A DNA stretch of 64,000 nucleotides. It comes from Rhodocyclales bacterium. GTDB taxonomy: Bacteria > Pseudomonadota > Gammaproteobacteria > Burkholderiales > Rhodocyclaceae. Below are positions 1-64,000 of the stretch, piece after piece. The position numbers and the translations under genes were made by a program. Location of the stretch: the NCBI GenBank assembly GCA_016235805.1, contig JACRIY010000033.1, forward strand, positions 1-64,000. Direction: 5' to 3'. How positions within the stretch are numbered: position 1 is the first letter of the stretch; each line of letters starts with the position of its first letter. A model generated the notes under the pieces. The model was not told where the DNA came from, searched no databases, and saw only the letters and a list, made by a program, of their open reading frames with translations.

Positions 1-444
1 ACCGGCGCGGTGCTGCGCATCGACCGCATCAAGGAAATCCACGCCCGCATCCCGAACACCCACCTGGTGATGCACGGTTCCTCTTCGGTACCGCAGGACT
101 GGCTCAAGATCATCAACCAGTACGGCGGCACCATGGGCGAAACCTATGGCGTACCGGTCGAGGAAATCGTCGAAGGCATCAAGCACGGCGTGCGCAAGAT
201 CAACATCGACACCGACCTGCGCATGGCCTCCACCGGCGCGATCCGCAAGTACATGGCCGAGAACTCGAAGGACTTCGATCCGCGCAAGTACCTGGCCGAA
301 GCCCGCAAGGCCATGAAGGCCATTTGCGTGGCCCGGTACACCGCCTTCGGCTGCGCCGGTCAGGCGGGCAAGATCAAGGCCGTGTCGCTGGAAAAGATGG
401 CCGAGCGCTACAAGAAGGGCGAGTTGAACGCGATCGTCAAGTAG
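1..444 (+). CDS. fba: Fructose-bisphosphate aldolase class II (C-terminal part)
   Basis: This is the last 147 codons of a class II, metal-dependent fructose-1,6-bisphosphate aldolase of glycolysis and gluconeogenesis; the start lies before the window. The visible part has the HGSSS segment near the metal/phosphate site, the NIDTDLR phosphate-binding motif, and the C-terminal region ending in [11 protein letters not shown] that is typical of the longer aldolase subtype found in Calvin-cycle and betaproteobacterial genomes. It ends with TAG, followed within 25 bases by a strong terminator, so it closes its operon. Confidence 0.95.
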
Positions 445-468
445 CAACGGTTTTGGAGTAAAGTTTCG

Positions 469-500
469 GGCCGTCGGAGCGATCCGGCGGCCTTTTTCTT
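469..500 (+). terminator. Rho-independent terminator after fba
   Basis: A 10-bp stem (469-478 with 483-492, one G-U pair) and a GCGA tetraloop are followed by TTTTTCTT. It lies 25 bases after the aldolase stop. Confidence 0.9.
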
Positions 501-509
501 GGGTCTTCC

Positions 510-956
510 ATGGATATCAAGTCCCACACTTTTGATCGGCTGCGCAAGATCTTCAGCGGCAGCCTCGACATTGTCGAATATGCCGGCCTGCTGGTAATCG
601 CCGTTGCCACGACCATCGCCATGTATCAGGAGGCGGTGGTGATGGTCGAGGCGCGCCGGGTTTCTCTGTCGGACCTGCTGCTGATGTTCCTTTACCTCGA
701 GGTACTGGCGATGATCGGCCAGTACGTGAAGTCCGGGCAGTTGCCGGTGCGCTTTCCCCTTTATATAGGCATGGTCGCTTTGGCGCGTTACCTGATCCTT
801 GACCTCAAGGAGATGAACGAATGGCGCATGCTGGCGGTCACCTCGGCGATATTCCTGCTGACCGTTGCCGTACTGGTGATCCGCTATGGTCACGTGCGCT
901 ACCCCTATCGCGAAGATGCCGAAAAGGATTCCGGCAAAGCCTACGTTCGCGAATAA
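510..956 (+). CDS. PsiE-like phosphate-starvation family membrane protein
   Basis: A 148-residue protein with about four membrane segments (roughly residues 20-40, 55-75, 83-102 and 110-130) and a charged C-terminal tail. The segment around [20 protein letters not shown] matches the most conserved part of the PsiE family. In E. coli, psiE belongs to the phosphate-starvation regulon; its biochemical role is unknown. The gene follows the fba terminator and lies 22 bases before purC, so the two may be cotranscribed. I do not see a clear Pho box. The family call is from sequence pattern. Confidence 0.75.
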
Positions 957-978
957 ACCCTTTTTTCAGAGCACAGCC

Positions 979-1887
979 ATGCCCCTAGTCGCCACGCCTC
1001 CTCTGTTCGAATCGACCATCACGAGCCTGCCGCTGCTCGGCCGCGGCAAGGTGCGCGACATCTACGCGGTGGGCGAGGACAAGCTGCTCATCGTCACCAC
1101 CGACCGCCTGTCGGCCTTCGACGTGATCCTGCCCGACCCGATACCCGGCAAGGGGGCGGTGCTGACGGCGGTCGCCAACTTCTGGTTCGGCAAGCTGGCC
1201 CACGTCATACCGAACCAGCTGACCGGCATCGATCCGGAAACCGTCGTGGCCGCCGCGGAGGAAAAGGCCCAGGTGCGCGGCCGTTCCCTGGTGGTCAAGC
1301 GCTTGAAGCCGCTGCCGATCGAGGCGGTGGCGCGCGGCTACCTGATCGGTTCCGGCTGGAAGGACTACCAGTCGACCGGCGCCGTATGCGGAATCGCATT
1401 GCCGCCGGATCTGAAGATGGCGCAGCAACTGCCCGAGCCGATCTTCACCCCGGCTACCAAGGCCGAGATGGGCGACCATGACGAAAACATCGATTACGCC
1501 ACGGTCGAGAAACTGCTCGGCGCCGATCTGGCGAAGACGGTGAGGGATACAACGCTGCGCCTGTATCGCGAGGCTGCGGCCTTTGCCCGCGTGCGCGGCA
1601 TCATCATCGCCGACACCAAATTCGAGTTCGGCCAGGACGAGGAGGGGCGCCTGCACCTGATCGACGAAGTCCTGACGCCGGATTCCTCGCGCTTCTGGCC
1701 GGCCGATCGCTACAAGGTCGGCATCAGCCCGCCCAGCTTCGACAAGCAGTTCGTGCGCGACTACCTGGAAACCCTGGACTGGAACAAGACGGCGCCCGGG
1801 CCGAAACTGCCGCAGGACATCGTCGAAAAGACCACCGCCAACTACCTCGAGGCGCTGACCCGCCTCACTGGCATCCAGGCGGCGTGA
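979..1887 (+). CDS. purC: Phosphoribosylaminoimidazole-succinocarboxamide synthase
   Basis: SAICAR synthetase of purine biosynthesis: it joins CAIR and aspartate using ATP. The 302-residue protein has the N-terminal GKVRDIY motif (residues 23-29), the TDRLSAFDV segment, and the SRFWP block near the C-terminus. Length and motifs fit the roughly 300-residue proteobacterial/fungal type. I chose the ATG at 979 because the reading frame extends upstream only through psiE-like coding sequence, and MPLVATPP leads directly into the domain. Other pur genes (purH, purD, purK) lie 20 kb downstream. Confidence 0.96.
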
Positions 1888-1909
1888 TGCCGGCCAGGGC
1901 TTCGGTCCG

Positions 1910-2695
1910 ATGAGCGACTCTTTCGCCGTGCCGCCGGCGCCGACTTCCGGCGCCACCTCGCTGCCAAACGTGCGCCGCATCGGGTTTTCCGCACCCCTGC
2001 GCTGGCTGGGGCTCGGTTGGCGGGATCTCTGGCGGCAACCGGCGGCGAGCCTGTTCTACGGCATTGCGATCGCGGTGACCGGTGCCGTGATACTGGGTGT
2101 CACCGCCAGCCTGCCCTATCTCTTTGCCGCCGCCATTACCGGCTTCCTGCTGGTGGCCCCGATGCTCGCGGCCGGGCTTTACGAACTCTCGCGCCGCTAC
2201 CTGGCCGGCGAACCTGCGGCGCTGACGGATTCCATGCTGGCCTGGCGACGCAATCCTTCGGCCCTGGTCGGTTTCGGCCTGCTCTCGATCCTCGCCGGAA
2301 CGGCCTGGCAGGTCGCCTCGGTGGTGATCGTGGCGCTGTTCTACAAGGGGCCGGCGCTGGCGCCGCAAGCGATGATCATCGAGGTCCTGGTCAATCCCCA
2401 GCATTACCTGATGTTCTTCATCTACATGTGCAGCGGCGGCCTGCTTGCTGCGGTGGTGTTTGCGCTGAGCGTGGTATCGATGCCGATGCTGGTCGATCGC
2501 CGCAGCGACCTGCTGGCCGCATTGTCCACCAGTGTCAATGCGGTGGCCGAGAATCCGCTTCCACTGGCATTCTGGGCGGCGCTGCTGATGCTGCTGACGG
2601 GGCTGGGTTTCGCCACCGCGCTGCTGGGCCTGATCGTGGTCATGCCCTGGCTCGGCCATGCCAGTTTCCATGCCTACAAGGAGCTGGTCGAGTAG
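1910..2695 (+). CDS. DUF2189-type integral membrane protein
   Basis: A 261-residue protein with six or so hydrophobic segments spread over residues 45-255. It resembles the DUF2189 family of predicted inner-membrane proteins of unknown function. The conserved FYGIAIAVTG and GFLLVAPMLAAGLYELSRR segments are visible. It starts 22 bases after purC. Near its N-terminus it contains a minus-oriented copy of the window's 21-bp dispersed motif (1924-1944), read here as AVPPAPT. Confidence 0.75.
   Translation: MSDSFAVPPAPTSGATSLPNVRRIGFSAPLRWLGLGWRDLWRQPAASLFYGIAIAVTGAVILGVTASLPYLFAAAITGFLLVAPMLAAGLYELSRRYLAGEPAALTDSMLAWRRNPSALVGFGLLSILAGTAWQVASVVIVALFYKGPALAPQAMIIEVLVNPQHYLMFFIYMCSGGLLAAVVFALSVVSMPMLVDRRSDLLAALSTSVNAVAENPLPLAFWAALLMLLTGLGFATALLGLIVVMPWLGHASFHAYKELVE
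1924..1944 (-). repeat. 21-bp dispersed motif, copy 1
   Basis: A perfect match to the consensus on the minus strand with variable bases GC. It lies at codons 5-12 of the DUF2189 gene and is read antisense to that gene as VPPAPT. Confidence 0.85.
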
Positions 2696-2794
2696 GCGGC
2701 ACAAGTACCGACGGCGCAGGCCGCGCGCCGGGTGCCCTTGCGTTTTCCGGGCTTCGCCCCAACCTGCAGAACCATTCCCCATCCCAGGACAGAA

Positions 2795-4864
<2,070 letters not shown>

Positions 4865-4937
4865 TTCGCGCGGCGGTCAGCGCTGTTCGCAGGGAATGCC
4901 GCCTTCGGGTTGCCGCAGGCGCAACTATTCGAGGCGC

Positions 4938-5306
4938 TCAGCCTTCCCGGACCAGACTGCTGAATTCCCGGTCAAGCAGCCCCGCGTCGCCGCTGTTGAG
5001 CTCCACCAGGCGGCGCAGGTGGGTGATGCTATCGACATCGATCGTCCGGCAGCGCAGGCCCAGATGGGGTCCTTCGACATGCATCACGTCGGCATCCATG
5101 GCAATGGTGGCGCCCGGCGCCAGTTCCAGTGACAGGCGACACTGGTCGCCCGGCTTCCCCTGCCAGGTAGCGTCGGTTTCCAGCAACGCACCTTTCAGGG
5201 AGATGTCCAGGAGTTGAGCGGAAAACGTGCGGCCCGCCGTGGTCAGTCGTACCGGTGAATGAAACACGGCTCGCCAGAAATTGCGCCGCTCAGTAGCCTT
5301 TGTCAC
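4938..5306 (-). CDS. PilZ-domain protein
   Basis: A 122-residue protein with a PilZ-like beta-barrel (about residues 8-100): RRNFWRAVFHSPVRLT at the start of the domain, then LLDISLKGALLE, which fits the D/NxSxxG half of the c-di-GMP binding signature. The N-terminal basic ERRNFWR replaces the usual RxxxR, so c-di-GMP binding is plausible but not certain. I chose the GTG at 5306 because AAAGGAG lies eight bases before it; a longer in-frame extension overlaps the Cys-rich gene. Its start overlaps the end of that upstream gene by 17 bases, so the two are coupled. Confidence 0.75.
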   Translation of the reverse strand: MTKATERRNFWRAVFHSPVRLTTAGRTFSAQLLDISLKGALLETDATWQGKPGDQCRLSLELAPGATIAMDADVMHVEGPHLGLRCRTIDVDSITHLRRLVELNSGDAGLLDREFSSLVREG

Positions 5307-5478
5307 GAAGTTTCTCCTTTGGCTGCTCAATGCTGAAGTCGATTCCGGTGAAGCAATCCTGCAACGGGCATGGCAATGCACCATCGCAATGATGCTCCCT
5401 CGCGCATTCGGCCTGGGTCTGGTCGAGAACGACATATTGCCCGCAAACCGGACACGGCCCTATCGGCGAATCGAACAT
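5290..5478 (-). CDS. Small cysteine-rich protein, unknown function
   Basis: A 62-residue protein with CPVCG near the N-terminus and then C-x5-C, C-x3-C spacing, suggesting a small zinc-binding knuckle. No membrane segment is visible. GGGAGGT sits at a good distance before the ATG. It overlaps the downstream PilZ gene by 17 bases and is read first, so the pair is translationally coupled. I do not recognise a named family; a metal-binding partner of the PilZ protein is only an inference. Confidence 0.65.
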   Translation of the reverse strand: MFDSPIGPCPVCGQYVVLDQTQAECAREHHCDGALPCPLQDCFTGIDFSIEQPKEKLRDKGY

Positions 5479-5544
5479 GATTGACCTCCCGCTATGTGAT
5501 GGTCGGCCTGCCTGTTTTGATTATAGACGGTGGCCCCGCTCGGG

Positions 5545-5550
5545 TATCAT
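5545..5550 (+). promoter_or_regulatory. -10-like hexamer of probable leaderless xth mRNA
   Basis: TATCAT lies exactly six bases before the xth ATG and there is no Shine-Dalgarno. A start of transcription at or next to the A of ATG is implied. No convincing -35 is seen at 17 bp. Confidence 0.4.
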
Positions 5551-5556
5551 CGGTGC

Positions 5557-6330
5557 ATGAAGATCGCCACATGGAACGTGAATTCCCTCAAGGTGCGCCT
5601 GCCACATGTGCTCGACTGGCTGGCGGCGACGCAGGCCGATGTGTTGTGCCTGCAGGAAACCAAGATGGAGGAAAAGGCCTTTCCCCATGCCGAACTCGAA
5701 GCCGCCGGCTATCGCGCCGTGCATAACGGGCAGAAGACCTATAACGGTGTTGCCGTTCTCGCGCGCAACGGGTTGGACGAGGTGGCATGCGACATTCCGG
5801 GTTTCACCGATGAGCAGAAACGTGTGCTGGCCGCCACGGTGGATGGTGTCCGCGTCGTCTGCGCCTACATGCCCAACGGCCAGGCGGTCGGGTCGGACAA
5901 GTACGAGTACAAGCTGCGCTGGCTGGCGGCACTGGCCGACCATCTGCGCGACGAACTGCAACGTTTCCCGAAACTGGTCCTGCTCGGCGATTTCAACATC
6001 GCTCCCGACGATCGCGACGTGCATGATCCGGTCGCGTGGAAGGACCAGATCCTGTGCAGCGAACCCGAGCGTGCCGCGTTCCGGCGCTTTGTCGACCTCG
6101 AACTGGTCGACGCCTTTCGCCTCTTCGAACAGCCGCCCAAGCTCTATTCCTGGTGGGATTACCGGCAGATGGGCTTTCGCCTCAATCGCGGCCTGCGCAT
6201 CGACCACATCCTGCTGTCCGCGCCGCTCGCCGCCACCTGTACCGCCTGCAGCATCGACAAGGCGCCGCGCAAGCTGGAGCGCCCTTCCGACCATGCGCCG
6301 GTGATCGCCACGCTGGATGCCGCGCCGTGA
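5557..6330 (+). CDS. xth: Exodeoxyribonuclease III
   Basis: The AP endonuclease and 3'-5' exonuclease of base-excision repair. The 257-residue EEP-fold protein shows N-terminal ATWNVNSLK, the catalytic QETK glutamate (about residue 34), the LLGDFNIAP segment with catalytic Asp/Asn (about 143-150), and the C-terminal LRIDH and SDHAPV motifs. It starts with ATG at 5557 with no ribosome site. Its stop codon overlaps the GTG start of the Crp/Fnr gene (GTGA), so the two are probably cotranscribed. Confidence 0.95.
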   Translation: MKIATWNVNSLKVRLPHVLDWLAATQADVLCLQETKMEEKAFPHAELEAAGYRAVHNGQKTYNGVAVLARNGLDEVACDIPGFTDEQKRVLAATVDGVRVVCAYMPNGQAVGSDKYEYKLRWLAALADHLRDELQRFPKLVLLGDFNIAPDDRDVHDPVAWKDQILCSEPERAAFRRFVDLELVDAFRLFEQPPKLYSWWDYRQMGFRLNRGLRIDHILLSAPLAATCTACSIDKAPRKLERPSDHAPVIATLDAAP

Positions 6331-6980
6331 GCGCTGACGCACTGCTGGCCCTTTACCCTGTCCTGGCCAATCTGCCGGAGGGGCTTCTGCAGCGCATCCG
6401 CGAAACGCTGCAGACGCTGTCTATTGCGCCGGGCACCGTGGTGTTCGACGAGCGACAGCCCTGCCGTGGTTTTCCCTTCGTTCTCGAAGGCTCGATTCGC
6501 GTCACCAAGATCAGCGGCAATGGCCGCGAACTGCCGCTGTATCGCGTGCTGGCGGGCGAAAGCTGCATCATCACCTCGAGCTGCCTGCTGGGCCACGCCG
6601 ACTACAACGCGCGCGGCACCAGCGAAGGCCCGACCACGCTGGCCCTGTTGCCGCGTCCGCTGTTCGACGAAATGCTGGGCGAGCCCGCCTTCCGCGATTT
6701 CGTCTTTGCATTGTTCTCCGAGCGCATGGCGGAGCTGATGCAACTGGTCGAGGAGGTCGCCTTCCGCAAGCTCGACCAGCGCCTGGCGGCGCTGCTGCTG
6801 GGCAAGGGGAGGGTGGTGCACGCCACGCACCAGCAACTGGCGGACGAACTGGGGAGCGTGCGGGAAATGGTCAGCCGGCTGCTGAAGGGCTTTGCCGAGC
6901 AGGGCCTGGTCCGTCTGGGGCGCGAACAAGTGGAGGTGCTGGATGCCGCCGGTTTGCGAAAAACGGCCTCTGTGACTTAG
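6327..6980 (+). CDS. Crp/Fnr family transcriptional regulator
   Basis: A 217-residue regulator: an N-terminal cyclic-nucleotide-like beta-roll (about residues 15-120) and a C-terminal winged helix (about 150-215) with HQQLADELGS and VREMVSRLLKGF as the recognition helices. It has the GESCIITSSCLLG segment common in a betaproteobacterial Crp/Fnr subgroup; its two cysteines are not arranged like the N-terminal FNR iron-sulfur cluster. The start is GTG at 6327, overlapping the xth stop. The effector is unknown. It may control the adjacent DUF2892 gene. Confidence 0.85.
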   Translation: MSADALLALYPVLANLPEGLLQRIRETLQTLSIAPGTVVFDERQPCRGFPFVLEGSIRVTKISGNGRELPLYRVLAGESCIITSSCLLGHADYNARGTSEGPTTLALLPRPLFDEMLGEPAFRDFVFALFSERMAELMQLVEEVAFRKLDQRLAALLLGKGRVVHATHQQLADELGSVREMVSRLLKGFAEQGLVRLGREQVEVLDAAGLRKTASVT

Positions 6981-7049
6981 GTTACATTCAGGTGCCGACG
7001 CAACTGGTGTAATGCCCCCACTGTTGCACAACCCCTCAAGGAGAAAACC

Positions 7050-7244
7050 ATGAAACTGAATGTCGGCGGAATCGATCGTGTGTTGCGTATTGGTGCGGGT
7101 CTCGGACTGGTTGCCTGGGCGGCCATGGGTGGACCGGTGTGGGCCTGGATCGGCGTCGTGCCCCTGGCCACCGGTGCCATCGGCTGGTGCCCGGTGTATC
7201 CCCTGATTGGCCTGAATACCTGCCCGATGAAGAAGTCGGCCTGA
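7050..7244 (+). CDS. DUF2892 small inner-membrane protein
   Basis: A 64-residue protein with an N-terminal NVGGIDRVLRIGAG segment, two membrane helices (about 11-30 and 33-52), and a GWCPVYPLIGLNTC end. This is the DUF2892 family, often next to rhodaneses or Crp/Fnr regulators. The two cysteines at the C-terminal side are typical. AAGGAG precedes the ATG by seven bases. It is followed by a strong terminator. The role is unknown; sulfur or redox chemistry is suggested only by gene neighbourhoods of the family. Confidence 0.8.
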   Translation: MKLNVGGIDRVLRIGAGLGLVAWAAMGGPVWAWIGVVPLATGAIGWCPVYPLIGLNTCPMKKSA

Positions 7245-7253
7245 GGATTCATC

Positions 7254-7300
7254 GCGCAAGGCCCGTGCCGCCGATGGGTGGTACGGGCCTTGCGCTTTTT
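7254..7300 (+). terminator. Terminator after DUF2892 gene
   Basis: A 16-bp perfect stem (7254-7269 with 7280-7295) with a ten-base loop is followed by TTTTT. The convergent lpxR-like gene ends at 7309. Confidence 0.9.
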
Positions 7301-7308
7301 GCGCGGCG

Positions 7309-8337
7309 CTAGAACTCCATTCCCAGGTTGATCGAGTCGAAGGTCTGGCGGCCGCCGTTGCCGCCCGCGGAGAAGAACTCTTCGCTGCGGCTCACCCGCG
7401 TCAGTGAAATCCGCAATGCATCGATGCGCAGGCTGAATCCCGCCGTGATGTCGTAGACATGCGGCCGTCGTCGCACACCGGGACTGTCGCGGAACACCGT
7501 GCCGTCGAGGAAGATGTTGTGGGCGACGAGCCGATGGTCGAGGCCGGCGAAGACCCACCATTCGATGCCCTGCGCGCGCGCCGGTTCGATGTCGCGACGT
7601 ATGTTCTTCAGCATCGCGCCGCCGGGCTCGACAGTGTCGGTACCGAATCCCGTCATATTGCGGCCCATGCGCAGCATGCCGCCGGCGCGGGCCAGGGTCA
7701 TCGTGGTGCCGAGCGTGGCGCCGCCATGCGGAATCAGCTCCAGGTCGATGCCGTTCGTGCTGCCGAGCCGGTGCTTGCCCTTGGCGAGCCAGGAAACCAG
7801 GAAGGCCGGCTCGTTGGGAATCTGGTTGTGCCAGCCCATGGGCTTCGGCGCATCGATCAGCTTGTGCCAGCCGGACTGGATTTCCCGCCCCAGCGCGGCG
7901 GGGCCGACCACGCCGAGGTCGATTTCCACCGTGTCGAGGCGATCCTGCGTCGCTTGTTGGGCTACGCCGCCGAGGTAGAGCCAGGCGGCCCAGGGTCGGT
8001 CGAGCGGCTGTGCGGCACTGACCGTGATCGTTCTCGGCGTGTACAAGTTCTGGCCGAGGAACAGTCCGAAGCGGACTTCGCTGCCGGCCTTGGGTGCGAT
8101 CAGTTCGAGAACTTCGGTCGGCAGGCGCAGCAGGTCATGGGACGCGCCGCCGCCGAACTTGATGCCGTTGGTGTAATAGCGGTCGGTGCGCGCCAGCAGG
8201 TCATTCTCGACGAACAACTGCAATTCGCTGCCCTCGGGCGGGCGCGCCTGCGCTCCCCCGGCGGCGACCAGTGCGGCAAGGGTCGCGACGATGGCAATTG
8301 CATTGAGCAGCAGGCGGCGCGCAAGGGATTCCACCAT
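7309..8337 (-). CDS. LpxR-like outer-membrane lipid A deacylase (DUF2219)
   Basis: A 342-residue predicted outer-membrane beta-barrel. A signal peptide (about residues 1-30, ending near AQA) is followed by the conserved ENDLLARTDRYYTNGIKFG block at the start of the DUF2219/LpxR family, which removes the 3'-acyloxyacyl chain of lipid A. Alternating hydrophobic strands run to a terminal LGMEF, where the final Phe fits the barrel-assembly signal. It is the last gene of the lptD operon, 14 bases after the flavoprotein gene. Activity on lipid A is inferred from family only. Confidence 0.78.
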   Translation of the reverse strand: MVESLARRLLLNAIAIVATLAALVAAGGAQARPPEGSELQLFVENDLLARTDRYYTNGIKFGGGASHDLLRLPTEVLELIAPKAGSEVRFGLFLGQNLYTPRTITVSAAQPLDRPWAAWLYLGGVAQQATQDRLDTVEIDLGVVGPAALGREIQSGWHKLIDAPKPMGWHNQIPNEPAFLVSWLAKGKHRLGSTNGIDLELIPHGGATLGTTMTLARAGGMLRMGRNMTGFGTDTVEPGGAMLKNIRRDIEPARAQGIEWWVFAGLDHRLVAHNIFLDGTVFRDSPGVRRRPHVYDITAGFSLRIDALRISLTRVSRSEEFFSAGGNGGRQTFDSINLGMEF

Positions 8338-8351
8338 GGTCGGGCGACGCG

Positions 8352-9644
8352 CTATCGACCGGACGTGGCGTCCTGGCCTGCCAGCCAGCGCAGCACACCG
8401 AGGCCCGCGGCACGGCCGCCGGCGATGCAGGCGGTGAGCAGGTAGCCGCCGGTCGGCGCTTCCCAGTCCAGCATCTCGCCGGCGCAGAAAGTGCCCGGCA
8501 GGGCACGCAGCATCATGTTCTCGTCGACTTCCCCGAATTCGATGCCGCCCGCGCTGCTGATGGCCTCGTCGAGCGGGCGCGGTGCAAGCAGTCGGATCGG
8601 CAAGGCCTTGATCAGCGCCGCGAGGGTTTCGCTGGTGGCAAGCTGGTCCGGCGTGGCGAACTCGTGTACCAGCGCCGCCTTGACGCCATCGATGCCGGCG
8701 CGACGGCGCAGGTGGTTGGCCAGCGAATCGCGCCCGCGCGGGTGCGCGAGGTCCTCCGTGAGCCGTCGCAGCGTGCGTCCCGGCGCGAGGTCGACCTGCA
8801 GCAGGGCGCTGCCGGTGGCCTCGATGCAGTCGCGCAGGGGCGCCGACAGCGCGTAAATCAGGCTGCCCTCGATGCCGTCGCGGGTGACCAGGAACTCGCC
8901 TTCGCGCTTGGTCACCGCTCCGTCCGGCGAGACGAAGCCGACGGCGACGGACTTCACCGGCGTGCCGGCGAAACGATTGCGCAGGTGCTCGGTCCAGGCC
9001 ACGTCGAAGCCGCAGTTGGCCGGACGCAGCGCTGCCACGGCGATGCCGCGCTCGCGCAGCAGGGGAACCCAGGCGCCATCCGAGCCCAGCCGCGCCCAAC
9101 TGCCGCCACCGAGGGCCAGCACCGTCGCGCCAGCGCCGTCCCCAGGGATACCGCTTCGTATAACTTTTGACTCGCCGTTCGGCGTGGCGAAGCGCAGCGC
9201 ACCGTAGGCATCCCAGCCCAGCCAGCGATGCCGCGCATGGATCGTCACGCCGGCGGCACGCAGGCGGTGCAGCCAGGCACGCAGCAGCGGCGCGGCCTTC
9301 ATTTCACGCGGGAACACCCGTCCCGAACTGCCGACGAAGGTTTCGATGCCGAGCTCGCCGGCCCAGCGGCGCAGGTGTTCCGGGCCGAAACTCTCCAGCC
9401 ATTTTCCGACCTGCTCGCGGCGGGCGCCGTAGCGCGAAAGAAAGCGGTCGCCCGATTCCGCGTGCGTCAGGTTGAGGCCGCCGCGACCGGCCAGCAGGAA
9501 CTTGCGTCCGACCGAGGGCATGGCGTCGAACAGCTCGACAGGCCGACCTGCGGCGCTGATCACTTCCGCCGCCATGAGTCCGGCCGGTCCGCCGCCGATG
9601 ACGGCGACACGGCGGCCGCGATCCGCCGCTTCAGTGCCGCCCAA
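8352..9644 (-). CDS. FAD-dependent flavoprotein of the HI0933/BaiN type
   Basis: A flavoprotein of about 430 residues with the dinucleotide motif GGGPAG near the start, the [16 protein letters not shown] segment diagnostic of the HI0933-like/TIGR03862 group, and the C-terminal [20 protein letters not shown] motif. The substrate is unknown. No ATG is in frame before the FAD motif. I take the TTG at 9644, which overlaps the end of ksgA by 14 bases; the true start could be a few codons different. It sits between ksgA and the lpxR-like gene in the same operon. Confidence 0.8.
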
Positions 9645-10440
9645 GGTCGGCCAGCGAATTGGCGAGGCGCACGTAGTCCGCCACCGGGATGTCCTCGGCG
9701 CGCGCCGTCGGTGGAATGCCCAGCGCGGTGAGCGCGGCTTCGTCGACAAAGCCGCGCAGGGTGTTGCGCAGCATCTTGCGCCGTTGGGAGAACGCCGCGG
9801 TGACCACTTTGGCAAACAGATCGGCGTCGCTTGCCGTACCGCCAGCGCCGACTCTTGAGAAATCGACGGGAATCATGCGCACGATGGCCGAGTCGACCTT
9901 GGGCGGCGGGTTGAAGGCGCCGGGCGGCACGACGAACAAGCGCTCCATGTGGAAGCGGTACTGCAGCATTACCGAGAGCCGGCCGAAATCCTTGCTGCCG
10001 GGTTCGGCCACCATGCGGTCGACCACTTCCTTCTGCAGCATGAAGTGCATGTCATACACCAGCGGCGCGAACTGCACCAGGTGGAACAGCAGCGGGCTGG
10101 AAATGTTGTAGGGCAGGTTGCCGACGATCTTGAGCCGGCCTGCGGCCTTGAGGCTGGCGAAATCGAATTGCAGCGCGTCGCCTTCGTGGATGCTCAGGCG
10201 CTCGGGCGGGAAGCGCTCCCGCAGGCGGGCGATCAGGTCGCGATCGATTTCGACCACGTGCAGGTGGTCGCTGCGCTCCAGCAATGGTTCGGTGATGGCG
10301 CCGAGGCCGGGGCCGATCTCGACCACGGTGTCGCCGGCGCGCGGATCGATCGCATCGACGATCTTGCGGATCACGCCGTCCGACACCAGGAAGTTCTGGC
10401 CAAAACGACGGCGGGCGACGTGCCCGGCCACGGACTTCAT
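9631..10440 (-). CDS. ksgA: 16S rRNA dimethyladenosine transferase
   Basis: It dimethylates the two adjacent adenosines in the 3' hairpin of 16S rRNA. The 269-residue protein has the RRRFGQNFL start, the SAM motif [12 protein letters not shown] (about 40-51), the [11 protein letters not shown] catalytic loop, and the [12 protein letters not shown]-terminal signature. The chain contains the peptide VGAGGTA (about residues 197-203), encoded by a copy of the 21-bp motif in a region that is variable in the family. Its ATG overlaps the stop of the amidotransferase gene by four bases. Confidence 0.97.
9832..9852 (-). repeat. 21-bp dispersed motif, copy 2
   Basis: It matches the consensus (variable bases GT; last base A). 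It is sense within ksgA, read as VGAGGTA, and preceded by AAGA. Confidence 0.85.
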
Positions 10441-11219
10441 GCGGTGCGCGCCTCGGCCGCCGGCATGCCCTCTTTGAATACCATCAGGGTGCCTGGCTCC
10501 ATCGTGGTCCAGGCTTCGTTGTCGGTCAGTGGCAGCGTGGCGATCACCGCGACGCGGTCGTCGGGATTCGTCACCGCGCTGAAGTCGACGCTGACGTCCT
10601 GGTCCTTCAGATGCGCGACCGCGAACGGGGCCTGGCGCACGATGTAGGCGAGTTTGGTGGCGCAATGCGCGTAAAGACAATTGCCGTTGCTGAGCAGGAA
10701 GTTGAACTCGCCGTGGGCGGCGATTTCACGCGTGATGCCGGCAAGGAAGTCGAACATTGGCTTTCTGAGCGGCATGGCGTCGCCGAACTCATCGCGCAGG
10801 CGTTGCAGCAGGAAGCAAAAGGCCAGCTCGGAATCGGTGTCGCCGACCGGGACGAAACTGCCGTCGAGCGTCGGGCTGAATTCCTTGAGGTTCCCGTTGT
10901 GGGCGAAGATCCAGTAGCGACCCCAGAGTTCGCGCTGGAAGGGATGGGTGTTCTCCAGCGCGACGCGGCCCTGCGTCGCCTTGCGGATGTGGGCGATGAC
11001 GTTCTTCGAATGGATCGGGTAGTGGCGCACCAGTTCGGCCACGGGGGACTGGGCCGATGGCTCGACGTCGATGAAGACCCGGCAACCCGGCCCTTCGAAA
11101 AAGGCGATGCCCCAGCCGTCCTTGTGCACGTCGGTGAGTCCGCCACGGGTGCGGAAACCTTCGAAGGAGAAACAGATGTCGGTCGGCGTGTTGCCGTTCA
11201 TGCCGAGCAGTTGGCACAT
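10437..11219 (-). CDS. Class II glutamine amidotransferase (YafJ-like)
   Basis: A 260-residue Ntn-type glutamine amidotransferase domain protein. The chain starts MCQLLG, so Cys2 becomes the N-terminal nucleophile after Met removal. GWGIAFF, the HIRKATQG segment, and FAHNGNL with its oxyanion-hole residues are visible, as is the later SDSELAF-like GDTDSELAF. It is the YafJ type: a stand-alone domain of unknown acceptor. Here it is inserted between pdxA and ksgA of the otherwise classic lptD-surA-pdxA-ksgA operon and overlaps ksgA by four bases. Confidence 0.88.
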
Positions 11220-11340
11220 TTAGCCATCCCCCCCTCCCCCTTCCCGAGGAAGGGGGTGACGGTGGTTCGCCGGCTGCGCCGGCTCCGGGTCATGGCTGCG
11301 TCGTCCTTGGGGCGGCCCTGCGGGCGGCGCGCTCCGGCGC
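11220..11340. repeat. About 120-bp GC-rich intergenic repeat (family E), copy 1
   Basis: It begins with a hairpin of the form CCCCCTTCCC-GAGG-AAGGGGG, then GGTTCGCCG, a short GC-rich inverted repeat, and CCTTGGGGCGGCCC. The same order is seen at 23940-24040, 43605-43705 (inverted) and 52020-52130. Here it is translated as the C-terminal tail of PdxA. Confidence 0.75.
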
Positions 11341-12290
11341 GAGGCCATGTCGATCGCGGCGTCGACGGCGGCGAACAGGCTGGTCGGCGACGCCTTGCCG
11401 CTGCCGGCGAGATCGAGCGCGGTGCCGTGGTCGACCGAGGTGCGGATGATCGGCAGGCCGAGCGTGACGTTGATGCCTTCGTCGAAGGCGGCGTACTTCA
11501 ACACGGCGAGGCCCTGATCGTGGTACATCGCCAGTTGCGCGTCGGAACCGGCAAGCACATTACGGGTGAAAAGTGTGTCGGCCGGCAGCGGGCCGACCAG
11601 GTCCATGCCTTCCCCGCGCAGTTTTTCCAGTACCGGGGCGATCACCTCGATCTCTTCGCGCCCCATGTGGCCGCCTTCGCCGGCATGGGGGTTGAGCCCA
11701 GCCACCAGGATGCGCGGCGCGGCGATGCCGAACTTGATTTGCATATCGGCGTGGAGGATGCGCAGTGTGGTTTCCAGGTCGTCGCGCGTGATGGCGGCCG
11801 GAACGTCCTTCAGCGCCAGGTGGGTGGTGGCCAGCGCCACACGCAGGCCCGCGCCGGCCAGCATCATCACCACCCTGGGCGTGGCGGTGCGTTCTGCAAG
11901 GTATTCGGTATGGCCGCTGAACGCGATGCCGGCATCATTGATGACGCCCTTGTGCACCGGCGCAGTGACCATCGCCACGTATTCTCCGGCAGCGCATCCG
12001 TCGAGCGCCGCGTCGAGCATGTCGAGCACGTAGGCCGCGTTGGCGGTGGCGAGCCGTCCCGCCAGCGCCGACTCTCGCAGCGGGACATGGCGAATCTCGA
12101 TGCGGCTTGCGTCGAGCCCCAACTGCTGCGCGCGTGCGGCGAGCAGCTTGCGGTCGCCCAACACCACCAGCCGCGCCGGCCAAACCCGCTCGGCCAGTCG
12201 CAGGCAGATGTCCGGCCCGATGCCGGCGGGCTCGCCCGACGTGACGGCGATGGGCAGCGGTTCAGCGCTCTTCGTTGCGGTATTCGACAT
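11220..12290 (-). CDS. pdxA: 4-hydroxythreonine-4-phosphate dehydrogenase
   Basis: An NAD-dependent enzyme of pyridoxal phosphate biosynthesis. The 356-residue protein shows [12 protein letters not shown] at the start, the PVHKGVIN and GHTEYLA metal/substrate segments, [10 protein letters not shown], and [11 protein letters not shown]. The usual length is about 330; the last 35 or so residues (proline- and arginine-rich) are encoded by an intergenic repeat and are unlike the family. The ATG at 12290 overlaps the end of surA by 29 bases. A 21-bp motif copy encodes ESALAGR near residue 75. Confidence 0.95.
12052..12072 (-). repeat. 21-bp dispersed motif, copy 3
   Basis: It matches the consensus with variable bases GG and final T. 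It is sense within pdxA but in a different frame from the VGAG copies: read as ESALAGR. It is preceded by GAGA. Confidence 0.8.
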
Positions 12291-13578
12291 AGGCGCGGTC
12301 GCGCATTTGCCGGACCCAGTCCTGGTAGGCCTCGTCGGACTTGCGCTCGCGCAGCACCTGGCGCGCGGTGAGGCGCTGGCGCTCCGCCGTGGCGTCTTCG
12401 GTGCGGCGTTCCTGCACCTGGATAAGGTGGAAACCGAAGGGCGACTGGACCGGTTCGCTGATCTGGTTGAGCTTGAGCGCGTCCATCGCCTTCTCGAAGT
12501 CGGGTACGGTGTCGCCCTGGTACATCCAGCCGAGGTCGCCACCCTTGGCAGCCGACAGGTCGTTGGAATGCTGGCGCGCCAGTTCGGCGAAGTCGGCGCC
12601 GTTGTCCAGCCGTTCCTTCAGGCCGACCAGTTTGCGCCGGGCTTCCGCTTCCGAGACGAGCTCGTTTACCTTGATCAGGATATGGCGGGCGCGTGTCTGT
12701 TTCAGGGCCACCGCTTCCTTCGGTCCGCCGCCACCCTGGCGCGCGACCAGCTTGATGATGTGAAATCCGGCGGGGCTGCGCAGTATGTCGCTGGTCTCGC
12801 CCGGTTTCAGCTTCTTCACTGCTTCGGCATAAAGTGCCGGCAGGCGGTCGAGCGGCCGCGCGCCCATGTCGCCGCCGCTCAGGCCATCCGGCGCGTCGGA
12901 ATAGCTCGCAGCCACCTTGGCGAAGTTCTCGCCGCGGCGGAGTTGGTCGAGCGCGGCCTGGGCGCGGGCGCCGATCCGCATCAACTGGTCGGGCGAGGCT
13001 TGTTCGGGCACGCGCAACACGATGTGCGCCGTCTGCACCTCGACGTTGGCGAGGCTTTCGCCCTGTTCGGGATTGGCCAGGTAGTTGTCGATCTCGCCGT
13101 CGGACACCACGATTCGGCTTTCCACCTCGCGGTCGCGCAGGCGCGAGAGCACGATTTCGTCGCGGATCTCCTCGCGGAACTTGGTCCACAGGACGCCGTC
13201 CCGTTCCAGCGCGGCGCGGAAGTCCGGCAGGGAAAGCTTGTTGCCCTCGGCGATGCGGCGCAGTGCCGCGTCGAGTTCGATGTCGGATATGCGCAGGCCG
13301 GTGTCGCGGGCGAACTGCAGTTGCACGCGGTCGGTGATCATCCGCTCGAGCAGTTGCCGTTCGAGGATGTCGCCCGGCGGCAGTTGCACGTTCTGGCTGC
13401 GCAACTGGCGTTCGACGGTGGCCATCCGCGCGCGCAGTTCGAAGGCGGTGATTGCGTCGTCATTGACCACCGCGACGATGCGATCGACTTCGAGCGGCTG
13501 GGATCGCCGCGCCTGGGCGTGCGCCGGGGCGCTGGCGGAAAGGCCTAACAGGCACAACAGCAGGAAGCGGAAAATCAT
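12262..13578 (-). CDS. surA: Periplasmic chaperone/peptidyl-prolyl isomerase SurA
   Basis: It escorts outer-membrane beta-barrel proteins through the periplasm. The 438-residue protein has a signal peptide (about 1-22, ending AHA), the SurA N-terminal helical domain starting [14 protein letters not shown], two parvulin domains (about 175-275 with HIVLRV, and 285-385 with RARHILIKV), and a C-terminal helix. The start overlaps lptD by four bases, the usual lptD-surA arrangement. Confidence 0.97.
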
Positions 13579-16391
13579 GGTGGGGTGAGCGGTGCCGCCG
13601 GGTCTTGTTGGTTGATCGCGCCGTAGCCCGGCACGTTGCGCTTCAGGATATCCAGAGGATTGGATCCGACCTTTGCGAATCCATTCAATTCGAGCTGGAA
13701 GAACAGCGCGGTGTTGGAACGTTGCGTCAGCGTCGCCAGGCGCTGCATGACGACGCGTCCTACCCAGCAGCCGCCGTCATACTCGAGGCCAGCCACGGTT
13801 TCGATCATGCGCCGGTCCTTGGTCGAATAATTGAAGCGCCCCACCGCATGCCAGCCGCCGAACATCGGCCATTGTCCCGACAGGTCGAGCTGGCCGAGCT
13901 GGTCGCGCGAGTAGCGGTAGCCGGCGTTGAGCACCTTGCCGGTTTCCGGCTGGTAGCGTCCGCCGACGTTGAGGCGTTCCATGCGATTCAGGCGCGGGTT
14001 GTACTGGACGCCGGTATCGACGTAGGTCTTGGGCAGGATGCGGCCGGACAGCGAGGCGAGGAAGTCCGTCTGGCGGTCGCTGCGAAGAACCTCACCGGGC
14101 AGGCCGACCTTCTGGGTGGTGAAATAGAAGCGCTGGCCGAAGGCCGCGCGCAGGGTTTCGGCACCCGTGGCGGGATCGATCAGGCGCGAGGTGAGCATGG
14201 CCGTGGCCTGGTTGGCATCGCCGAAGCGGTCGCCGCCGCCGTAGCGGTTCTCGCCGAAGATCTGGGCGAAATTGAAGTCGGTCAGGGCGCTGTCGAAAAC
14301 CGGTATCCGGCTCTGGTCTCGCGCCGGCACATAGAGGTAGAAGACCCGCGGCTCCAGCGTTTGCGTCAGCGCCGTGCCCATCCAGTCGATGTCGCGCTCG
14401 AAGGTGACCGACGAGTCCACGCTGAAGACGGGCAGCTCGCGGGTCAGCTTGTCCGGCGTGCCGGCGGCCTGGCGGTCGAGCACGTAACGCGTGGAATGTA
14501 TGCCGATCTTGGGCGTGAGGCTGAGTATCTCGGTCTGCAGCGGCAGCGACATCTGGGGGTAGAGCGTCAGGCGGCGTCCCTGCACCAGGGTCGGATTGCG
14601 GAAATTGACGTGCTCGCCGGCGAACGCGAAATTCATGCCGAGCGGCAGGTCGCCGCGGCTGGCATTCACCGTCAATTGCGGCAAGCGGCGGTAGGGTTCG
14701 GTCACCGCCGGCAGCGAGGGATCCTGCAAGGTCTGGTAGCTCTGCGCCAGCAGGTTGGCGGACCACCAGCCGCCACCATAGCTGAGCGTACCCTGGCGCA
14801 GCAGGTTGGTCTGTGCGATCACGGTCGAACCGCTCGCCAGGTCGCTGAAGTAGGTACTGTCCGACGCGTGGTTGAGTGCCAGCGAGCCGGCGAAGCCGTT
14901 GCCGAAGTTCTGGTTGTGGTTGAGCGAATAGGATGAGCGGCGCTGGTGGGTCAGCCTGTCCTCGGGCAAGTACTGCCCCTGGAAACTGCCGGCATATGAC
15001 GGCTGCAGGTAGCGATATTCGCCGTTCCACATCGTGCCGCGCTTGGCCATGATGCGCGGCGCGAGGGTCGCGTCCATGTTCTGCGCGATGTTCCAGTAGA
15101 AGGGCTGGGTGAACTCGACGCCGCCGCTGCTGGTGGAGCCGAAGGTGGGTGTCAGCAGGCCGCTCTTGCGCTCGTTGTTGAGCGAGAAGCTCATCCACGG
15201 CGCATACAGGATCGGCGTGCCCATGAAGACCAGGGACGCGTTGCGCGCGCTGCCTTCCTCGGTGTCGTAGTCGAGGCGCAGGTCGGTGGTGCGCGCGAAC
15301 CAGTCGGGATCGCGGCCGGCGACCGGGGCGCAGGTACTGTAGGTGGCATCGGTCAGGTGATACTTGCCTTCGCCTTCGAATTCCATGCGGGCAGCCGTAC
15401 CGCGCCCGGTGGTGAGGTCGGCCGAGGCGCGCTCTTCGTCGCCGGTCCAGAGCGTCGCCGCCGAGCCGTTCTTAATGCGGCGGATGCTGTACTCCGGTTG
15501 TTCGAAGAAGCCGGTGCTGTCATCCATCTTCATGCGCATCCGGGGGCCCTGCACGCGGTCGCCGTCGCGTGAAAGGCGAACGTTGCCCGACGCTTCCAGT
15601 TCGTCCGTGCCTTGCCAGTAGGTCAGCTTGTCGCCGTGCAGGATGGAGTTGCGCTTGCGCAGTTCGACGTTGCCTTCGGCCACTACTTCCACGTCGTTCC
15701 TGCCGGCGATCTGGTCCGCGGCGATGAAAGTCGGCAGCACGTCGCCCGGCTGCCGCAGGTAGGGCATCACGGCGGCAGAGGGGCGCAGCGTCGGTTCCGG
15801 CAGCGCGCCCGAGGCGACATGGGCGGAATACAGTGGCGGCAGCGCGGGGCGTTCGGCAACCTCCGGCGGCTCTTGTGGCTTGGCGATGGCTTCGACCGGC
15901 GTGACGACGACGGGCGTCCGCGCGGGCGTGGGCGGAGACTCGGTGGTCGCCGGTCCGGGCACGGGGCTCGCTGCCTGCGCCGGGCGCGGCGCGACGGCGA
16001 CCGCAGCGGCTGGCGCAGGGCGCGCGGGCGGTGCGCTCGGCGCCGGATCGGCGGGCTTCGCGGCGGCCTGTTGCGGTACGGGAGCGACGCGCGCCGGTGG
16101 CGGGGTGTCGATCTTTGCGGCGGCCGGCTTGGCCGCGACCGGCACCGGAGTCGGAACAACCGGCGGTTCGATGGCGGCTGCCGGGGCGGCAGGTGCGGGT
16201 GTGGGGTCAGCAGCGGGCGAGGCGGCGACCGCCACCGCAGGTGCGACGGCCGGTTGCGGCGTGCCGGCACCGAGCAGTGCCGGATTGACGCGCAGCGGCG
16301 GCAGCGATTGCGCCGCTACCTGGCCCGAGGCAAGCGCCAGCAGGACAAGCAGTGAATCCGGGCCGAATTGTCCGCGATGCGATCGAGGCAT
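13575..16391 (-). CDS. lptD: LPS-assembly outer-membrane protein LptD
   Basis: With LptE it inserts lipopolysaccharide into the outer leaflet. The 938-residue protein has a signal peptide (about 1-28), an unusually long Pro/Ala/Val-rich segment (roughly 45-175), the OstA-like periplasmic domain (VVAEGNVELRKRNSILHGDKL and following) and a C-terminal barrel. Most LptD proteins are 750-850 residues with no such linker. The ATG at 16391 gives a proper signal peptide; the frame stays open upstream but antisense to amgK. It opens the operon lptD-surA-pdxA-gat-ksgA. Confidence 0.93.
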   Translation of the reverse strand: MPRSHRGQFGPDSLLVLLALASGQVAAQSLPPLRVNPALLGAGTPQPAVAPAVAVAASPAADPTPAPAAPAAAIEPPVVPTPVPVAAKPAAAKIDTPPPARVAPVPQQAAAKPADPAPSAPPARPAPAAAVAVAPRPAQAASPVPGPATTESPPTPARTPVVVTPVEAIAKPQEPPEVAERPALPPLYSAHVASGALPEPTLRPSAAVMPYLRQPGDVLPTFIAADQIAGRNDVEVVAEGNVELRKRNSILHGDKLTYWQGTDELEASGNVRLSRDGDRVQGPRMRMKMDDSTGFFEQPEYSIRRIKNGSAATLWTGDEERASADLTTGRGTAARMEFEGEGKYHLTDATYSTCAPVAGRDPDWFARTTDLRLDYDTEEGSARNASLVFMGTPILYAPWMSFSLNNERKSGLLTPTFGSTSSGGVEFTQPFYWNIAQNMDATLAPRIMAKRGTMWNGEYRYLQPSYAGSFQGQYLPEDRLTHQRRSSYSLNHNQNFGNGFAGSLALNHASDSTYFSDLASGSTVIAQTNLLRQGTLSYGGGWWSANLLAQSYQTLQDPSLPAVTEPYRRLPQLTVNASRGDLPLGMNFAFAGEHVNFRNPTLVQGRRLTLYPQMSLPLQTEILSLTPKIGIHSTRYVLDRQAAGTPDKLTRELPVFSVDSSVTFERDIDWMGTALTQTLEPRVFYLYVPARDQSRIPVFDSALTDFNFAQIFGENRYGGGDRFGDANQATAMLTSRLIDPATGAETLRAAFGQRFYFTTQKVGLPGEVLRSDRQTDFLASLSGRILPKTYVDTGVQYNPRLNRMERLNVGGRYQPETGKVLNAGYRYSRDQLGQLDLSGQWPMFGGWHAVGRFNYSTKDRRMIETVAGLEYDGGCWVGRVVMQRLATLTQRSNTALFFQLELNGFAKVGSNPLDILKRNVPGYGAINQQDPAAPLTPP

Positions 16392-16481
16392 GCCGTGTCG
16401 TAGAGTAGCTGCAGCGGGAACGGAAAATCGCAGCGCAAACCCCGCGCGCCACAGGCGGGGTGAGCCATTGCCGGCCGATGC

Positions 16482-16498
16482 TAGAATCAATAATTCTA
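16482..16498. promoter_or_regulatory. Symmetrical -10-like element between lptD and amgK
   Basis: TAGAAT, five bases, ATTCTA: a perfect inverted repeat that reads TAGAAT on both strands. It could be back-to-back -10 boxes for the divergent lptD and amgK genes or a small operator. The 180-bp gap holds no other feature that I can support. Confidence 0.4.
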
Positions 16499-16571
16499 AC
16501 ACTTCAACCCCGCGCAAAGCGCTCCAGGACAAAGCTTTTGCGCTGTTCCGGACCGCCAGCGCCATCCGACC

Positions 16572-17609
16572 ATGGAACGCCAGCAGCAGATAACGACCTG
16601 GCTCGCCGCCCGCTTTCCGGGGCGTGCTTTTAGCCTTGCGCCGGCCTCGGCCGACGCCAGTTTCCGGCGCTATTTTCGCGTCACCTTCGACGACGGCGCG
16701 ACCCGCGTCGTCATGGATGCACCGCCCGCCAACGAGGATTGTCGCCCGTGGCTGCATGTCCAGCAGCTGTTCCAGGCCGCCGGCGCGCACGTGCCGCAGG
16801 TCATCGCGCAGGACCTCGAGCGCGGCTTCCTGCTGCTGTCCGACCTCGGCAACGCCACCTACCTGCAGGCGCTGGACGCAGACAATGCCGTGCCGCTCTA
16901 TGCCGATGCGATCCAGGCGCTGGTCGCGATCCAGCGTGCCAGCCGTCCGGGGGCGCTGCCCGACTACGATCGCGCGCTGTTGCGCCGCGAACTCGACCTC
17001 TTCCCGCAGTGGTACCTCGGCAAGCACCTCGGCCTCGCGCTGGGCGATGCCGAGCAGCGGGCGCTGGAAGACGCCTTCGCGCGCATCCTGGCGACCAACC
17101 TCGGCGAGCCGAAAGTCTTCGTCCATCGCGACTACCATTCGCGCAACCTGATGCGGATCGCACCGGACGCCGGCGGCAATCCCGGCGTCATCGACTTCCA
17201 GGATGCCGTGTACGGACCGATCAGCTACGACATGGTGTCCCTGCTCAAGGACGCCTACATCGAATGGGACGAGGACCTCGCGCTGGACTGGCTGGTGCGC
17301 TACTGGGAACAGGCGCGCAAGGCCGGCCTGCCGATCGCCGGCGATTTCGGCGTGTTCTTCCGCGATTACGAATGGATGGGCGTGCAGCGTCACCTCAAGG
17401 TGCTGGGCATCTTCGCCCGCCTCTGGCACCGCGACGGCAAGGACGGCTATCTGAAGGACATGCCGCTGGTCGCGCGCTACCTGCGCAAGGCCTGCGAACG
17501 TTACAGCGAACTCTCACCGCTGCGCAAAATCCTCGACAAGGTCGAGGACAAGGTTACGGTGCTGGGCTACACCATGGATGCGGCGAGCCTCGGCGGGCGC
17601 CGTGAGTAG
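16572..17609 (+). CDS. amgK: N-acetylmuramate/N-acetylglucosamine kinase AmgK
   Basis: An anomeric sugar kinase of cell-wall recycling: it phosphorylates MurNAc and GlcNAc at C1. The 345-residue protein has an aminoglycoside-phosphotransferase fold with LLLSDLGN (about 91-98), the catalytic HRDYHSRNLM (about 181-190) and the IDFQDAVYGPISYD metal-binding segment. It is followed 37 bases later by murU, the next step of the same pathway, and is divergent from lptD, as in Pseudomonas. This indicates MurNAc salvage that bypasses fosfomycin-sensitive MurA. Confidence 0.93.
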   Translation: MERQQQITTWLAARFPGRAFSLAPASADASFRRYFRVTFDDGATRVVMDAPPANEDCRPWLHVQQLFQAAGAHVPQVIAQDLERGFLLLSDLGNATYLQALDADNAVPLYADAIQALVAIQRASRPGALPDYDRALLRRELDLFPQWYLGKHLGLALGDAEQRALEDAFARILATNLGEPKVFVHRDYHSRNLMRIAPDAGGNPGVIDFQDAVYGPISYDMVSLLKDAYIEWDEDLALDWLVRYWEQARKAGLPIAGDFGVFFRDYEWMGVQRHLKVLGIFARLWHRDGKDGYLKDMPLVARYLRKACERYSELSPLRKILDKVEDKVTVLGYTMDAASLGGRRE

Positions 17610-17612
17610 TAA

Positions 17613-18378
<766 letters not shown>

Positions 18379-18384
18379 CGATCG

Positions 18385-19740
18385 ATGGATACGATCCCCC
18401 CTTCCGTAAGTATCGACTACGCGCCGTATCGCCAGCGCCGACTGCTGCTGGTCGAGCGCATGAAGGCAAGCGGCGGCGGCGTCGCCCTGATTCCGACCGC
18501 GCCCGAACAGACCCGCAACCGCGACACGCATTTCCCCTACCGCGCCGACAGCTATTTCCAGTACCTGACCGGGTTCACCGAACCGGAGGCCGTGCTGGTG
18601 CTCGCGGTCGGCCGCGGCGACGCGCCGCCGCAGGCGATCCTGTTCTGCCGCGAAAAGAACCTCGAGCGCGAAATCTGGGACGGCTTTCGCCACGGACCGG
18701 ACGGCGCGCGCGAGGCCTTCGGTTTCGACGCCGCGCATCCGGTCGCGGAACTCGACGCCAAGCTTGCGGAGTTGCTTGCCGACCAGCCGGCGCTGTGGTT
18801 TTCCATCGGCCACGATACGGGCTGGGACCAGCGCATCGCCGCCGCGCTGAACAAGGTGCGCGCCGAAAGCCGCAGCGGCAAGCGCGCGCCGGCGGCCATC
18901 CGCGACGTGCGCGCCGAGCTGGATGCAATGCGCCTGGTGAAGGACGCCACCGAACTGGCGACCATGCGTCGCGCCGCCGAAATTTCCGCGGGCGCCCATC
19001 GACGGGCGATGCGTTTCGTCGCGCCCGGCCGTTACGAGTACGAAGTCGAGGCCGAGTTGCTGCACGAGTTCCGCCGCCACGGCTGCGAGTACCCGGCCTA
19101 TACCTCGATCGTCGCCGGCGGCGCCAATGCCTGCGTCCTGCATTACGTCGGCAACGACCAGGTGCTGAAGGACGGCGACCTGCTGCTGATCGATGCCGGC
19201 GGCGAACTCGGCGGCTATGCGTCCGACATCACGCGCTGCTTTCCGGTCAATGGGCGTTTCAGCGGGCCGCAGGCCGACATCTACGACCTGGTGCTCGATG
19301 CGCAGGCCGCCGCCATCGGGGCGCTGCGTCCCGGGGCCACTTTCGCCGCCCCCCACGACGCCGCGCTCAGGGTGCTGGCCCAGGGCATGATCGACATGAA
19401 GTTGCTGACCGGTTCGCTCGATGCCGTGCTCGAATCGGAAAGCTACAAGCGCTTCTACATGCACCGCACCAGCCACTGGCTGGGCAAGGACGTGCACGAT
19501 GCCGGCGAGTACAAGGAGGGCGAGCACTGGGCGCCCCTGGCGCCGGGCATGGTGCTGACCATCGAGCCCGGCTGCTACATCCGCCCGGCCGACGACGTTC
19601 CCGAAGCTTTCTGGAACATCGGCGTGCGCATCGAGGACGATGCCGTGGTCACCGCCGACGGCTGCGAAATCATCACCGAGGCCGCACCGAAGAAGATCGC
19701 CGACATCGAAGCGCTGATGCGCGATGCCCGTGGCGCCTGA
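18385..19740 (+). CDS. pepP: Xaa-Pro aminopeptidase P
   Basis: A manganese aminopeptidase that removes the N-terminal residue before proline. The 451-residue protein has an N-terminal AMP domain and a C-terminal pita-bread domain with the metal ligands in DAGGELGGYASDITR (two Asp), HRTSHWLGKDVHD (His), IEPGCYI (Glu) and IEDDAVV (Glu). The pepP-ubiH order is conserved in proteobacteria. The ATG at 18385 follows TATAAT directly. Codons 13-19 contain a minus-oriented 21-bp motif read as PYRQRRL, which fits the family's normal sequence. Confidence 0.95.
   Translation: MDTIPPSVSIDYAPYRQRRLLLVERMKASGGGVALIPTAPEQTRNRDTHFPYRADSYFQYLTGFTEPEAVLVLAVGRGDAPPQAILFCREKNLEREIWDGFRHGPDGAREAFGFDAAHPVAELDAKLAELLADQPALWFSIGHDTGWDQRIAAALNKVRAESRSGKRAPAAIRDVRAELDAMRLVKDATELATMRRAAEISAGAHRRAMRFVAPGRYEYEVEAELLHEFRRHGCEYPAYTSIVAGGANACVLHYVGNDQVLKDGDLLLIDAGGELGGYASDITRCFPVNGRFSGPQADIYDLVLDAQAAAIGALRPGATFAAPHDAALRVLAQGMIDMKLLTGSLDAVLESESYKRFYMHRTSHWLGKDVHDAGEYKEGEHWAPLAPGMVLTIEPGCYIRPADDVPEAFWNIGVRIEDDAVVTADGCEIITEAAPKKIADIEALMRDARGA
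18422..18442 (-). repeat. 21-bp dispersed motif, copy 5
   Basis: A perfect match on the minus strand (variable bases AT), antisense to pepP, which reads it as PYRQRRL. It lies 302 bp from copy 4, facing it. Confidence 0.85.
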
Positions 19741-20989
19741 CAGCTCCGCGAGCGCAGCGAGCCAGAATAGTTACCCCTTTCCTAGGGAAGGGGGGCAGGG
19801 GGATGGTGCTTCAATTTCCGCAAGGGGGGCGCTGGCGCCCCCCCTTTCTGGGAAGCGGGGCCGGGGGGATAGCAGTCCAGTTCGCGGCCTCGCCGCCGAC
19901 AATAGCGACCCATCGGTCGCCATTGTCGGCGGCGGGCCGGCAGGGATGGCGCTTGCGCTTGCGCTGCGCCTTCACGGTGTAAGCGCCGAAATCTTCGAGG
20001 CGCGCGAACGCGCCGCGGTACGCAACGACCAGCGGGTCCTCGCGCTCTCCGAAGGCTCGCGCCAGATCCTCGACTGGCTCGGCGCCTGGTCCGGCCTGTC
20101 GGCGACGGCGATCGAAACCATCCACATTTCGCAGCGCGGCGGCTTCGGCCGCACGCTGCTGTGCGCGTCCGAACTTGGGCTCGACGCGCTCGGCTGGGTG
20201 TTGCCGGCGCGCGACCTGATCGTTGCGCTCGACGCCGCGGCAGCCAATTCGGGAATCGTCTACCGCGAATCGGCAAGAGTCGGCGCCGGCGATACGGCGA
20301 ATTTTTCGCTGACGGCCTGGGCCGAAGGCATGGTCGAGCCCGGCGCCGGCACCCGGCGCGACTACGGGCAGCACGCGGTGTTGTGCAATGTCGGCATCGA
20401 TGGACCGCATGGCAACGTCGCCTGGGAACGCTTCACCGGCGAAGGGCCGGTGGCGTTATTGCCGCTCGGCGAAGGCTATTCGGTGGTGCTCACCTGCGAC
20501 GACGCAATTGTTGACGAGGTCAGGTCGCTCGACGACGCGGCCTTCCTCGTGCTGCTGCAAAGGCGTTTCGGCAACCGTCACCGCTTCGTCTCGGCAACGC
20601 CGCGGGTGTCCTACCCGCTCGGGCTGCGCTTTCGGCCCGATCCGGTCGGCGCGCGCCAGGTTTGGCTGGGCAACGCGGCGCAGACCCTGCATCCTGTTGC
20701 CGGGCAGGGCTTCAACCTGGCCCTGCGCGACATCTGGCAACTCGCGCGCCAACTTGGTGCGGCAACCGACCCCGGGGCGCCGGAGGTGCTGGCCGGGTAT
20801 GCGCGGGGGCGACGCGCGGATCGGCGCGGAGCGATAGCGTTTACCGACCTGCTGATCGACGGCTTTGCTTCCGATTTCGCGCCGCTCAGGCATGTTCGGG
20901 GCGCTGGCTTGCTGGCCATGGACATGGTGCCGGAATTGCGCGGCTTTGTTGCCAAGCGAATGATTTATGGCGCCCGTGCCTGGCCGTGA
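19724..20989 (+). CDS. ubiH: UbiH-family FAD monooxygenase with repeat-encoded N-terminus
   Basis: A ubiquinone-biosynthesis hydroxylase of the UbiH/UbiF/UbiI family; which ring position it acts on is not clear. It has VAIVGGGPAG (FAD), the RVLALSEGSR motif, and GNAAQTLHPVAGQGFNLALRD. The only start codons in frame before the FAD motif are ATG 19724 and GTG 19730, both overlapping the pepP stop. About 60 residues of low-complexity sequence from a GC-rich repeat therefore precede the domain. A 21-bp motif copy encodes VGAGDTA near residue 186-192. The pepP-ubiH linkage supports the role. Confidence 0.82.
   Translation: MPVAPDSSASAASQNSYPFPREGGQGDGASISARGALAPPLSGKRGRGDSSPVRGLAADNSDPSVAIVGGGPAGMALALALRLHGVSAEIFEARERAAVRNDQRVLALSEGSRQILDWLGAWSGLSATAIETIHISQRGGFGRTLLCASELGLDALGWVLPARDLIVALDAAAANSGIVYRESARVGAGDTANFSLTAWAEGMVEPGAGTRRDYGQHAVLCNVGIDGPHGNVAWERFTGEGPVALLPLGEGYSVVLTCDDAIVDEVRSLDDAAFLVLLQRRFGNRHRFVSATPRVSYPLGLRFRPDPVGARQVWLGNAAQTLHPVAGQGFNLALRDIWQLARQLGAATDPGAPEVLAGYARGRRADRRGAIAFTDLLIDGFASDFAPLRHVRGAGLLAMDMVPELRGFVAKRMIYGARAWP
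19741..19875. repeat. GC-rich repeat block between pepP and ubiH (family E-related)
   Basis: It begins with GCGAGCGCAGCGAGC and then has a CCCCTTTCC-TAG-GGAAGGGG hairpin and a second, very strong palindrome (19822-19846: AAGGGGGGCGC against GCGCCCCCCCTT). The start resembles the block at 25340-25420. It stays open in the ubiH frame and is presumably translated. Confidence 0.65.
20279..20299 (+). repeat. 21-bp dispersed motif, copy 6
   Basis: A perfect match (variable bases AT), sense within the ubiH-like gene, read as VGAGDTA and preceded by AAGA. Confidence 0.85.
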
Positions 20990-21093
20990 TTTATGTCACA
21001 CAGGAACGTCGCCCGATAAACATCCTCGATTGCCGGTAGCCTGCTTTGCGCTAAAATCGCGCCCTCCCGACCGCGTTCCCTTCCCATTCCGAC

Positions 21094-22116
21094 ATGGACT
21101 TCCTCGGCTTTCAGTTGCGCAACAACCTGTTTGTCGCGCCCATGGCCGGAGTCACGGATCGACCGTTTCGCCAGTTGTGCAAGTCGCTCGGCGCCGGGCT
21201 CGCGGTGTCGGAAATGGTTACTTCCAATTCGTTGCTATATGGCAGCGCCAAGACGCGCCGGCGCGCCGACCATGAAGGCGAGGTCGATCCGATCTCGGTG
21301 CAGATCGCCGGCGCCGATCCGGCGATGATGGCCCAGGCGGCACGCTACAACGCGGACAACGGCGCCCAGATCATCGACATCAACATGGGCTGCCCGGCCA
21401 AGAAGATCTGCAACGTCATGGCCGGTTCGGCCCTGATGCAGAACGAGCCGCTGGTGGCCAGGATTCTCGAAGCCGTGGTGGCTGCCGTTCCCGACACCCC
21501 GGTGACTCTGAAATTTCGCACCGGCTGGAACAGCGCCAATCGCAACGCACCGACCATCGCGCGCATCGCCGAGGAATCCGGCATCCGCGCCATCGCCATC
21601 CACGGACGCACGCGCGCCGACCAGTACATGGGCTGCGCGGAATACGACACCATCGCCCTGGTCAAAACCAAGGTCGGCATTCCGGTAATCGCCAACGGCG
21701 ACATCGACTCGCCGCAAAAGGCCCGCTTCGTGCTCGATTACACCGGCGCCGACGGCGTCATGATCGGCCGCGCCGCGCAGGGCCGTCCCTGGCTGTTCCG
21801 CGAGATCGAGCACTTCCTCGCCACCGGCGAAGAACTCGCGCCGCCGCGCGTCGAGGAAATCCATCGCATCCTGCGCGGGCACCTTGCCGAGCTCTACGGC
21901 TTCTACGGCGAGGAGACCGGCGTGCGCATCGCGCGCAAGCACATCAGCTGGTACACCAAGGGCCTGGTCGGCTCGGCGAATTTCCGCCATGCCATGAACC
22001 GGCTGCAATCCGTCGGCGAGCAGCTTGCCGCCGCCGACGAGTTCTTCTTCGGCCAGGCGGCCGCCAACGAACGCCTGCGCTATGAAGACCGCGACCAGGA
22101 GATGCAGGCCGCATGA
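21094..22116 (+). CDS. dusB: tRNA-dihydrouridine synthase B
   Basis: An FMN enzyme that reduces uridines in the D-loop of tRNA. The 340-residue TIM-barrel protein has APMAGVTDRPFR at the start, the NMGCPAKKI segment with the catalytic cysteine (about residue 100), HGRTRADQY and the GVMIGRAAQGRPWLF phosphate-binding end. It overlaps fis by four bases; dusB-fis is the ancestral fis operon of proteobacteria. TAAAAT at 21051-21056 is a possible -10, with a 37-base leader. Confidence 0.96.
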   Translation: MDFLGFQLRNNLFVAPMAGVTDRPFRQLCKSLGAGLAVSEMVTSNSLLYGSAKTRRRADHEGEVDPISVQIAGADPAMMAQAARYNADNGAQIIDINMGCPAKKICNVMAGSALMQNEPLVARILEAVVAAVPDTPVTLKFRTGWNSANRNAPTIARIAEESGIRAIAIHGRTRADQYMGCAEYDTIALVKTKVGIPVIANGDIDSPQKARFVLDYTGADGVMIGRAAQGRPWLFREIEHFLATGEELAPPRVEEIHRILRGHLAELYGFYGEETGVRIARKHISWYTKGLVGSANFRHAMNRLQSVGEQLAAADEFFFGQAAANERLRYEDRDQEMQAA

Positions 22117-22343
22117 GCAGCGAAATCCACGATTGCGTGCGGCGTACCCTGAACCGCTACTTCCGCGACCTCGATGGCCAGGCACCGCATGCCGTCTATG
22201 ACATGGTGCTCAAATGCGTGGAGCGGCCGATGCTCGAAGTCGTGATGAAGCAGGCGGAAGGCAACCAGACCATCGCCGCCGAGATGCTGGGCATCAGTCG
22301 CGGCACCCTGCGCCGCATGCTGGTCGAATACGAATTACTCTGA
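22113..22343 (+). CDS. fis: Fis-type nucleoid DNA-binding protein
   Basis: A 76-residue factor for inversion stimulation. It is slightly shorter than enterobacterial Fis (98). The C-terminal helix-turn-helix GNQTIAAEMLGISRGTLRRML (about residues 51-71) is typical, and the N-terminal activation arm is short. It is coupled to dusB by an ATGA overlap and lies 12 bases before purH, so tRNA modification, nucleoid regulation and purine synthesis may share one message. Confidence 0.95.
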   Translation: MSSEIHDCVRRTLNRYFRDLDGQAPHAVYDMVLKCVERPMLEVVMKQAEGNQTIAAEMLGISRGTLRRMLVEYELL

Positions 22344-22355
22344 TCCGAGGTTTAC

Positions 22356-23936
22356 ATGAAAGTCACACAGGCGCTCCTGAGCGTATCCGACAAGCGCGGC
22401 GCGGTTGATTTCGCCCGCGGCCTGGCCCTGCTCGGGGTCAAGCTGCTTTCCACCGGCGGCACCGCCAAGCTGTTGCGAGATGCCGGGCTCGCCGTCACCG
22501 ACGTTTCCGACTACACCGGCTTTCCCGAGATGCTCGACGGCCGGGTCAAGACCCTGCATCCGAAAGTTCACGGAGGCATCCTCGGGCGGCGCGACCTGCC
22601 CGAGCACCTTTCCGTCATGGCCGAGCACGGCATCGAGGCGATCGACCTGGTGGTGGTGAACCTCTATCCCTTCCGCGAGACGGTGGCCAAGCCCAGCTGC
22701 ACGCTCGACGACGCGATCGAGAACATCGACATCGGCGGCCCCACCATGGTGCGCGCCGCGGCGAAGAACCATGGCAACGAGCAAGGTGGCGTTGCCGTGC
22801 TGACCGATCCGGAGGACTACGCGCCGATCCTTGAAGAGCTCAAGGCCGGCGGCGCGATTTCCTATGCCACGCGCTTTGCATTGGCGAAGAAGGCCTTCAC
22901 CCACACTGCGCGCTATGACTCGGCGATCGCCAACTGGCTGACCTCGCTCGACGAGCAGAACAAGCCCGGACCCTTCCCCGAGAAGCTGCAACTGGCCTTC
23001 GACAAGGTCGAGACGCTGCGTTACGGCGAGAACCCGCATCAGCAGGCCGCCTTCTATCGCGAGACGACGACCGTGCCCGGCAGCATCGCCAGCTATCAGC
23101 AGATTCAGGGCAAGGAGCTTTCCTACAACAACATCGCCGATGCCGACGCCGCCTGGGAATGCGTCAAGGCCTTCGACGCCTCGATCGCGCCGGCCGCCTG
23201 CGTCATCGTCAAGCACGCCAATCCCTGCGGTGTCGCGGTCGGCGCCGATGCGCTGGAAACCTACCGCAAGGCCTTCAAGACGGACCCGACTTCGGCCTTC
23301 GGCGGAATCATCGCCTTCAATGTAGCCATCGACAAGGCGGCGGCGGAAGCCATCGCCGGCCAGTTCGCGGAAGTCATCATCGCTCCCGAGATCACCGCCG
23401 AGGCGCGCGCCGTGTTCGCCGCCAAGCAGAACCTGCGCGTCCTCGTGGTGCCGCTGGGCAAGGTGGCCGGCCTGCTGGACTACAAGCGCGTCGGCGGCGG
23501 CCTGCTGTTGCAAAGCGCCGACGAAGCGCGCATCGTCCAGGCCGACGTCAAGGTGGTGACCAAGCGCGCGCCCACCGCCCAGGAAATGGCCGACCTGCTG
23601 TTCGCCTGGCGCGTCGCCAAGTACGTCAAGTCCAACGCAATCGTGTATTGCAAGGACGCCATGACCGTCGGTGTCGGCGCCGGCCAGATGAGCCGCGTCG
23701 ATTCGGCCCGCATCGCCGCGATCAAGGCCGAGAACAACGGCCTCACCGTGGTCGGTTGCGTCGCCGCATCGGACGCCTTCTTCCCCTTCCGCGACGGTCT
23801 CGACGTGCTGGCCAAGGCCGGTGCCACGGCGGTGATCCAGCCCGGTGGCTCGGTGCGCGACGCGGAAGTCATTGCCGCGGCCGACGAGCAGAACTTGGCC
23901 ATGGTGTTCACCGGCTTCCGTCATTTCCGTCACTAA
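22356..23936 (+). CDS. purH: Bifunctional AICAR formyltransferase/IMP cyclohydrolase
   Basis: It catalyses the last two steps of IMP synthesis. The 526-residue protein has the N-terminal cyclohydrolase (MGS-like) domain (about 1-145: [20 protein letters not shown]) and the C-terminal formyltransferase with KHANPCGVA (about 287-295) and the conserved [10 protein letters not shown]. That last segment looks like the 21-bp motif at DNA level but is native to all PurH proteins. It follows fis by 12 bases. Confidence 0.97.
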
Positions 23937-23939
23937 GAT

Positions 23940-24040
23940 GAGAACATTCCCCCCAGCCCCCTTTCCGGGAAAGGGGGCGACTACGGTTCGCTCCGCTCCA
24001 CTTTGGTTGGCTGCGCCACCTTGGGGCGGCCCGGCGGAGG
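23940..24040 (+). repeat. GC-rich intergenic repeat (family E), copy 2, provides purD ribosome site
   Basis: The order is: CCCCCTTTCC-GGGAAAGGGGG hairpin, GACTACGGTTCGC, a short inverted repeat, GGCTGCGCCACC, then TTGGGGCGGCCCGGCGGAGG. The terminal GGCGGAGG is the Shine-Dalgarno for purD. Confidence 0.75.
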
Positions 24041-24044
24041 CGCC

Positions 24045-25313
24045 ATGAAGATCCTCGTTGTTGGTTCCGGTGGCCGCGAGCACGCGCTGGCCTGGCGCCT
24101 GGCGCAATCGCCCGGCCTGCAGAAGGTTTACGTCGCGCCGGGCAATGCCGGGACGGCGCGCGAACAGGAGCTGGAAAACCTGCCGCTGACCGACATCCAC
24201 GCGCTGGCCGATTACGCCCAGCGCGAGAAGGTGCATGCCACCGTGGTCGGTCCCGAGGCGCCGCTGGCGGCCGGCATCGTCGATGTGTTCCGTGCCCGCA
24301 ACCTGCGCATCTTCGGCCCGACCAAGGCCGCCGCGCAGCTAGAAAGTTCCAAGGACTTCGCCAAGCGTTTCATGACGCGGCACAAGATTCCTACCGCGAA
24401 GTTCCAGACCTTCGCCGACATCAAGGCGGCCCATGCCTACATCGATGCCGAGGGTGCGCCGATCGTGATCAAGGCCGACGGCCTCGCTGCCGGCAAGGGC
24501 GTGGTGGTGGCGATGGACATCGCCGAAGCGCACGCCGCGGTGGACATGATGCTGGCCGACAACAAGTTGGGCGACGCCGGTGCGCGCGTGGTGATCGAGG
24601 AGTTCCTCGACGGCGAGGAGGCCAGCTTCATCGTCATGGCCGACGGCCGCCACGCGCTGGCGCTGGCTACCAGCCAGGACCACAAGCGGCTCAAGGATGG
24701 CGACCAGGGGCCGAACACCGGCGGCATGGGCGCCTATTCGCCGGCGCCGGTGGTGACGCCGGAAATCCACGCCCGCGTCATGCGCGAGGTGATCATGCCG
24801 ACCATCAACGGCATGGCCGCCGACGGCATCGTCTATACCGGCTTCCTGTATGCCGGCCTGATGATCAAGCCCGATGGCAGCTTGCGCGTACTCGAATTCA
24901 ACTGCCGCATGGGTGACCCGGAAACGCAACCGATCATGATGCGGCTGAAGAGTGATTTCGTCGATATCGTGGACGCTGCGATCGACGGGCGCCTCAATGA
25001 AGTCGAAGTTGACTGGGACCGCCGCGTCGCGCTCGGCGTGGTCATGGCCGCTGCCAACTATCCGGACACACCGCGCAAGGGCGACGTGATCCACGGGTTG
25101 CCAGCGCGCACCGAAGACAGCCACGTTTTCCATGCCGGTACCGTTACGGGCAAGGGCGAGGTGCTGACCGCCGGCGGGCGCGTGCTTTGCGTCACGGCGC
25201 TGGGCGATAACGTCAAGGCGGCGCAGAAGCGTGCCTACGAGGTGCTCGACCAGATCAGTTTCGACGGCATGCAGTGCCGCCGCGATATCGGTTTCAGGGC
25301 GATAAAGCGCTAG
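24045..25313 (+). CDS. purD: Phosphoribosylamine-glycine ligase
   Basis: GAR synthetase, the second step of purine synthesis. The 422-residue ATP-grasp protein has VVGSGGREHALAW at the start, VGPEAPLAAG, the ATP-grasp DGLAAGKGVVV loop (about 142-152), NTGGMGAYSPAP, and FNCRMGDPETQ with metal-binding residues. The ATG at 24045 follows GGAGG supplied by the upstream repeat. An in-frame extension upstream reads through that repeat and is not needed. Confidence 0.97.
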   Translation: MKILVVGSGGREHALAWRLAQSPGLQKVYVAPGNAGTAREQELENLPLTDIHALADYAQREKVHATVVGPEAPLAAGIVDVFRARNLRIFGPTKAAAQLESSKDFAKRFMTRHKIPTAKFQTFADIKAAHAYIDAEGAPIVIKADGLAAGKGVVVAMDIAEAHAAVDMMLADNKLGDAGARVVIEEFLDGEEASFIVMADGRHALALATSQDHKRLKDGDQGPNTGGMGAYSPAPVVTPEIHARVMREVIMPTINGMAADGIVYTGFLYAGLMIKPDGSLRVLEFNCRMGDPETQPIMMRLKSDFVDIVDAAIDGRLNEVEVDWDRRVALGVVMAAANYPDTPRKGDVIHGLPARTEDSHVFHAGTVTGKGEVLTAGGRVLCVTALGDNVKAAQKRAYEVLDQISFDGMQCRRDIGFRAIKR

Positions 25314-25324
25314 CGCCAAAGACA

Positions 25325-25425
25325 CCCAGGTGAGCTTCTGTGACTAACGAGCGAAGCGAGCAATTCAGTAACCTCCCCCGCGAGGGGGAGGATGGGAGGG
25401 GGCGGGCCTTACTTCTGCCTTTGCT
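25325..25425. repeat. GC-rich repeat block between purD and purK
   Basis: GAGCGAAGCGAGC is followed by CTCCCCC-GCGA-GGGGGAG and GGGAGGGGG. It resembles the first part of the block at 19741-19800. It may act as a weak terminator. Nothing else is seen in this 118-bp gap. Confidence 0.55.
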
Positions 25426-25431
25426 TTATCC

Positions 25432-26580
25432 ATGATTCTTCCCCCCGCCACGCTCGGCATGCTCGGTGGCGGCCAGTTGGGCCGCTTCTTCGTCATTGCC
25501 GCCCACGAACTGGGCTACCGCGTGGTGGTGCTCGATCCCGACGCGCAGAGCCCCGCGGGGCGCATCGCCGACCGGCACCTGGTGGCGGCTTACGACGATC
25601 CGGATGCGCTGAACCAGATGGCCGAATCCTGCGCCGCAGTGACTACCGAATTCGAAAACGTGCCTGCCGGCAGCCTCGCCTACCTGTCGAAATTCCTGCC
25701 GGTGCGGCCGTCTGCCGATGCCGTCGCCATCAGCCAGAATCGCAGCGCCGAGAAGGGGTTCCTGAGGCAGCACGGCTTTCCCCACGCCCCCTATGCCGAC
25801 ATTCGCAGCGAAGAAGACATCGCACAGGCCAATGCGGGACTGTTCCCCGGCATCCTCAAGGTGGCGCGCTTCGGCTACGACGGCAAGGGGCAGATCCGGG
25901 TCGCGGGCCGCGACGAGGCACTGCTGGCGTTTCGCCAGTTGAAGAACGAGCCCTGCGTGCTGGAGCAGATGCTGGCACTGGACTACGAGGTGTCGGTGGT
26001 GCTGTCGCGCGACCAGTCGGGCAGCGTGAAGTGCTTCCCGGTCGCGGAGAACAGCCATCGCCATGGCATTCTGGACGTCTCCATCGTGCCGGCGCGCACC
26101 GGCGGCTGCATGGCCGGCGACGCCCAGGAAATCGCCGAGGGCATCGCGCAGGAAATGGGCTATGGCGGCACGCTCGCCGTCGAGTTCTTCGTCGTGCGCG
26201 GGCGCTTGCTGGTCAACGAAATGGCGCCGCGGCCGCACAACTCAGGACATTTCAGCATCGACGCCTGCGTCACCAACCAGTTCGAGCAGCAGGTGCGGGC
26301 GCTGACCGGCCTGCCGCTGGGCGACGCGCGCGCGCATTCGGCATCCGTCATGGTGAACCTGCTGGGCGACCTCTGGTACCTGCGCGACCCGCAGCACAGC
26401 CACGAGCCGGACTGGACCCAGCTGCTGGCCGTGCCCAACCTCAAGCTTCACCTCTACGGCAAGCACCACGCCCGGCCGGGGCGCAAGATGGGCCACTTCA
26501 CCGTGATCGGCAACGATGCGGAGGATGTCCAAAAGTCGGCGCTGGCGGCACGGCGGCTGATCGGCATCCGCGATGAATGA
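25432..26580 (+). CDS. purK: N5-carboxyaminoimidazole ribonucleotide synthase
   Basis: It carboxylates AIR with ATP and bicarbonate. The 382-residue ATP-grasp enzyme has LGMLGGGQLGR at the start, VTTEFENVP, KVARFGYDGKGQ and the EMAPRPHNSGHFSIDA block. No purE is visible in the window. The last residues, [16 protein letters not shown], include a 21-bp motif copy in the SALA frame. It overlaps tsaC by eight bases. Confidence 0.96.
   Translation: MILPPATLGMLGGGQLGRFFVIAAHELGYRVVVLDPDAQSPAGRIADRHLVAAYDDPDALNQMAESCAAVTTEFENVPAGSLAYLSKFLPVRPSADAVAISQNRSAEKGFLRQHGFPHAPYADIRSEEDIAQANAGLFPGILKVARFGYDGKGQIRVAGRDEALLAFRQLKNEPCVLEQMLALDYEVSVVLSRDQSGSVKCFPVAENSHRHGILDVSIVPARTGGCMAGDAQEIAEGIAQEMGYGGTLAVEFFVVRGRLLVNEMAPRPHNSGHFSIDACVTNQFEQQVRALTGLPLGDARAHSASVMVNLLGDLWYLRDPQHSHEPDWTQLLAVPNLKLHLYGKHHARPGRKMGHFTVIGNDAEDVQKSALAARRLIGIRDE
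26535..26555 (+). repeat. 21-bp dispersed motif, copy 7
   Basis: A perfect match (variable bases GC), sense near the end of purK, read as KSALAAR and preceded by AAAA. Confidence 0.85.
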
Positions 26581-27532
26581 GGTGGCTCGCGCAGCGCAAC
26601 TGCTGCGCGCGGGGGAGCTCGTCGCCTTCCCCACGGAAACGGTTTACGGCCTCGGTGCCGACGCCGCCAATCCTGCTGCCGTCGCCAGGATCTTCGCCGC
26701 GAAAGGGCGTCCCGCCGACCATCCACTGATCGTCCATCTGCCGGGTGCAAGCCACCTGGAACGCTGGGCCGTGGATATTCCCGAGGCGGCGTACAGGCTG
26801 GCGGCGGCGTTCTGGCCCGGCCCGCTGACCCTGATCCTCAAGCGCCATCCGTCGGTCTCCGACGCGATCACCGGCGGCCAGGACACGGTCGGCTTGCGCG
26901 TGCCGAACCATCCGCTGGCCCTCGAACTCTTGCGCGAGTTCGATGGCGGCGTCGCCGCGCCCTCGGCCAACCGCTTCGGGCGCATCAGTCCGACCACCGC
27001 GGCGCACGTGCGCGAGGACCTCGGCGATGCCGTCGCCCTGGTGCTCGACGGCGGCCCGTGCGCGGTCGGCATCGAATCCACGATCCTCGACCTCACCGGC
27101 GCCGCGCCGCGCATCCTGCGCCCGGGCATGCTCGACGCCGCAGCCATCGGCCGGGTGCTGGGCGTCGTTCCGGGTTTTGGTGGCACGGCGGATGCGCCCC
27201 GCGTCTCGGGCAGCCTCGAAGCCCATTACGCCCCGCGAACCCCGCTGCACCTTGCCGCCGCGACGGATATTGCGTGGGTCGCCACGCGCGCGCTCGATGC
27301 CGGGCGACGCGTTGCCCTGCTGGCGCCGCAAGCGCCCGGTATGGCGCACGAAAACCTGATCTGGCGTCCGGCCGACACCGACCCGGAGCGGTTTGCACAC
27401 GACCTGTATGCCCGCCTGCGCGAACTGGATGCACTCTCCTGCGACCTGATCCTGGTCGTCGCGCCCCCTGAGGACGAGGCCTGGCGGGCAGTCGCGGATC
27501 GCCTGCGACGGGCTGCGGCCGGTTCGAAATAG
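26573..27532 (+). CDS. tsaC: L-threonylcarbamoyladenylate synthase (Sua5 type)
   Basis: It makes threonylcarbamoyl-AMP from threonine, bicarbonate and ATP for the t6A modification of tRNA. The 319-residue protein has the YrdC-like domain (about 5-190: FPTETVYGLGADA, KGRPADHPLIVH, PSANRFG) and a C-terminal Sua5 domain (about 205-315), so it is the two-domain form rather than the short TsaC. Its partner gene tsaE lies at 45.6 kb. It overlaps purK by eight bases. Confidence 0.92.
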   Translation: MNEVARAAQLLRAGELVAFPTETVYGLGADAANPAAVARIFAAKGRPADHPLIVHLPGASHLERWAVDIPEAAYRLAAAFWPGPLTLILKRHPSVSDAITGGQDTVGLRVPNHPLALELLREFDGGVAAPSANRFGRISPTTAAHVREDLGDAVALVLDGGPCAVGIESTILDLTGAAPRILRPGMLDAAAIGRVLGVVPGFGGTADAPRVSGSLEAHYAPRTPLHLAAATDIAWVATRALDAGRRVALLAPQAPGMAHENLIWRPADTDPERFAHDLYARLRELDALSCDLILVVAPPEDEAWRAVADRLRRAAAGSK

Positions 27533-27623
27533 GGGTGAAACATTAATTTCATCAAAGCCTAAAGTTTTTTGGTCGCGGCCGATAATTTTCCTGAGAGCGG
27601 GATTTCCGCCAAGGAGCGACAGA

Positions 27624-27893
27624 ATGGCTGCCAAGGAACGCAGGGGTTTGCGCCCGGGAACAGGCCGGCAAGGCGCGGAACGAGCCGACAATGCCATCGC
27701 CTGCGCGGTCAGCGTTGCCATCAAGCAGGGCTTCGTGGTCGGGCGCGAAGTCCTGGTCGGCAACATACCCGGCATCGTCGTTGGCTACAACATCGCTGCG
27801 GTCGGTACCTTCCTCGGCAACAGCTTTCCGCTGGTGGTGCGCACCGAACTGGGGGTCACCAAGTGCGCGCTGAAGGAGGTCAGCCTCGTCTGA
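27624..27893 (+). CDS. Conserved-looking small protein, unknown function
   Basis: An 89-residue protein with a basic N-terminus (residues 1-22) and a Gly/Val-rich beta-like body around VVGREVLVGNIPGIVVGYNI. There is no signal peptide or clear membrane helix. AAGGAG lies seven bases before the ATG. The codon use matches its neighbours. I do not recognise a family. A compact beta-rich fold is likely. Confidence 0.7.
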   Translation: MAAKERRGLRPGTGRQGAERADNAIACAVSVAIKQGFVVGREVLVGNIPGIVVGYNIAAVGTFLGNSFPLVVRTELGVTKCALKEVSLV

Positions 27894-27923
27894 GGCCGGC
27901 TTCCCTTGACTTGGCGCGGTTGA

Positions 27924-27929
27924 TATAAT
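27924..27929 (+). promoter_or_regulatory. -10 box of tRNA-Ala
   Basis: TATAAT lies 12 bases before the tRNA. A good TTGACT is only 12 bp upstream, too close for a normal spacer, so the -35 is uncertain. Confidence 0.5.
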
Positions 27930-27941
27930 CCGGCCCCTCAT

Positions 27942-28017
27942 GGGGGTGTAGCTCAGTTGGGAGAGCGCGACGTTCGCAACGTCGAGGCCAGCGGTTCGAT
28001 CCCGCTCACCTCCACCA
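27942..28017 (+). tRNA. tRNA-Ala (CGC)
   Basis: A full 76-base cloverleaf with encoded CCA. The acceptor stem GGGGGTG pairs with CACCTCC, the anticodon stem CGACG/CGTCG holds loop TTCGCAA, and the anticodon CGC reads GCG. The T-loop TTCGATC is standard. GCG is a frequent codon in GC-rich genomes, which explains a dedicated tRNA. Confidence 0.95.
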
Positions 28018-28026
28018 GAATTCTCA

Positions 28027-28055
28027 AAGGTCAGGCTTCGGTCTGGCCTTTTTTC
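28027..28055 (+). terminator. Terminator of tRNA-Ala
   Basis: An 8-bp stem AAGGTCAG/CTGGCCTT (one G-U pair) is followed by TTTT and CTTG. It lies ten bases after the tRNA. Confidence 0.85.
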
Positions 28056-28086
28056 TTGCCCGGCGAAAGGCGAGATTGATCCGGCG

Positions 28087-29178
28087 CTACGCCAGCGAAA
28101 GCATATGCCCGAGTCGCGGATCGCCACGTCCGGCGAGCACGTCGGCATAGGCGGCGGACACCGCCTGCGGTCCCCGGTGATGTTTCACCACCAGCCAGGG
28201 CGCCGCCGGATTGCTCACGGTGCCGAGAAAAGCCTGCCATGCCTGAAGCAGGCGCTGGCCAAGGATGTCGGCACCCCATTCGCCGCTGCGCTTCTTGATC
28301 TGCGCCGGGGCAAAAAACAGCGTCGCCCGGGGACCCGGAATGTCACGCGCGCCACCGAGTTGGTCGACATGGGTGCCGCCGATCGAGCTGCTGTATTTCA
28401 GGTTCGCGAAACGCGTGTGGATATCCTTGCGCAGGGCCGCATTGCCGGCGAAATCGACATAGACGCAAGCCGCGTCGGCGGCGATCTGGTCGAGCTGTCC
28501 ATAGTCGAGGATGCGGTGGTAGCAGCCCAGGCTCTTGCAGAAGTCCACGTTCGCCGCCGAGGTCAGGCCGACCAGTTCGATGCCTTTGCGTTGCGCCAGC
28601 TGGAAGGCCGTGCCCCAGGCCGTCTTGCTCGATGCGCTGGAGAGCAGCACGAGGCCGTCGCCGGCGCCGAAGAAATCATTGTCCGCCAGGAAATCGTCGA
28701 TCAGCCACGAGGTGATGAACAGGGGCCGCAGCAGCGCCTGCTGGTCTTCGGTCTGCGCCGTGTAGAACGGATCGCTGGAACAGCGCAGGTAGCTGTTGTA
28801 GACAGCATGCAGCGCGGCCCGATGCGCGGCGCCGTCCGCGAAGCCCGCAGTGGCAAGTCGGGACGGTTGCAGCACGACGGCGGACGACATCGGGTAGTAG
28901 CCGTAGAAGCGCTCGCCGACTTCGATGCCGGGGCAGGCCGACGCGATCACGCTGGCGAAGCCCCATACCGGTATCCGTCCCCAGCCGTCCGCGGCCGGAT
29001 AGAAGCCCCAGTAGTTCATGGCATCGCCGAAGGCCGCGTAAGTGATGTTGTTGGCGGTCAGCGCGAACTTGTCCACGCGCAGCCGGACCTGTCCGGCGTC
29101 GAGGGCGGGTGCCGGCATCATGCGCAGTTCCGTGCGCGAAAGCTGGTCCTTGCGGACGAGGAAATCTACGGTATCCAT
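28087..29178 (-). CDS. DUF2855 family protein (quinone-reductase-like fold)
   Basis: A 363-residue protein similar to the DUF2855 family, distantly related to medium-chain zinc-free quinone oxidoreductases: a GroES-like N-terminal half (VRLRVDKFALTANNITYAAFGD) and a Rossmann half with VLLSSASSKTAWGTA and LVGLTSAANVDFCKSLGCYH. The usual GxGxxG is degenerate. The start is ATG 29178 with GGGGA upstream. It is monocistronic and ends 31 bases from the tRNA-Ala terminator. The substrate is unknown. Confidence 0.8.
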   Translation of the reverse strand: MDTVDFLVRKDQLSRTELRMMPAPALDAGQVRLRVDKFALTANNITYAAFGDAMNYWGFYPAADGWGRIPVWGFASVIASACPGIEVGERFYGYYPMSSAVVLQPSRLATAGFADGAAHRAALHAVYNSYLRCSSDPFYTAQTEDQQALLRPLFITSWLIDDFLADNDFFGAGDGLVLLSSASSKTAWGTAFQLAQRKGIELVGLTSAANVDFCKSLGCYHRILDYGQLDQIAADAACVYVDFAGNAALRKDIHTRFANLKYSSSIGGTHVDQLGGARDIPGPRATLFFAPAQIKKRSGEWGADILGQRLLQAWQAFLGTVSNPAAPWLVVKHHRGPQAVSAAYADVLAGRGDPRLGHMLSLA

Positions 29179-29347
29179 GGAGCGTCCCCTGCACTGTCGT
29201 GGCGGATATCTGCGTCGCAAGTCTGGCACAGACGGAAAAGGAAATGGAACTCTAGTATTGCGCCCACCGAATTGGCCGGCAAGTCAGGTAAGGGACTCGG
29301 GCGAGGATGCGCGTCGGCCTGGCCTGTTCATCGCATGATGAATAATC

Positions 29348-29353
29348 GATAAT
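29348..29353 (+). promoter_or_regulatory. -10-like hexamer before a possibly leaderless gene
   Basis: GATAAT ends six bases before the ATG at 29360 and there is no Shine-Dalgarno. Confidence 0.3.
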
Positions 29354-29359
29354 AAATCC

Positions 29360-29824
29360 ATGATCTCGGCTCTTGACCGGTTGCCCTTCCGGAGACCTTT
29401 GACTCCCGCCGGGTTGGGCTACTTGGCCGTGCTTGCCCTGCTGATGGGGGCGGGCGTGTTCTACTCTACGGTCGTGCTGGCGGTGCTCCTGAATCCAAGT
29501 GTCTTCTGGAAGACGCACGCGTGGCCGCTATTCGACTGGAGCACGTTATTGCAGGTGTCGTTGCCACAGTGCATTCTCGCTGCCGCCGCATTGCTCCATC
29601 TCAACGCATGGGGCGCTGAAGCCGATCGAGATGAGCGGGAGACGAGCGTGGTCTGGATGCTGCGGGGAGGCTCCCTGGGAGCCTTTGCCTGCGGCATTGC
29701 CTACCTGGCTTCCGGGTACATCGTCCTGTACCTCTTCGAGAGCGCCCTCGGCTTGCAGATCGCCTTGGCGATGGCAGGATTCTTCGGCGCAAAGTTCACC
29801 GTCGGCGCAAACGGGCCACAGTGA
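29360..29824 (+). CDS. Four-helix membrane protein, unknown
   Basis: A 154-residue protein with four hydrophobic segments (about residues 18-44, 64-84, 104-124 and 128-150) and an Asp/Glu/Arg-rich loop around residues 86-96. I do not recognise a family. It stands alone between the divergent DUF2855 gene and a terminator. Codon use is slightly less GC-biased than its neighbours, which fits an accessory gene. Confidence 0.6.
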   Translation: MISALDRLPFRRPLTPAGLGYLAVLALLMGAGVFYSTVVLAVLLNPSVFWKTHAWPLFDWSTLLQVSLPQCILAAAALLHLNAWGAEADRDERETSVVWMLRGGSLGAFACGIAYLASGYIVLYLFESALGLQIALAMAGFFGAKFTVGANGPQ

Positions 29825-29876
29825 TCCATGCGATCGATGCGCTTCGCTGGCGTCCGGTGCCTCCTGCGGCACCAAT

Positions 29877-29914
29877 GCAAAAAGGCCGATTCCATTGAGA
29901 AATCGGCCTTTTTG
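29877..29914 (-). terminator. Bidirectional terminator between tRNA-Arg and the membrane protein gene
   Basis: AAAAAGGCCGATT and AATCGGCCTTTTT form a 13-bp stem with a nine-base loop. It has A- and T-tracts on both sides and serves tRNA-Arg (minus) and probably the convergent gene. Confidence 0.85.
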
Positions 29915-29921
29915 TTGAAGC

Positions 29922-29998
29922 TGGCGCGCCCGGAGAGATTCGAACTCCCTACCCCTTGGTTCGTAGCCAAGTACTCTATCCAGATGAGCTACGGGCGC
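29922..29998 (-). tRNA. tRNA-Arg (ACG)
   Basis: A 77-base cloverleaf with encoded CCA. The acceptor GCGCCCG pairs with CGGGCGC, the anticodon stem CTTGG/CCAAG holds loop CTACGAA, and the T-loop is TTCGAAT. Anticodon ACG is expected to be deaminated to ICG by TadA and to read CGU, CGC and CGA. Confidence 0.95.
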
Positions 29999-30080
29999 TT
30001 GAGAGGGGCGGATTATACCGAAGATGCCGACGAAAACAAGGCGCAAAACCGCCGCAGCGGCCGGCTCGGGCCGCCACGGG

Positions 30081-30656
30081 TCATTTCTTCTGGGTGGCCC
30101 GCACGCGCTGCGCCAGGGCGCGCACCTGTTCCGCCGACAGTTCGTCAGGTGTCTTGTCGCGGAAGGCCAACCACAACAGGGCACCGTTGATCAGGACCAG
30201 CGCGACTTCGATGTAGAGGATCGGCGTTACCAGTTGGCGTTGGGAGTTGTCGCCGAAAATGAAATAGAAACCTTCGAAGGTGGGCAGGGCTGCCTTGGTG
30301 ATCGCGGAGTAATACTCGAAGGGTGGGAACAGCAACATCAGCACCAAGTTGATTCCGACAAGCAGGAGCACGGACCGCTGTCGCCAGTTGCCGCCGAGGC
30401 GGCGCGCCTTGGGTGCGGCCGGGGCACGCAGCAGCAGCATGGCGATGCAGGCGTTGATCAGCACCACGATGATTTCCAGCAGGAGGAAATCCATGTTCAG
30501 GATGCGGTTGGGGTGCGGGCCGAAGGCGAAGTAGAAGCCGTCGAAAGTCGGCACGTTGCCGCGTTGCAGGGAAATGTAGTCGTATGGCGGGAAAGCCGCC
30601 AGCAGCAGCAGGTTGGCCACCGCAACGAGCACGGCGATCCGTTGTGAGGTGTTCAT
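30081..30656 (-). CDS. Membrane protein with internal duplication
   Basis: A 191-residue protein of four membrane helices made of two similar halves. Half one (about residues 11-76) runs NLLLLAAFPPYDY, PTFDGFYFAFG, then a helix; half two (about 97-160) runs NLVLMLLFPPFEY, PTFEGFYFIFG, then a helix. The shared FPP(Y/F)(D/E)Y and PTF(D/E)GFYF motifs show an ancient tandem duplication. The C-terminal tail is charged. I do not know its function. It is a single gene between tRNA-Arg and the divergent solute-binding protein gene. Confidence 0.65.
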   Translation of the reverse strand: MNTSQRIAVLVAVANLLLLAAFPPYDYISLQRGNVPTFDGFYFAFGPHPNRILNMDFLLLEIIVVLINACIAMLLLRAPAAPKARRLGGNWRQRSVLLLVGINLVLMLLFPPFEYYSAITKAALPTFEGFYFIFGDNSQRQLVTPILYIEVALVLINGALLWLAFRDKTPDELSAEQVRALAQRVRATQKK

Positions 30657-30785
30657 GACGCTTGTATTGCGGGCGGAATGCCGGCTCCAGTGGGGAATTC
30701 GGCCATAGCGTAATCGACAAGCGATGAGGGTGCAACCGTTTCGGGACCCGCGTCGTTCGCGTATAAACTTGGTCTGTTCGCATGA

Positions 30786-32066
30786 ATGAAAGTTGGCCGA
30801 ATGGGAAAGTATCTCGGAATACTGCTTGGATGCTGCATTGCCGGCGCGGCCCTGGCCCAGGACATCAGCTTGCGCCACGACCTCGACGGCCGTGCGCTGG
30901 ATGCGCTGGCGACGCTGGTGTTGCGCTTCAATGATGGGCTCAAGGGCAAGGGCCGCGTGCTCTTGCAGGACGCGCGTGGCGTGGAGCAGAAGCAGGTGCT
31001 GCCGCACCTCGCCTTGCTCGATCCCGACGACAGCATGGAGATCTTCGCGACGCGACCACGTTTTCGCCCGCTGCACGATGTCATGCGCGAGGCCGGGCAG
31101 AAGCTCGACACGGCGCAGTTCTATCCTCAGGTGGCCGATGCGGTGGATGATGCCGGCGGGCGGATCCAGGCGCTGCCCCTGGCATTGACCCTGCCCGTGC
31201 TGTTCACCAACCGCAGCGCCCTGCGCAAGGCCGGCGTCGACCCGGACCAGCCGATACGAACCTGGTGGGAACTGCAGAAGGTGGCCGGCGAGATTTACGA
31301 CCGTGGCGGCAAATGCCCGCTGACCACGGCCCGCTTCGCCTGGGTGCATTCGGAGAACATCTCGGCGCAGGCCGGCGAGCCGCTGATGGCGAAAGGCGGC
31401 AAGGCAGATCAGGTGTTGCTGAACGGCATGGCCAACGTCAAGCATCTTGCCCTGCTGGCAAGTTGGCAGAAGAGCCGCTACTTCCACTACTCCGGCCCCG
31501 GCCGCGAGGGCAACCGGCGCTTCCTCGGCGGCGAATGCGCGATGCTGACCGGCGAGTCCTCGCTCTTTGCCGAGGCCAGGCGCGCCGGCATTGACGTCGG
31601 CATCCATCCCTTGCCTCATTACGACGACGCCTATGCGGCGAAGCCCAACGATGTCCTGCCCGACGGCGCCGGACTGTGGGTGCTGGCCGGGCACAAGAAG
31701 GACGAATACCGGCTCGCCGCGCACTTCATGAGCTTCCTGATGCGCCCCGAGGTGCAAAAGGAGTGGGTGCAGGCAACCAGCTTCCTGCCGATGACGCCGG
31801 GCGCCCTGGCGGCGCTGCGCAGTTCCGACATTCCGCCGAATCTGCTGGATGCGGCGCAAAAGCGCCTCTCGGTGTCGCGCAAGGGCAGCACCCGGATCAA
31901 GCACGGACCCATTCGCGACCGCCTGCACGCGTTCATCGGCGAGGAAGTGGAGTTCGTGTGGACTACCGACAGGGCGGCCAAGGAGGCGCTGGACAATGCC
32001 ATGCGCCGCGTCAATGAGTCGCTCGTGCCGCCGCCCAGGGCGGGAGCAGGTCCGGTCCGGCGATGA
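30786..32066 (+). CDS. UgpB-like extracellular solute-binding protein
   Basis: A 426-residue periplasmic binding protein of the ABC sugar/glycerol-3-phosphate class. The signal peptide ends around GAALAQ. FTNRSALRKAGVDPDQPIRTWWEL and FLGGECAMLTGESSLF match the family hinge regions. An alternative start at 30801 gives MGKYLGILLG; neither has a clear ribosome site. The stop overlaps ugpQ by four bases, which supports a glycerophosphodiester or glycerol-3-phosphate ligand. No permease or ATPase genes lie nearby, so the transporter is incomplete here. Confidence 0.82.
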   Translation: MKVGRMGKYLGILLGCCIAGAALAQDISLRHDLDGRALDALATLVLRFNDGLKGKGRVLLQDARGVEQKQVLPHLALLDPDDSMEIFATRPRFRPLHDVMREAGQKLDTAQFYPQVADAVDDAGGRIQALPLALTLPVLFTNRSALRKAGVDPDQPIRTWWELQKVAGEIYDRGGKCPLTTARFAWVHSENISAQAGEPLMAKGGKADQVLLNGMANVKHLALLASWQKSRYFHYSGPGREGNRRFLGGECAMLTGESSLFAEARRAGIDVGIHPLPHYDDAYAAKPNDVLPDGAGLWVLAGHKKDEYRLAAHFMSFLMRPEVQKEWVQATSFLPMTPGALAALRSSDIPPNLLDAAQKRLSVSRKGSTRIKHGPIRDRLHAFIGEEVEFVWTTDRAAKEALDNAMRRVNESLVPPPRAGAGPVRR

Positions 32067-32782
32067 TCCATCCGCGCATCATCGCGCACCGCTGCGGCGG
32101 GGCGCTGGCGCCGGAAAATACCCTGGCCGGTTTGCGCATCGCGGCGCGTCTGGGTTGCCGCGGCGTCGAGTTCGACGCCATGCTCGGTGCCGATGGCGTT
32201 CCGGTGCTGATTCACGATGAGACCCTGGATCGCACTACGTCGGGCCGGGGCAGCGTAGCGGCAATCGACTCCACACGCTTGATGCTCCTCGACGCCGGTG
32301 GCCGGCATCATCGTGCCTTCAGCGGCGAGCCGGTGCCGAGCCTCGACCAGGCCCTGCGGCTGTGCGCCTCGCTCGGGCTGTGGGCCAATGTCGAGATCAA
32401 GCCTGCCGCGGGCCAGGAAGCGGAGACCGGGCGTGCCGTCGCCCGCGTCGCGGCGGCCATCGGCGGCAAACTGCTGCTCTCGTCGTTTTCCGCGCAGGCC
32501 TTGCAGGTTTCCGCCGTCGAGGCGCCGCCGTTGCCGCGCGCCATGCTGGTCGAGGCAGTTCCAGCCGACTGGCGTTTCCTGTTGGAACAAACAGGATCGC
32601 TGGCCCTGCATTGCGCGGCGAACGCATTGACGGAGGAACAGGCGCTGGCCGTGCGCAACGCCGGCTTTGCGCTGGCCTGTTACACGGTGAATAGCCGCGA
32701 CGAGGCCGCGCGCCTCTTTGCACGCGGGGTCAGCGCGGTGTTCAGCGATCGCCCCGACCTCTGGCAAGCGGCGGAAATGTAA
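32063..32782 (+). CDS. ugpQ: Glycerophosphodiester phosphodiesterase
   Basis: It hydrolyses glycerophosphodiesters to glycerol-3-phosphate and an alcohol. The 239-residue TIM-barrel protein has HRCGGALAPENT (catalytic His and metal Glu), GVEFDAML, VLIHDETLDRTT (second catalytic His), WANVEIKP and FSDRPDL. There is no signal peptide, so it is cytosolic like E. coli UgpQ. It is coupled by ATGA to the binding-protein gene. Confidence 0.93.
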   Translation: MIHPRIIAHRCGGALAPENTLAGLRIAARLGCRGVEFDAMLGADGVPVLIHDETLDRTTSGRGSVAAIDSTRLMLLDAGGRHHRAFSGEPVPSLDQALRLCASLGLWANVEIKPAAGQEAETGRAVARVAAAIGGKLLLSSFSAQALQVSAVEAPPLPRAMLVEAVPADWRFLLEQTGSLALHCAANALTEEQALAVRNAGFALACYTVNSRDEAARLFARGVSAVFSDRPDLWQAAEM

Positions 32783-32808
32783 GCGGGCTTACCGCCGCTT
32801 ACATTTCC
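32773..32808 (+). terminator. 14-bp perfect inverted repeat at the ugpQ stop
   Basis: The arms 32773-32786 and 32795-32808 are fully complementary with an eight-base loop and include the stop codon. There is no T-tract, so it may be an mRNA-stabilising hairpin or an operator rather than a classic terminator. Confidence 0.5.
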
Positions 32809-32881
32809 ATGTCACCTGGATTGCGGGCCTAGCGTTACTCTGCGCATGGGGTTGTCCCATTCCAGACAAAAGGAGCAACAA

Positions 32882-33262
32882 ATGAAATTCAAGTCGAGCC
32901 TGCTGGTTGCCGTTCTCGCCGCATTCACGCTGCCCGTACTGGCGCAAACCGCGCCGGCGAAGGACCCTGCCGCGACGCCCGGCATCGACAAGCGCCAGGC
33001 CAATCAGCAGCAGCGTATCGACCAGGGCGTGAAGTCGGGCGAACTGACCTCGAAAGAAGCAGCGCGCCTCGAAAAGGGCCAGGAGCGTGTGCAGAAGATG
33101 GAAGACAAGGCCAAGGCCGACGGCAAGGTCACGCCCAAGGAGCGGGCGCGGCTGCAGAAGGCCGAGAACACGCAAAGCCGGCACATCGCGCGCGAAAAGC
33201 ACGACCGCCAGCATGACCGCAACCACGATGGCAAGAAGGATCGTCCTGCCCGCAACAAATAA
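32882..33262 (+). CDS. Secreted small, highly charged helical protein
   Basis: A 126-residue protein with a signal peptide (about residues 1-21, ending VLAQ). The mature chain is Lys/Arg/Glu/Gln-rich and predicted helical, with two similar units around LTSKEAARLEKGQERVQ and VTPKERARLQKAE, and ends in a His/Asp/Arg-rich tail (HDRQHDRNHDGKKD). AAAGGAG precedes the ATG by seven bases. Similar short periplasmic proteins are common in betaproteobacteria, but I do not know their function; the Asp/His tail could bind metal. Confidence 0.7.
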   Translation: MKFKSSLLVAVLAAFTLPVLAQTAPAKDPAATPGIDKRQANQQQRIDQGVKSGELTSKEAARLEKGQERVQKMEDKAKADGKVTPKERARLQKAENTQSRHIAREKHDRQHDRNHDGKKDRPARNK

Positions 33263-33279
33263 GCGCCCGCATCAAATTG

Positions 33280-33306
33280 AGGCCCGCCGTGAGGCGGGCT
33301 TTTCTT
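33280..33306 (+). terminator. Terminator after the small secreted protein gene
   Basis: GCCCGCC-GTGA-GGCGGGC is followed by TTTTC. It lies 18 bases after the stop and before the alaS promoter. Confidence 0.9.
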
Positions 33307-33394
33307 CGCCTGGGTTACTGGTGCGGAGGGTATCCCGGCGATGCGCCTTCATCGCGTAAAATCCGCGTTTTGCCTCTCAGGCTGCCCGCCCGCC

Positions 33395-36016
<2,622 letters not shown>

Positions 36017-36018
36017 GA

Positions 36019-36039
36019 GTCGGCGCCGACGGTACGGCG
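36019..36039 (+). repeat. 21-bp dispersed motif, copy 8 (intergenic)
   Basis: It matches the consensus with one change (GAC for GGC; variable bases GT). It starts two bases after the alaS stop and is preceded by AAGA. It is the only copy outside a gene. Confidence 0.8.
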
Positions 36040-36048
36040 ATTCGCGCC

Positions 36049-36077
36049 ATCACGGCGCCTGCGACGGGCGCCGTGAT
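36049..36077. terminator. Inverted repeat between convergent alaS and phosphomannomutase genes
   Basis: The 11-bp perfect arms ATCACGGCGCC and GGCGCCGTGAT flank a seven-base loop. There is no T-tract on either side. It probably separates the two convergent messages. Confidence 0.5.
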
Positions 36078-36081
36078 CGAT

Positions 36082-37464
36082 TCAGAAGCCGGTGTCCAGC
36101 CCCGGCCAGATCGCTTTCAACGCCGACCGGAATTCGTCCTGGATGCGGCGCAGCGCCGCCTGGGTATCGGCCTCGAAACGCAGCACGATTACCGGCGTGG
36201 TGTTCGAGGCGCGGGCCAGGCCGAAGCCGTCGGCATACTCGGCGCGCACGCCGTCGATGGTGATCAGCTCCTTTGCACCCGGCAGCAGCTTCTTGCCACC
36301 CTGGCGCAGCTTCGCCACCAGCGCGTGCGGCTCGCCTTCCTGCATCTTGACGTTGAGTTCCGGCGTCGAGATCGCGTTGGGCAGGTTCTTCAGCGGCCAG
36401 TTGGAATCCTCCCAGCGCGAGACGATCTCGAGCAGGCGCGCGCCGGTGTAGAGCGCGTCGTCGAAGCCGTACCAGCGTTCCTTGAAGAACATGTGGCCGC
36501 TCATCTCCCCGGCCAGCGGCGCGCCGGTTTCCTTGAGCTTGGTCTTGATCAGGGCGTGGCCGGTGTTCCACATCAACGGTCGGCCGCCCTGGTGGCGGAT
36601 CGATTCGGCGACCCAGCGCGAACACTTCACGTCGTAGATGATCTCTGCGCCGGGGTTGCGCGTCAGCACGTCGGCAGCGAACAGCATCAGCTGGCGGTCG
36701 GGGTAGATGATCTCGCCGTCGCGGGTGACGACGCCGAGGCGGTCGCCGTCACCGTCGAAAGCCAGCCCGAGCTCGGCGCCGGTTTCACGCACGGCACGCT
36801 GCAGGTCGACGAGGTTTTCGGGCTTGGATGGATCGGGATGGTGGTTCGGGAAATTGCCGTCGACCTCGCAGAAAAGCTGGGTTACCGTGCAACCCATGCG
36901 ACGAAACAGGTCGGGTGCGATGCTGCCGGCGACGCCATTGCCGCAGTCGATGACGATCTTCATCGGTCGCGCCAGCCTGACGTCACCGACGATGCGGTCG
37001 ATGTAGGCCTGGCGCACGCTGGCGTGATGCACGTGGCCATGGCCCTCGCAAAAGTCGGCGCTGGCAATACGGCGGCGCAGGTCCTGGATCATCTCGCCGT
37101 ACAGCGTTTGCCCGCCCAGCACCATTTTCAGGCCGTTGTATTCGGGCGGGTTGTGGCTGCCGGTGACCGAGACGCAACTCCCGGTCCCCAGCTCGTGGGC
37201 AGCGAAATAGGTCATCGGCGTCGGCACCCGGCCAATGTCGATCACGTCGGCTCCGGTGGCGGTGATGCCGTCCGCCAGCGCCCCGGCCAGTGCCGGGCCG
37301 GACAGCCGGCCGTCGCGACCGATGACGATGGCCTTGAGGCCGCGCGACACGGCTTCGGTGCCCAGGGCCATGCCGATCAGGCGCACGGTATCGGCGGTCA
37401 GGGTGGTGCGCACGATGCCGCGGATGTCGTAGGCCTTGAAAATCTCGGGGGCGGGTGTTTGCAT
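36082..37464 (-). CDS. Phosphomannomutase/phosphoglucomutase
   Basis: An alpha-D-phosphohexomutase of the AlgC/ManB type that interconverts hexose 1- and 6-phosphates for LPS and polysaccharide precursors. The 460-residue protein has FKAYDIRG (about 9-16), the active-site TGSHNPP phosphoserine loop (about 105-111), the metal motif DGDGDRLG and the sugar-binding GEMSGH. The ATG at 37464 gives the family N-terminus. It is the last gene of a minus-strand run with waaF. A 21-bp motif is read antisense as IASADF. Confidence 0.93.
   Translation of the reverse strand: MQTPAPEIFKAYDIRGIVRTTLTADTVRLIGMALGTEAVSRGLKAIVIGRDGRLSGPALAGALADGITATGADVIDIGRVPTPMTYFAAHELGTGSCVSVTGSHNPPEYNGLKMVLGGQTLYGEMIQDLRRRIASADFCEGHGHVHHASVRQAYIDRIVGDVRLARPMKIVIDCGNGVAGSIAPDLFRRMGCTVTQLFCEVDGNFPNHHPDPSKPENLVDLQRAVRETGAELGLAFDGDGDRLGVVTRDGEIIYPDRQLMLFAADVLTRNPGAEIIYDVKCSRWVAESIRHQGGRPLMWNTGHALIKTKLKETGAPLAGEMSGHMFFKERWYGFDDALYTGARLLEIVSRWEDSNWPLKNLPNAISTPELNVKMQEGEPHALVAKLRQGGKKLLPGAKELITIDGVRAEYADGFGLARASNTTPVIVLRFEADTQAALRRIQDEFRSALKAIWPGLDTGF
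37054..37074 (+). repeat. 21-bp dispersed motif, copy 9
   Basis: It matches the consensus with one change (CAAT for CGNN). It is antisense to the mutase gene, which reads it as IASADF. It is preceded by AAAA. Confidence 0.75.
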
Positions 37465-37495
37465 GACGGGTGCTTGGGCAAGAAGATAAGGCGAA

Positions 37496-38485
37496 TTATC
37501 GCACGCAGCGGAATTCGGCCGACTGACCGGAAAAGTGCGCCAGCAGTCGCTGCGGCAACCAGTCGATGCGGCCCGGCAGGGCATCGTGTACGAAGCCGAC
37601 ATGGCCGCCGTGGCGGTGGATTTCCAGGGTCAGGGCGGCCGGCAGTTGGTCCAGGCGCGGCATGGCCGCGATAGGTAGGAATGGGTCGTTCGCCGCATGC
37701 AGCAGCAGAGTCGGCGTGCGTACGGCGCCGAGCAGCGGACCGGCGCTGCTGCGCGCGTAATAGTCGTCTGCGCCGAGGAAGCCGTGCAGTGGCGCGGTGA
37801 CGGCATCGTCGAAGTCGCGCAGGGTGCGCGCGGACTCCGCGCGGCGCAAGTCGAAGCGGCCGGGAAACCGCTGCGCCTTGGCTCGTGCCGCGGGGATCAG
37901 GGTACGCAGGAAATGCCGCGCATAGACGAGGTTGAACCCCGAAGACAGCGCCAGATTGGCGGCGGCCAGGTCAAGTGGCGCACTGACCGATGCGGCCGCG
38001 TCGACCACATCGGCCGCCGCCGCGCCCTGTTCGGCGAGCCATTTCAGCAGGGCATTGCCCCCCAGCGACACGCCGGCGGCGAATAGCGCGGGGTGACCCA
38101 GGCCGCGCAGGCGGCGCAGGACCCAGTCGATCTCGGCCGAATCCCCGGAGTGATAGGCGCGCGGCAGGCGATTGGGCTCGCCCGAGCAGCCGCGAAAATG
38201 CACCACCACGCCATGCCATCCGCGTTGCGCCACGGTGTGCATCAGGCGCCGTGCGTAATGGCTGCGTGAGCTGCCTTCGAGTCCGTGGAACAGCGCTACG
38301 CAGGGTGCGCCGGGCGCGCCGTCGATCCAGTCGAGGTCGACGAAATCCCCGTCCGGCGTTTCCCAGCGTTCGCGTCGATAGCGCGGTACTGGTCCCTTGA
38401 TCAGCAGTGGCCAGATTGTCTGGGCGTGGCAACCGGGCAGCCACGCCGCTGCCTGGTAGGGTGCGGCGTCGGTGGACGGCCTCAA
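37496..38485 (-). CDS. YheT-like alpha/beta hydrolase
   Basis: A 329-residue hydrolase of the YheT/EMB8 family. It has HAQTIWP near the N-terminus, LFHGLEGSSRSHYAR (oxyanion region), the nucleophile elbow GVSLGGNAL (about residues 143-151), Asp in NDPF and the catalytic His in HGGHVGF. The natural substrate is unknown; esterase activity is likely. It overlaps the SnoaL-like gene by four bases. Confidence 0.88.
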   Translation of the reverse strand: MRPSTDAAPYQAAAWLPGCHAQTIWPLLIKGPVPRYRRERWETPDGDFVDLDWIDGAPGAPCVALFHGLEGSSRSHYARRLMHTVAQRGWHGVVVHFRGCSGEPNRLPRAYHSGDSAEIDWVLRRLRGLGHPALFAAGVSLGGNALLKWLAEQGAAAADVVDAAASVSAPLDLAAANLALSSGFNLVYARHFLRTLIPAARAKAQRFPGRFDLRRAESARTLRDFDDAVTAPLHGFLGADDYYARSSAGPLLGAVRTPTLLLHAANDPFLPIAAMPRLDQLPAALTLEIHRHGGHVGFVHDALPGRIDWLPQRLLAHFSGQSAEFRCVR

Positions 38486-38907
38486 TGCAGGATGCGCGGC
38501 GTGTCGCCGACACTGGCCGGCGGCACCGGCGAGGCGTGGTGCGCCACCATGCGCCAGCCCAGCGCGCCGCGCACATAGACGTTTGTCGCGGCCACAGGCG
38601 CGCTCTGGCTTTCGTTGTCGGCCTTGGCGATGCTTTCCAGCAGCGTGCTGATCATCGCGAACGGGGTGCTGATCGTGGTCTGTTGCGAAAGGCGGACGCG
38701 AAGCTTTCCGCCGCCCGAAAAGACCCGTCGCCAGGCCTCGCGGATTTCGCTGTAACCGACCAGGCGGGGGCCGCCCGGATGCACGCAGACCACTTCTTCG
38801 TCCTCGGCCCAGACCGCCATCATGGCCTCCAGGTCGGAGTTCTCCAGCGCTTCGTAGAAAGCCGCCTCGACATCCTGCGGGCTGGCGAAGATCTTCTGGC
38901 CGGGCAT
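38482..38907 (-). CDS. SnoaL/DUF4440-like nuclear transport factor 2 fold protein
   Basis: A 141-residue single-domain NTF2-like protein: VEAAFYEALENSDLEAMMAVWAEDEEVVCVHPGG is the typical opening helix pair and strand, followed by GYSEIREAWRRVF and a C-terminal WRMVAHHAS strand. This class holds small ligands or acts as an isomerase; no catalytic assignment can be made. It starts two bases after waaF and overlaps the YheT-like gene by four, so it is inside the operon. Confidence 0.82.
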   Translation of the reverse strand: MPGQKIFASPQDVEAAFYEALENSDLEAMMAVWAEDEEVVCVHPGGPRLVGYSEIREAWRRVFSGGGKLRVRLSQQTTISTPFAMISTLLESIAKADNESQSAPVAATNVYVRGALGWRMVAHHASPVPPASVGDTPRILH

Positions 38908-38909
38908 GG

Positions 38910-39902
38910 TCAGCGCAATGCCTGCAGGGTTTGCGCGACGTGCTCGGGCGCGATGCCGTTCATGCAGTCGAAATGTCCGAGCGGGCATTCGCGCTTGAAG
39001 CAGGGGCTGCACGACAGATTCTTCGAGACGATGCGTGCCCGTGGCGACAGGGGCGGCGTGTATGTCGGCGACGAAGAACCGTAGAGTGCCACCAGCGGCC
39101 GATCGAGCGCCGCGGCGACATGCATCAGGCCCGAATCGTTGCTCACCACGCCTTCGGCCGACGCGATCAGGTCGATGGCCTGTTCCAGCGTGCTGCGCCC
39201 GCAAAGGTTGAGCGCCGACCCTCGCGCCGCGTCGGCGATTTCATCGCCGACGGCGGCATCCTTGTCCGAGCCGACCAGCCATGCGGGATTCTCCGGCGTG
39301 GCGACCAGTCTGGCCAGCGCTGCGAAGTGACGTGCCGGCCAGCGTTTGGCCGGGCCGTACTCGGCGCCCGGGCAGAACACCACGGGCCGCGCAGCGGCGG
39401 GCAGGCCCAGCGCTTCGCGCGCCGCCTGCTGTTGCCCGGGCGTCGAATTCAGTCGCGGTTGCGGCAGGTCCGCCGGCAAGGGGCCGGCCAGCGCCGCATA
39501 GCGCTGCGCCAGTTGCGGATGGCGGACGGGGTCGAGCCGGTGGCGCTCGTTGAGCAGCAGGTAGCGCGACTCGCCCTGGTAACCGATGCGATGGGGTATG
39601 CGAGCGAAGTAGGGGACCAGTGCCGACTTCCATGAGTTCGGCAAGACGAAGGAATGCGAGAAGTCGGCGCTGGCGAGACGGTGTCCGAGGGCACGGCGTG
39701 CGCCGAAATTGAAGTCGCCGTGGCGGAAGGGGTTGGCGATGACCGCGTCGACTTCGGACATGCGCCCCAGCAGCGGCGCCGACCAGGCCGCGGCCAGCAC
39801 TTCGATGCGGGCCGTCGGATGATTGCGCTTGAGCAGCGCGAGGAGTGGCTGGGCGAGGATCGTGTCACCGATCCAGGACGGTGCGACGACCAGTATCTTC
39901 AC
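38910..39902 (-). CDS. waaF: ADP-heptose:LPS heptosyltransferase II
   Basis: It adds the second L-glycero-D-manno-heptose to the LPS inner core. The 330-residue GT9 protein has KILVVAPSWIGDTILAQPL at the start, LPNSWKSALVPYFA, CPGAEYGPAKRWP, and VSNDSGLMHVAAALDRPLVALYGSSSP, which are characteristic. A 21-bp motif is read antisense as LASADF just before the LPNS segment, where it agrees with the family sequence. The upstream CHCC zinc-finger gene is 33 bases away. Confidence 0.94.
   Translation of the reverse strand: MKILVVAPSWIGDTILAQPLLALLKRNHPTARIEVLAAAWSAPLLGRMSEVDAVIANPFRHGDFNFGARRALGHRLASADFSHSFVLPNSWKSALVPYFARIPHRIGYQGESRYLLLNERHRLDPVRHPQLAQRYAALAGPLPADLPQPRLNSTPGQQQAAREALGLPAAARPVVFCPGAEYGPAKRWPARHFAALARLVATPENPAWLVGSDKDAAVGDEIADAARGSALNLCGRSTLEQAIDLIASAEGVVSNDSGLMHVAAALDRPLVALYGSSSPTYTPPLSPRARIVSKNLSCSPCFKRECPLGHFDCMNGIAPEHVAQTLQALR
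39663..39683 (+). repeat. 21-bp dispersed motif, copy 10
   Basis: It matches the consensus except T for C near the end (variable bases AG). It is antisense to waaF (LASADF) and preceded by GAGAA. Confidence 0.8.
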
Positions 39903-39935
39903 GCCGGAAGGACAGACCGCGTGGCGCGGCCCGCC

Positions 39936-40142
39936 TTAATGATGGCCCTTGGGCCGTTCGCCGGTGAAACGGTACTGCGTGCCGCAATAGGGACAGGCCG
40001 CTTCGCCCGTGGGGCTCTTCAGGACGTCGATGAAGACCTTGGGATGGCGCGCCCACAGGGGGGCGCCGGGCCTGGGGCAGGCCAGCGGCAGGTCGTGGGC
40101 GGTCACGGCGACCTGGCGCTGGGTTTCGTCGAGAGTGCTCAT
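39936..40142 (-). CDS. CHCC-type zinc-finger protein
   Basis: A 68-residue protein with C-x8-H near the middle and CPYCGTQY at the C-terminal side: the zf-CHCC domain that in mitochondria forms complex I subunit NDUFS6. In betaproteobacteria the gene is regularly found next to ilvE and waaF, as here. The second half (HPKVFIDVL, then CPYCGTQYRFTG) is the conserved core. Its role in bacteria is unsettled. Confidence 0.85.
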   Translation of the reverse strand: MSTLDETQRQVAVTAHDLPLACPRPGAPLWARHPKVFIDVLKSPTGEAACPYCGTQYRFTGERPKGHH

Positions 40143-40162
40143 GTGGGTTCTCCGGAAGGCGA

Positions 40163-41083
40163 TCAGATATAGCTGAGCCAGTCGGCGTGGGCCGGCACCT
40201 TGCCGTTCACCACGTCGAAGAACAGGCTCTGGATTTTGGTCGTGATCGGGCCGCGGCTGCCGGCGCCGATGGTGCGATTGTCGAGTTCGCGGATCGGCGT
40301 CACTTCCGCCGCCGTGCCGGTGAAGAAGGCTTCGTCGGCGATGTAGATGTCGTCGCGCGTGAGGCGCTTGGCAATTACCTGGTAGCCGAGTTCGGCGGCC
40401 AGCGTGATCACGGTGTTGCGCGTGATGCCCATCAGGGCCGAGGCGATCTCGGGTTCATAGATCACGCCGTCCTTGATCACGAACAGGTTCTCGCCCGCGC
40501 CTTCGGCGACAAAGCCATCGACGTCGAGCAGCAGGGCCTCATCGTAGCCGTCCTCGGTTGCTTCCATGTTGGCCAGGATCGAATTGGCGTAGGTGCCGGC
40601 GAACTTGGCGCGCGCCATGTTCACGTTGACGTGGTGGCGCGAGTAGCTCGAAGTCTTGACGCGGATGCCCTTCTCCATGCCTTCCTCGCCGAGGTAGGCG
40701 CCCCAGGGCCAGGCCGCGATCGACACGTGGGTCGCCGCGCCGCGCGGGCTGACGCCCATTTTCTCCGAGCCGTAGAAGGCGATCGGACGCAGGTAGCAGG
40801 ATTCGAGCTTGTTGCTGCGCACGACTTCCTTGTGCGCTTCGATCAGCGTCGGCTTGTCGTATGGCATTGGCATGCGGTAGATGTGCGCCGAATTGAACAG
40901 CCGGTCGGTGTGCTCCTTGAGGCGGAAGATCGCCGTGCCGGAGACGGTCTTGTAGGCACGCACGCCCTCGAATACGGCAAGGCCGTAGTGCAGCGAATGC
41001 GTCAGCACGTGGGTGGTGGCATCGCGCCAGGGCACGAGCTTGCCGTCGTACCAGATGAAGCCGTCACGGTCGGCCATGGACAT
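40163..41083 (-). CDS. ilvE: Branched-chain amino acid aminotransferase
   Basis: A fold-type IV PLP enzyme for the last step of Val, Leu and Ile synthesis. The 306-residue protein has DGFIWYDGKLVPW, LHYGLAVFEGVRAY, AKFAGTYANSILA (around the PLP lysine), EGAGENLFVIKDG and FFTGTAAEVTPI. The ATG at 41083 is preferred over 41077 because GGAGA is eight bases upstream. It heads a minus-strand operon: ilvE, CHCC finger, waaF, SnoaL-like, YheT-like, mutase. Confidence 0.95.
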   Translation of the reverse strand: MSMADRDGFIWYDGKLVPWRDATTHVLTHSLHYGLAVFEGVRAYKTVSGTAIFRLKEHTDRLFNSAHIYRMPMPYDKPTLIEAHKEVVRSNKLESCYLRPIAFYGSEKMGVSPRGAATHVSIAAWPWGAYLGEEGMEKGIRVKTSSYSRHHVNVNMARAKFAGTYANSILANMEATEDGYDEALLLDVDGFVAEGAGENLFVIKDGVIYEPEIASALMGITRNTVITLAAELGYQVIAKRLTRDDIYIADEAFFTGTAAEVTPIRELDNRTIGAGSRGPITTKIQSLFFDVVNGKVPAHADWLSYI

Positions 41084-41118
41084 GGTGGGTCTCCAGCATT
41101 GCGTTGGTTGAAAGTGTG

Positions 41119-41140
41119 ATTTTAGCAGGGGCGCTAAAAT
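41119..41140. promoter_or_regulatory. Symmetrical -10 element between ilvE and nudJ
   Basis: ATTTTAGC, six bases, GCTAAAAT. It reads TAAAAT on both strands. The plus-strand TAAAAT (41135-41140) ends six bases before the nudJ ATG, implying a leaderless nudJ message; the other copy can serve ilvE with a leader of about 30 bases. Confidence 0.45.
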
Positions 41141-41146
41141 GCGCGG

Positions 41147-41599
41147 ATGAATCGAGTCTGGAAACCCAATGTCACCGTCGCTGCCGTGGTCGAGCGCGAC
41201 GGGCGCTTTCTCCTGGTCGAGGAGGAAACCGATGACGGCCTGCGCTTCAACCAGCCCGCCGGCCATCTCGACGAGGGCGAGTCGCTGCTGGCGGCCTGCG
41301 CGCGCGAAGCCCTCGAAGAGACTGCCTGGAACTTCACGCCGACGGCACTGGTGGGCGTCTACCAGTGGCAGCGACCGCAAGGCGACATCACCTATCTGCG
41401 GTTCGCGTTTTGCGGCGAACTCGGTGCGCACGAGGCCGGGCGCGTGCTGGACGAAGGCATCCTGCGCGCGGTCTGGATGACGCCGGACGAGATTCGCGCT
41501 TGTGCGGACCGTCACCGCAGCCCGCTGGTCTGGCAGTGCGTCAGCGACTGGCTCGCCGGTCGGCGCTTTCCGCTGGACCTTATCCGACACTACGACTGA
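41147..41599 (+). CDS. nudJ: NudJ-like Nudix phosphatase
   Basis: A 150-residue Nudix hydrolase. The Nudix box begins [20 protein letters not shown] (from residue 39) with the required Gly, Glu and RExxEE residues. [19 protein letters not shown] and [12 protein letters not shown] match NudJ, which acts on thiamine and other pyrophosphates. It is regularly next to mnmA (six bases away here), as in E. coli. The start has no ribosome site; see the TAAAAT directly upstream. Confidence 0.9.
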
Positions 41600-41604
41600 G
41601 CGCC

Positions 41605-42705
41605 ATGTCCAAGGGAAAAATCATTGTCGGGCTTTCTGGCGGAGTCGATTCGTCGGTTGCCGCGCTGCTGCTCAAGCGCGAAGGCTACGAGGTTACCGGC
41701 CTGTTCATGAAGAACTGGGAGGGCGACGACAGCGACGAATACTGTTCGGCGAACCAGGATGTGGTCGATGCCGCAGCCGCCGCCGACGTGATCGGCATCG
41801 ATTTCGAGGCCGTGAATTTTTCCGCCGAATACCGCGAGCGCGTCTTTGCCGATTTCCTGCGCGAGTACCAGGCCGGCCGCACGCCGAATCCGGACGTGCT
41901 GTGCAATTCCGAAATCAAGTTCAAGGCCTTCCTCGACCACGCCCTGGCGCTGGGTGCCGACAAGATCGCCACCGGCCACTATGCCCAGGTGCGCGAATTC
42001 CTAGGCGAGTGGCAGTTGCTCAAGGGCGAGGACGGCAACAAGGACCAGAGCTATTTCCTTCACCGGCTGAACCAGGCGCAACTGGCGAAGACCCTGTTTC
42101 CCGTCGGCCACCTGTACAAGCGCGAGGTGCGGCGGATCGCGCAGGAAGCCGGCCTGCCCAACCACGCGCGCAAGGATTCGACCGGCATCTGCTTCATCGG
42201 TGAAAGGCCCTTCCGCGAGTTCCTCGCGCGCTACCTGCCGAAGCAGCCGGGTGAAATCCGGGTGCTCGGCACCGACCGCGTGGTCGGCAGCCATGAGGGC
42301 CTGATGTACTACACGCTCGGCCAGCGCGAAGGCCTGGGCATCGGCGGGGTCAGGGGCGCACCGGAGGAACCGTGGTTCGTCGCCGGCAAGGACATGGAGC
42401 GGAACATCCTCTGGGTGGTGCAGGGTCACGAGCATCCGGCATTGCTTGCGGGCAGCCTGGAAGCGATGGACCTGTCCTGGGTGTCGGGGCGGGCGCCGCA
42501 TTCGCATTGGGTCTATGCCGCGAAAACCCGCTATCGGCAGCCCGATGCAGCCTGCCAAGTCGAGCGTGTCGATGCGCAGCGGTGCGAGGTGTTCTTTGCC
42601 GCTCCGCAATGGGCGGTGACGCCCGGACAGTCGCTCGTGCTCTACGAATCGCGAGTGTGCCTGGGTGGCGGAATCATCGCGGGCAGCGCTGCGCCATCCG
42701 CATAA
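41605..42705 (+). CDS. mnmA: tRNA 2-thiouridylase MnmA
   Basis: It thiolates U34 of Glu, Gln and Lys tRNAs. The 366-residue protein has the PP-loop [13 protein letters not shown] (about 8-20), the catalytic Cys in [12 protein letters not shown] (about residue 98), the second Cys in [13 protein letters not shown] (about 195) and TGHYAQV. MFxKNWE appears as FMKNWEGDD. It follows nudJ directly. Confidence 0.96.
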
Positions 42706-42790
42706 AAAACCTTCCACTTCGCATGGGCAATGGGTTTAGAATATTTTTTGGGCGGGCTGCCCCAACAATATATCCGGAGGAAACCAGAGA

Positions 42791-43081
42791 ATGAACAAGG
42801 CTGAACTGATCGAAATTACCGCCAAGGGAGCCGACATTAGCAAGGCTGCCGCAGGCAAGGCGCTCGATGCCGCGATGGCCGCGATCGTCAAATCCGTAGC
42901 GAAGGGCGACCCCGTCACGCTGGTGGGGTTCGGCACTTTCAAATCCGCCAAGCGCGCGGCGCGTACCGGCAAGAATCCGAAGACAGGCGCCGCGATCAAG
43001 ATCGCCGCCACCACCGTGCCGAAGTTCAGCGCGGGCGCCGGCTTCAAGCTGGCCGTGTCGGGCAAGAAGGCCAAGAAGTAA
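42791..43081 (+). CDS. hupB: HU-family nucleoid protein
   Basis: A 96-residue histone-like DNA-bending protein. [12 protein letters not shown], then [25 protein letters not shown] and [18 protein letters not shown] are the HU hallmarks, including the DNA-binding beta arms with the RTGKNPKTG tip. CGGAGG precedes the ATG. A terminator follows 28 bases after the stop, so it is transcribed on its own. Confidence 0.95.
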
Positions 43082-43108
43082 GCGGCTGCTTCCAGCACTG
43101 CGCAATCC

Positions 43109-43140
43109 AGGGGCCCGTTCGCGGGCCCTTGTCGTTTCTT
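43109..43140 (+). terminator. Terminator after the HU gene
   Basis: AGGGGCCCG-TTCG-CGGGCCCTT (one G-U pair) is followed by a T-rich GTCGTTTCTT. Confidence 0.8.
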
Positions 43141-43244
43141 CCGTGGCTATTGCCTGCTGTCCTGCGCGGGATTCACGCCGGGTCGCAGGATTGCCATTGT
43201 CTTTTTGCTCCCCGCTGATATTCTTCGCGAGAAGGAGAACCAAA

Positions 43245-43598
43245 ATGATCACGACACAGCATCAGGGCCATCTCGTCGAATTCGCCGTGTTCGGCGAGTT
43301 CACGCTGGCCGATTTCATGGAATTCGAGGAGCTCGTGTTGCACGAGATCAAGTTTTCGGGGCCGGTCAATCTGCTGGTCGACCTGCGCGACATGGCGGAT
43401 TTCACGCTGGACGTGGCGTGGGAGGAAATCCGCTTTTCCAAGGAGCACTCGGGCGACTTCCGGCGCATCGCGGTCATCACCAACAGCCAGTGGGTGGCGT
43501 GGAGCGCCTGGCTGTCGCAGCTTTTCGTCAATGCCGACGTCACCGTGTTCGAGGACGAGGCCGAGGCCCGGGCTTGGCTGGCGGAAGCCGACTCATGA
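43245..43598 (+). CDS. SpoIIAA/STAS-like domain protein
   Basis: A 117-residue protein of the SpoIIAA-like (STAS superfamily) type: strand VEFAVFGEFTLADF, helix FEELVLHEIKF, strand NLLVDLRDMADFTLD, then RIAVITNSQWVAWSAWL and a short C-terminal helix. The regulatory Ser/Thr of anti-anti-sigma factors is not obvious. GAAGGAG precedes the ATG at 43245 well; an upstream in-frame extension is not supported. The function is unknown. Confidence 0.8.
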   Translation: MITTQHQGHLVEFAVFGEFTLADFMEFEELVLHEIKFSGPVNLLVDLRDMADFTLDVAWEEIRFSKEHSGDFRRIAVITNSQWVAWSAWLSQLFVNADVTVFEDEAEARAWLAEADS

Positions 43599-43604
43599 GC
43601 GCCG

Positions 43605-43708
43605 CCCGCCGGGCCGCCCCAAGGGCGGCGCAGCCGAATTGTGGAGCCGCGCAGCGGCGAACCATCGTCACCCCCTGCCTTGCGCAGGGGGCTGGGGGGA
43701 GGGCTGTC
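43605..43708 (-). repeat. GC-rich intergenic repeat (family E), copy 3, inverted
   Basis: Read on the minus strand it gives CCCTCCCCCCAGCCCC, a hairpin, GACGATGGTTCGCC, GCGCGGC, GGCTGCGCCG, CCTTGGGGCGGCCCGGCGGG: the same order as copies 2 and 4. It lies between the STAS-like and rhodanese genes. Confidence 0.75.
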
Positions 43709-43710
43709 CC

Positions 43711-44556
43711 GTGAGCGAGGCTGCGTCGCGGCACCTGATCACTGTCGCGGAACTCACCGCGCATCCCGAGTGGCGCGTCTTCGATTGTCGTCACGACCTG
43801 CGCAACACGCAGTACGGGCGCCAGGCCCATGCCCAGGGGCACATTCCCGGTGCGCTGTTCCTGCACCTCGACGACGACCTGTCGGGGCCGACGAACGGCA
43901 GCAACGGCCGCCATCCCCTGCCGGACGCGGACGCATTCGCCCGCCGCATGTCCGAATGCGGTGTCGATCAGGAGACGCAGGTGGTGGCCTACGACAATGA
44001 AGGTGGCATCTTCGCGTCGCGGCTGTGGTGGCTGCTGCGCTGGCTGGGGCACGAGCGGGTGGCGGTGCTCGATGGCGGGCTGGCCGGCTGGAAGCGCAGC
44101 AAGCGGGCGCTGGAGGCAACCATCTCCGCAGTGGCGCCACGCCAGTTCGTGCCGCGTCCGCGCGATATGGCGGTGGATGTCGGCCGGGTGCTGGCCGAGC
44201 TCGGCTCGCCTCGCATGCTGATGCTCGACGCGCGCAGCCCGGAACGTTTTCGGGGCGAGAACGAGACGCTGGACCCGGTGGGCGGCCACATACCGGGCGC
44301 GGTGAATCGTTTTTATTTCGACAACCTTGACGACGACGGCTGCTTCTTCAAGCCGGTCGGCGAATTGCGTGCCGAGTTCGCCGCGCTGCTGGGCGACCGC
44401 CCGCCGGAGCAGGTGGTGCAGCAGTGCGGATCGGGCGTGACCGCCTGCCATAACCTGCTGGCGATGGAGTTGGCCGGCCTGTCGGGTTCGAAGCTCTATC
44501 CCGGATCGTGGAGCGAGTGGTGCGCCGATCCGGCGCGGCCCGTGGCGCGAGGCTAG
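43711..44556 (+). CDS. Thiosulfate/3-mercaptopyruvate sulfurtransferase (tandem rhodanese)
   Basis: A 281-residue sulfurtransferase of two rhodanese domains: an inactive N-terminal domain (about 5-135) and a catalytic C-terminal domain (about 150-280). The active loop CGSGVTA (about residues 246-252) starts with the catalytic Cys; a CGSGVT loop is the 3-mercaptopyruvate-type signature. The start is GTG 43711. Its TAG stop shares the palindrome CTAG with the stop of convergent queG. Confidence 0.9.
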   Translation: MSEAASRHLITVAELTAHPEWRVFDCRHDLRNTQYGRQAHAQGHIPGALFLHLDDDLSGPTNGSNGRHPLPDADAFARRMSECGVDQETQVVAYDNEGGIFASRLWWLLRWLGHERVAVLDGGLAGWKRSKRALEATISAVAPRQFVPRPRDMAVDVGRVLAELGSPRMLMLDARSPERFRGENETLDPVGGHIPGAVNRFYFDNLDDDGCFFKPVGELRAEFAALLGDRPPEQVVQQCGSGVTACHNLLAMELAGLSGSKLYPGSWSEWCADPARPVARG

Positions 44557-45638
44557 CTTTCCGCACCGTGGCGCTGCAGCGCCACGGCCACGTGCTCGCG
44601 CACCAGGGCCGACGGATGGTCGGCGCGTGAGCGCAGCGCACTGATCACTTCGTCACTGTCCGGCGCATTGCCCAGCGCCACCGCGATGTTGCGCAGCCAG
44701 CGTTCATGGCCTATGCGGCGGATGGGCGAACCCGCCAGTCGTTCATTGAAGTCGGATTCCTCCCAGGCGAAGAGCTCGACCAGTCGGGCCTGGTCGAGGC
44801 CGTGGCGTGGCGCGAAATCGCTTTCGCGCGTCAATGGCGCGTCACGGTTCCAGGGGCAGGCCAACTGGCAGTCGTCGCAGCCGTAGATGCGGTTGCCCAT
44901 CTGCGAGCGCAATGCTGCGGGAATGCTGCCCTTGTGCTCGATGGTGAGGTAGGAAATGCACAGCCGTGCATCGAGTCGCCAGGGCGCAACGATGGCTTGT
45001 GTCGGACAGGCATCGAGGCAGGCGCGGCAGGTGCCGCAATGGTCGGTGACCGGCGTGTCGGGTGGCAGTGGCAGGTCGGTGAATAGTTCGCCAAGGAAGA
45101 ACCAGGAACCCGCGTGGCGATCGAGCAGCAGCGTGTGCTTGCCGCGCCAGCCCAGTCCGCCGTTGCGCGCAAGCTCGACTTCCATGACCGGCGCCGAGTC
45201 GGTGAACGCGCGATAGGCGAAGCTGCCGATCTCGGCGGTGATGCGGTCGGCGAGTTGCTGCAACCGGCTGCGCAACAGCTTGTGGTAGTCGCGGCCCAGC
45301 GCGTAGCGCGAGACGAAGGCGAGTTCGCCGTCGGCGAGAACGGCCCGGGGGTCGGCGCTGGCGCTACGGTAATTCATGCGCGCGGTGATGATGCTGCGGG
45401 TGCCGGGCACCAGTTCGGTCGGCAGTGCGCGCTTGTTGCCGGCGTCCGTGACATGCGCCGCCATATAATCCATGTCGCCATGGCAGCCCGCGGTGAGCCA
45501 TGCCGACAGGTTTTCGGCAGCATCGTCGATGGCAGTGGCGGAAAAGCCGATCGCATCGAAGCCGAGGTCCTTGCCCCAGCCCCGGATTTTTTCCTTCAGT
45601 AGTCCAGAGTCTTCGCCATCGACATGCATGCCGACCAT
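44553..45638 (-). CDS. queG: Epoxyqueuosine reductase QueG
   Basis: A cobalamin-dependent iron-sulfur enzyme for the last step of queuosine synthesis in tRNA. The 361-residue protein has GFDAIGFS at the start, two [4Fe-4S] motifs (CGTCRACLDACP, about 198-209; CDDCQLACPWN, about 255-265), and a C-terminal HEAT-like repeat (about 300-358). It overlaps tsaE divergently by 15 bases; a start at 45629 (MHVDGED) is possible. A 21-bp motif is read antisense as SASADP. Confidence 0.95.
   Translation of the reverse strand: MVGMHVDGEDSGLLKEKIRGWGKDLGFDAIGFSATAIDDAAENLSAWLTAGCHGDMDYMAAHVTDAGNKRALPTELVPGTRSIITARMNYRSASADPRAVLADGELAFVSRYALGRDYHKLLRSRLQQLADRITAEIGSFAYRAFTDSAPVMEVELARNGGLGWRGKHTLLLDRHAGSWFFLGELFTDLPLPPDTPVTDHCGTCRACLDACPTQAIVAPWRLDARLCISYLTIEHKGSIPAALRSQMGNRIYGCDDCQLACPWNRDAPLTRESDFAPRHGLDQARLVELFAWEESDFNERLAGSPIRRIGHERWLRNIAVALGNAPDSDEVISALRSRADHPSALVREHVAVALQRHGAES
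45351..45371 (+). repeat. 21-bp dispersed motif, copy 11
   Basis: It matches the consensus except TA for CG at the end region (variable bases CT). It is antisense to queG, read as SASADP. Confidence 0.7.
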
Positions 45639-46124
45639 CTTACGTTAGCCCTGCCCGACGAGGCCGCCACGCTGGCCCTGGGTGCCGCGCTGGCGGCGCA
45701 TCTCACGCCTGGCACGGTGATTTGGCTGGAAGGCGACCTCGGCGCCGGCAAGACGACGCTGGTGCGCGGGTTGTTGCGCGCGGCCGGCGAGTCCGGCCCT
45801 GTCAAAAGCCCTACTTACACGATGCTTGAAGTTCATCCCCTTTCTGGATTACACTTCTATCACTTTGATTTTTATAGATTCAATCAGGCGGAAGAGTATC
45901 TCGATGCGGGGCTCGACGAATATTTTTCAGGAAGCGGCATCTGTCTGGTCGAATGGCCCGACAAGGCCGCGCCTTACCTGCCTGCCGCCGATATGCGAAT
46001 TGAATTGCAACTGCCCGCCGCCGCGGGCGCGGCGGGCCGCATCGCAAGCATCGCAGCTGCCACCGATCGGGGACGCACATGCCTCGCCGGCGTGAGGTCC
46101 TCAAGTTCGCCGCCGCCGGCCTGA
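45624..46124 (+). CDS. tsaE: tRNA threonylcarbamoyladenosine ATPase TsaE
   Basis: The ATPase of the t6A modification complex with TsaB and TsaD. The 166-residue protein has the Walker A GDLGAGKTTLVRGLL (about 37-51), SPTYTMLEVH (switch-like), FHFDFYRF-type FYHFDFYRF and LVEWPDKA. The C-terminal tail overlaps amiC by 46 bases. tsaE-amiC is a conserved pair. The 45.83-45.93 kb stretch is locally AT-richer, but this reflects conserved residues rather than transfer. Confidence 0.95.
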   Translation: MHADHLTLALPDEAATLALGAALAAHLTPGTVIWLEGDLGAGKTTLVRGLLRAAGESGPVKSPTYTMLEVHPLSGLHFYHFDFYRFNQAEEYLDAGLDEYFSGSGICLVEWPDKAAPYLPAADMRIELQLPAAAGAAGRIASIAAATDRGRTCLAGVRSSSSPPPA

Positions 46125-47344
46125 CGCTGCTGGTTTCAAGAGTCGGCGCTGGCGCCACGGCGGCTGGCAGCATCCTTGCGGTGCGTGTCTGGCCGGCGCG
46201 CGACTACACGCGGGTGACGCTGGAGCATGACCGGCCGATCAGCTACAGCCACCTGCTGGTAAAGGACCCGGAGCGACTGGTAGTGGACATCGAGGGCATC
46301 GAGTTCAATTCCGTGCTGCAGTCGCTGCCGTCCAAAATCATCGAAGCCGATCCCTACATCAGGCTGATCCGCGCCGGACGCAACAAGCCGGGCGTGGTGC
46401 GCGTGGTGATCGAGCTCAAGGGCGAGGTCAAGCCCCAGGTCTTCGCGCTGAAGCCGGTGGGCGAATACGGCCACCGGCTGGTGCTCGACCTCTTTCCCGC
46501 CGAACCGGTCGATCCGCTGATGGCGCTGCTGGAAAAGTCCGACGGGTCGGCCCCGAAGGTAGAGACCAGGCAGGCAGGCAAGCCCCCGGTCGAAGCTGAC
46601 AAGCCCGAACCGAAGCCCGATGTCGCGCGCATGCTGACCATCGTCCTCGATCCCGGACACGGCGGCGAGGATCCGGGCGCGATCGGTCGCGGCGGCAGCT
46701 ACGAAAAGCATGTGACGCTCTCCGTCGCGCGCCGCCTCAAGGAAAAGATCGATGCCACGCCGAACATGCGTTCCGTGCTGACGCGCGACGGCGACTATTT
46801 CATTCCCCTGCAAAGCCGCGTGCAGAAGGCGCGCCGGGTGCAGGCAGACCTCTTCGTTTCGGTCCATGCCGATGCCTTCGTCAAACCGACGGCGCGCGGA
46901 TCCAGCGTCTTCGTCCTTTCGGAGACCGGCGCTTCCAGTTCGGCGGCGCGCTGGCTTGCGAACAAGGAGAATTCGGCCGACCTGGTCGGCGGGGTCAACC
47001 TGGGCGTCAAGGACCCTTACCTCGCACGCACCCTGCTGGACCTGTCGCAGACCGCGACCATCAACGACAGCCTCAAGCTGGGCAAGGACGTGCTGGGCGA
47101 ACTGGGGCGCATCAACACCCTGCACAAGGCCCACGTGGAACAGGCCGGCTTCGCCGTGCTGAAGGCGCCGGACATTCCCTCGATCCTGATCGAAACCGCC
47201 TTCATCTCCAATCCCGAGGAAGAGAAACGGCTCAACGACGAGGCCTACCAGGACCAGATGGCCGAGGCCATCCTGCGCGGCATCCGTCGCTACTTCGCGA
47301 AGAATCCCCCGCTGGCGAAGTCCAAGCTGGCGCGGCTGGATTGA
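46079..47344 (+). CDS. amiC: N-acetylmuramoyl-L-alanine amidase AmiC
   Basis: It cleaves septal peptidoglycan for daughter-cell separation. The 421-residue protein has a twin-arginine-type signal (RRREVLKFAAAG, residues 3-14), an AMIN domain (about 32-140), a linker, and a zinc Amidase_3 domain (about 182-405) with VLDPGHGGEDPGAIG, SVHADAF and the catalytic Glu in ETAFISN. The 21-bp motif encodes VGAGATA (about residues 22-28) right at the end of the signal peptide, where cleavage after an Ala is plausible. Confidence 0.95.
   Translation: MPRRREVLKFAAAGLTLLVSRVGAGATAAGSILAVRVWPARDYTRVTLEHDRPISYSHLLVKDPERLVVDIEGIEFNSVLQSLPSKIIEADPYIRLIRAGRNKPGVVRVVIELKGEVKPQVFALKPVGEYGHRLVLDLFPAEPVDPLMALLEKSDGSAPKVETRQAGKPPVEADKPEPKPDVARMLTIVLDPGHGGEDPGAIGRGGSYEKHVTLSVARRLKEKIDATPNMRSVLTRDGDYFIPLQSRVQKARRVQADLFVSVHADAFVKPTARGSSVFVLSETGASSSAARWLANKENSADLVGGVNLGVKDPYLARTLLDLSQTATINDSLKLGKDVLGELGRINTLHKAHVEQAGFAVLKAPDIPSILIETAFISNPEEEKRLNDEAYQDQMAEAILRGIRRYFAKNPPLAKSKLARLD
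46142..46162 (+). repeat. 21-bp dispersed motif, copy 12
   Basis: A perfect match (variable bases CC), sense in amiC, read as VGAGATA at the signal-peptide end, and preceded by AAGA. Confidence 0.85.
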
Positions 47345-47378
47345 TATAATTCGCCGCTTTCCCTGCGGCCTCAATTCC

Positions 47379-48323
47379 ATGCTGGTTTTTCGCGGTGTCC
47401 CCGGGCGCGCAACGACGTCCACGGTACTGACCATCGGCAACTTCGATGGCGTACACCGTGGCCATCGCGCCCTGCTGGCCGAATTGACGGCCAAGGCGCG
47501 CGAACTCGCGCTGCCGGCGACCGTGCTGACCTTCGAGCCGCACCCACGCGAGCTGTTCGCGCCGGACCAGGCGCCGCCTCGCCTGGCCAGCCTGCGCGAC
47601 AAGATCGAACTGCTGGCCGAGGCCGGCGTCGATCGTGTGCATGTCTGCCGTTTCGATCGCAAGCTGGCGGCGCTCACGGGCGAGCAGTTCATCGAGCAGA
47701 TCCTCGTTCGGGGCCTGTCGGTCAGGCACCTGATCATCGGCGACGACTTCCGCTTCGGCAAGGCGCGCGGCGGCGATTTCGCGATGCTGCAGCGGGCCGG
47801 GCAGGAGCACCGGTTCGTGGTCGAGGCGATGCACACGGTCGACCTCGGCGGCATCCGGGTTTCCAGTTCGGCGGTGCGCGAGGCGCTGGCCGCGGGTGAC
47901 ATTGAACGCGCCGAGCAACTGCTCGGGCGCGCCTTCGTCATCGCCGGCCGCGTCATGGACGGCAAGAAGATCGGCCGCACCATAGGCTTTCCGACCGCCA
48001 ACATCCAGGTCAAGCGCAAGCGTCTGCCGCTGTCCGGGGTGTTCGCCGTGACCGTTTCCGGCATCGATGACAGGCCGCTGCCGGGCGCCGCCAACATCGG
48101 TGTGCGGCCGACCATTGCCGAGGGCCTCAAGCCGGTGCTCGAAGTGCATCTGCTGGATTTCGACCGCGACATATACGGCCGCCACGTCGACGTGAATTTC
48201 CTGCACAAGCTGCGCAGCGAGGCGAAGTTCGATTCCCTCGATGCGCTCAAGGCCCAGATCGCCCGCGACGTCGCAGACGTGCGCGCTTTTTTCACGCTAA
48301 ACGACGGCAAGACCCATGGCTGA
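47379..48323 (+). CDS. ribF: Bifunctional riboflavin kinase/FAD synthetase
   Basis: It makes FMN and FAD. The 314-residue protein has an N-terminal FMN adenylyltransferase domain (about 15-165: [41 protein letters not shown]) and a C-terminal flavokinase (about 185-305: [11 protein letters not shown]). TATAAT at 47345-47350 is a likely -10 overlapping the amiC stop. It overlaps ileS by eight bases, the usual ribF-ileS-lspA order. Confidence 0.96.
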
Positions 48324-51114
48324 TTACCGCAAGACCCTCAACATGCCCGACACGGCGTTTCCGATGCGCGGCGACCTCGCCAAGCGGGAACCCGGCTGGA
48401 TCGCCCGGTGGCAGGAGCAGAAGCTCTACCAGAAGATCCGCGCCGCGGCCAAGGGGCGCCCGCGCTTCGTCCTGCACGACGGTCCGCCCTACGCCAATGG
48501 CGACATCCACATCGGCCACGCGGTGAACAAGATCCTCAAGGACATCATCGTCCGCTCCAAGACGCTGGCCGGCTTCGACGCGCCCTATGTGCCGGGTTGG
48601 GACTGCCATGGCCTGCCGATCGAACACCAGATCGAGAAGGCCCACGGCAAGCACCTGCCCGCCGACAAGGCGCGCGAGTTGTGCCGAATTTTCGCCGCCG
48701 AACAGGTAGAGCGGCAGAAGAAGGACTTCATCCGCCTCGGCGTGCTGGGCGATTGGGGCAATCCCTACTTGACCATGGCCTTTCGCAACGAGGCCGACGA
48801 GATCCGCGCGGTGGGCGAGCTTTACACCCGCGGCTACCTGTTCAAGGGACTGAAGCCGGTGAATTGGTGCTTCGACTGCGGTTCGGCGCTGGCCGAAGCC
48901 GAGGTCGAGTACCAGGACAAGAAATCGCCGGCGATCGACGTCGGCTTTCGCCTGGCCGACGGCGAGCGCGAACGCGTGGCCCATGCCTTCGGCATCGCGG
49001 CGCTGCCCGAGGGTGACTGCTGGACGGTGATCTGGACCACCACGCCGTGGACCATCCCGTCCAACCAGGCGCTCAACATGCATCCCGAATTCACCTACGA
49101 GCTGGTCAAGACGGCGCGCGGCTGCATCATCCTCGCCGCCGAATTGCGCGGCGCGGCATTGCAGCGCTTCGGCCTCGACGGCAAGGTACTGGGCGCCTGC
49201 CAGGGCGCAGCGCTGGCCCAGGTGGCCTTCCGCCATCCGCTCTACGACCGCGCCTCGCCCGTGTATCTGGGCGACTACGTCACGCTCGACGCCGGCACCG
49301 GCATCGTGCATAGCGCGCCGGCCTATGGCCTGGAGGACTACGACTCCTGCAAGAAGCACGGCATGCACAACGACGAGATCCTCACCCCGGTGCAGGGCGA
49401 CGGCGTGTTTGCGGCCAGCCTGCCCTTCTTCGGCGGCATGTTCGTCTGGAAGGCCAATCCGGTCATCATCGAGAAGCTGGCCGAGGTCGGCGCACTGTTC
49501 GGCAGCGCAGAGATCACGCACAGCTACATGCACTGCTGGCGCCACAAGACGCCAATCATCTACCGTGCCACGACCCAATGGTTCGTCGGCATGAACCGGA
49601 TCCCCGTCGAAGGCGGCGGCACGCTGCGCGACAAGGCGCTGGCCGCCGTCGAAGCGACTACCTTCTACCCCGACTGGGGCAAGGCGCGGCTGCACGCGAT
49701 GATCGCCAACCGGCCCGACTGGTGCGTTTCGCGCCAGCGCAACTGGGGCGTACCGATTCCCTTCTTCCTGCACAAGGAGACCGGTGAGCCGCACCCGCGT
49801 ACGCTGGAACTGCTCGAATCCGTGGCGCAGAGGATCGAAAAGGAGGGCATCGACGCCTGGTTCAAGCTCGACGCGGCCGAACTGCTCGGCGCCGATGCCG
49901 TGAACTATGACAAGATGCGCGACACGCTCGATGTCTGGTTCGATTCCGGCACCACGCACAGGACGGTCTTGCGCGGCTCGCATGCCGAGGAGAGCGCCTA
50001 TCCGGCCGACCTCTACCTCGAAGGCTCGGACCAGCATCGCGGCTGGTTCCATTCCAGCTTGCTGACCGGCGCCGCGATCGACGGCCGCGCGCCGTATAAC
50101 GCACTTCTCACGCACGGCTTCGTGGTCGACGGCAAGGGCATGAAGATGTCCAAGTCGAAGGGCAACGTGGTTGCGCCGCAGAAAATCTCCGACACGCTGG
50201 GCGCCGAGATCCTGCGCCTGTGGGTGGCCAGCACCGACTACTCGGGCGAACTGTCGATCGACGAAAAGACCATCCTGCCGCGCGTGGTCGAGGTCTATCG
50301 CCGCCTGCGCAACACGCTGCGCTTCCTGCTCGCCAACACTGCCGATTTCGATCCGGCGACACAGATGCTGCCTCCCGCGCAATGGCTGGAATCCGACCGC
50401 TACGCGTTGGCCCTGACGCGGGCTTTGCAGGCGCAGTGCACGGCGGACTACGCGCGCTTCGAGTTCCACAAGGTAGTGCAGGGCCTGATGAACTTCTGCT
50501 CGGAAGACCTTGGCGCCTTCTACCTCGACATCCTCAAGGACAGGTTGTACACCGCGGCGGAGAACTCGCGGGCTCGGCGTTCGGCGCAAAGCGCGTTGTG
50601 GCACATCCTGCAAACCGTGACGCGCCTCATGGCGCCGGTGCTCAGCTTCACCGCCGAAGAAATCTGGACGACGCTGAAGCAGGGCGACAGCGTGATGCTG
50701 TCGACCTGGCACGAACTGCCCCAGCAGGCCGAAGAGTCGGCGCTGGTGGCACGGTGGCAGGCGATACGCGTACTGCGCGGCGACGTCGCCCGGGTGCTCG
50801 AGGAACTGCGTTCGGCCGGCAAGATCGGTTCCTCGCTGCAGGCTGAAGTCAGCCTGAGCGTCGCGCCGGATACCTACGACCTGCTGGCCGCGCTGGGGGA
50901 CGACCTGAAGTTCGTCCTCATCTGCTCGAAGGTGACGCTTGAAAAAGTCGGCGCCGGCGACACGGCGATTTCGGCGACGGCAAGCCCCCACGCGAAGTGC
51001 GGGCGCTGCTGGCACTGGCGCGAGGACGTCGGCCACGATGCCGGGCATCCCGAGTTGTGCGGACGCTGCACGTCCAACCTGTTCGGCGCCGGCGAGGCGC
51101 GCGAGATTGCCTAG
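48316..51114 (+). CDS. ileS: Isoleucyl-tRNA synthetase
   Basis: A class I synthetase of 932 residues: [19 protein letters not shown] (HIGH, about 61-64), the CP1 editing domain with TTPWT and [21 protein letters not shown] (about 608-612), and the C-terminal zinc ribbon with CGRCW and ELCGRC. Two 21-bp motif copies lie in the C-terminal part: one read ESALVAR (about 808-814), in the anticodon-binding helices, and one VGAGDTA (about 878-884), just before the zinc ribbon in a poorly conserved linker. Confidence 0.96.
50736..50756 (+). repeat. 21-bp dispersed motif, copy 13
   Basis: It matches the consensus with two changes (GTG for GCG twice; variable bases GC). It is sense in ileS in the SALA frame and preceded by AAGA. 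Confidence 0.75.
50947..50967 (+). repeat. 21-bp dispersed motif, copy 14
   Basis: A perfect match (variable bases AC), sense in ileS, read as VGAGDTA and preceded by AAAAA. Confidence 0.88.
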
Positions 51115-51592
51115 GCTCGCGCGCTGGCTGGCGCTGGCAACTTTCGTGGTGCTGCTCGACCAGGCCAGCAAGGCCTGGGTGCTGGCGAGCTTCCGCCTGA
51201 TGGAAAGCCTGAGCGTGACCTCCTTCTTCAACCTCGTCCTGGTCTACAACTCGGGCGCCGCCTTCAGCTTCCTGGCCGGCGCCGGCGGCTGGCAGAAGTG
51301 GTTCTTCGTTGCCCTCGCGCTGGGTATCTCGGCCTGGCTGTTGAGCATGCTGCGCCACCACGCGCAGGAGCGCTTGCTGCCGACCTCCCTGTCGCTGATC
51401 CTCGGCGGCGCGATCGGCAATGTGATTGACCGCCTGCGCTTCGACGCCGTGGTCGACTTCCTCGATTTTCACCTGGCGGGCTATCATTGGCCGGCCTTCA
51501 ACGTGGCCGATTCGGCCATCACCGTCGGCGTGGTGCTGATGCTCTGGCATCAGTTCCGCTACGGCAAGGAAACTGAAACGGGCACCCCATGA
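51107..51592 (+). CDS. lspA: Lipoprotein signal peptidase
   Basis: A membrane aspartic protease that cleaves prolipoprotein signals. The 161-residue protein has four helices and the motifs [31 protein letters not shown] and VDFLDFH with FNVADSAI; the two catalytic Asp are in the last two. The start is a TTG at 51107 that overlaps the ileS stop by eight bases; no ATG or GTG is available in the right place. It overlaps fkpB by four bases. Confidence 0.94.
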
Positions 51593-52020
51593 CCGAGACC
51601 GTACGCGCCGGCAACCTCATCACCCTGCACTACCGTGTCGCCACCGGCGACGACACGGAACTGGTGAGCACCTTCGATTCGACTCCGGCGACGCTGCAGC
51701 TCGGCAACGGCGAACTGGCGCCGACGCTGGAGCACTGCCTGATCGGCGTCAATGTCGGCGAACGTCACGTGTTCCTGCTCGAGCCCGACCAGGCCTTCGG
51801 CGCACACAATCCGCAACTGACCCAGCGCATGGCGCGCACGGCGCTGCCGCCCGACTCCAGCCCCGAACTGCACGGCCTGATCCAGTTCGCCGCACCCAAC
51901 GGCGACAAATTTACCGGCATCGTGCGCGAACTGGATGACGAAGCGGTGCTGGTCGATTTCAACCATCCGCTGGCCGGCAAGCCGGTGCGCTTCGAAGTCG
52001 AAATCATCGGAATTTTGTGA
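51589..52020 (+). CDS. fkpB: FKBP-type peptidyl-prolyl isomerase
   Basis: A SlpA-type FKBP of 143 residues with an inserted IF domain, acting as a folding helper in the cytosol. It has [20 protein letters not shown], then [29 protein letters not shown] and [16 protein letters not shown], which are hallmark SlyD/SlpA segments. It lies in the usual lspA-fkpB-ispH order. The ATG overlaps the lspA stop (ATGA). Confidence 0.94.
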
Positions 52021-52132
52021 CCACCCATCCCCCCACCCCTTCCCCGTGGGAAGGGGCGACCACGGTTCCGCCGCCAGGCGGCGGCCAACCAATTTTTGCC
52101 GAGGCCTCCTTGGGACGGCCCGGCGGAGGCCT
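52021..52132 (+). repeat. GC-rich intergenic repeat (family E), copy 4, provides ispH ribosome site
   Basis: The order is: CCCCTTCCC-CGT-GGGAAGGGG hairpin, GACCACGGTTCCGCCG, an inverted repeat, CCTTGGGACGGCCCGGCGGAGG. The terminal GGCGGAGG lies seven bases before the ispH ATG. Confidence 0.75.
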
Positions 52133-52135
52133 GTG

Positions 52136-53068
52136 ATGCAGATACTCCTTGCGAACCCCCGTGGTTTCTGCGCCGGCGTCGAACGCGCGATCGCCATCGT
52201 CGAACGCGCGCTGGAAAAGTTCGGTGCACCGATCTATGTCCGCCATGAAGTGGTGCACAACCGCTACGTGGTCGATGGCCTCAAGGCCAAGGGGGCCGTG
52301 TTCGTCGAAGACCTCGACGAGGTTCCGGACGGCGCCACGGTGATATTCAGCGCCCACGGCGTGCCGCAGTCGGTGCGCATCGAAGCGGACAAGCGTGGCC
52401 TCAAGGTGTTCGACGCCACCTGCCCGCTGGTGACCAAGGTGCACCTGGAAGTGGCGCGCCTGCACAAGCAGGGCTACGAGATCGTGATGATCGGCCACAA
52501 GGGCCACCCCGAAGTGGAAGGGACCATGGGCCAGGCCACCGGCCGCATGTACCTGGTGGAGAACGTCGACGACGTCGCGTCGCTGGAAGTCGGCGCTGGC
52601 GGCACGGCGCCCCTGGCCTACGTCACGCAAACCACCCTGTCGGTCGACGACGCGCGGGTGATCGTGCACGCGCTGACGGCGCGCTTTCCGGCCATCATCG
52701 GTCCGCGCAAGGACGACATCTGTTACGCCACGCAGAATCGCCAGGATGCGGTCAAGGCGATGGCCGGCAAGGTCGACGTGGTGATCGTGGTCGGCTCGAA
52801 GAACAGTTCCAACTCCAACCGCCTGCGCGAGGTCGCGGCAATCGGCGGCGTCCCGGCCTACCTGGTCGACGGGGCGGACCAGATCGACGGCGCCTGGCTG
52901 GCGGGTAAGGGGCGGATCGGCGTCACGGCGGGCGCATCGGCGCCCGAGGTGCTGGTCAACGGCGTGGTGGAACGGCTGCGCGCCCTGGGTGCGGGCAGCA
53001 TCGAGACCCTCTCGGGTGTCGAGGAGAACGTCAATTTCCCCTTGCCCAAGGAACTGCTGGCCGGATAA
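52136..53068 (+). CDS. ispH: 4-hydroxy-3-methylbut-2-enyl diphosphate reductase
   Basis: The iron-sulfur enzyme of the last MEP-pathway step, making IPP and DMAPP. The 310-residue protein has the three cluster cysteines in [11 protein letters not shown] (about residue 12), [11 protein letters not shown] (about 96) and [11 protein letters not shown] (about 195), plus HxGHPEVEG. The 21-bp motif encodes VGAGGTA (about residues 152-158) in the variable loop just before the conserved YVTQTTLS strand. The ATG at 52136 follows GGAGG from the repeat. Confidence 0.96.
52589..52609 (+). repeat. 21-bp dispersed motif, copy 15
   Basis: A perfect match (variable bases GC), sense in ispH, read as VGAGGTA and preceded by GGAA. 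Confidence 0.87.
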
Positions 53069-53097
53069 GCGCCAGCGGTGGAAGACCGCCCGCCACG

Positions 53098-53127
53098 TTG
53101 CCACGCGCTGTTGCCAGCAGGTATAAT
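53098..53127 (+). promoter_or_regulatory. Promoter of tRNA-Thr
   Basis: -35 TTGCCA (53098-53103), an 18-bp spacer and -10 TATAAT (53122-53127). The tRNA begins 17 bases after the -10. Confidence 0.65.
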
Positions 53128-53144
53128 TCGCGGCCTTTCAGGAC

Positions 53145-53220
<76 letters not shown>

Positions 53221-53228
53221 GTAATACC

Positions 53229-53265
53229 AAGGCCTCGCAGGGTTTCCGACCTTCGAGGCCTTTTC
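53229..53265 (+). terminator. Terminator at the left end of the element
   Basis: AAGGCCTCG (53229-53237) pairs with CGAGGCCTT (53254-53262) and TTTTC follows. It is brought by the element and replaces the native tRNA-Thr terminator. The rest of the 330-bp gap to the integrase holds a subterminal repeat (53270-53297), an inverted repeat (53474-53495) and no gene that I can support. Confidence 0.8.
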
Positions 53266-53269
53266 ATTT

Positions 53270-53297
53270 GGCACACTGGCGGCACAGTGCCGGCCAG
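53270..53297. repeat. Left subterminal repeat of the element
   Basis: GGCACACTGGCGGCACAGTG and the next eight bases nearly match 59387-59413 in the same orientation. The two copies lie 50 bp inside attL and 109 bp inside attR, so they are candidate arm sites for integrase or excisionase. Confidence 0.55.
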
Positions 53298-53473
53298 CTA
53301 CGAGCAGCAAAATCAATCCTTCAAGTTCGCCCCTGGCCCGACCGGATGGCCCGCCGTTTTTCTGTGGATAACTCGCATTATTTGGGGTGTGATGTTCCGC
53401 CAGCGTGCCTCGCGTTTGTTGAGACATGCAAAAGCATCAATAAAACAGTGTTGTAAGTGAAAGCGCCTACAGA

Positions 53474-53495
53474 TTGCAATTCTGTTGTTGCAATT
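53474..53495. promoter_or_regulatory. Inverted repeat upstream of the integrase
   Basis: ATTGCAA, eight bases, TTGCAAT, about 60 bp before the integrase start in an AT-rich stretch. It may be an operator at the integrase promoter. Confidence 0.35.
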
Positions 53496-53552
53496 TATTG
53501 CCCCTTGTTTTAATCTGTTGCTATCAGTCCTGCATAACCAACGGGGGCAATC

Positions 53553-54698
53553 ATGGCAACAGTTCAAAAGCGCAAGAACGACGACGGCACGACCAGCTAC
53601 CGCGTGATGGTTCGCCTCAAGGGGCATCCGACCGCGACTGCGACATTCGACCGCCTGACCGATGCCCGCGAGTGGGGATCGAAAACGGAACGCGATATGA
53701 AGGCCGGCCGCTACTTCAGCGCCGCCAAGCTGAAACCCCTAGGCGAGCTTTTCGACAAGTACGAGAAAGCCGCTTCGCCGCGCCTCAAGTCCTGGAGCGA
53801 GGTTAAGCGCCAGCTTGAATGGTGGCGGGCGAAGGCAGGGGCGGAAATGCTAGACACCATCACGCCGGCCAGAATCGCGGAATGGCGTGATGAACTGCTG
53901 GCCACTCCGAAACAACGCGGCGGCGGGCAGCGTAGCGGGGCGGACGTGAACCGCACCATTGCCGCGCTGTCGTCGGCCATGAGTTACGCCGTCAAGGAAT
54001 TGGGCTGGATTGAGCGCAACCCCTGCGAGCGTGTGACCAAGACGAAAGAGGCCGGGGGCCGTGTGCGGTTCCTGAGTGATGACGAGTTGCCGCGCTTGCT
54101 GGATGCCGTACGCGCCTCGTCGCATTCCGACCTGCTGCCCGCTGTCCTGCTGGCGCTGACGACCGGAGCGCGCAAGGGGGAAATCCTGGGCTTGCGCTGG
54201 TCGCAAATCGACTTCAAGCGCCGCACCATCACGCTGCACCAGGGCGAGACAAAGAACAACGCCGGCCGCGCCCTGCCGCTGTCGGGTGAGATTGTGGAAC
54301 TACTCAAGGCCCGCAACAAGGTGCGCCAGATTGACGACGACCGAGTGTTTCCGCCGCCAGTGGATTGCAAGGAACTTGAGTTGCGCGAGCCGTGGAAGGC
54401 CGCGCTTGTGCTGGCCGGAATCGACGTGCGCAAAGCAACGCGCAAGGGGCGCGGCAAGTCCGCCGCCAACGACGAAGCGCCGCCCGTACTGACTTCGGAC
54501 TTTCGCTGGCACGACCTGCGCCATACCGCCGCCAGCTACTTGACGATGGCCGGAGTGTCGGCAATCGAAGTTGCCCGCGTCCTGGGTCACAAGACACTCG
54601 CCATGAGCCTGCGTTACTCGCACCTTGCGCCCGACCGCGTGACCGAATTGGGCGACAAACTGGCCGCGCGCATGGGCGTGGCAGGTGGTGCGAAATGA
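53553..54698 (+). CDS. int: Tyrosine recombinase (site-specific integrase)
   Basis: A 381-residue phage-type integrase: an N-terminal arm-binding region (about 1-50), a SAM-like core-binding domain (about 60-160) and the catalytic domain with Arg in TGARKGEILGLRW (about 209), HDLRHTAAS (about 320-328), GHK, and the nucleophile Tyr in SLRYSHL (about 355). It lies next to tRNA-Thr and reads away from it, as usual for tRNA-targeting islands. The stop overlaps the next gene by four bases. Confidence 0.95.
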   Translation: MATVQKRKNDDGTTSYRVMVRLKGHPTATATFDRLTDAREWGSKTERDMKAGRYFSAAKLKPLGELFDKYEKAASPRLKSWSEVKRQLEWWRAKAGAEMLDTITPARIAEWRDELLATPKQRGGGQRSGADVNRTIAALSSAMSYAVKELGWIERNPCERVTKTKEAGGRVRFLSDDELPRLLDAVRASSHSDLLPAVLLALTTGARKGEILGLRWSQIDFKRRTITLHQGETKNNAGRALPLSGEIVELLKARNKVRQIDDDRVFPPPVDCKELELREPWKAALVLAGIDVRKATRKGRGKSAANDEAPPVLTSDFRWHDLRHTAASYLTMAGVSAIEVARVLGHKTLAMSLRYSHLAPDRVTELGDKLAARMGVAGGAK

Positions 54699-55312
54699 CC
54701 GTCTACGAATTCCCGGAACTGACCGAAGAAGCCGCGCACTACTGGCTGAAGATGGACGCGTGGAAGCCCTACGATGCTGCGTGGCTTTTGTGCGGGATGG
54801 ATCCGCATGGAATGGAGCAACGCTACGGAGCATTCGCTACAGAGTTGTGCACGCAAATGTGCGGGGATCATCCAGCTAGCAAGGCGGCATTCCAAATAGT
54901 GGAGCTACTCAAAGCATCGAGCCAGGCCGGGAGCATTTCGTTTCCGGCTGCGCCAAGTGCTGTCATTGCATGGGCCAAGACAAAGGGCCTGGAGTTACCG
55001 AGCCGGTTTCATGGCGTGCAATTCGACGGCACTGAGCAAGCCACTCCGGCCACTGGTGGCGCTGGTGAGACGGCGAGCGCCAATCGAACGGAGGCCAGAA
55101 TCGCCGCCATTGTGGAAACAGCGCAGCAACTTGGTTATGACCCGCTGTCGGTGCCATACGGTGGCAAGGCTGCAATTCGGCGCGAGTGCCTGGATAAGTT
55201 GGCCGCTGATCCGTGCCGATTTACATCCGACACGTTCAAATCAGCATGGCAAGCGGCCCGCGACGCGCAGCAGATTGATGTTCAAAACGCGGAAACCTAT
55301 CGAGGCCAGTAG
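54695..55312 (+). CDS. Element protein of unknown function
   Basis: A 205-residue protein with no signal peptide or membrane segment. The N-terminal half starts with FPELTEEAAHYWLKMDAWKP and WLLCGMDP. The C-terminal part (about 137-198: LGYDPLSVPYGGKAAIRRECL, FTSDTFKSAWQAARD) is a small helical domain that I have seen as a recurring type in integrative elements, but I cannot name it. A degenerate 21-bp motif encodes GGAGETA between the halves. It is coupled to int by an ATGA overlap. Confidence 0.7.
   Translation: MTVYEFPELTEEAAHYWLKMDAWKPYDAAWLLCGMDPHGMEQRYGAFATELCTQMCGDHPASKAAFQIVELLKASSQAGSISFPAAPSAVIAWAKTKGLELPSRFHGVQFDGTEQATPATGGAGETASANRTEARIAAIVETAQQLGYDPLSVPYGGKAAIRRECLDKLAADPCRFTSDTFKSAWQAARDAQQIDVQNAETYRGQ
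55055..55075 (+). repeat. 21-bp dispersed motif, copy 16 (degenerate)
   Basis: It matches 18 of the 21 positions (differences at 2, 3 and 12) and encodes GGAGETA between the two halves of the unknown element protein. Confidence 0.5.
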
Positions 55313-55435
55313 CCCGCTAACCCGCATGGTTGCTAGTGGGTTAGTGGGTTTCCCACTCCCCCACTCCTAGACGACCCACTACCTTAGAGCAGTTTCATTC
55401 CTCCACCGACTAGGCGCAATGCATACCGCTACGCG

Positions 55436-55464
55436 CCGAAGTTGGCAAGTTTCCTCAACTTCGG
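55436..55464 (+). promoter_or_regulatory. Hairpin covering the ribosome site of the excisionase-like gene
   Basis: CCGAAGTTG, 11 bases, CAACTTCGG: a 9-bp perfect stem whose 3' arm ends in the GG of CGGAG, the probable Shine-Dalgarno of the gene at 55475. It could mask translation or bind a repressor. The 160-bp gap before it also has GTGGG-TTT-CCCAC near 55350. Confidence 0.45.
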
Positions 55465-55474
55465 AGAATGAGAC

Positions 55475-55780
55475 ATGCAAGCAATCGCATCGCATCAAGC
55501 GCCAGCTTCCGCGCTGGCAATCCCCCCGACGATGGCGGCACCCGTTGCCCGCTATGTGACCATCAACCAAGCTGCCGAACTTCGGCCGGCATTCTCGCCT
55601 GCTGCCTTGCGTGATTTGAAATTCAAGGCATTCGACCGCAAGAGCAGCGCGGGCGAAATCATCAAGGGCAACGGCACGGGGCCGGCCGGGGTTTGGGTTC
55701 AGCTTGGCGCAAAGGTGTTGCTTGACCTGGAAGCCCTCGACCGCTGGATTGAGTCGCACAAGGTGGTGGCCCTGAAATGA
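55475..55780 (+). CDS. Excisionase/AlpA-like DNA-binding protein
   Basis: A 101-residue protein: after a low-complexity Ala/Pro start, YVTINQAAEL, FSPAALRDLKFKA and GVWVQLGAKVLLDLEALDRWIES form a winged helix of the Xis/AlpA class, where the second helix contacts DNA and the last helix closes the fold. It probably directs excision or represses integration. It overlaps the next gene by four bases. Confidence 0.75.
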   Translation: MQAIASHQAPASALAIPPTMAAPVARYVTINQAAELRPAFSPAALRDLKFKAFDRKSSAGEIIKGNGTGPAGVWVQLGAKVLLDLEALDRWIESHKVVALK

Positions 55781-56115
55781 CCGCGCCCGCTGACTTCCGT
55801 GGGGACGGGGGCGGGCGCGAGGAACGACAGGCGAATGATACCGAGTTTCACCTGACCGACAACCCCCGCGAGCTTCGCACCCTGGATGCCCTGTTGCGCC
55901 GACCGCTGCCGCGTGAGCATGGCGACCGTGCGGCGGGGTGCAGCAACTTTCCCGACATGATTGACAGGCTGCGCCGCCGTGGTCTGTCCATACCGTGCGA
56001 CAAAGCCCCGGTACTCGACCGCGACGGGCGCGAAGTCAAGCGCGGTATCTACCATCTGACCGCGACCGACCGCCGCAAGGTGATCCGCGCATTGACGCGG
56101 AGGGCAAAGCAATGA
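55777..56115 (+). CDS. Small winged-helix protein of the element
   Basis: A 112-residue protein. The region NPRELRTLDALLRRPLPRE, FPDMIDRLRRRGLSI and GIYHLTATDRRKVIRAL is the helix-turn-helix-plus-wing pattern found in small proteins encoded before phage primases. It is coupled by ATGA overlaps on both sides, between the excisionase-like gene and the replication gene, so it is probably a replication or copy-control regulator. Confidence 0.6.
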   Translation: MTAPADFRGDGGGREERQANDTEFHLTDNPRELRTLDALLRRPLPREHGDRAAGCSNFPDMIDRLRRRGLSIPCDKAPVLDRDGREVKRGIYHLTATDRRKVIRALTRRAKQ

Positions 56116-58106
56116 GCGATACCGCCCGCGCCTTGAGTGCGCTTTGCCATCTCGACCCCGGTATGTCGATTGACCAATGGCACGCGGCAGGCCGCGCCGC
56201 CATCGCTGCCGGATTGACCATTGACGACATTGACGCCTGGAGCAGCGCCGCGCCGAACTACAAGGGACGCCGTGACGTGGAAATGCAGTTTTCCAAGGTG
56301 ACGCCCGACGGCGGCACGACGGCGGCAACGCTGTTCAAGATGGCCCTTGATGCCGGATGGCAAGACCCCGCCAAGGGGCTGCGACAAGGGCAGGGGCCGC
56401 GTCAAGCCTCACGACCGACACCCAAGCCCAAGCCGCCCGAGAAAACCGCGCCAAGGCCGAATCCGGCAGTTTCCGACCTGTGGGCCAGGTGCGAGCCGGC
56501 AAGCGCGGATCATGGCTACGTCGTCGCCAAGCGCGGCAGGCCCGACGGACTGCGAATAGTCGGCGCTGGCGACACGGCGACGGTGGCCGGCCAATCCGTC
56601 GCGGGCTGGCTGGTGGTGCCTGTCCTGTCACTGGATGGCGAACTGCGAACCCTGCAACTGATTCCGCCGCCCGGTATCGGCAAGAAACTGAACATGCCCG
56701 GCGCGCCATTCGGTGATGGCCTGTTCGTGGTGGGCGACGCGGCGAAGTCTGCCCGCCTCTACATCGTGGAAGGTATCGGCCAAGCCTGGGCAGTGCATCG
56801 GGCTACCGGGTGCGCGGCAGTGGTGGCCTTCGGTGCCGGCCGCATGGCGACGGCGGCGCAAGCCTTGCGTGCGCGGTATCCGTCGCTGCCGCTGGTGGTG
56901 GTGCCTGACCGTGGCAAGGAAAACCAAGCCGCCGCCATTGCCCGCGCTTTCGGTGGGGCGTGGATTGAGCTACCGGAAAACACGCCCGCGAACTATGACG
57001 CCAACGACTACGCGGCCGACTATGACGACGCGGCGCTGTCGGAACTGCTGGCGAACCCCAAGACCCCGCCCATGCGTTACCGCGTGATGCGCGCCGACGA
57101 GGTGGTGAACGCGCCGCCGCTGCACTGGTTGGTGCGTGGCGTACTGCCGGCCGATGGCCTCGCCGCGCTGTTTGGTGCCAGCGGATCAGGCAAGAGCTTC
57201 CTTGCCCTCGACCTTTCCGCTGCCGTGGCTGGTGGGCTGGACTGGTTCGAGTGCCGGGTGAAGGCCGCGCCTGTGGTCTATGTGGCGCTGGAAGGCGAGG
57301 CGGGATTTTCGCAACGGGTGAAGGCGTGGCAACTGCATCATGGCCGCGACCTGCCCGGTGCACTGCGCTTTGTCATGCAAGCCTTCGACCTGCGCAATGC
57401 CGACGACCTGGGCGAGATTGCCGCCGCCGTGACCGCTGCCGGTGCCGCCGCTGGCCTGCTGGTGATTGATACCCTGAACCGCGCCGCCAGTGGTGCCGAT
57501 GAAAACAGCGTGGTCGACATGGGGGCCATCATCTCCGCCGCCAAGGGGCTGCAATCGAGACTTGGCGGGCTGGTGCTGCTGGTGCATCACTCCGGCAAGG
57601 ATGCCAGCAAGGGACTGCGCGGGCATTCCAGCCTGCACGCTGCGCTTGATTCCGCCATTGAGGTTTCACGCATTGACGACCGCCGCGACTGGCGCATCGC
57701 CAAGGCCAAGGACGGCGACGACGGGGCGGCGCATCCGTTCAAGCTGGAACGGGTGGAGATTGGCGAGCATGACGACGGCGAGCCGATAACGTCCTGCGTG
57801 GTGGTGGCCGGGGAACACAAGGCCGAGTTTCGCCGCGTGCTGCCGCCCAAGTCGGGGAACATGCGGGTGATATGGGACGCCCTGGGCGAACTGCTGCGCC
57901 AGGCTGGGGACGCGCGCCCCGCCGACGCGCCCGACAGATTGCCTCTTGGCCGTCCTGCTGTGACCCTGGATGCCGCCATAGAAGGCACACGGGAACGCCT
58001 TGCCTGTGATGCCAAGCGCCGGACGGAACGCGCACAACAGGCATTGACCGGCCTGCAAGCCAAGGGGCTGATTTTGATTGACGGGGGCTATGTATGGATA
58101 CCTTGA
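56112..58106 (+). CDS. Primase/RepA-like replication protein
   Basis: A 664-residue multidomain protein: an N-terminal PriCT-like region (about 15-80), a Pro-rich linker (about 95-120), a Toprim-type primase domain (about 165-320, LYIVEGIGQAWAVH and VVVPDRG), and a RepA/RadA-like AAA ATPase (about 355-590) with Walker A GASGSGKS and LLVIDTLNR. The C-terminal part resembles a winged helix. It probably primes and unwinds at the adjacent origin-like repeats. A 21-bp motif copy encodes VGAGDTA (about 150-156) between PriCT and Toprim. Confidence 0.85.
   Translation: MSDTARALSALCHLDPGMSIDQWHAAGRAAIAAGLTIDDIDAWSSAAPNYKGRRDVEMQFSKVTPDGGTTAATLFKMALDAGWQDPAKGLRQGQGPRQASRPTPKPKPPEKTAPRPNPAVSDLWARCEPASADHGYVVAKRGRPDGLRIVGAGDTATVAGQSVAGWLVVPVLSLDGELRTLQLIPPPGIGKKLNMPGAPFGDGLFVVGDAAKSARLYIVEGIGQAWAVHRATGCAAVVAFGAGRMATAAQALRARYPSLPLVVVPDRGKENQAAAIARAFGGAWIELPENTPANYDANDYAADYDDAALSELLANPKTPPMRYRVMRADEVVNAPPLHWLVRGVLPADGLAALFGASGSGKSFLALDLSAAVAGGLDWFECRVKAAPVVYVALEGEAGFSQRVKAWQLHHGRDLPGALRFVMQAFDLRNADDLGEIAAAVTAAGAAAGLLVIDTLNRAASGADENSVVDMGAIISAAKGLQSRLGGLVLLVHHSGKDASKGLRGHSSLHAALDSAIEVSRIDDRRDWRIAKAKDGDDGAAHPFKLERVEIGEHDDGEPITSCVVVAGEHKAEFRRVLPPKSGNMRVIWDALGELLRQAGDARPADAPDRLPLGRPAVTLDAAIEGTRERLACDAKRRTERAQQALTGLQAKGLILIDGGYVWIP
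56559..56579 (+). repeat. 21-bp dispersed motif, copy 17 (inside the mobile element)
   Basis: A perfect match (variable bases AC), sense in the replication gene, read as VGAGDTA and preceded by AATA. Confidence 0.87.
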
Positions 58107-58228
58107 GACTTTCCCGAGATTCCCGCGACGGGAAAGCTGCGGGAACTTCGGGAACTGTCCAACTTTTCCCGCGATTCCCGCAGCAGCTATATAGCTGCGG
58201 GAGCGGCGGGAACGGGAAATTTGGGGGC
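58104..58228. other. Iteron-like region, candidate replication origin of the element
   Basis: Over about 110 bp there are four TTCCCG and five CGGGAA hexamers (58111, 58120, 58129, 58140, 58149, 58166, 58175, 58207 and 58213), with TTCCCGCGA exactly twice (58120, 58166). In the middle is the perfect palindrome CAGCTATATAGCTG (58182-58195). It follows the replication gene directly. The small AT-rich palindrome among GC-rich iterons is a normal layout for an origin. Confidence 0.6.
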
Positions 58229-58229
58229 A

Positions 58230-58454
58230 ATGATGAAACGGATTGAGGTTGGAGCATTCCGCAAGGCAGACGGTGCAGAGGTTCGCGTTTCGGTTCAGGA
58301 GTACAAGGGCCGGCGCGTCGTGGACTTGCGGGTCTGGTATCGACCGCGCCAGGGAACTGAGTATGTGCCGACCCGAAAGGGCATCACGATTGACGCCGAC
58401 AAGCTGCCGGAACTGATGGCGGCAATGACCGGGGCGGCCGGCTTGCTGGTCTGA
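58230..58454 (+). CDS. PC4/p15-like single-strand DNA-binding protein
   Basis: A 74-residue protein: EVRVSVQEYKGRRVVDLRVWY, YVPTRKGITIDADKLPEL fits the PC4 (transcription coactivator p15) fold, a beta-sheet that binds single-stranded DNA as a dimer. In small mobile elements such proteins go with replication. The ATG at 58230 follows a GGGGG run. It starts right after the iteron region. Confidence 0.72.
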   Translation: MMKRIEVGAFRKADGAEVRVSVQEYKGRRVVDLRVWYRPRQGTEYVPTRKGITIDADKLPELMAAMTGAAGLLV

Positions 58455-58527
58455 AACCCACGCGGCCGTTGCATTTTGCTCCGGCAATCGGCGCTAAGAT
58501 TCACTGGCGCGATTTGAGGGGATGGGC

Positions 58528-58737
58528 ATGACACCACAACAAGTGCTAGCAGTAGTCGGGGAATACGCATCGCGGGGATTGCCCCCGCAATCAGAGGAAT
58601 TCTGGCAATCGATGGAGGACACGCCCATCGATAAATTGACGCCGGAGCATTTGGAAGTGATCCAACAGGCCGGGTTGATCCATCTTCTAAGTGAGCTGCT
58701 ACAGAGGCAGAAACCCCGCTCGCCTTCGGAACGTTAG
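58528..58737 (+). CDS. Small element protein, unknown
   Basis: A 69-residue, acidic, helical protein (TPQQVLAVVGEYASRG, then LTPEHLEVIQQAGLIHLLSELL) with no signal or membrane segment. I chose ATG 58528 rather than 58522 because GAGGGG lies at a normal distance upstream. It has no recognised family. It lies 26 bases before the secreted cargo gene. Confidence 0.5.
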   Translation: MTPQQVLAVVGEYASRGLPPQSEEFWQSMEDTPIDKLTPEHLEVIQQAGLIHLLSELLQRQKPRSPSER

Positions 58738-58762
58738 GCCGAATGGAAAGGCGGAGAAAGCC

Positions 58763-59326
58763 ATGTGCAAGCTGATGTGCCGAGTATTGGTGATTGCGGC
58801 AGCGATGTGGTGCTCGCTGATTTGTTCCCAAGCAGGCGCGCAAATGCCTGGGCGCTTCGGCTTTCAAGGCATCTTGCTGAATACCCATTTCAGCAAAGCT
58901 CCCGCAGAGGCGACGGACGCATGCGTTGGGCCGCGCAATGGGCAAATGTTCTGCGCGTTCCTCTCGAAAATCACAGAGGAAGAATGCCTCGTCCACCTGA
59001 CCTACATCGACGAACTACTATCGGAGATTACGGTTTACTTCCCGGAGTCGATTTACTTGCGAGTTGCTGCTGCCATGCAATCGAAATACTGGTCGCCCGA
59101 TGTGAGGGTTCCTGGTGGCGGATATGAATGGTGGGCCAAGGAAAAGAACTCGATGGAAATGCCGACAGAAAAAATCCATCTCTTTCCAAAGCTCGCCGAG
59201 CCAATGAGAATCGACAAGTACTTTTTCAAGAAGGAACGCACGTACTCGTGGATGGTGTTTGAGCACAGCGGCCCATTGCTGGGTCAGCTAAAGCGCGATA
59301 CGGATCGAATCAAGAAAGACCTCTAG
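58763..59326 (+). CDS. Secreted cargo protein of the element, unknown
   Basis: A 187-residue protein with a signal peptide (about residues 1-26: CRVLVIAAAMWCSLICSQAGAQ-like, cleavage after AGA) and a mature part with three cysteines (about 54, 64 and 75), several Trp/Tyr, and Lys-rich C-terminal helices. GGCGGAG precedes the ATG. The stretch is clearly less GC-rich than the core genes, which fits acquired cargo. I do not recognise a family. Other options are a periplasmic inhibitor or an exclusion factor, but nothing proves it. Confidence 0.65.
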   Translation: MCKLMCRVLVIAAAMWCSLICSQAGAQMPGRFGFQGILLNTHFSKAPAEATDACVGPRNGQMFCAFLSKITEEECLVHLTYIDELLSEITVYFPESIYLRVAAAMQSKYWSPDVRVPGGGYEWWAKEKNSMEMPTEKIHLFPKLAEPMRIDKYFFKKERTYSWMVFEHSGPLLGQLKRDTDRIKKDL

Positions 59327-59386
59327 CCGCAAGCCTTCGCTGCCTTGAGCGCTCGCGCGCACGCGCATTTCTACATAGGGCGCGGC

Positions 59387-59413
59387 GGCACACTGGCGGC
59401 ACACTGCGGGCCA
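59387..59413. repeat. Right subterminal repeat of the element
   Basis: It nearly matches 53270-53297 in the same orientation. The gap from 59327 to 59521 otherwise holds only AT-richer sequence with no open frame that I can support. Confidence 0.55.
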
Positions 59414-59521
59414 AAAAGCTGCAATAATCCGCAATCAGGACAAACAAGCTAATGGCTGGAGAGGCTTGATGCGACTGCGGTATGTGATTGTGAATTGTTG
59501 CTAATCAATGGGTTAGTCCGT

Positions 59522-59566
59522 TTCGTAATCAGTAGGTCGCCAGTTCGATTCCGGCCAACAGCACCA
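59522..59566. repeat. attR: right 45-bp direct repeat
   Basis: A perfect copy of the last 45 bases of tRNA-Thr. It lacks the 5' half of the tRNA and is not a functional tRNA. Confidence 0.92.
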
Positions 59567-59574
59567 ATTCATCG

Positions 59575-59611
59575 GGCCTGTCTCCTGTTCGGAGGCAGGC
59601 CTTGTTTTTTT
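59575..59611 (+). terminator. Native tRNA-Thr terminator beyond the element
   Basis: An 11-bp stem (59575-59585 with 59591-59601) with a five-base loop is followed by TTGTTTTTTT. It fits eight bases after the tRNA 3' end copy, so before integration it belonged to tRNA-Thr. Confidence 0.85.
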
Positions 59612-59621
59612 GGGGACGCGC

Positions 59622-60389
59622 ATGCAGATCAAGGACAGTGTTTTCATCATCTCCGGCGGAGCCTCCGGCCTCGGCGCGGGTACCGGGCGGATGCTGGTGG
59701 AGCAGGGTGGCAAGGTGGTGCTGGCCGACCTCAACGAAGCTGCCGGAAATGCATTGGCTGCCGAGTTGGGTGCCAACGCGCGCTTTGTCACCACCAACGT
59801 CGCCGACGAGGCCAGCGCAAAGGCTTGTGTCGCGGCTGCGCTGGCGGCTTTCGGCGGCCTGCACGGCCTGGTCAATTGCGCCGGCATTGCGCCGGCCGAG
59901 AAGGTGCTGGGGCGCAATGGCCCGCACTCACTGGACGTCTTCGCGAAAACCGTGACGGTGAACCTGGTCGGCAGCTTCAACATGATCCGCCTCGCTTCCG
60001 AGGCGATGAGCCAAGGCTCGCCGAATGCGGCCGGCGAGCGCGGCGTGATCGTCAGCACCGCCTCGGTGGCGGCCTACGACGGCCAGATCGGCCAGGCGGC
60101 TTACGCGGCATCGAAAGGCGGCGTGGTTGGCATGACGCTGCCGATCGCCCGCGAACTGGCGCGCTTCGGCATTCGCGTCATGACCATCGCCCCCGGCATT
60201 TTCGAAACGCCGATGCTGCTGGGCATGCCCAAGGAGGTGCAGGACGCGCTGGGCAAGATGGTGCCCTTCCCCTCGCGCCTTGGCAAGCCGGCGGAGTACG
60301 CGGCCCTGGTCAGACATATCGTCGAGAACGAGATGCTCAATGGCGAGGTGATCCGCCTCGACGGTGCCATTCGCATGGCACCCAAGTGA
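59622..60389 (+). CDS. 3-hydroxyacyl-CoA dehydrogenase type 2-like SDR
   Basis: A 255-residue short-chain dehydrogenase: [18 protein letters not shown] (NAD motif, about 12-29), DLNEA (NAD-type Asp), [10 protein letters not shown], and the catalytic Ser in [11 protein letters not shown] with YAASK (about 167-171). The segment [14 protein letters not shown] is typical of human HSD17B10-like 3-hydroxyacyl-CoA dehydrogenases used in isoleucine or fatty-acid degradation. It is monocistronic, after the tRNA terminator. The exact substrate is inferred from family. Confidence 0.85.
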
Positions 60390-60390
60390 C

Positions 60391-60473
60391 GGAGCCGCTC
60401 GGCTCCGTCATCCCCGCGTAGGCGGGGATCCAGATCGCAGGCAAGACTGGATTCCCGCCTTCGCGGGAATGAC
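60391..60473. repeat. dRS3-like inverted-repeat element
   Basis: GGAGCCG-CT-CGGCTCC is followed by GTCATCCCCGCG, then TGGATTCCCGCCTTCGCGGGAATGAC in pieces: the ATTCCC-N8-GGGAAT pattern known from dispersed repeats of Neisseria and other betaproteobacteria. The outer ends GTCATCCCCGC and GCGGGAATGAC are nearly inverted. It lies between the SDR gene and ccoI and may act as terminator. Confidence 0.75.
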
Positions 60474-60479
60474 AATTCC

Positions 60480-62933
60480 ATGCCCCTGACCGACCCATCC
60501 TGCTACCACTGCGGCCTGCCGATTCCGGCCGGCGCGGAGTTTCCGGTCGAGATCGACCAGACCCGGCGCGAGATGTGTTGCGCCGGTTGCCAGGCGGTGG
60601 CGCAGGCCATCGTCGGCAACGGCCTCGGCGACTACTACCGTCATCGCGACGCCCTGCCGGAAAGCCCGCGCGAGGCGCTGCCGCAGGTGCTGGCCGATTT
60701 CGGCCTGTTCGACCATCCCGACGTGCAGAAGAACTTCGTGCGCCGGGCCGAGGGCGTGGCGGGAGAACACGAGCGCGAAGCGGCGCTGATCTTGGAGGGC
60801 ATCACCTGCGCCGCCTGCGTCTGGCTCAATGAATCCCACGTCCGACGGCAGCCCGGTGTCACCTCGGTCGACATCAACTACACCACCCGCCGCGCGCGGG
60901 TGCGCTGGGACGAGCGTGTTACGCGCTTGTCGGCCATCCTCGAAGCGATATCCGCCATCGGCTATCGCGCCCATCCCTACGATATCGGTCGGGCGGAGGA
61001 ATTGGCGCAGAAGGAGCGCAAGACGGCGCTGTGGCGGCTGTTCGTCGCCGGCTTCGGCATGATGCAGGTGATGATGTACGCCGTGCCGGTGTATCTGGCG
61101 GATGGCGACATGACGCCGGACATCGAACAACTAATGCGCTGGGCCAGCCTGATCTTGACCCTGCCGGTGATCGGATACTCTGCGGCGCCTTTCTTCGTCA
61201 GCGCCTGGCGTGACCTGAAACTGCGCCGGGTCGGGATGGACGTGCCGGTCGCGCTGGGCGTCGGCGCGGCTTTTGCCGCCAGCGTCTGGGCCACGCTGAT
61301 CGCCGCCGGCGAGGTGTATTTCGATTCCGTCACGATGTTCGTCTTCTTCCTGCTCTCGGGGCGCTATCTGGAAATGATGGCGCGGCAGCGAGCGGCGCGC
61401 AGCGTCGAAACCCTGGCCCGGGCCATTCCGGCCTTTGCCACGCGCCTTGCCAGTTGGCCGAGCAGGGCAGGCGAGGCGGACGGCGAGCGCGTTGCCGTGG
61501 CCCAGTTGAACGTCGGCGATGCCGTCCAGGTCAAGCCGGGAGAAACGATCCCGGCCGACGGCAGCGTGCTCGACGGCGTGAGCGCGGCGGATGAGTCACT
61601 GCTCACCGGCGAAAGCCGGCCGGTGCAAAAGCGCATTGGCGACGCGTTGATCGGCGGTAGCGTAAATACCTCCAGCCCGCTGGTAATGCGGGTCGAGCGC
61701 GTCGGCGAGTCGACGCGGGTCGCCGCCATCCAGCGCCTGATGGAACGCGCGGCGGCGGAAAAGCCGCGCCTGGTGGAAATGGCCGACCGCGTTGCCGGTC
61801 GATTCATCGTCGCGCTGTTGCTGCTGGCGGTGGCGACCGCGCTCGCCTGGTGGTGGCTCGATCCGTCACGTGCGCTGTGGGTCTTCGTCGCGGTGCTGGT
61901 AGTGAGTTGTCCCTGTGCGCTGTCGCTGGCGACGCCGGCTGCGCTGACCGTGGCAACCGGCGCCCTGGCCGCGCGCGGCGTTCTGGTGACGCGCGGCCAC
62001 GCCATCGAGGCGCTCGCGCGCGCCGACCACTTCGTGTTCGACAAGACCGGTACGCTCACGGTGGGGCGCATGGAACTGGTCGAGGTGATTCCGATCGCCG
62101 GCGATGCGACACGTGCGCGGGCCTTCGCGGCGGCGCTCGAACGCGGCTCGGAGCATCCGATCGCGCGGGCGCTGGCCTCTGGCGGCGCCGACGCCGGGAT
62201 TGTGGTGGACGGCTTGCGCGCCACGACCGGCGCCGGGGTCGAAGGGCGGATGAACGACTCGATCTGGCGCCTTGGTCGCCCCGATTTTGTCGCGGCACTT
62301 CACGGACAGGCGATCCCGGCCGATGCCTTGGCGGCAGTCGGCGCCGGCGATACGGTGATTGCGCTCGGCAACACGGAAGGATGGGAGGCGTTTTTTCGTC
62401 TTAGCGATGCACTTCGGCCCGAAGCGAAGGCGATGGCGGCCAGCCTCATGGCAGCCGGCATTCGGCTCTCGATATTCAGCGGCGATGCGCCGGCAGCAGC
62501 GGCTAGGGTTGGTGCGGCGCTGGGCATCGACGACGCCCGCGGCGGACTCTCGCCGGAAGGCAAGCACGCAGCGCTCAAGGCGTTTCAGGAAGCCGGGGCG
62601 ACGGTGGCCATGGTCGGCGACGGGGTCAACGATGCGCCGGTACTGGCGCAAGCACAGGTTTCGATCGCCATGGGCGGCGGCGCCGACTTGGCCCGCGCCA
62701 ATGCCGACGTGGTGCTGCTCGGCAACGACCTGCAGGCATTGCCCGACGGGCTGGCCCTGGCGCGCCGAACCTTGCGCATCGTGAAACAGAACCTGGTCTG
62801 GGCCTTTGCCTACAACTTCCTTGCGATTCCGCTGGCCATGACCGGCTGGGTGACGCCCTGGATGGCCGGCATCGGCATGTCGGCCAGTTCGCTGCTGGTG
62901 GTGCTCAATGCATTGAGGCTGCAACGGCGATAA
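60480..62933 (+). CDS. ccoI: Copper-transporting P-type ATPase for cbb3 oxidase assembly
   Basis: It delivers copper for cytochrome cbb3 oxidase maturation (also called FixI). The 817-residue protein has the N-terminal zinc-ribbon-like CYHCGLP (8-14) and CCAGC, a heavy-metal domain with ITCAAC (about 107-112), membrane helices, the SCPCALSLATP metal path (about 476-486), DKTGTLT (about 520) and GDGVNDAP. A 21-bp motif encodes VGAGDTV (about 620-626) in the nucleotide-binding domain. Its stop overlaps the ccoS ATG by one base. Confidence 0.95.
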   Translation: MPLTDPSCYHCGLPIPAGAEFPVEIDQTRREMCCAGCQAVAQAIVGNGLGDYYRHRDALPESPREALPQVLADFGLFDHPDVQKNFVRRAEGVAGEHEREAALILEGITCAACVWLNESHVRRQPGVTSVDINYTTRRARVRWDERVTRLSAILEAISAIGYRAHPYDIGRAEELAQKERKTALWRLFVAGFGMMQVMMYAVPVYLADGDMTPDIEQLMRWASLILTLPVIGYSAAPFFVSAWRDLKLRRVGMDVPVALGVGAAFAASVWATLIAAGEVYFDSVTMFVFFLLSGRYLEMMARQRAARSVETLARAIPAFATRLASWPSRAGEADGERVAVAQLNVGDAVQVKPGETIPADGSVLDGVSAADESLLTGESRPVQKRIGDALIGGSVNTSSPLVMRVERVGESTRVAAIQRLMERAAAEKPRLVEMADRVAGRFIVALLLLAVATALAWWWLDPSRALWVFVAVLVVSCPCALSLATPAALTVATGALAARGVLVTRGHAIEALARADHFVFDKTGTLTVGRMELVEVIPIAGDATRARAFAAALERGSEHPIARALASGGADAGIVVDGLRATTGAGVEGRMNDSIWRLGRPDFVAALHGQAIPADALAAVGAGDTVIALGNTEGWEAFFRLSDALRPEAKAMAASLMAAGIRLSIFSGDAPAAAARVGAALGIDDARGGLSPEGKHAALKAFQEAGATVAMVGDGVNDAPVLAQAQVSIAMGGGADLARANADVVLLGNDLQALPDGLALARRTLRIVKQNLVWAFAYNFLAIPLAMTGWVTPWMAGIGMSASSLLVVLNALRLQRR
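62337..62357 (+). repeat. 21-bp dispersed motif, copy 18
   Basis: It matches the consensus except T for C near the end (variable bases AT). It is sense in ccoI, read as VGAGDTV. Confidence 0.8.
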
Positions 62934-63145
62934 TGGACGGCATGGACATCCTGTATTTGCTGATCCCGCTCTCCCTAGTGCTGGTCTTTGTCATCGCGGC
63001 ACTTTTCTGGTGGTCCCTGCGCAGCGGGCAGTACGAGGACCTGGACGGCCCGGGCTACCGCATCCTGATGGACGACGACAAGTCCGCCGCACCCGCGAAG
63101 CGCCCTCCGGTTGACCCAGATCAAAGCGGGGCTAACAAGAATTGA
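62933..63145 (+). CDS. ccoS: cbb3 oxidase maturation protein CcoS
   Basis: A 70-residue single-span membrane protein needed for heme and copper insertion into cbb3 oxidase. It has LYLLIPLSLVLVFVIAALFWWSLRSGQYEDLDGPGYRIL: one helix (about 6-28) and the conserved GQYEDLDGP segment right after it. The C-terminal tail is charged. It is coupled to ccoI by TAATG. A start three codons later (62942) is also possible. Confidence 0.93.
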   Translation: MDGMDILYLLIPLSLVLVFVIAALFWWSLRSGQYEDLDGPGYRILMDDDKSAAPAKRPPVDPDQSGANKN

Positions 63146-63212
63146 CCATACTGCCTGCGGGTTTTATGGTGATGGCTGAAAGCCGTCGCCCGAAGGCTCT
63201 CTGTTGGGGTTA

Positions 63213-63243
63213 GGGGTGCGCGCTGCGCACCCTTTTTTTTTCC
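63213..63243 (+). terminator. Terminator after ccoS
   Basis: GGGTGCGC-GCT-GCGCACCC is followed by nine or more T. It separates ccoIS from the ccoN promoter region. Confidence 0.92.
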
Positions 63244-63345
63244 GTCGAAACCGCGCCCCCGCAGTCTTTGCGGGCAAGAAGGACGCCCCATCCGGCTATA
63301 AACCATATTGATATCATTGTTATTGTTCTTGAAGTCGGATATATT

Positions 63346-63359
63346 TTGACCTACATCAA
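63346..63359 (+). promoter_or_regulatory. FNR/ANR box upstream of ccoN
   Basis: TTGAC-CTAC-ATCAA, one base off the FNR consensus TTGAT-N4-ATCAA. It sits about 112 bp before the ccoN ATG, and TAACCT at 63381-63386 fits a -10 for activation from -41.5. The 318-bp gap 63146-63464 holds only the terminator and this site. Confidence 0.75.
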
Positions 63360-63464
63360 ACCGCGCGAATGATTCGAGAGTAACCTGCGCCGGAATTTCC
63401 ATACTGCACCGCATCAAATGCAGTTGGGTCAACGATTTTTTTGTCTATGTGAGGTGAATCCATC

Positions 63465-64000
63465 ATGCAATCGCAAGCGACTTACAACTACAAAGTCGTG
63501 CGCCAGTTCGCTGTGATGACCGTAATCTGGGGCATCGTCGGCATGCTGGTGGGCGTAATCATCGCCGCCCAGCTGGTCTGGCCGGAGTTGAACGTGCACG
63601 AATTCCTGAGCTACGGACGCTTGCGTCCGTTGCATACCAACGCGGTGATCTTCGCGTTTGGCGGTTGCGCGCTGTTCGCCACGTCCTACTACGCGGTGCA
63701 GCGCACAAGTCACGCGCCGCTGTTCGCGCCGGGACTGGCCGCTTTCACCTTCTGGGGCTGGCAGTTGATCATCGTCCTAGCGGCGTTGTCGCTCCCGCTC
63801 GGATTCACCTCCGGCAAGGAGTATGCCGAGCTCGAATGGCCGATCGACATCCTCATCACGCTGGTCTGGGTTTCCTACGCCGTGGTGTTCTTCGGCACCA
63901 TCATCAAGCGCACCGTGTCGCACATCTACGTGGCGAACTGGTTTTTCGGCGGATTCATCCTGACCGTCGCGGTTCTGCACCTGGTGAATAGCGCGGCGGT
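63465..64000 (+). CDS. ccoN: Cytochrome cbb3 oxidase subunit I (N-terminal part)
   Basis: The catalytic heme-copper subunit of the high-affinity terminal oxidase; it runs off the window after 178 codons. The visible part has [23 protein letters not shown], then [36 protein letters not shown] (with the low-spin heme His in LRPLHTN), FWGWQL, and a HIYVANWFF segment. AGGTGA precedes the ATG. Five membrane helices are visible. It fits the FNR box upstream and ccoI-ccoS before it. Confidence 0.95.

Follow-up and report, generated by a model that had tools for sequence, protein, structure and literature searches.

A word of about 26 bp that is repeated throughout the genome analysed here is probably a DNA-uptake sequence, a tag of self DNA that would be read by a surface DNA receptor in natural transformation. 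Judging from sequence comparisons, we also lean, with less assurance, toward a third, independently evolved self-DNA code, carried by a Rhodocyclaceae-like genus and characterized by about 26 bp and 33 bits, at least two dialects, one species that is nearly motifless, and a receptor possibly unlike ComP or FimT. To our knowledge, this would be the longest uptake word known.

Structure of the Motif and Its Copies in the Window

The full motif, RARA-GTCGGCGC(T/C)GGCG-NN-ACGGCG-A (or, in another notation, RARA-GTCGGCGCYGGCG-NN-ACGGCG-A), contains a 5' A-tract and three GGCG blocks lying at distances of 6 and 8 bp, and its NN spacer and R/Y positions vary from copy to copy. An earlier note had described a 21-bp motif; that extent holds for the core, but the A-rich 5' flank preceding it had been missed. 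Adenine at both -1 and -3 was found at 118 of 164 sites with 0-2 mismatches (63/83, 40/57, and 15/24 for 0, 1, and 2 mismatches) and at only 10 of 838 sites with 3-5 mismatches (0/29, 1/149, and 9/660), all counted in 862 kb of the source genome and congener G002, and this flank test was used as an independent criterion dividing real from chance sites. In a de novo search, the most enriched 13-mer falls in the motif in samples of the source genome, G002, G021, G027, and G001, with a GTT form in the last two; a GTT-form 10-mer was among the enriched words of the G015 sample.

In the window, that is, the whole 64-kb stretch of DNA that was analysed, 22 places matched the core with at most 3 mismatches, compared with a mean of 0.75 (maximum 5) in dinucleotide shuffles. 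The places at 8688, 45738, and 55055 (3 mismatches each) are probably chance matches by the flank test, as is that at 9120 (2 mismatches), which is without the A-rich flank. The 18 copies left, from 1924 to 62357, pass the flank or the orthology test, occupy both strands, and include eight perfect ones; by simple gene calls made in this analysis, 17 are in genes, in sense frames 0 and 2 and antisense frames 0, 1, and 2, and one is intergenic (36019). The mismatch scan and the flank and orthology tests thus reproduce the number, quality, coding location, and three antisense and two sense frames of the copies reported earlier. The copies are as follows:

1924..1944, minus strand: perfect; antisense in the gene of a BPSS1780-like membrane protein, a match under the NCBIfam cut-off
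9832..9852, minus strand: 1 mismatch; sense frame 0 of ksgA (rsmA)
12052..12072, minus strand: 1 mismatch; sense frame 2 of pdxA
18099..18119, plus strand: 2 mismatches; sense frame 0 of a murU-like gene
18422..18442, minus strand: perfect; antisense in an Xaa-Pro aminopeptidase-like gene
20279..20299, plus strand: perfect; sense frame 0 of a ubiH-like gene
26535..26555, plus strand: perfect; sense frame 2, close to the 3' end of purK
35021..35041, plus strand: 1 mismatch; sense frame 0 of alaS
36019..36039, plus strand: 1 mismatch; 2 bp past the alaS stop, between the convergent alaS and phosphoglucomutase/phosphomannomutase-like genes
37054..37074, plus strand: 1 mismatch; antisense in the phosphoglucomutase/phosphomannomutase-like gene
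39663..39683, plus strand: 1 mismatch; antisense in rfaF (heptosyltransferase II); common to G001, G008, G017, G023, and L039
45351..45371, plus strand: 2 mismatches; antisense in the gene at 44553-45638; A-rich flank lost here, kept in many congeners
46142..46162, plus strand: perfect; sense frame 0, close to the start of an amiC-like gene
50736..50756, plus strand: 2 mismatches, one held by a Trp codon; sense frame 2 of ileS
50947..50967, plus strand: perfect; sense frame 0 of ileS
52589..52609, plus strand: perfect; sense frame 0 of ispH, which is about 6 bp longer there than most outgroup genes
56559..56579, plus strand: perfect; sense frame 0 of a primase-like gene in an island
62337..62357, plus strand: 1 mismatch; sense frame 0 of a heavy-metal P-type ATPase gene; common to G012, G017, G022, and G023

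The suggestion that the copies lie mostly in essential genes holds in part: the genes concerned have housekeeping roles, among them ileS (two copies), alaS, ispH, ksgA, pdxA, purK, rfaF, and the murU-like, ubiH-like, and amiC-like genes, but one copy lies in the primase-like gene and one in the heavy-metal ATPase gene. In the comparison with collinear congeners, none showed the 6-kb island that carries the former.

Genome-Wide Abundance and Taxonomic Range

The signal is not limited to the window, as a genome-wide count yielded 256 perfect copies (130 + 126) and a backward control yielded 0. Each of 30 congeners carries 4-371 perfect copies; the genus is represented here largely by assemblies that are incomplete. 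Among 30 other genomes of the family or order, each has 0 or 1 perfect copy (single copies in 4), and in a phylum set of 398 genomes the other 397 likewise have 0 or 1 (single copies in 3). Plasmid and phage collections yielded no motif-bearing relative; their matches, in 15 plasmid records (13 Bradyrhizobium and 2 Sphingomonas) and 1 phage record, were weak or partial.

The density in a 462-kb sample of the source genome is about 1 copy per 5 kb. In the source genome sample, 72 of 90 sites are in genes, with all six frames used, and 18 of 90 are outside genes or at gene edges, compared with about 10% non-coding sequence (P = 0.003). Gaps shorter than 1 kb numbered 14 of 121, against 26.5 expected, so that the spacing is more regular than chance would give, although G002 taken by itself shows this weakly (P = 0.11 for the count). 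No replichore polarity was found in 20 stretches of 20 kb from G002: the strand counts were 17+/23- over the nine stretches located at 190-1730 kb and 13+/13- over the nine at 1900-3440 kb.

Three close inverted motif pairs, 23-27 bp apart, fold at -43 to -57 kcal/mol, and all three lie between convergent genes by simple gene calls; a fourth pair, 26 bp apart, occurs in contig C62 of G001. By structure and convergent-gene position, the first three pairs are terminator-like hairpins.

Conservation, Dialect, and Near Absence among Congeners

Congeners carry copies at the same orthologous positions. The 46142 copy, for example, is recognisable in all 20 aligned genus sequences (the source genome included), with a GTT spelling in G001, G025, and G027. 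Motif columns are more conserved than their flanks at five of seven aligned sites and less so at 52589 and 50947. At ileS 50736 and at one valS site, only substitutions, and no indels, distinguish the sequence from that of relatives lacking the motif; the amiC-like site and the ileS 50947 site sit where sequence length varies.

GTT is the prevailing spelling in a clade of three species, with 195 (G001), 225 (G027), and 219 (G015) perfect copies, next to 26, 26, and 34 perfect GTC copies, respectively; each of the other 28 genus genomes has 0-5 perfect GTT copies. The spelling was changed in place, at orthologous sites 39663, 46142, 50736, and 52589 and at two valS-region sites, and this is the one dialect switch seen. 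G001, G027, and G015 are 90-93% alike in one region; the ileS tree alone places G015 beside G007, and a second region joins the three.

One congener, G016, is almost without the motif. In samples of 40-107 kb, in which a rare dialect could be missed, neither G016 nor any of six sister genera showed an outstanding word in place of the motif; the top words in some of these genomes look like tandem or CRISPR-like repeats. In G033, the motif fragment GGCGCTGGCG was weakly enriched (10 copies, z 4.1).

Competence Genes and Receptor Search

ComEC is present in 30 of 31 genus genomes and no less so in G016 and in motif-less sister genera, and hence does not track the motif. DprA was found in six of eight genomes, and each of six species has 8-19 prepilin-type matches. 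A ComEA-like periplasmic protein was not found in motif-bearing species, in which strong matches occurred only in frames of about 800 aa, one of which looks like Tex. The complete G002 genome gave no ComEA match, and G002 and G019 were without even the ~800-aa match, so that the ComEA search may miss things. FimT types, compared by eye, are very different among species with one shared motif, and FimT is therefore not an obvious reader. Among the other pilins of the six species compared, no clear candidate for a receptor co-varying with the dialect was seen; a variable short pilin beside a conserved pilin looks like MshA and is not a clear receptor.

Interpretation and Alternative Explanations

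Several features by which DUS and USS are recognised were found here: over-representation in the bearer with absence, single copies apart, from relatives; occurrence in both orientations, mostly in genes and enriched in permissive or intergenic places; close inverted pairs placed as terminators, as judged by structure and convergent-gene position; and dialects that follow the phylogeny and were changed in place. Of the roles offered by the earlier note, a DNA-uptake signal fits best.

Chance, or a codon or peptide bias of a GC-rich genome (VGAGxTA, SALA), is a practically negligible explanation. Sense frame 0 is indeed favoured (29/72), but six frames are used, which also led us to reject peptide conservation; one-fifth of the sites (18/90) lie outside or at the edge of genes, relatives beyond the genus have only 0-1 copies, and the bias is refuted by 30 synonymous-codon shuffles, which gave a mean of 0.8 (maximum 2) perfect copies in genes versus 34 seen, and 5.2 (maximum 9) one-mismatch copies versus 23. 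The codon-preserving expectation is thus far exceeded at 0-1 mismatch, so that neither of the two outcomes named beforehand as refuting the observation (a count within that expectation, or a signal limited to the window) was seen, and this control and the dinucleotide shuffles sustain the earlier exclusion of chance; together with orthologue alignments and the six frames, the codon control also supports the claim that conservation concerns the DNA and not a peptide. It is very improbable that a short mobile element, some 21-27 bp in length, spread by copying itself through the genome. The extra ~6 bp of ispH and the length variability of the amiC-like and ileS 50947 sites would suit insertion, but NN and R/Y positions differ between copies, sites are common to congeners, GTT appeared in place, and the substitution-only differences at ileS 50736 and valS contradict it; near-identical copies with clean insertion boundaries were not found, and the 21-bp mobile insertion proposed earlier is set aside on these grounds.

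The motif might instead mark self DNA in another way, through protection from nucleases or defence systems or Chi-like loading of a recombination enzyme. Its self-specific abundance and dialect agree with such a role, which is nevertheless decidedly improbable, as the G002 sample shows no strand polarity and 33 bits far exceeds known Chi or modification sites. A site for a chromosome-organising or nucleoid protein that folds or positions the chromosome would account for the even spacing, the genome-wide presence on both strands, the footprint-like length, and the positional conservation. We consider it unlikely: that G016 has hardly any copies and that one clade switched a single base are both unusual for an architectural site, motif copies are also present in contigs classed as viral, and the orientation bias by replichore expected of a KOPS- or Chi-like polar motif is missing from the G002 sample, which also speaks against a polar form of the segregation motif suggested earlier.

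For the uptake sequence that we favour, the following course is proposed. The tag would be read by a DNA receptor on the cell surface, probably one of the type IV pilins, possibly with the three GGCG blocks and the A-tract as contact surface and NN as a weakly contacted spacer. Tagged DNA would be bound and imported better, and tagged alleles would then replace untagged ones after recombination; near-matches in genes would reach the full word through substitutions, and stretches that tolerate change would fill with the word. If the receptor changed, all sites would be drawn toward a new spelling, which would account for the GTT clade; if specificity were lost, the sites would decay, a fate that may have befallen those of G016. 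The even spacing and the frame 0 bias also speak for this reading. Counting against it are the perfect copy in the island (56559), the ComEA protein not found, the ComEC distribution that does not follow the motif, the FimT divergence, the word length, the two aligned sites at which motif columns are less conserved than flanks, and the weakness of the spacing effect in G002 alone.

If the reading is true, a third unrelated case would show that uptake codes evolve repeatedly, and 31 genomes with two spellings and one near-absence would form a natural experiment on selfish drive versus selected "safe sex". Co-variation would also open a new route to the receptor, and the word could serve as a watermark by which DNA passing out of the genus could be traced.

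Comparison with Known Systems

KOPS and Chi are short words that are strand-polar by replichore. The present motif resembles them as a genome-wide word in coding sequence and differs in being long and, in the G002 sample, non-polar. In the literature, uptake sequences are said to be known from just two families, Neisseriaceae and Pasteurellaceae, both distinct from the present one, and no motif like the present one was found in the PMC literature searched, among the matches listed, in agreement with the earlier statement that no described motif of this kind was known to its author.

The Pasteurellaceae USS is of type AAGTGCGGT or ACAAGCGGT, with ComN/PpdA as predicted receptor (PMC3630211, PMC12616744), and reading-frame bias has been reported for known uptake sequences (PMC2346458). 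Our motif shares with the USS an abundant self word, two dialect types, and reading-frame bias; it differs in its unrelated sequence, in the order of its bearers, and in a word of ~26 bp as opposed to a USS core of 9 nt. The Neisseriaceae DUS is a 12-mer containing GCCGTCTGAA with the receptor ComP, and for Neisseria, terminators formed by inverted pairs, permissive sites in core genes, and dialects have been described (PMC2397512, PMC3630211). The Neisseria DUS is reported to be absent from recently acquired genes (PMC2397512), whereas one perfect copy of our motif is inside an island (56559) and some copies are in contigs classed as viral. The likeness extends to many copies, both orientations, permissive core-gene sites, inverted pairs, and clade dialects, whereas the unrelated sequence, the length of ~26 bp, the internal variable spacer and A-tract, the other family, and the lower density set the motif apart. 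Known uptake tags measure 9-12 nt, and the new word is much longer.

The Word and Its Copies

Against 0.75 expected from shuffles, the window holds 22 places that match GTCGGCGCYGGCGNNACGGCG at up to 3 mismatches. In 862 kb from the genome to which the window belongs (own genome) and from the complete genome of a congener, G002, A stands at both -1 and -3 in 118 of 164 sites with 0-2 mismatches and in 10 of 838 sites with 3-5. By this A-flank test, plus orthology for the copy at 45351, the real copies in the window come to 18, and the totals of the earlier note (18 copies, 8 perfect, 17 within genes) come out the same. Among sites with no more than 1 mismatch, 73 from the own genome and 67 from G002, GTCGGCGC is preceded by (C), R, A, R, A. 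After it come T (73-75%) or C, then GGCG, a variable two-base spacer with few T at its first position and few A at its second, ACGGCG and, in about half, a final A. Start-to-start distances between the three GGCG blocks are 6 and 8 bp, and information content over 164 sites is about 33 bits, of which 28 lie in the 21-bp core. Places with 0, 1, 2, 3 and 4 mismatches number 42, 31, 17, 14 and 85 in the own sample, a separate population followed by background.

Codon or peptide bias as the source of the motif was ruled out by synonymous shuffles together with the use of all six frames. The 430 genes of the 462-kb own sample, called with our own simple caller, contain 34, 23, 15 and 12 copies at 0, 1, 2 and 3 mismatches, against means of 0.8, 5.2, 10.4 and 20.9 and maxima of 2, 9, 15 and 30 in 30 shuffles; the excess is thus confined to 0-1 mismatch, with the count at 2 equal to the shuffle maximum and that at 3 below the mean. 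Ninety own-sample sites divide into 72 in genes, 15 between genes and 3 at gene edges, where 90% of bases are coding; sense frame 0 accounts for 29 of the 72 genic sites.

Distribution among Genomes

In the own genome, a 3.83-Mb assembly with 80% completeness, perfect copies number 130 + 126 and the word read backwards does not occur; scaling by the own-sample ratio of 90 sites with 0-2 mismatches to 42 perfect ones suggests about 550 copies in all. Perfect copies were present in all 30 congeners searched (4 to 371 each). A further 30 genomes from the family and order yielded one copy in 4 cases and none in 26. Across 398 phylum genomes including the own, 4 had a match, each of the three others with a single copy; the backward control matched once in each of two genomes. 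The genomes compared are mostly incomplete assemblies, and positional statistics come from samples. Seven single copies lie outside the genus, and because the A-rich flank is full on four (L009, L011, L119, L120), partial on L010 and L012 and absent from L118, some may have left the genus as exported DNA and others may be chance matches.

Three congeners use a one-base variant, GTT for the usual GTC: G001, G027 and G015 have 195, 225 and 219 perfect GTT copies and 26, 26 and 34 GTC copies, and GTT copies number 0-5 in each of the 28 remaining genomes. A single switch from GTC to GTT is likely, since these three are closest to one another in a 20-kb valS region (90-93% identical, other pairs 81-85%); the position of G015 in the ileS tree beside G007, which lacks any GTT copy, is probably an effect of recombination. 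GTT replaces GTC in place at 39663 in G001, at 46142, 50736 and 52589 in G001 and G027, and at two valS-region sites in all three; G001 retains GTC at 45351, and G025 has GTT at 46142, though its genome lacks a perfect GTT copy. The near-motifless congener G016 (99% complete) has 4 GTC copies and no GTT. Loss of the motif in G016 is plausible, because its ileS groups with that of motif-rich G019 (191 copies; support 0.91).

Origin and Layout of Copies

Seven motif positions at 39-62 kb of the window are common to the own genome and congeners, and at 5 of 7 aligned sites the motif columns are better conserved than their flanks. Of 23 sequences compared at the amiC-like site, 21 have the motif with 0-2 mismatches, the exceptions being the outgroup L040 and G016, whose 4-kb contig ends before the site. 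At 50736 in ileS, L040 has a near-match, G016 and the divergent G003 ileS have different coding sequence of equal length, and the mismatch left in all copies falls on a conserved Trp codon; at the valS site, G016 has motif-less coding sequence of equal length. The motif-bearing stretch of ispH is about 6 bp longer than in most outgroups, and 50947 in ileS lies within a length-variable tail. Since lengths are equal at 50736 and valS, and longer or variable at ispH and 50947, the alignments show substitution at constrained sites and length change at tolerant ones. In G005, G016, G017, G019, G023, G025 and G027, ileS carries an insert near residue 430, about 93 bp long (about 165 bp in G027), that keeps the frame open.

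Gaps between copies are evener than random (14 of 121 below 1 kb vs 26.5 expected, P 0.001 for the two samples combined; taken singly, P 0.0015 for the own sample and P 0.11 for G002). Strand polarity was not found in 20 stretches of G002 (17+/23- and 13+/13- in two halves). In 1.62 Mb of partly overlapping genus sequence, seven pairs of sites stand within 80 bp of each other, of which 3 are direct and 4 inverted. Every direct pair and one inverted pair involve 3-mismatch background; the remaining three inverted pairs consist of real copies 23-27 bp apart, with folding energies of -43 to -57 kcal/mol, and all three lie between convergent called genes.

An island at 53145-59522 adjoins a tRNA-Thr gene, was not seen in congeners collinear on both sides and contains one perfect copy. 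Its features include:

53553-54698, tyrosine integrase
56112-58106, primase-like gene

The full motif also occurs in at least 120 stretches of contigs classed as viral; 28 of 80 such loci examined (L269-L348; phage or misclassified host DNA) have two or more copies at up to 2 mismatches, and in one of them, L287, five copies follow each other at intervals of 316, 316, 316 and 385 bp.

Competence Genes and Pilins

ComEC was found in 30 of 31 genus genomes and 6 of 6 other family genomes searched, and DprA in 6 of 8, the misses being assemblies 80-83% complete. No ComEA scored above the NCBIfam cut-off in 8 genomes; the HHH_3 search gave only frames of about 800 aa (one of which we take to resemble Tex) or a weak partial match in motif-bearing species, and separate shorter matches in G016, G034 and G036. 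FimT is so diverse that several types coexist with the same motif.

The minor-pilin genes fimT and pilE (L389-L418) are extremely diverse, lie near ileS-ispH in several species and seem to have been swapped between congeners. A conserved 170-aa pilin adjoins a hypervariable short pilin that resembles MshA (L449, L454, L462, L469, L476); the G016 version does not cluster with those from the remaining four species. Very short pilins of 59-62 aa (L456, L461, L472, L480) are in tandem in some congeners. In the ileS tree G003 (L211) branches well away from the genus, and its ileS has just 72% identity to the own gene; its FimT is 81% identical, a combination that points to mosaic inheritance.

Comparison with Known Uptake Sequences

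On the genomic tests made, the motif behaves as an uptake sequence would. On three further points, rarity in acquired DNA, ComEA and a receptor that varies along with the motif, the observations speak clearly neither for nor against this putative role. A statement in a 2025 paper names two families, Neisseriaceae and Pasteurellaceae, as the only ones known with uptake sequences (PMC12616744). Known uptake sequences are described as abundant, with copies in both orientations and at permissive sites in core genes, with inverted pairs that resemble terminators, and with dialects (PMC3630211, PMC2397512). The present word is like them in all these respects, and unlike them in that it is unrelated in sequence and longer.
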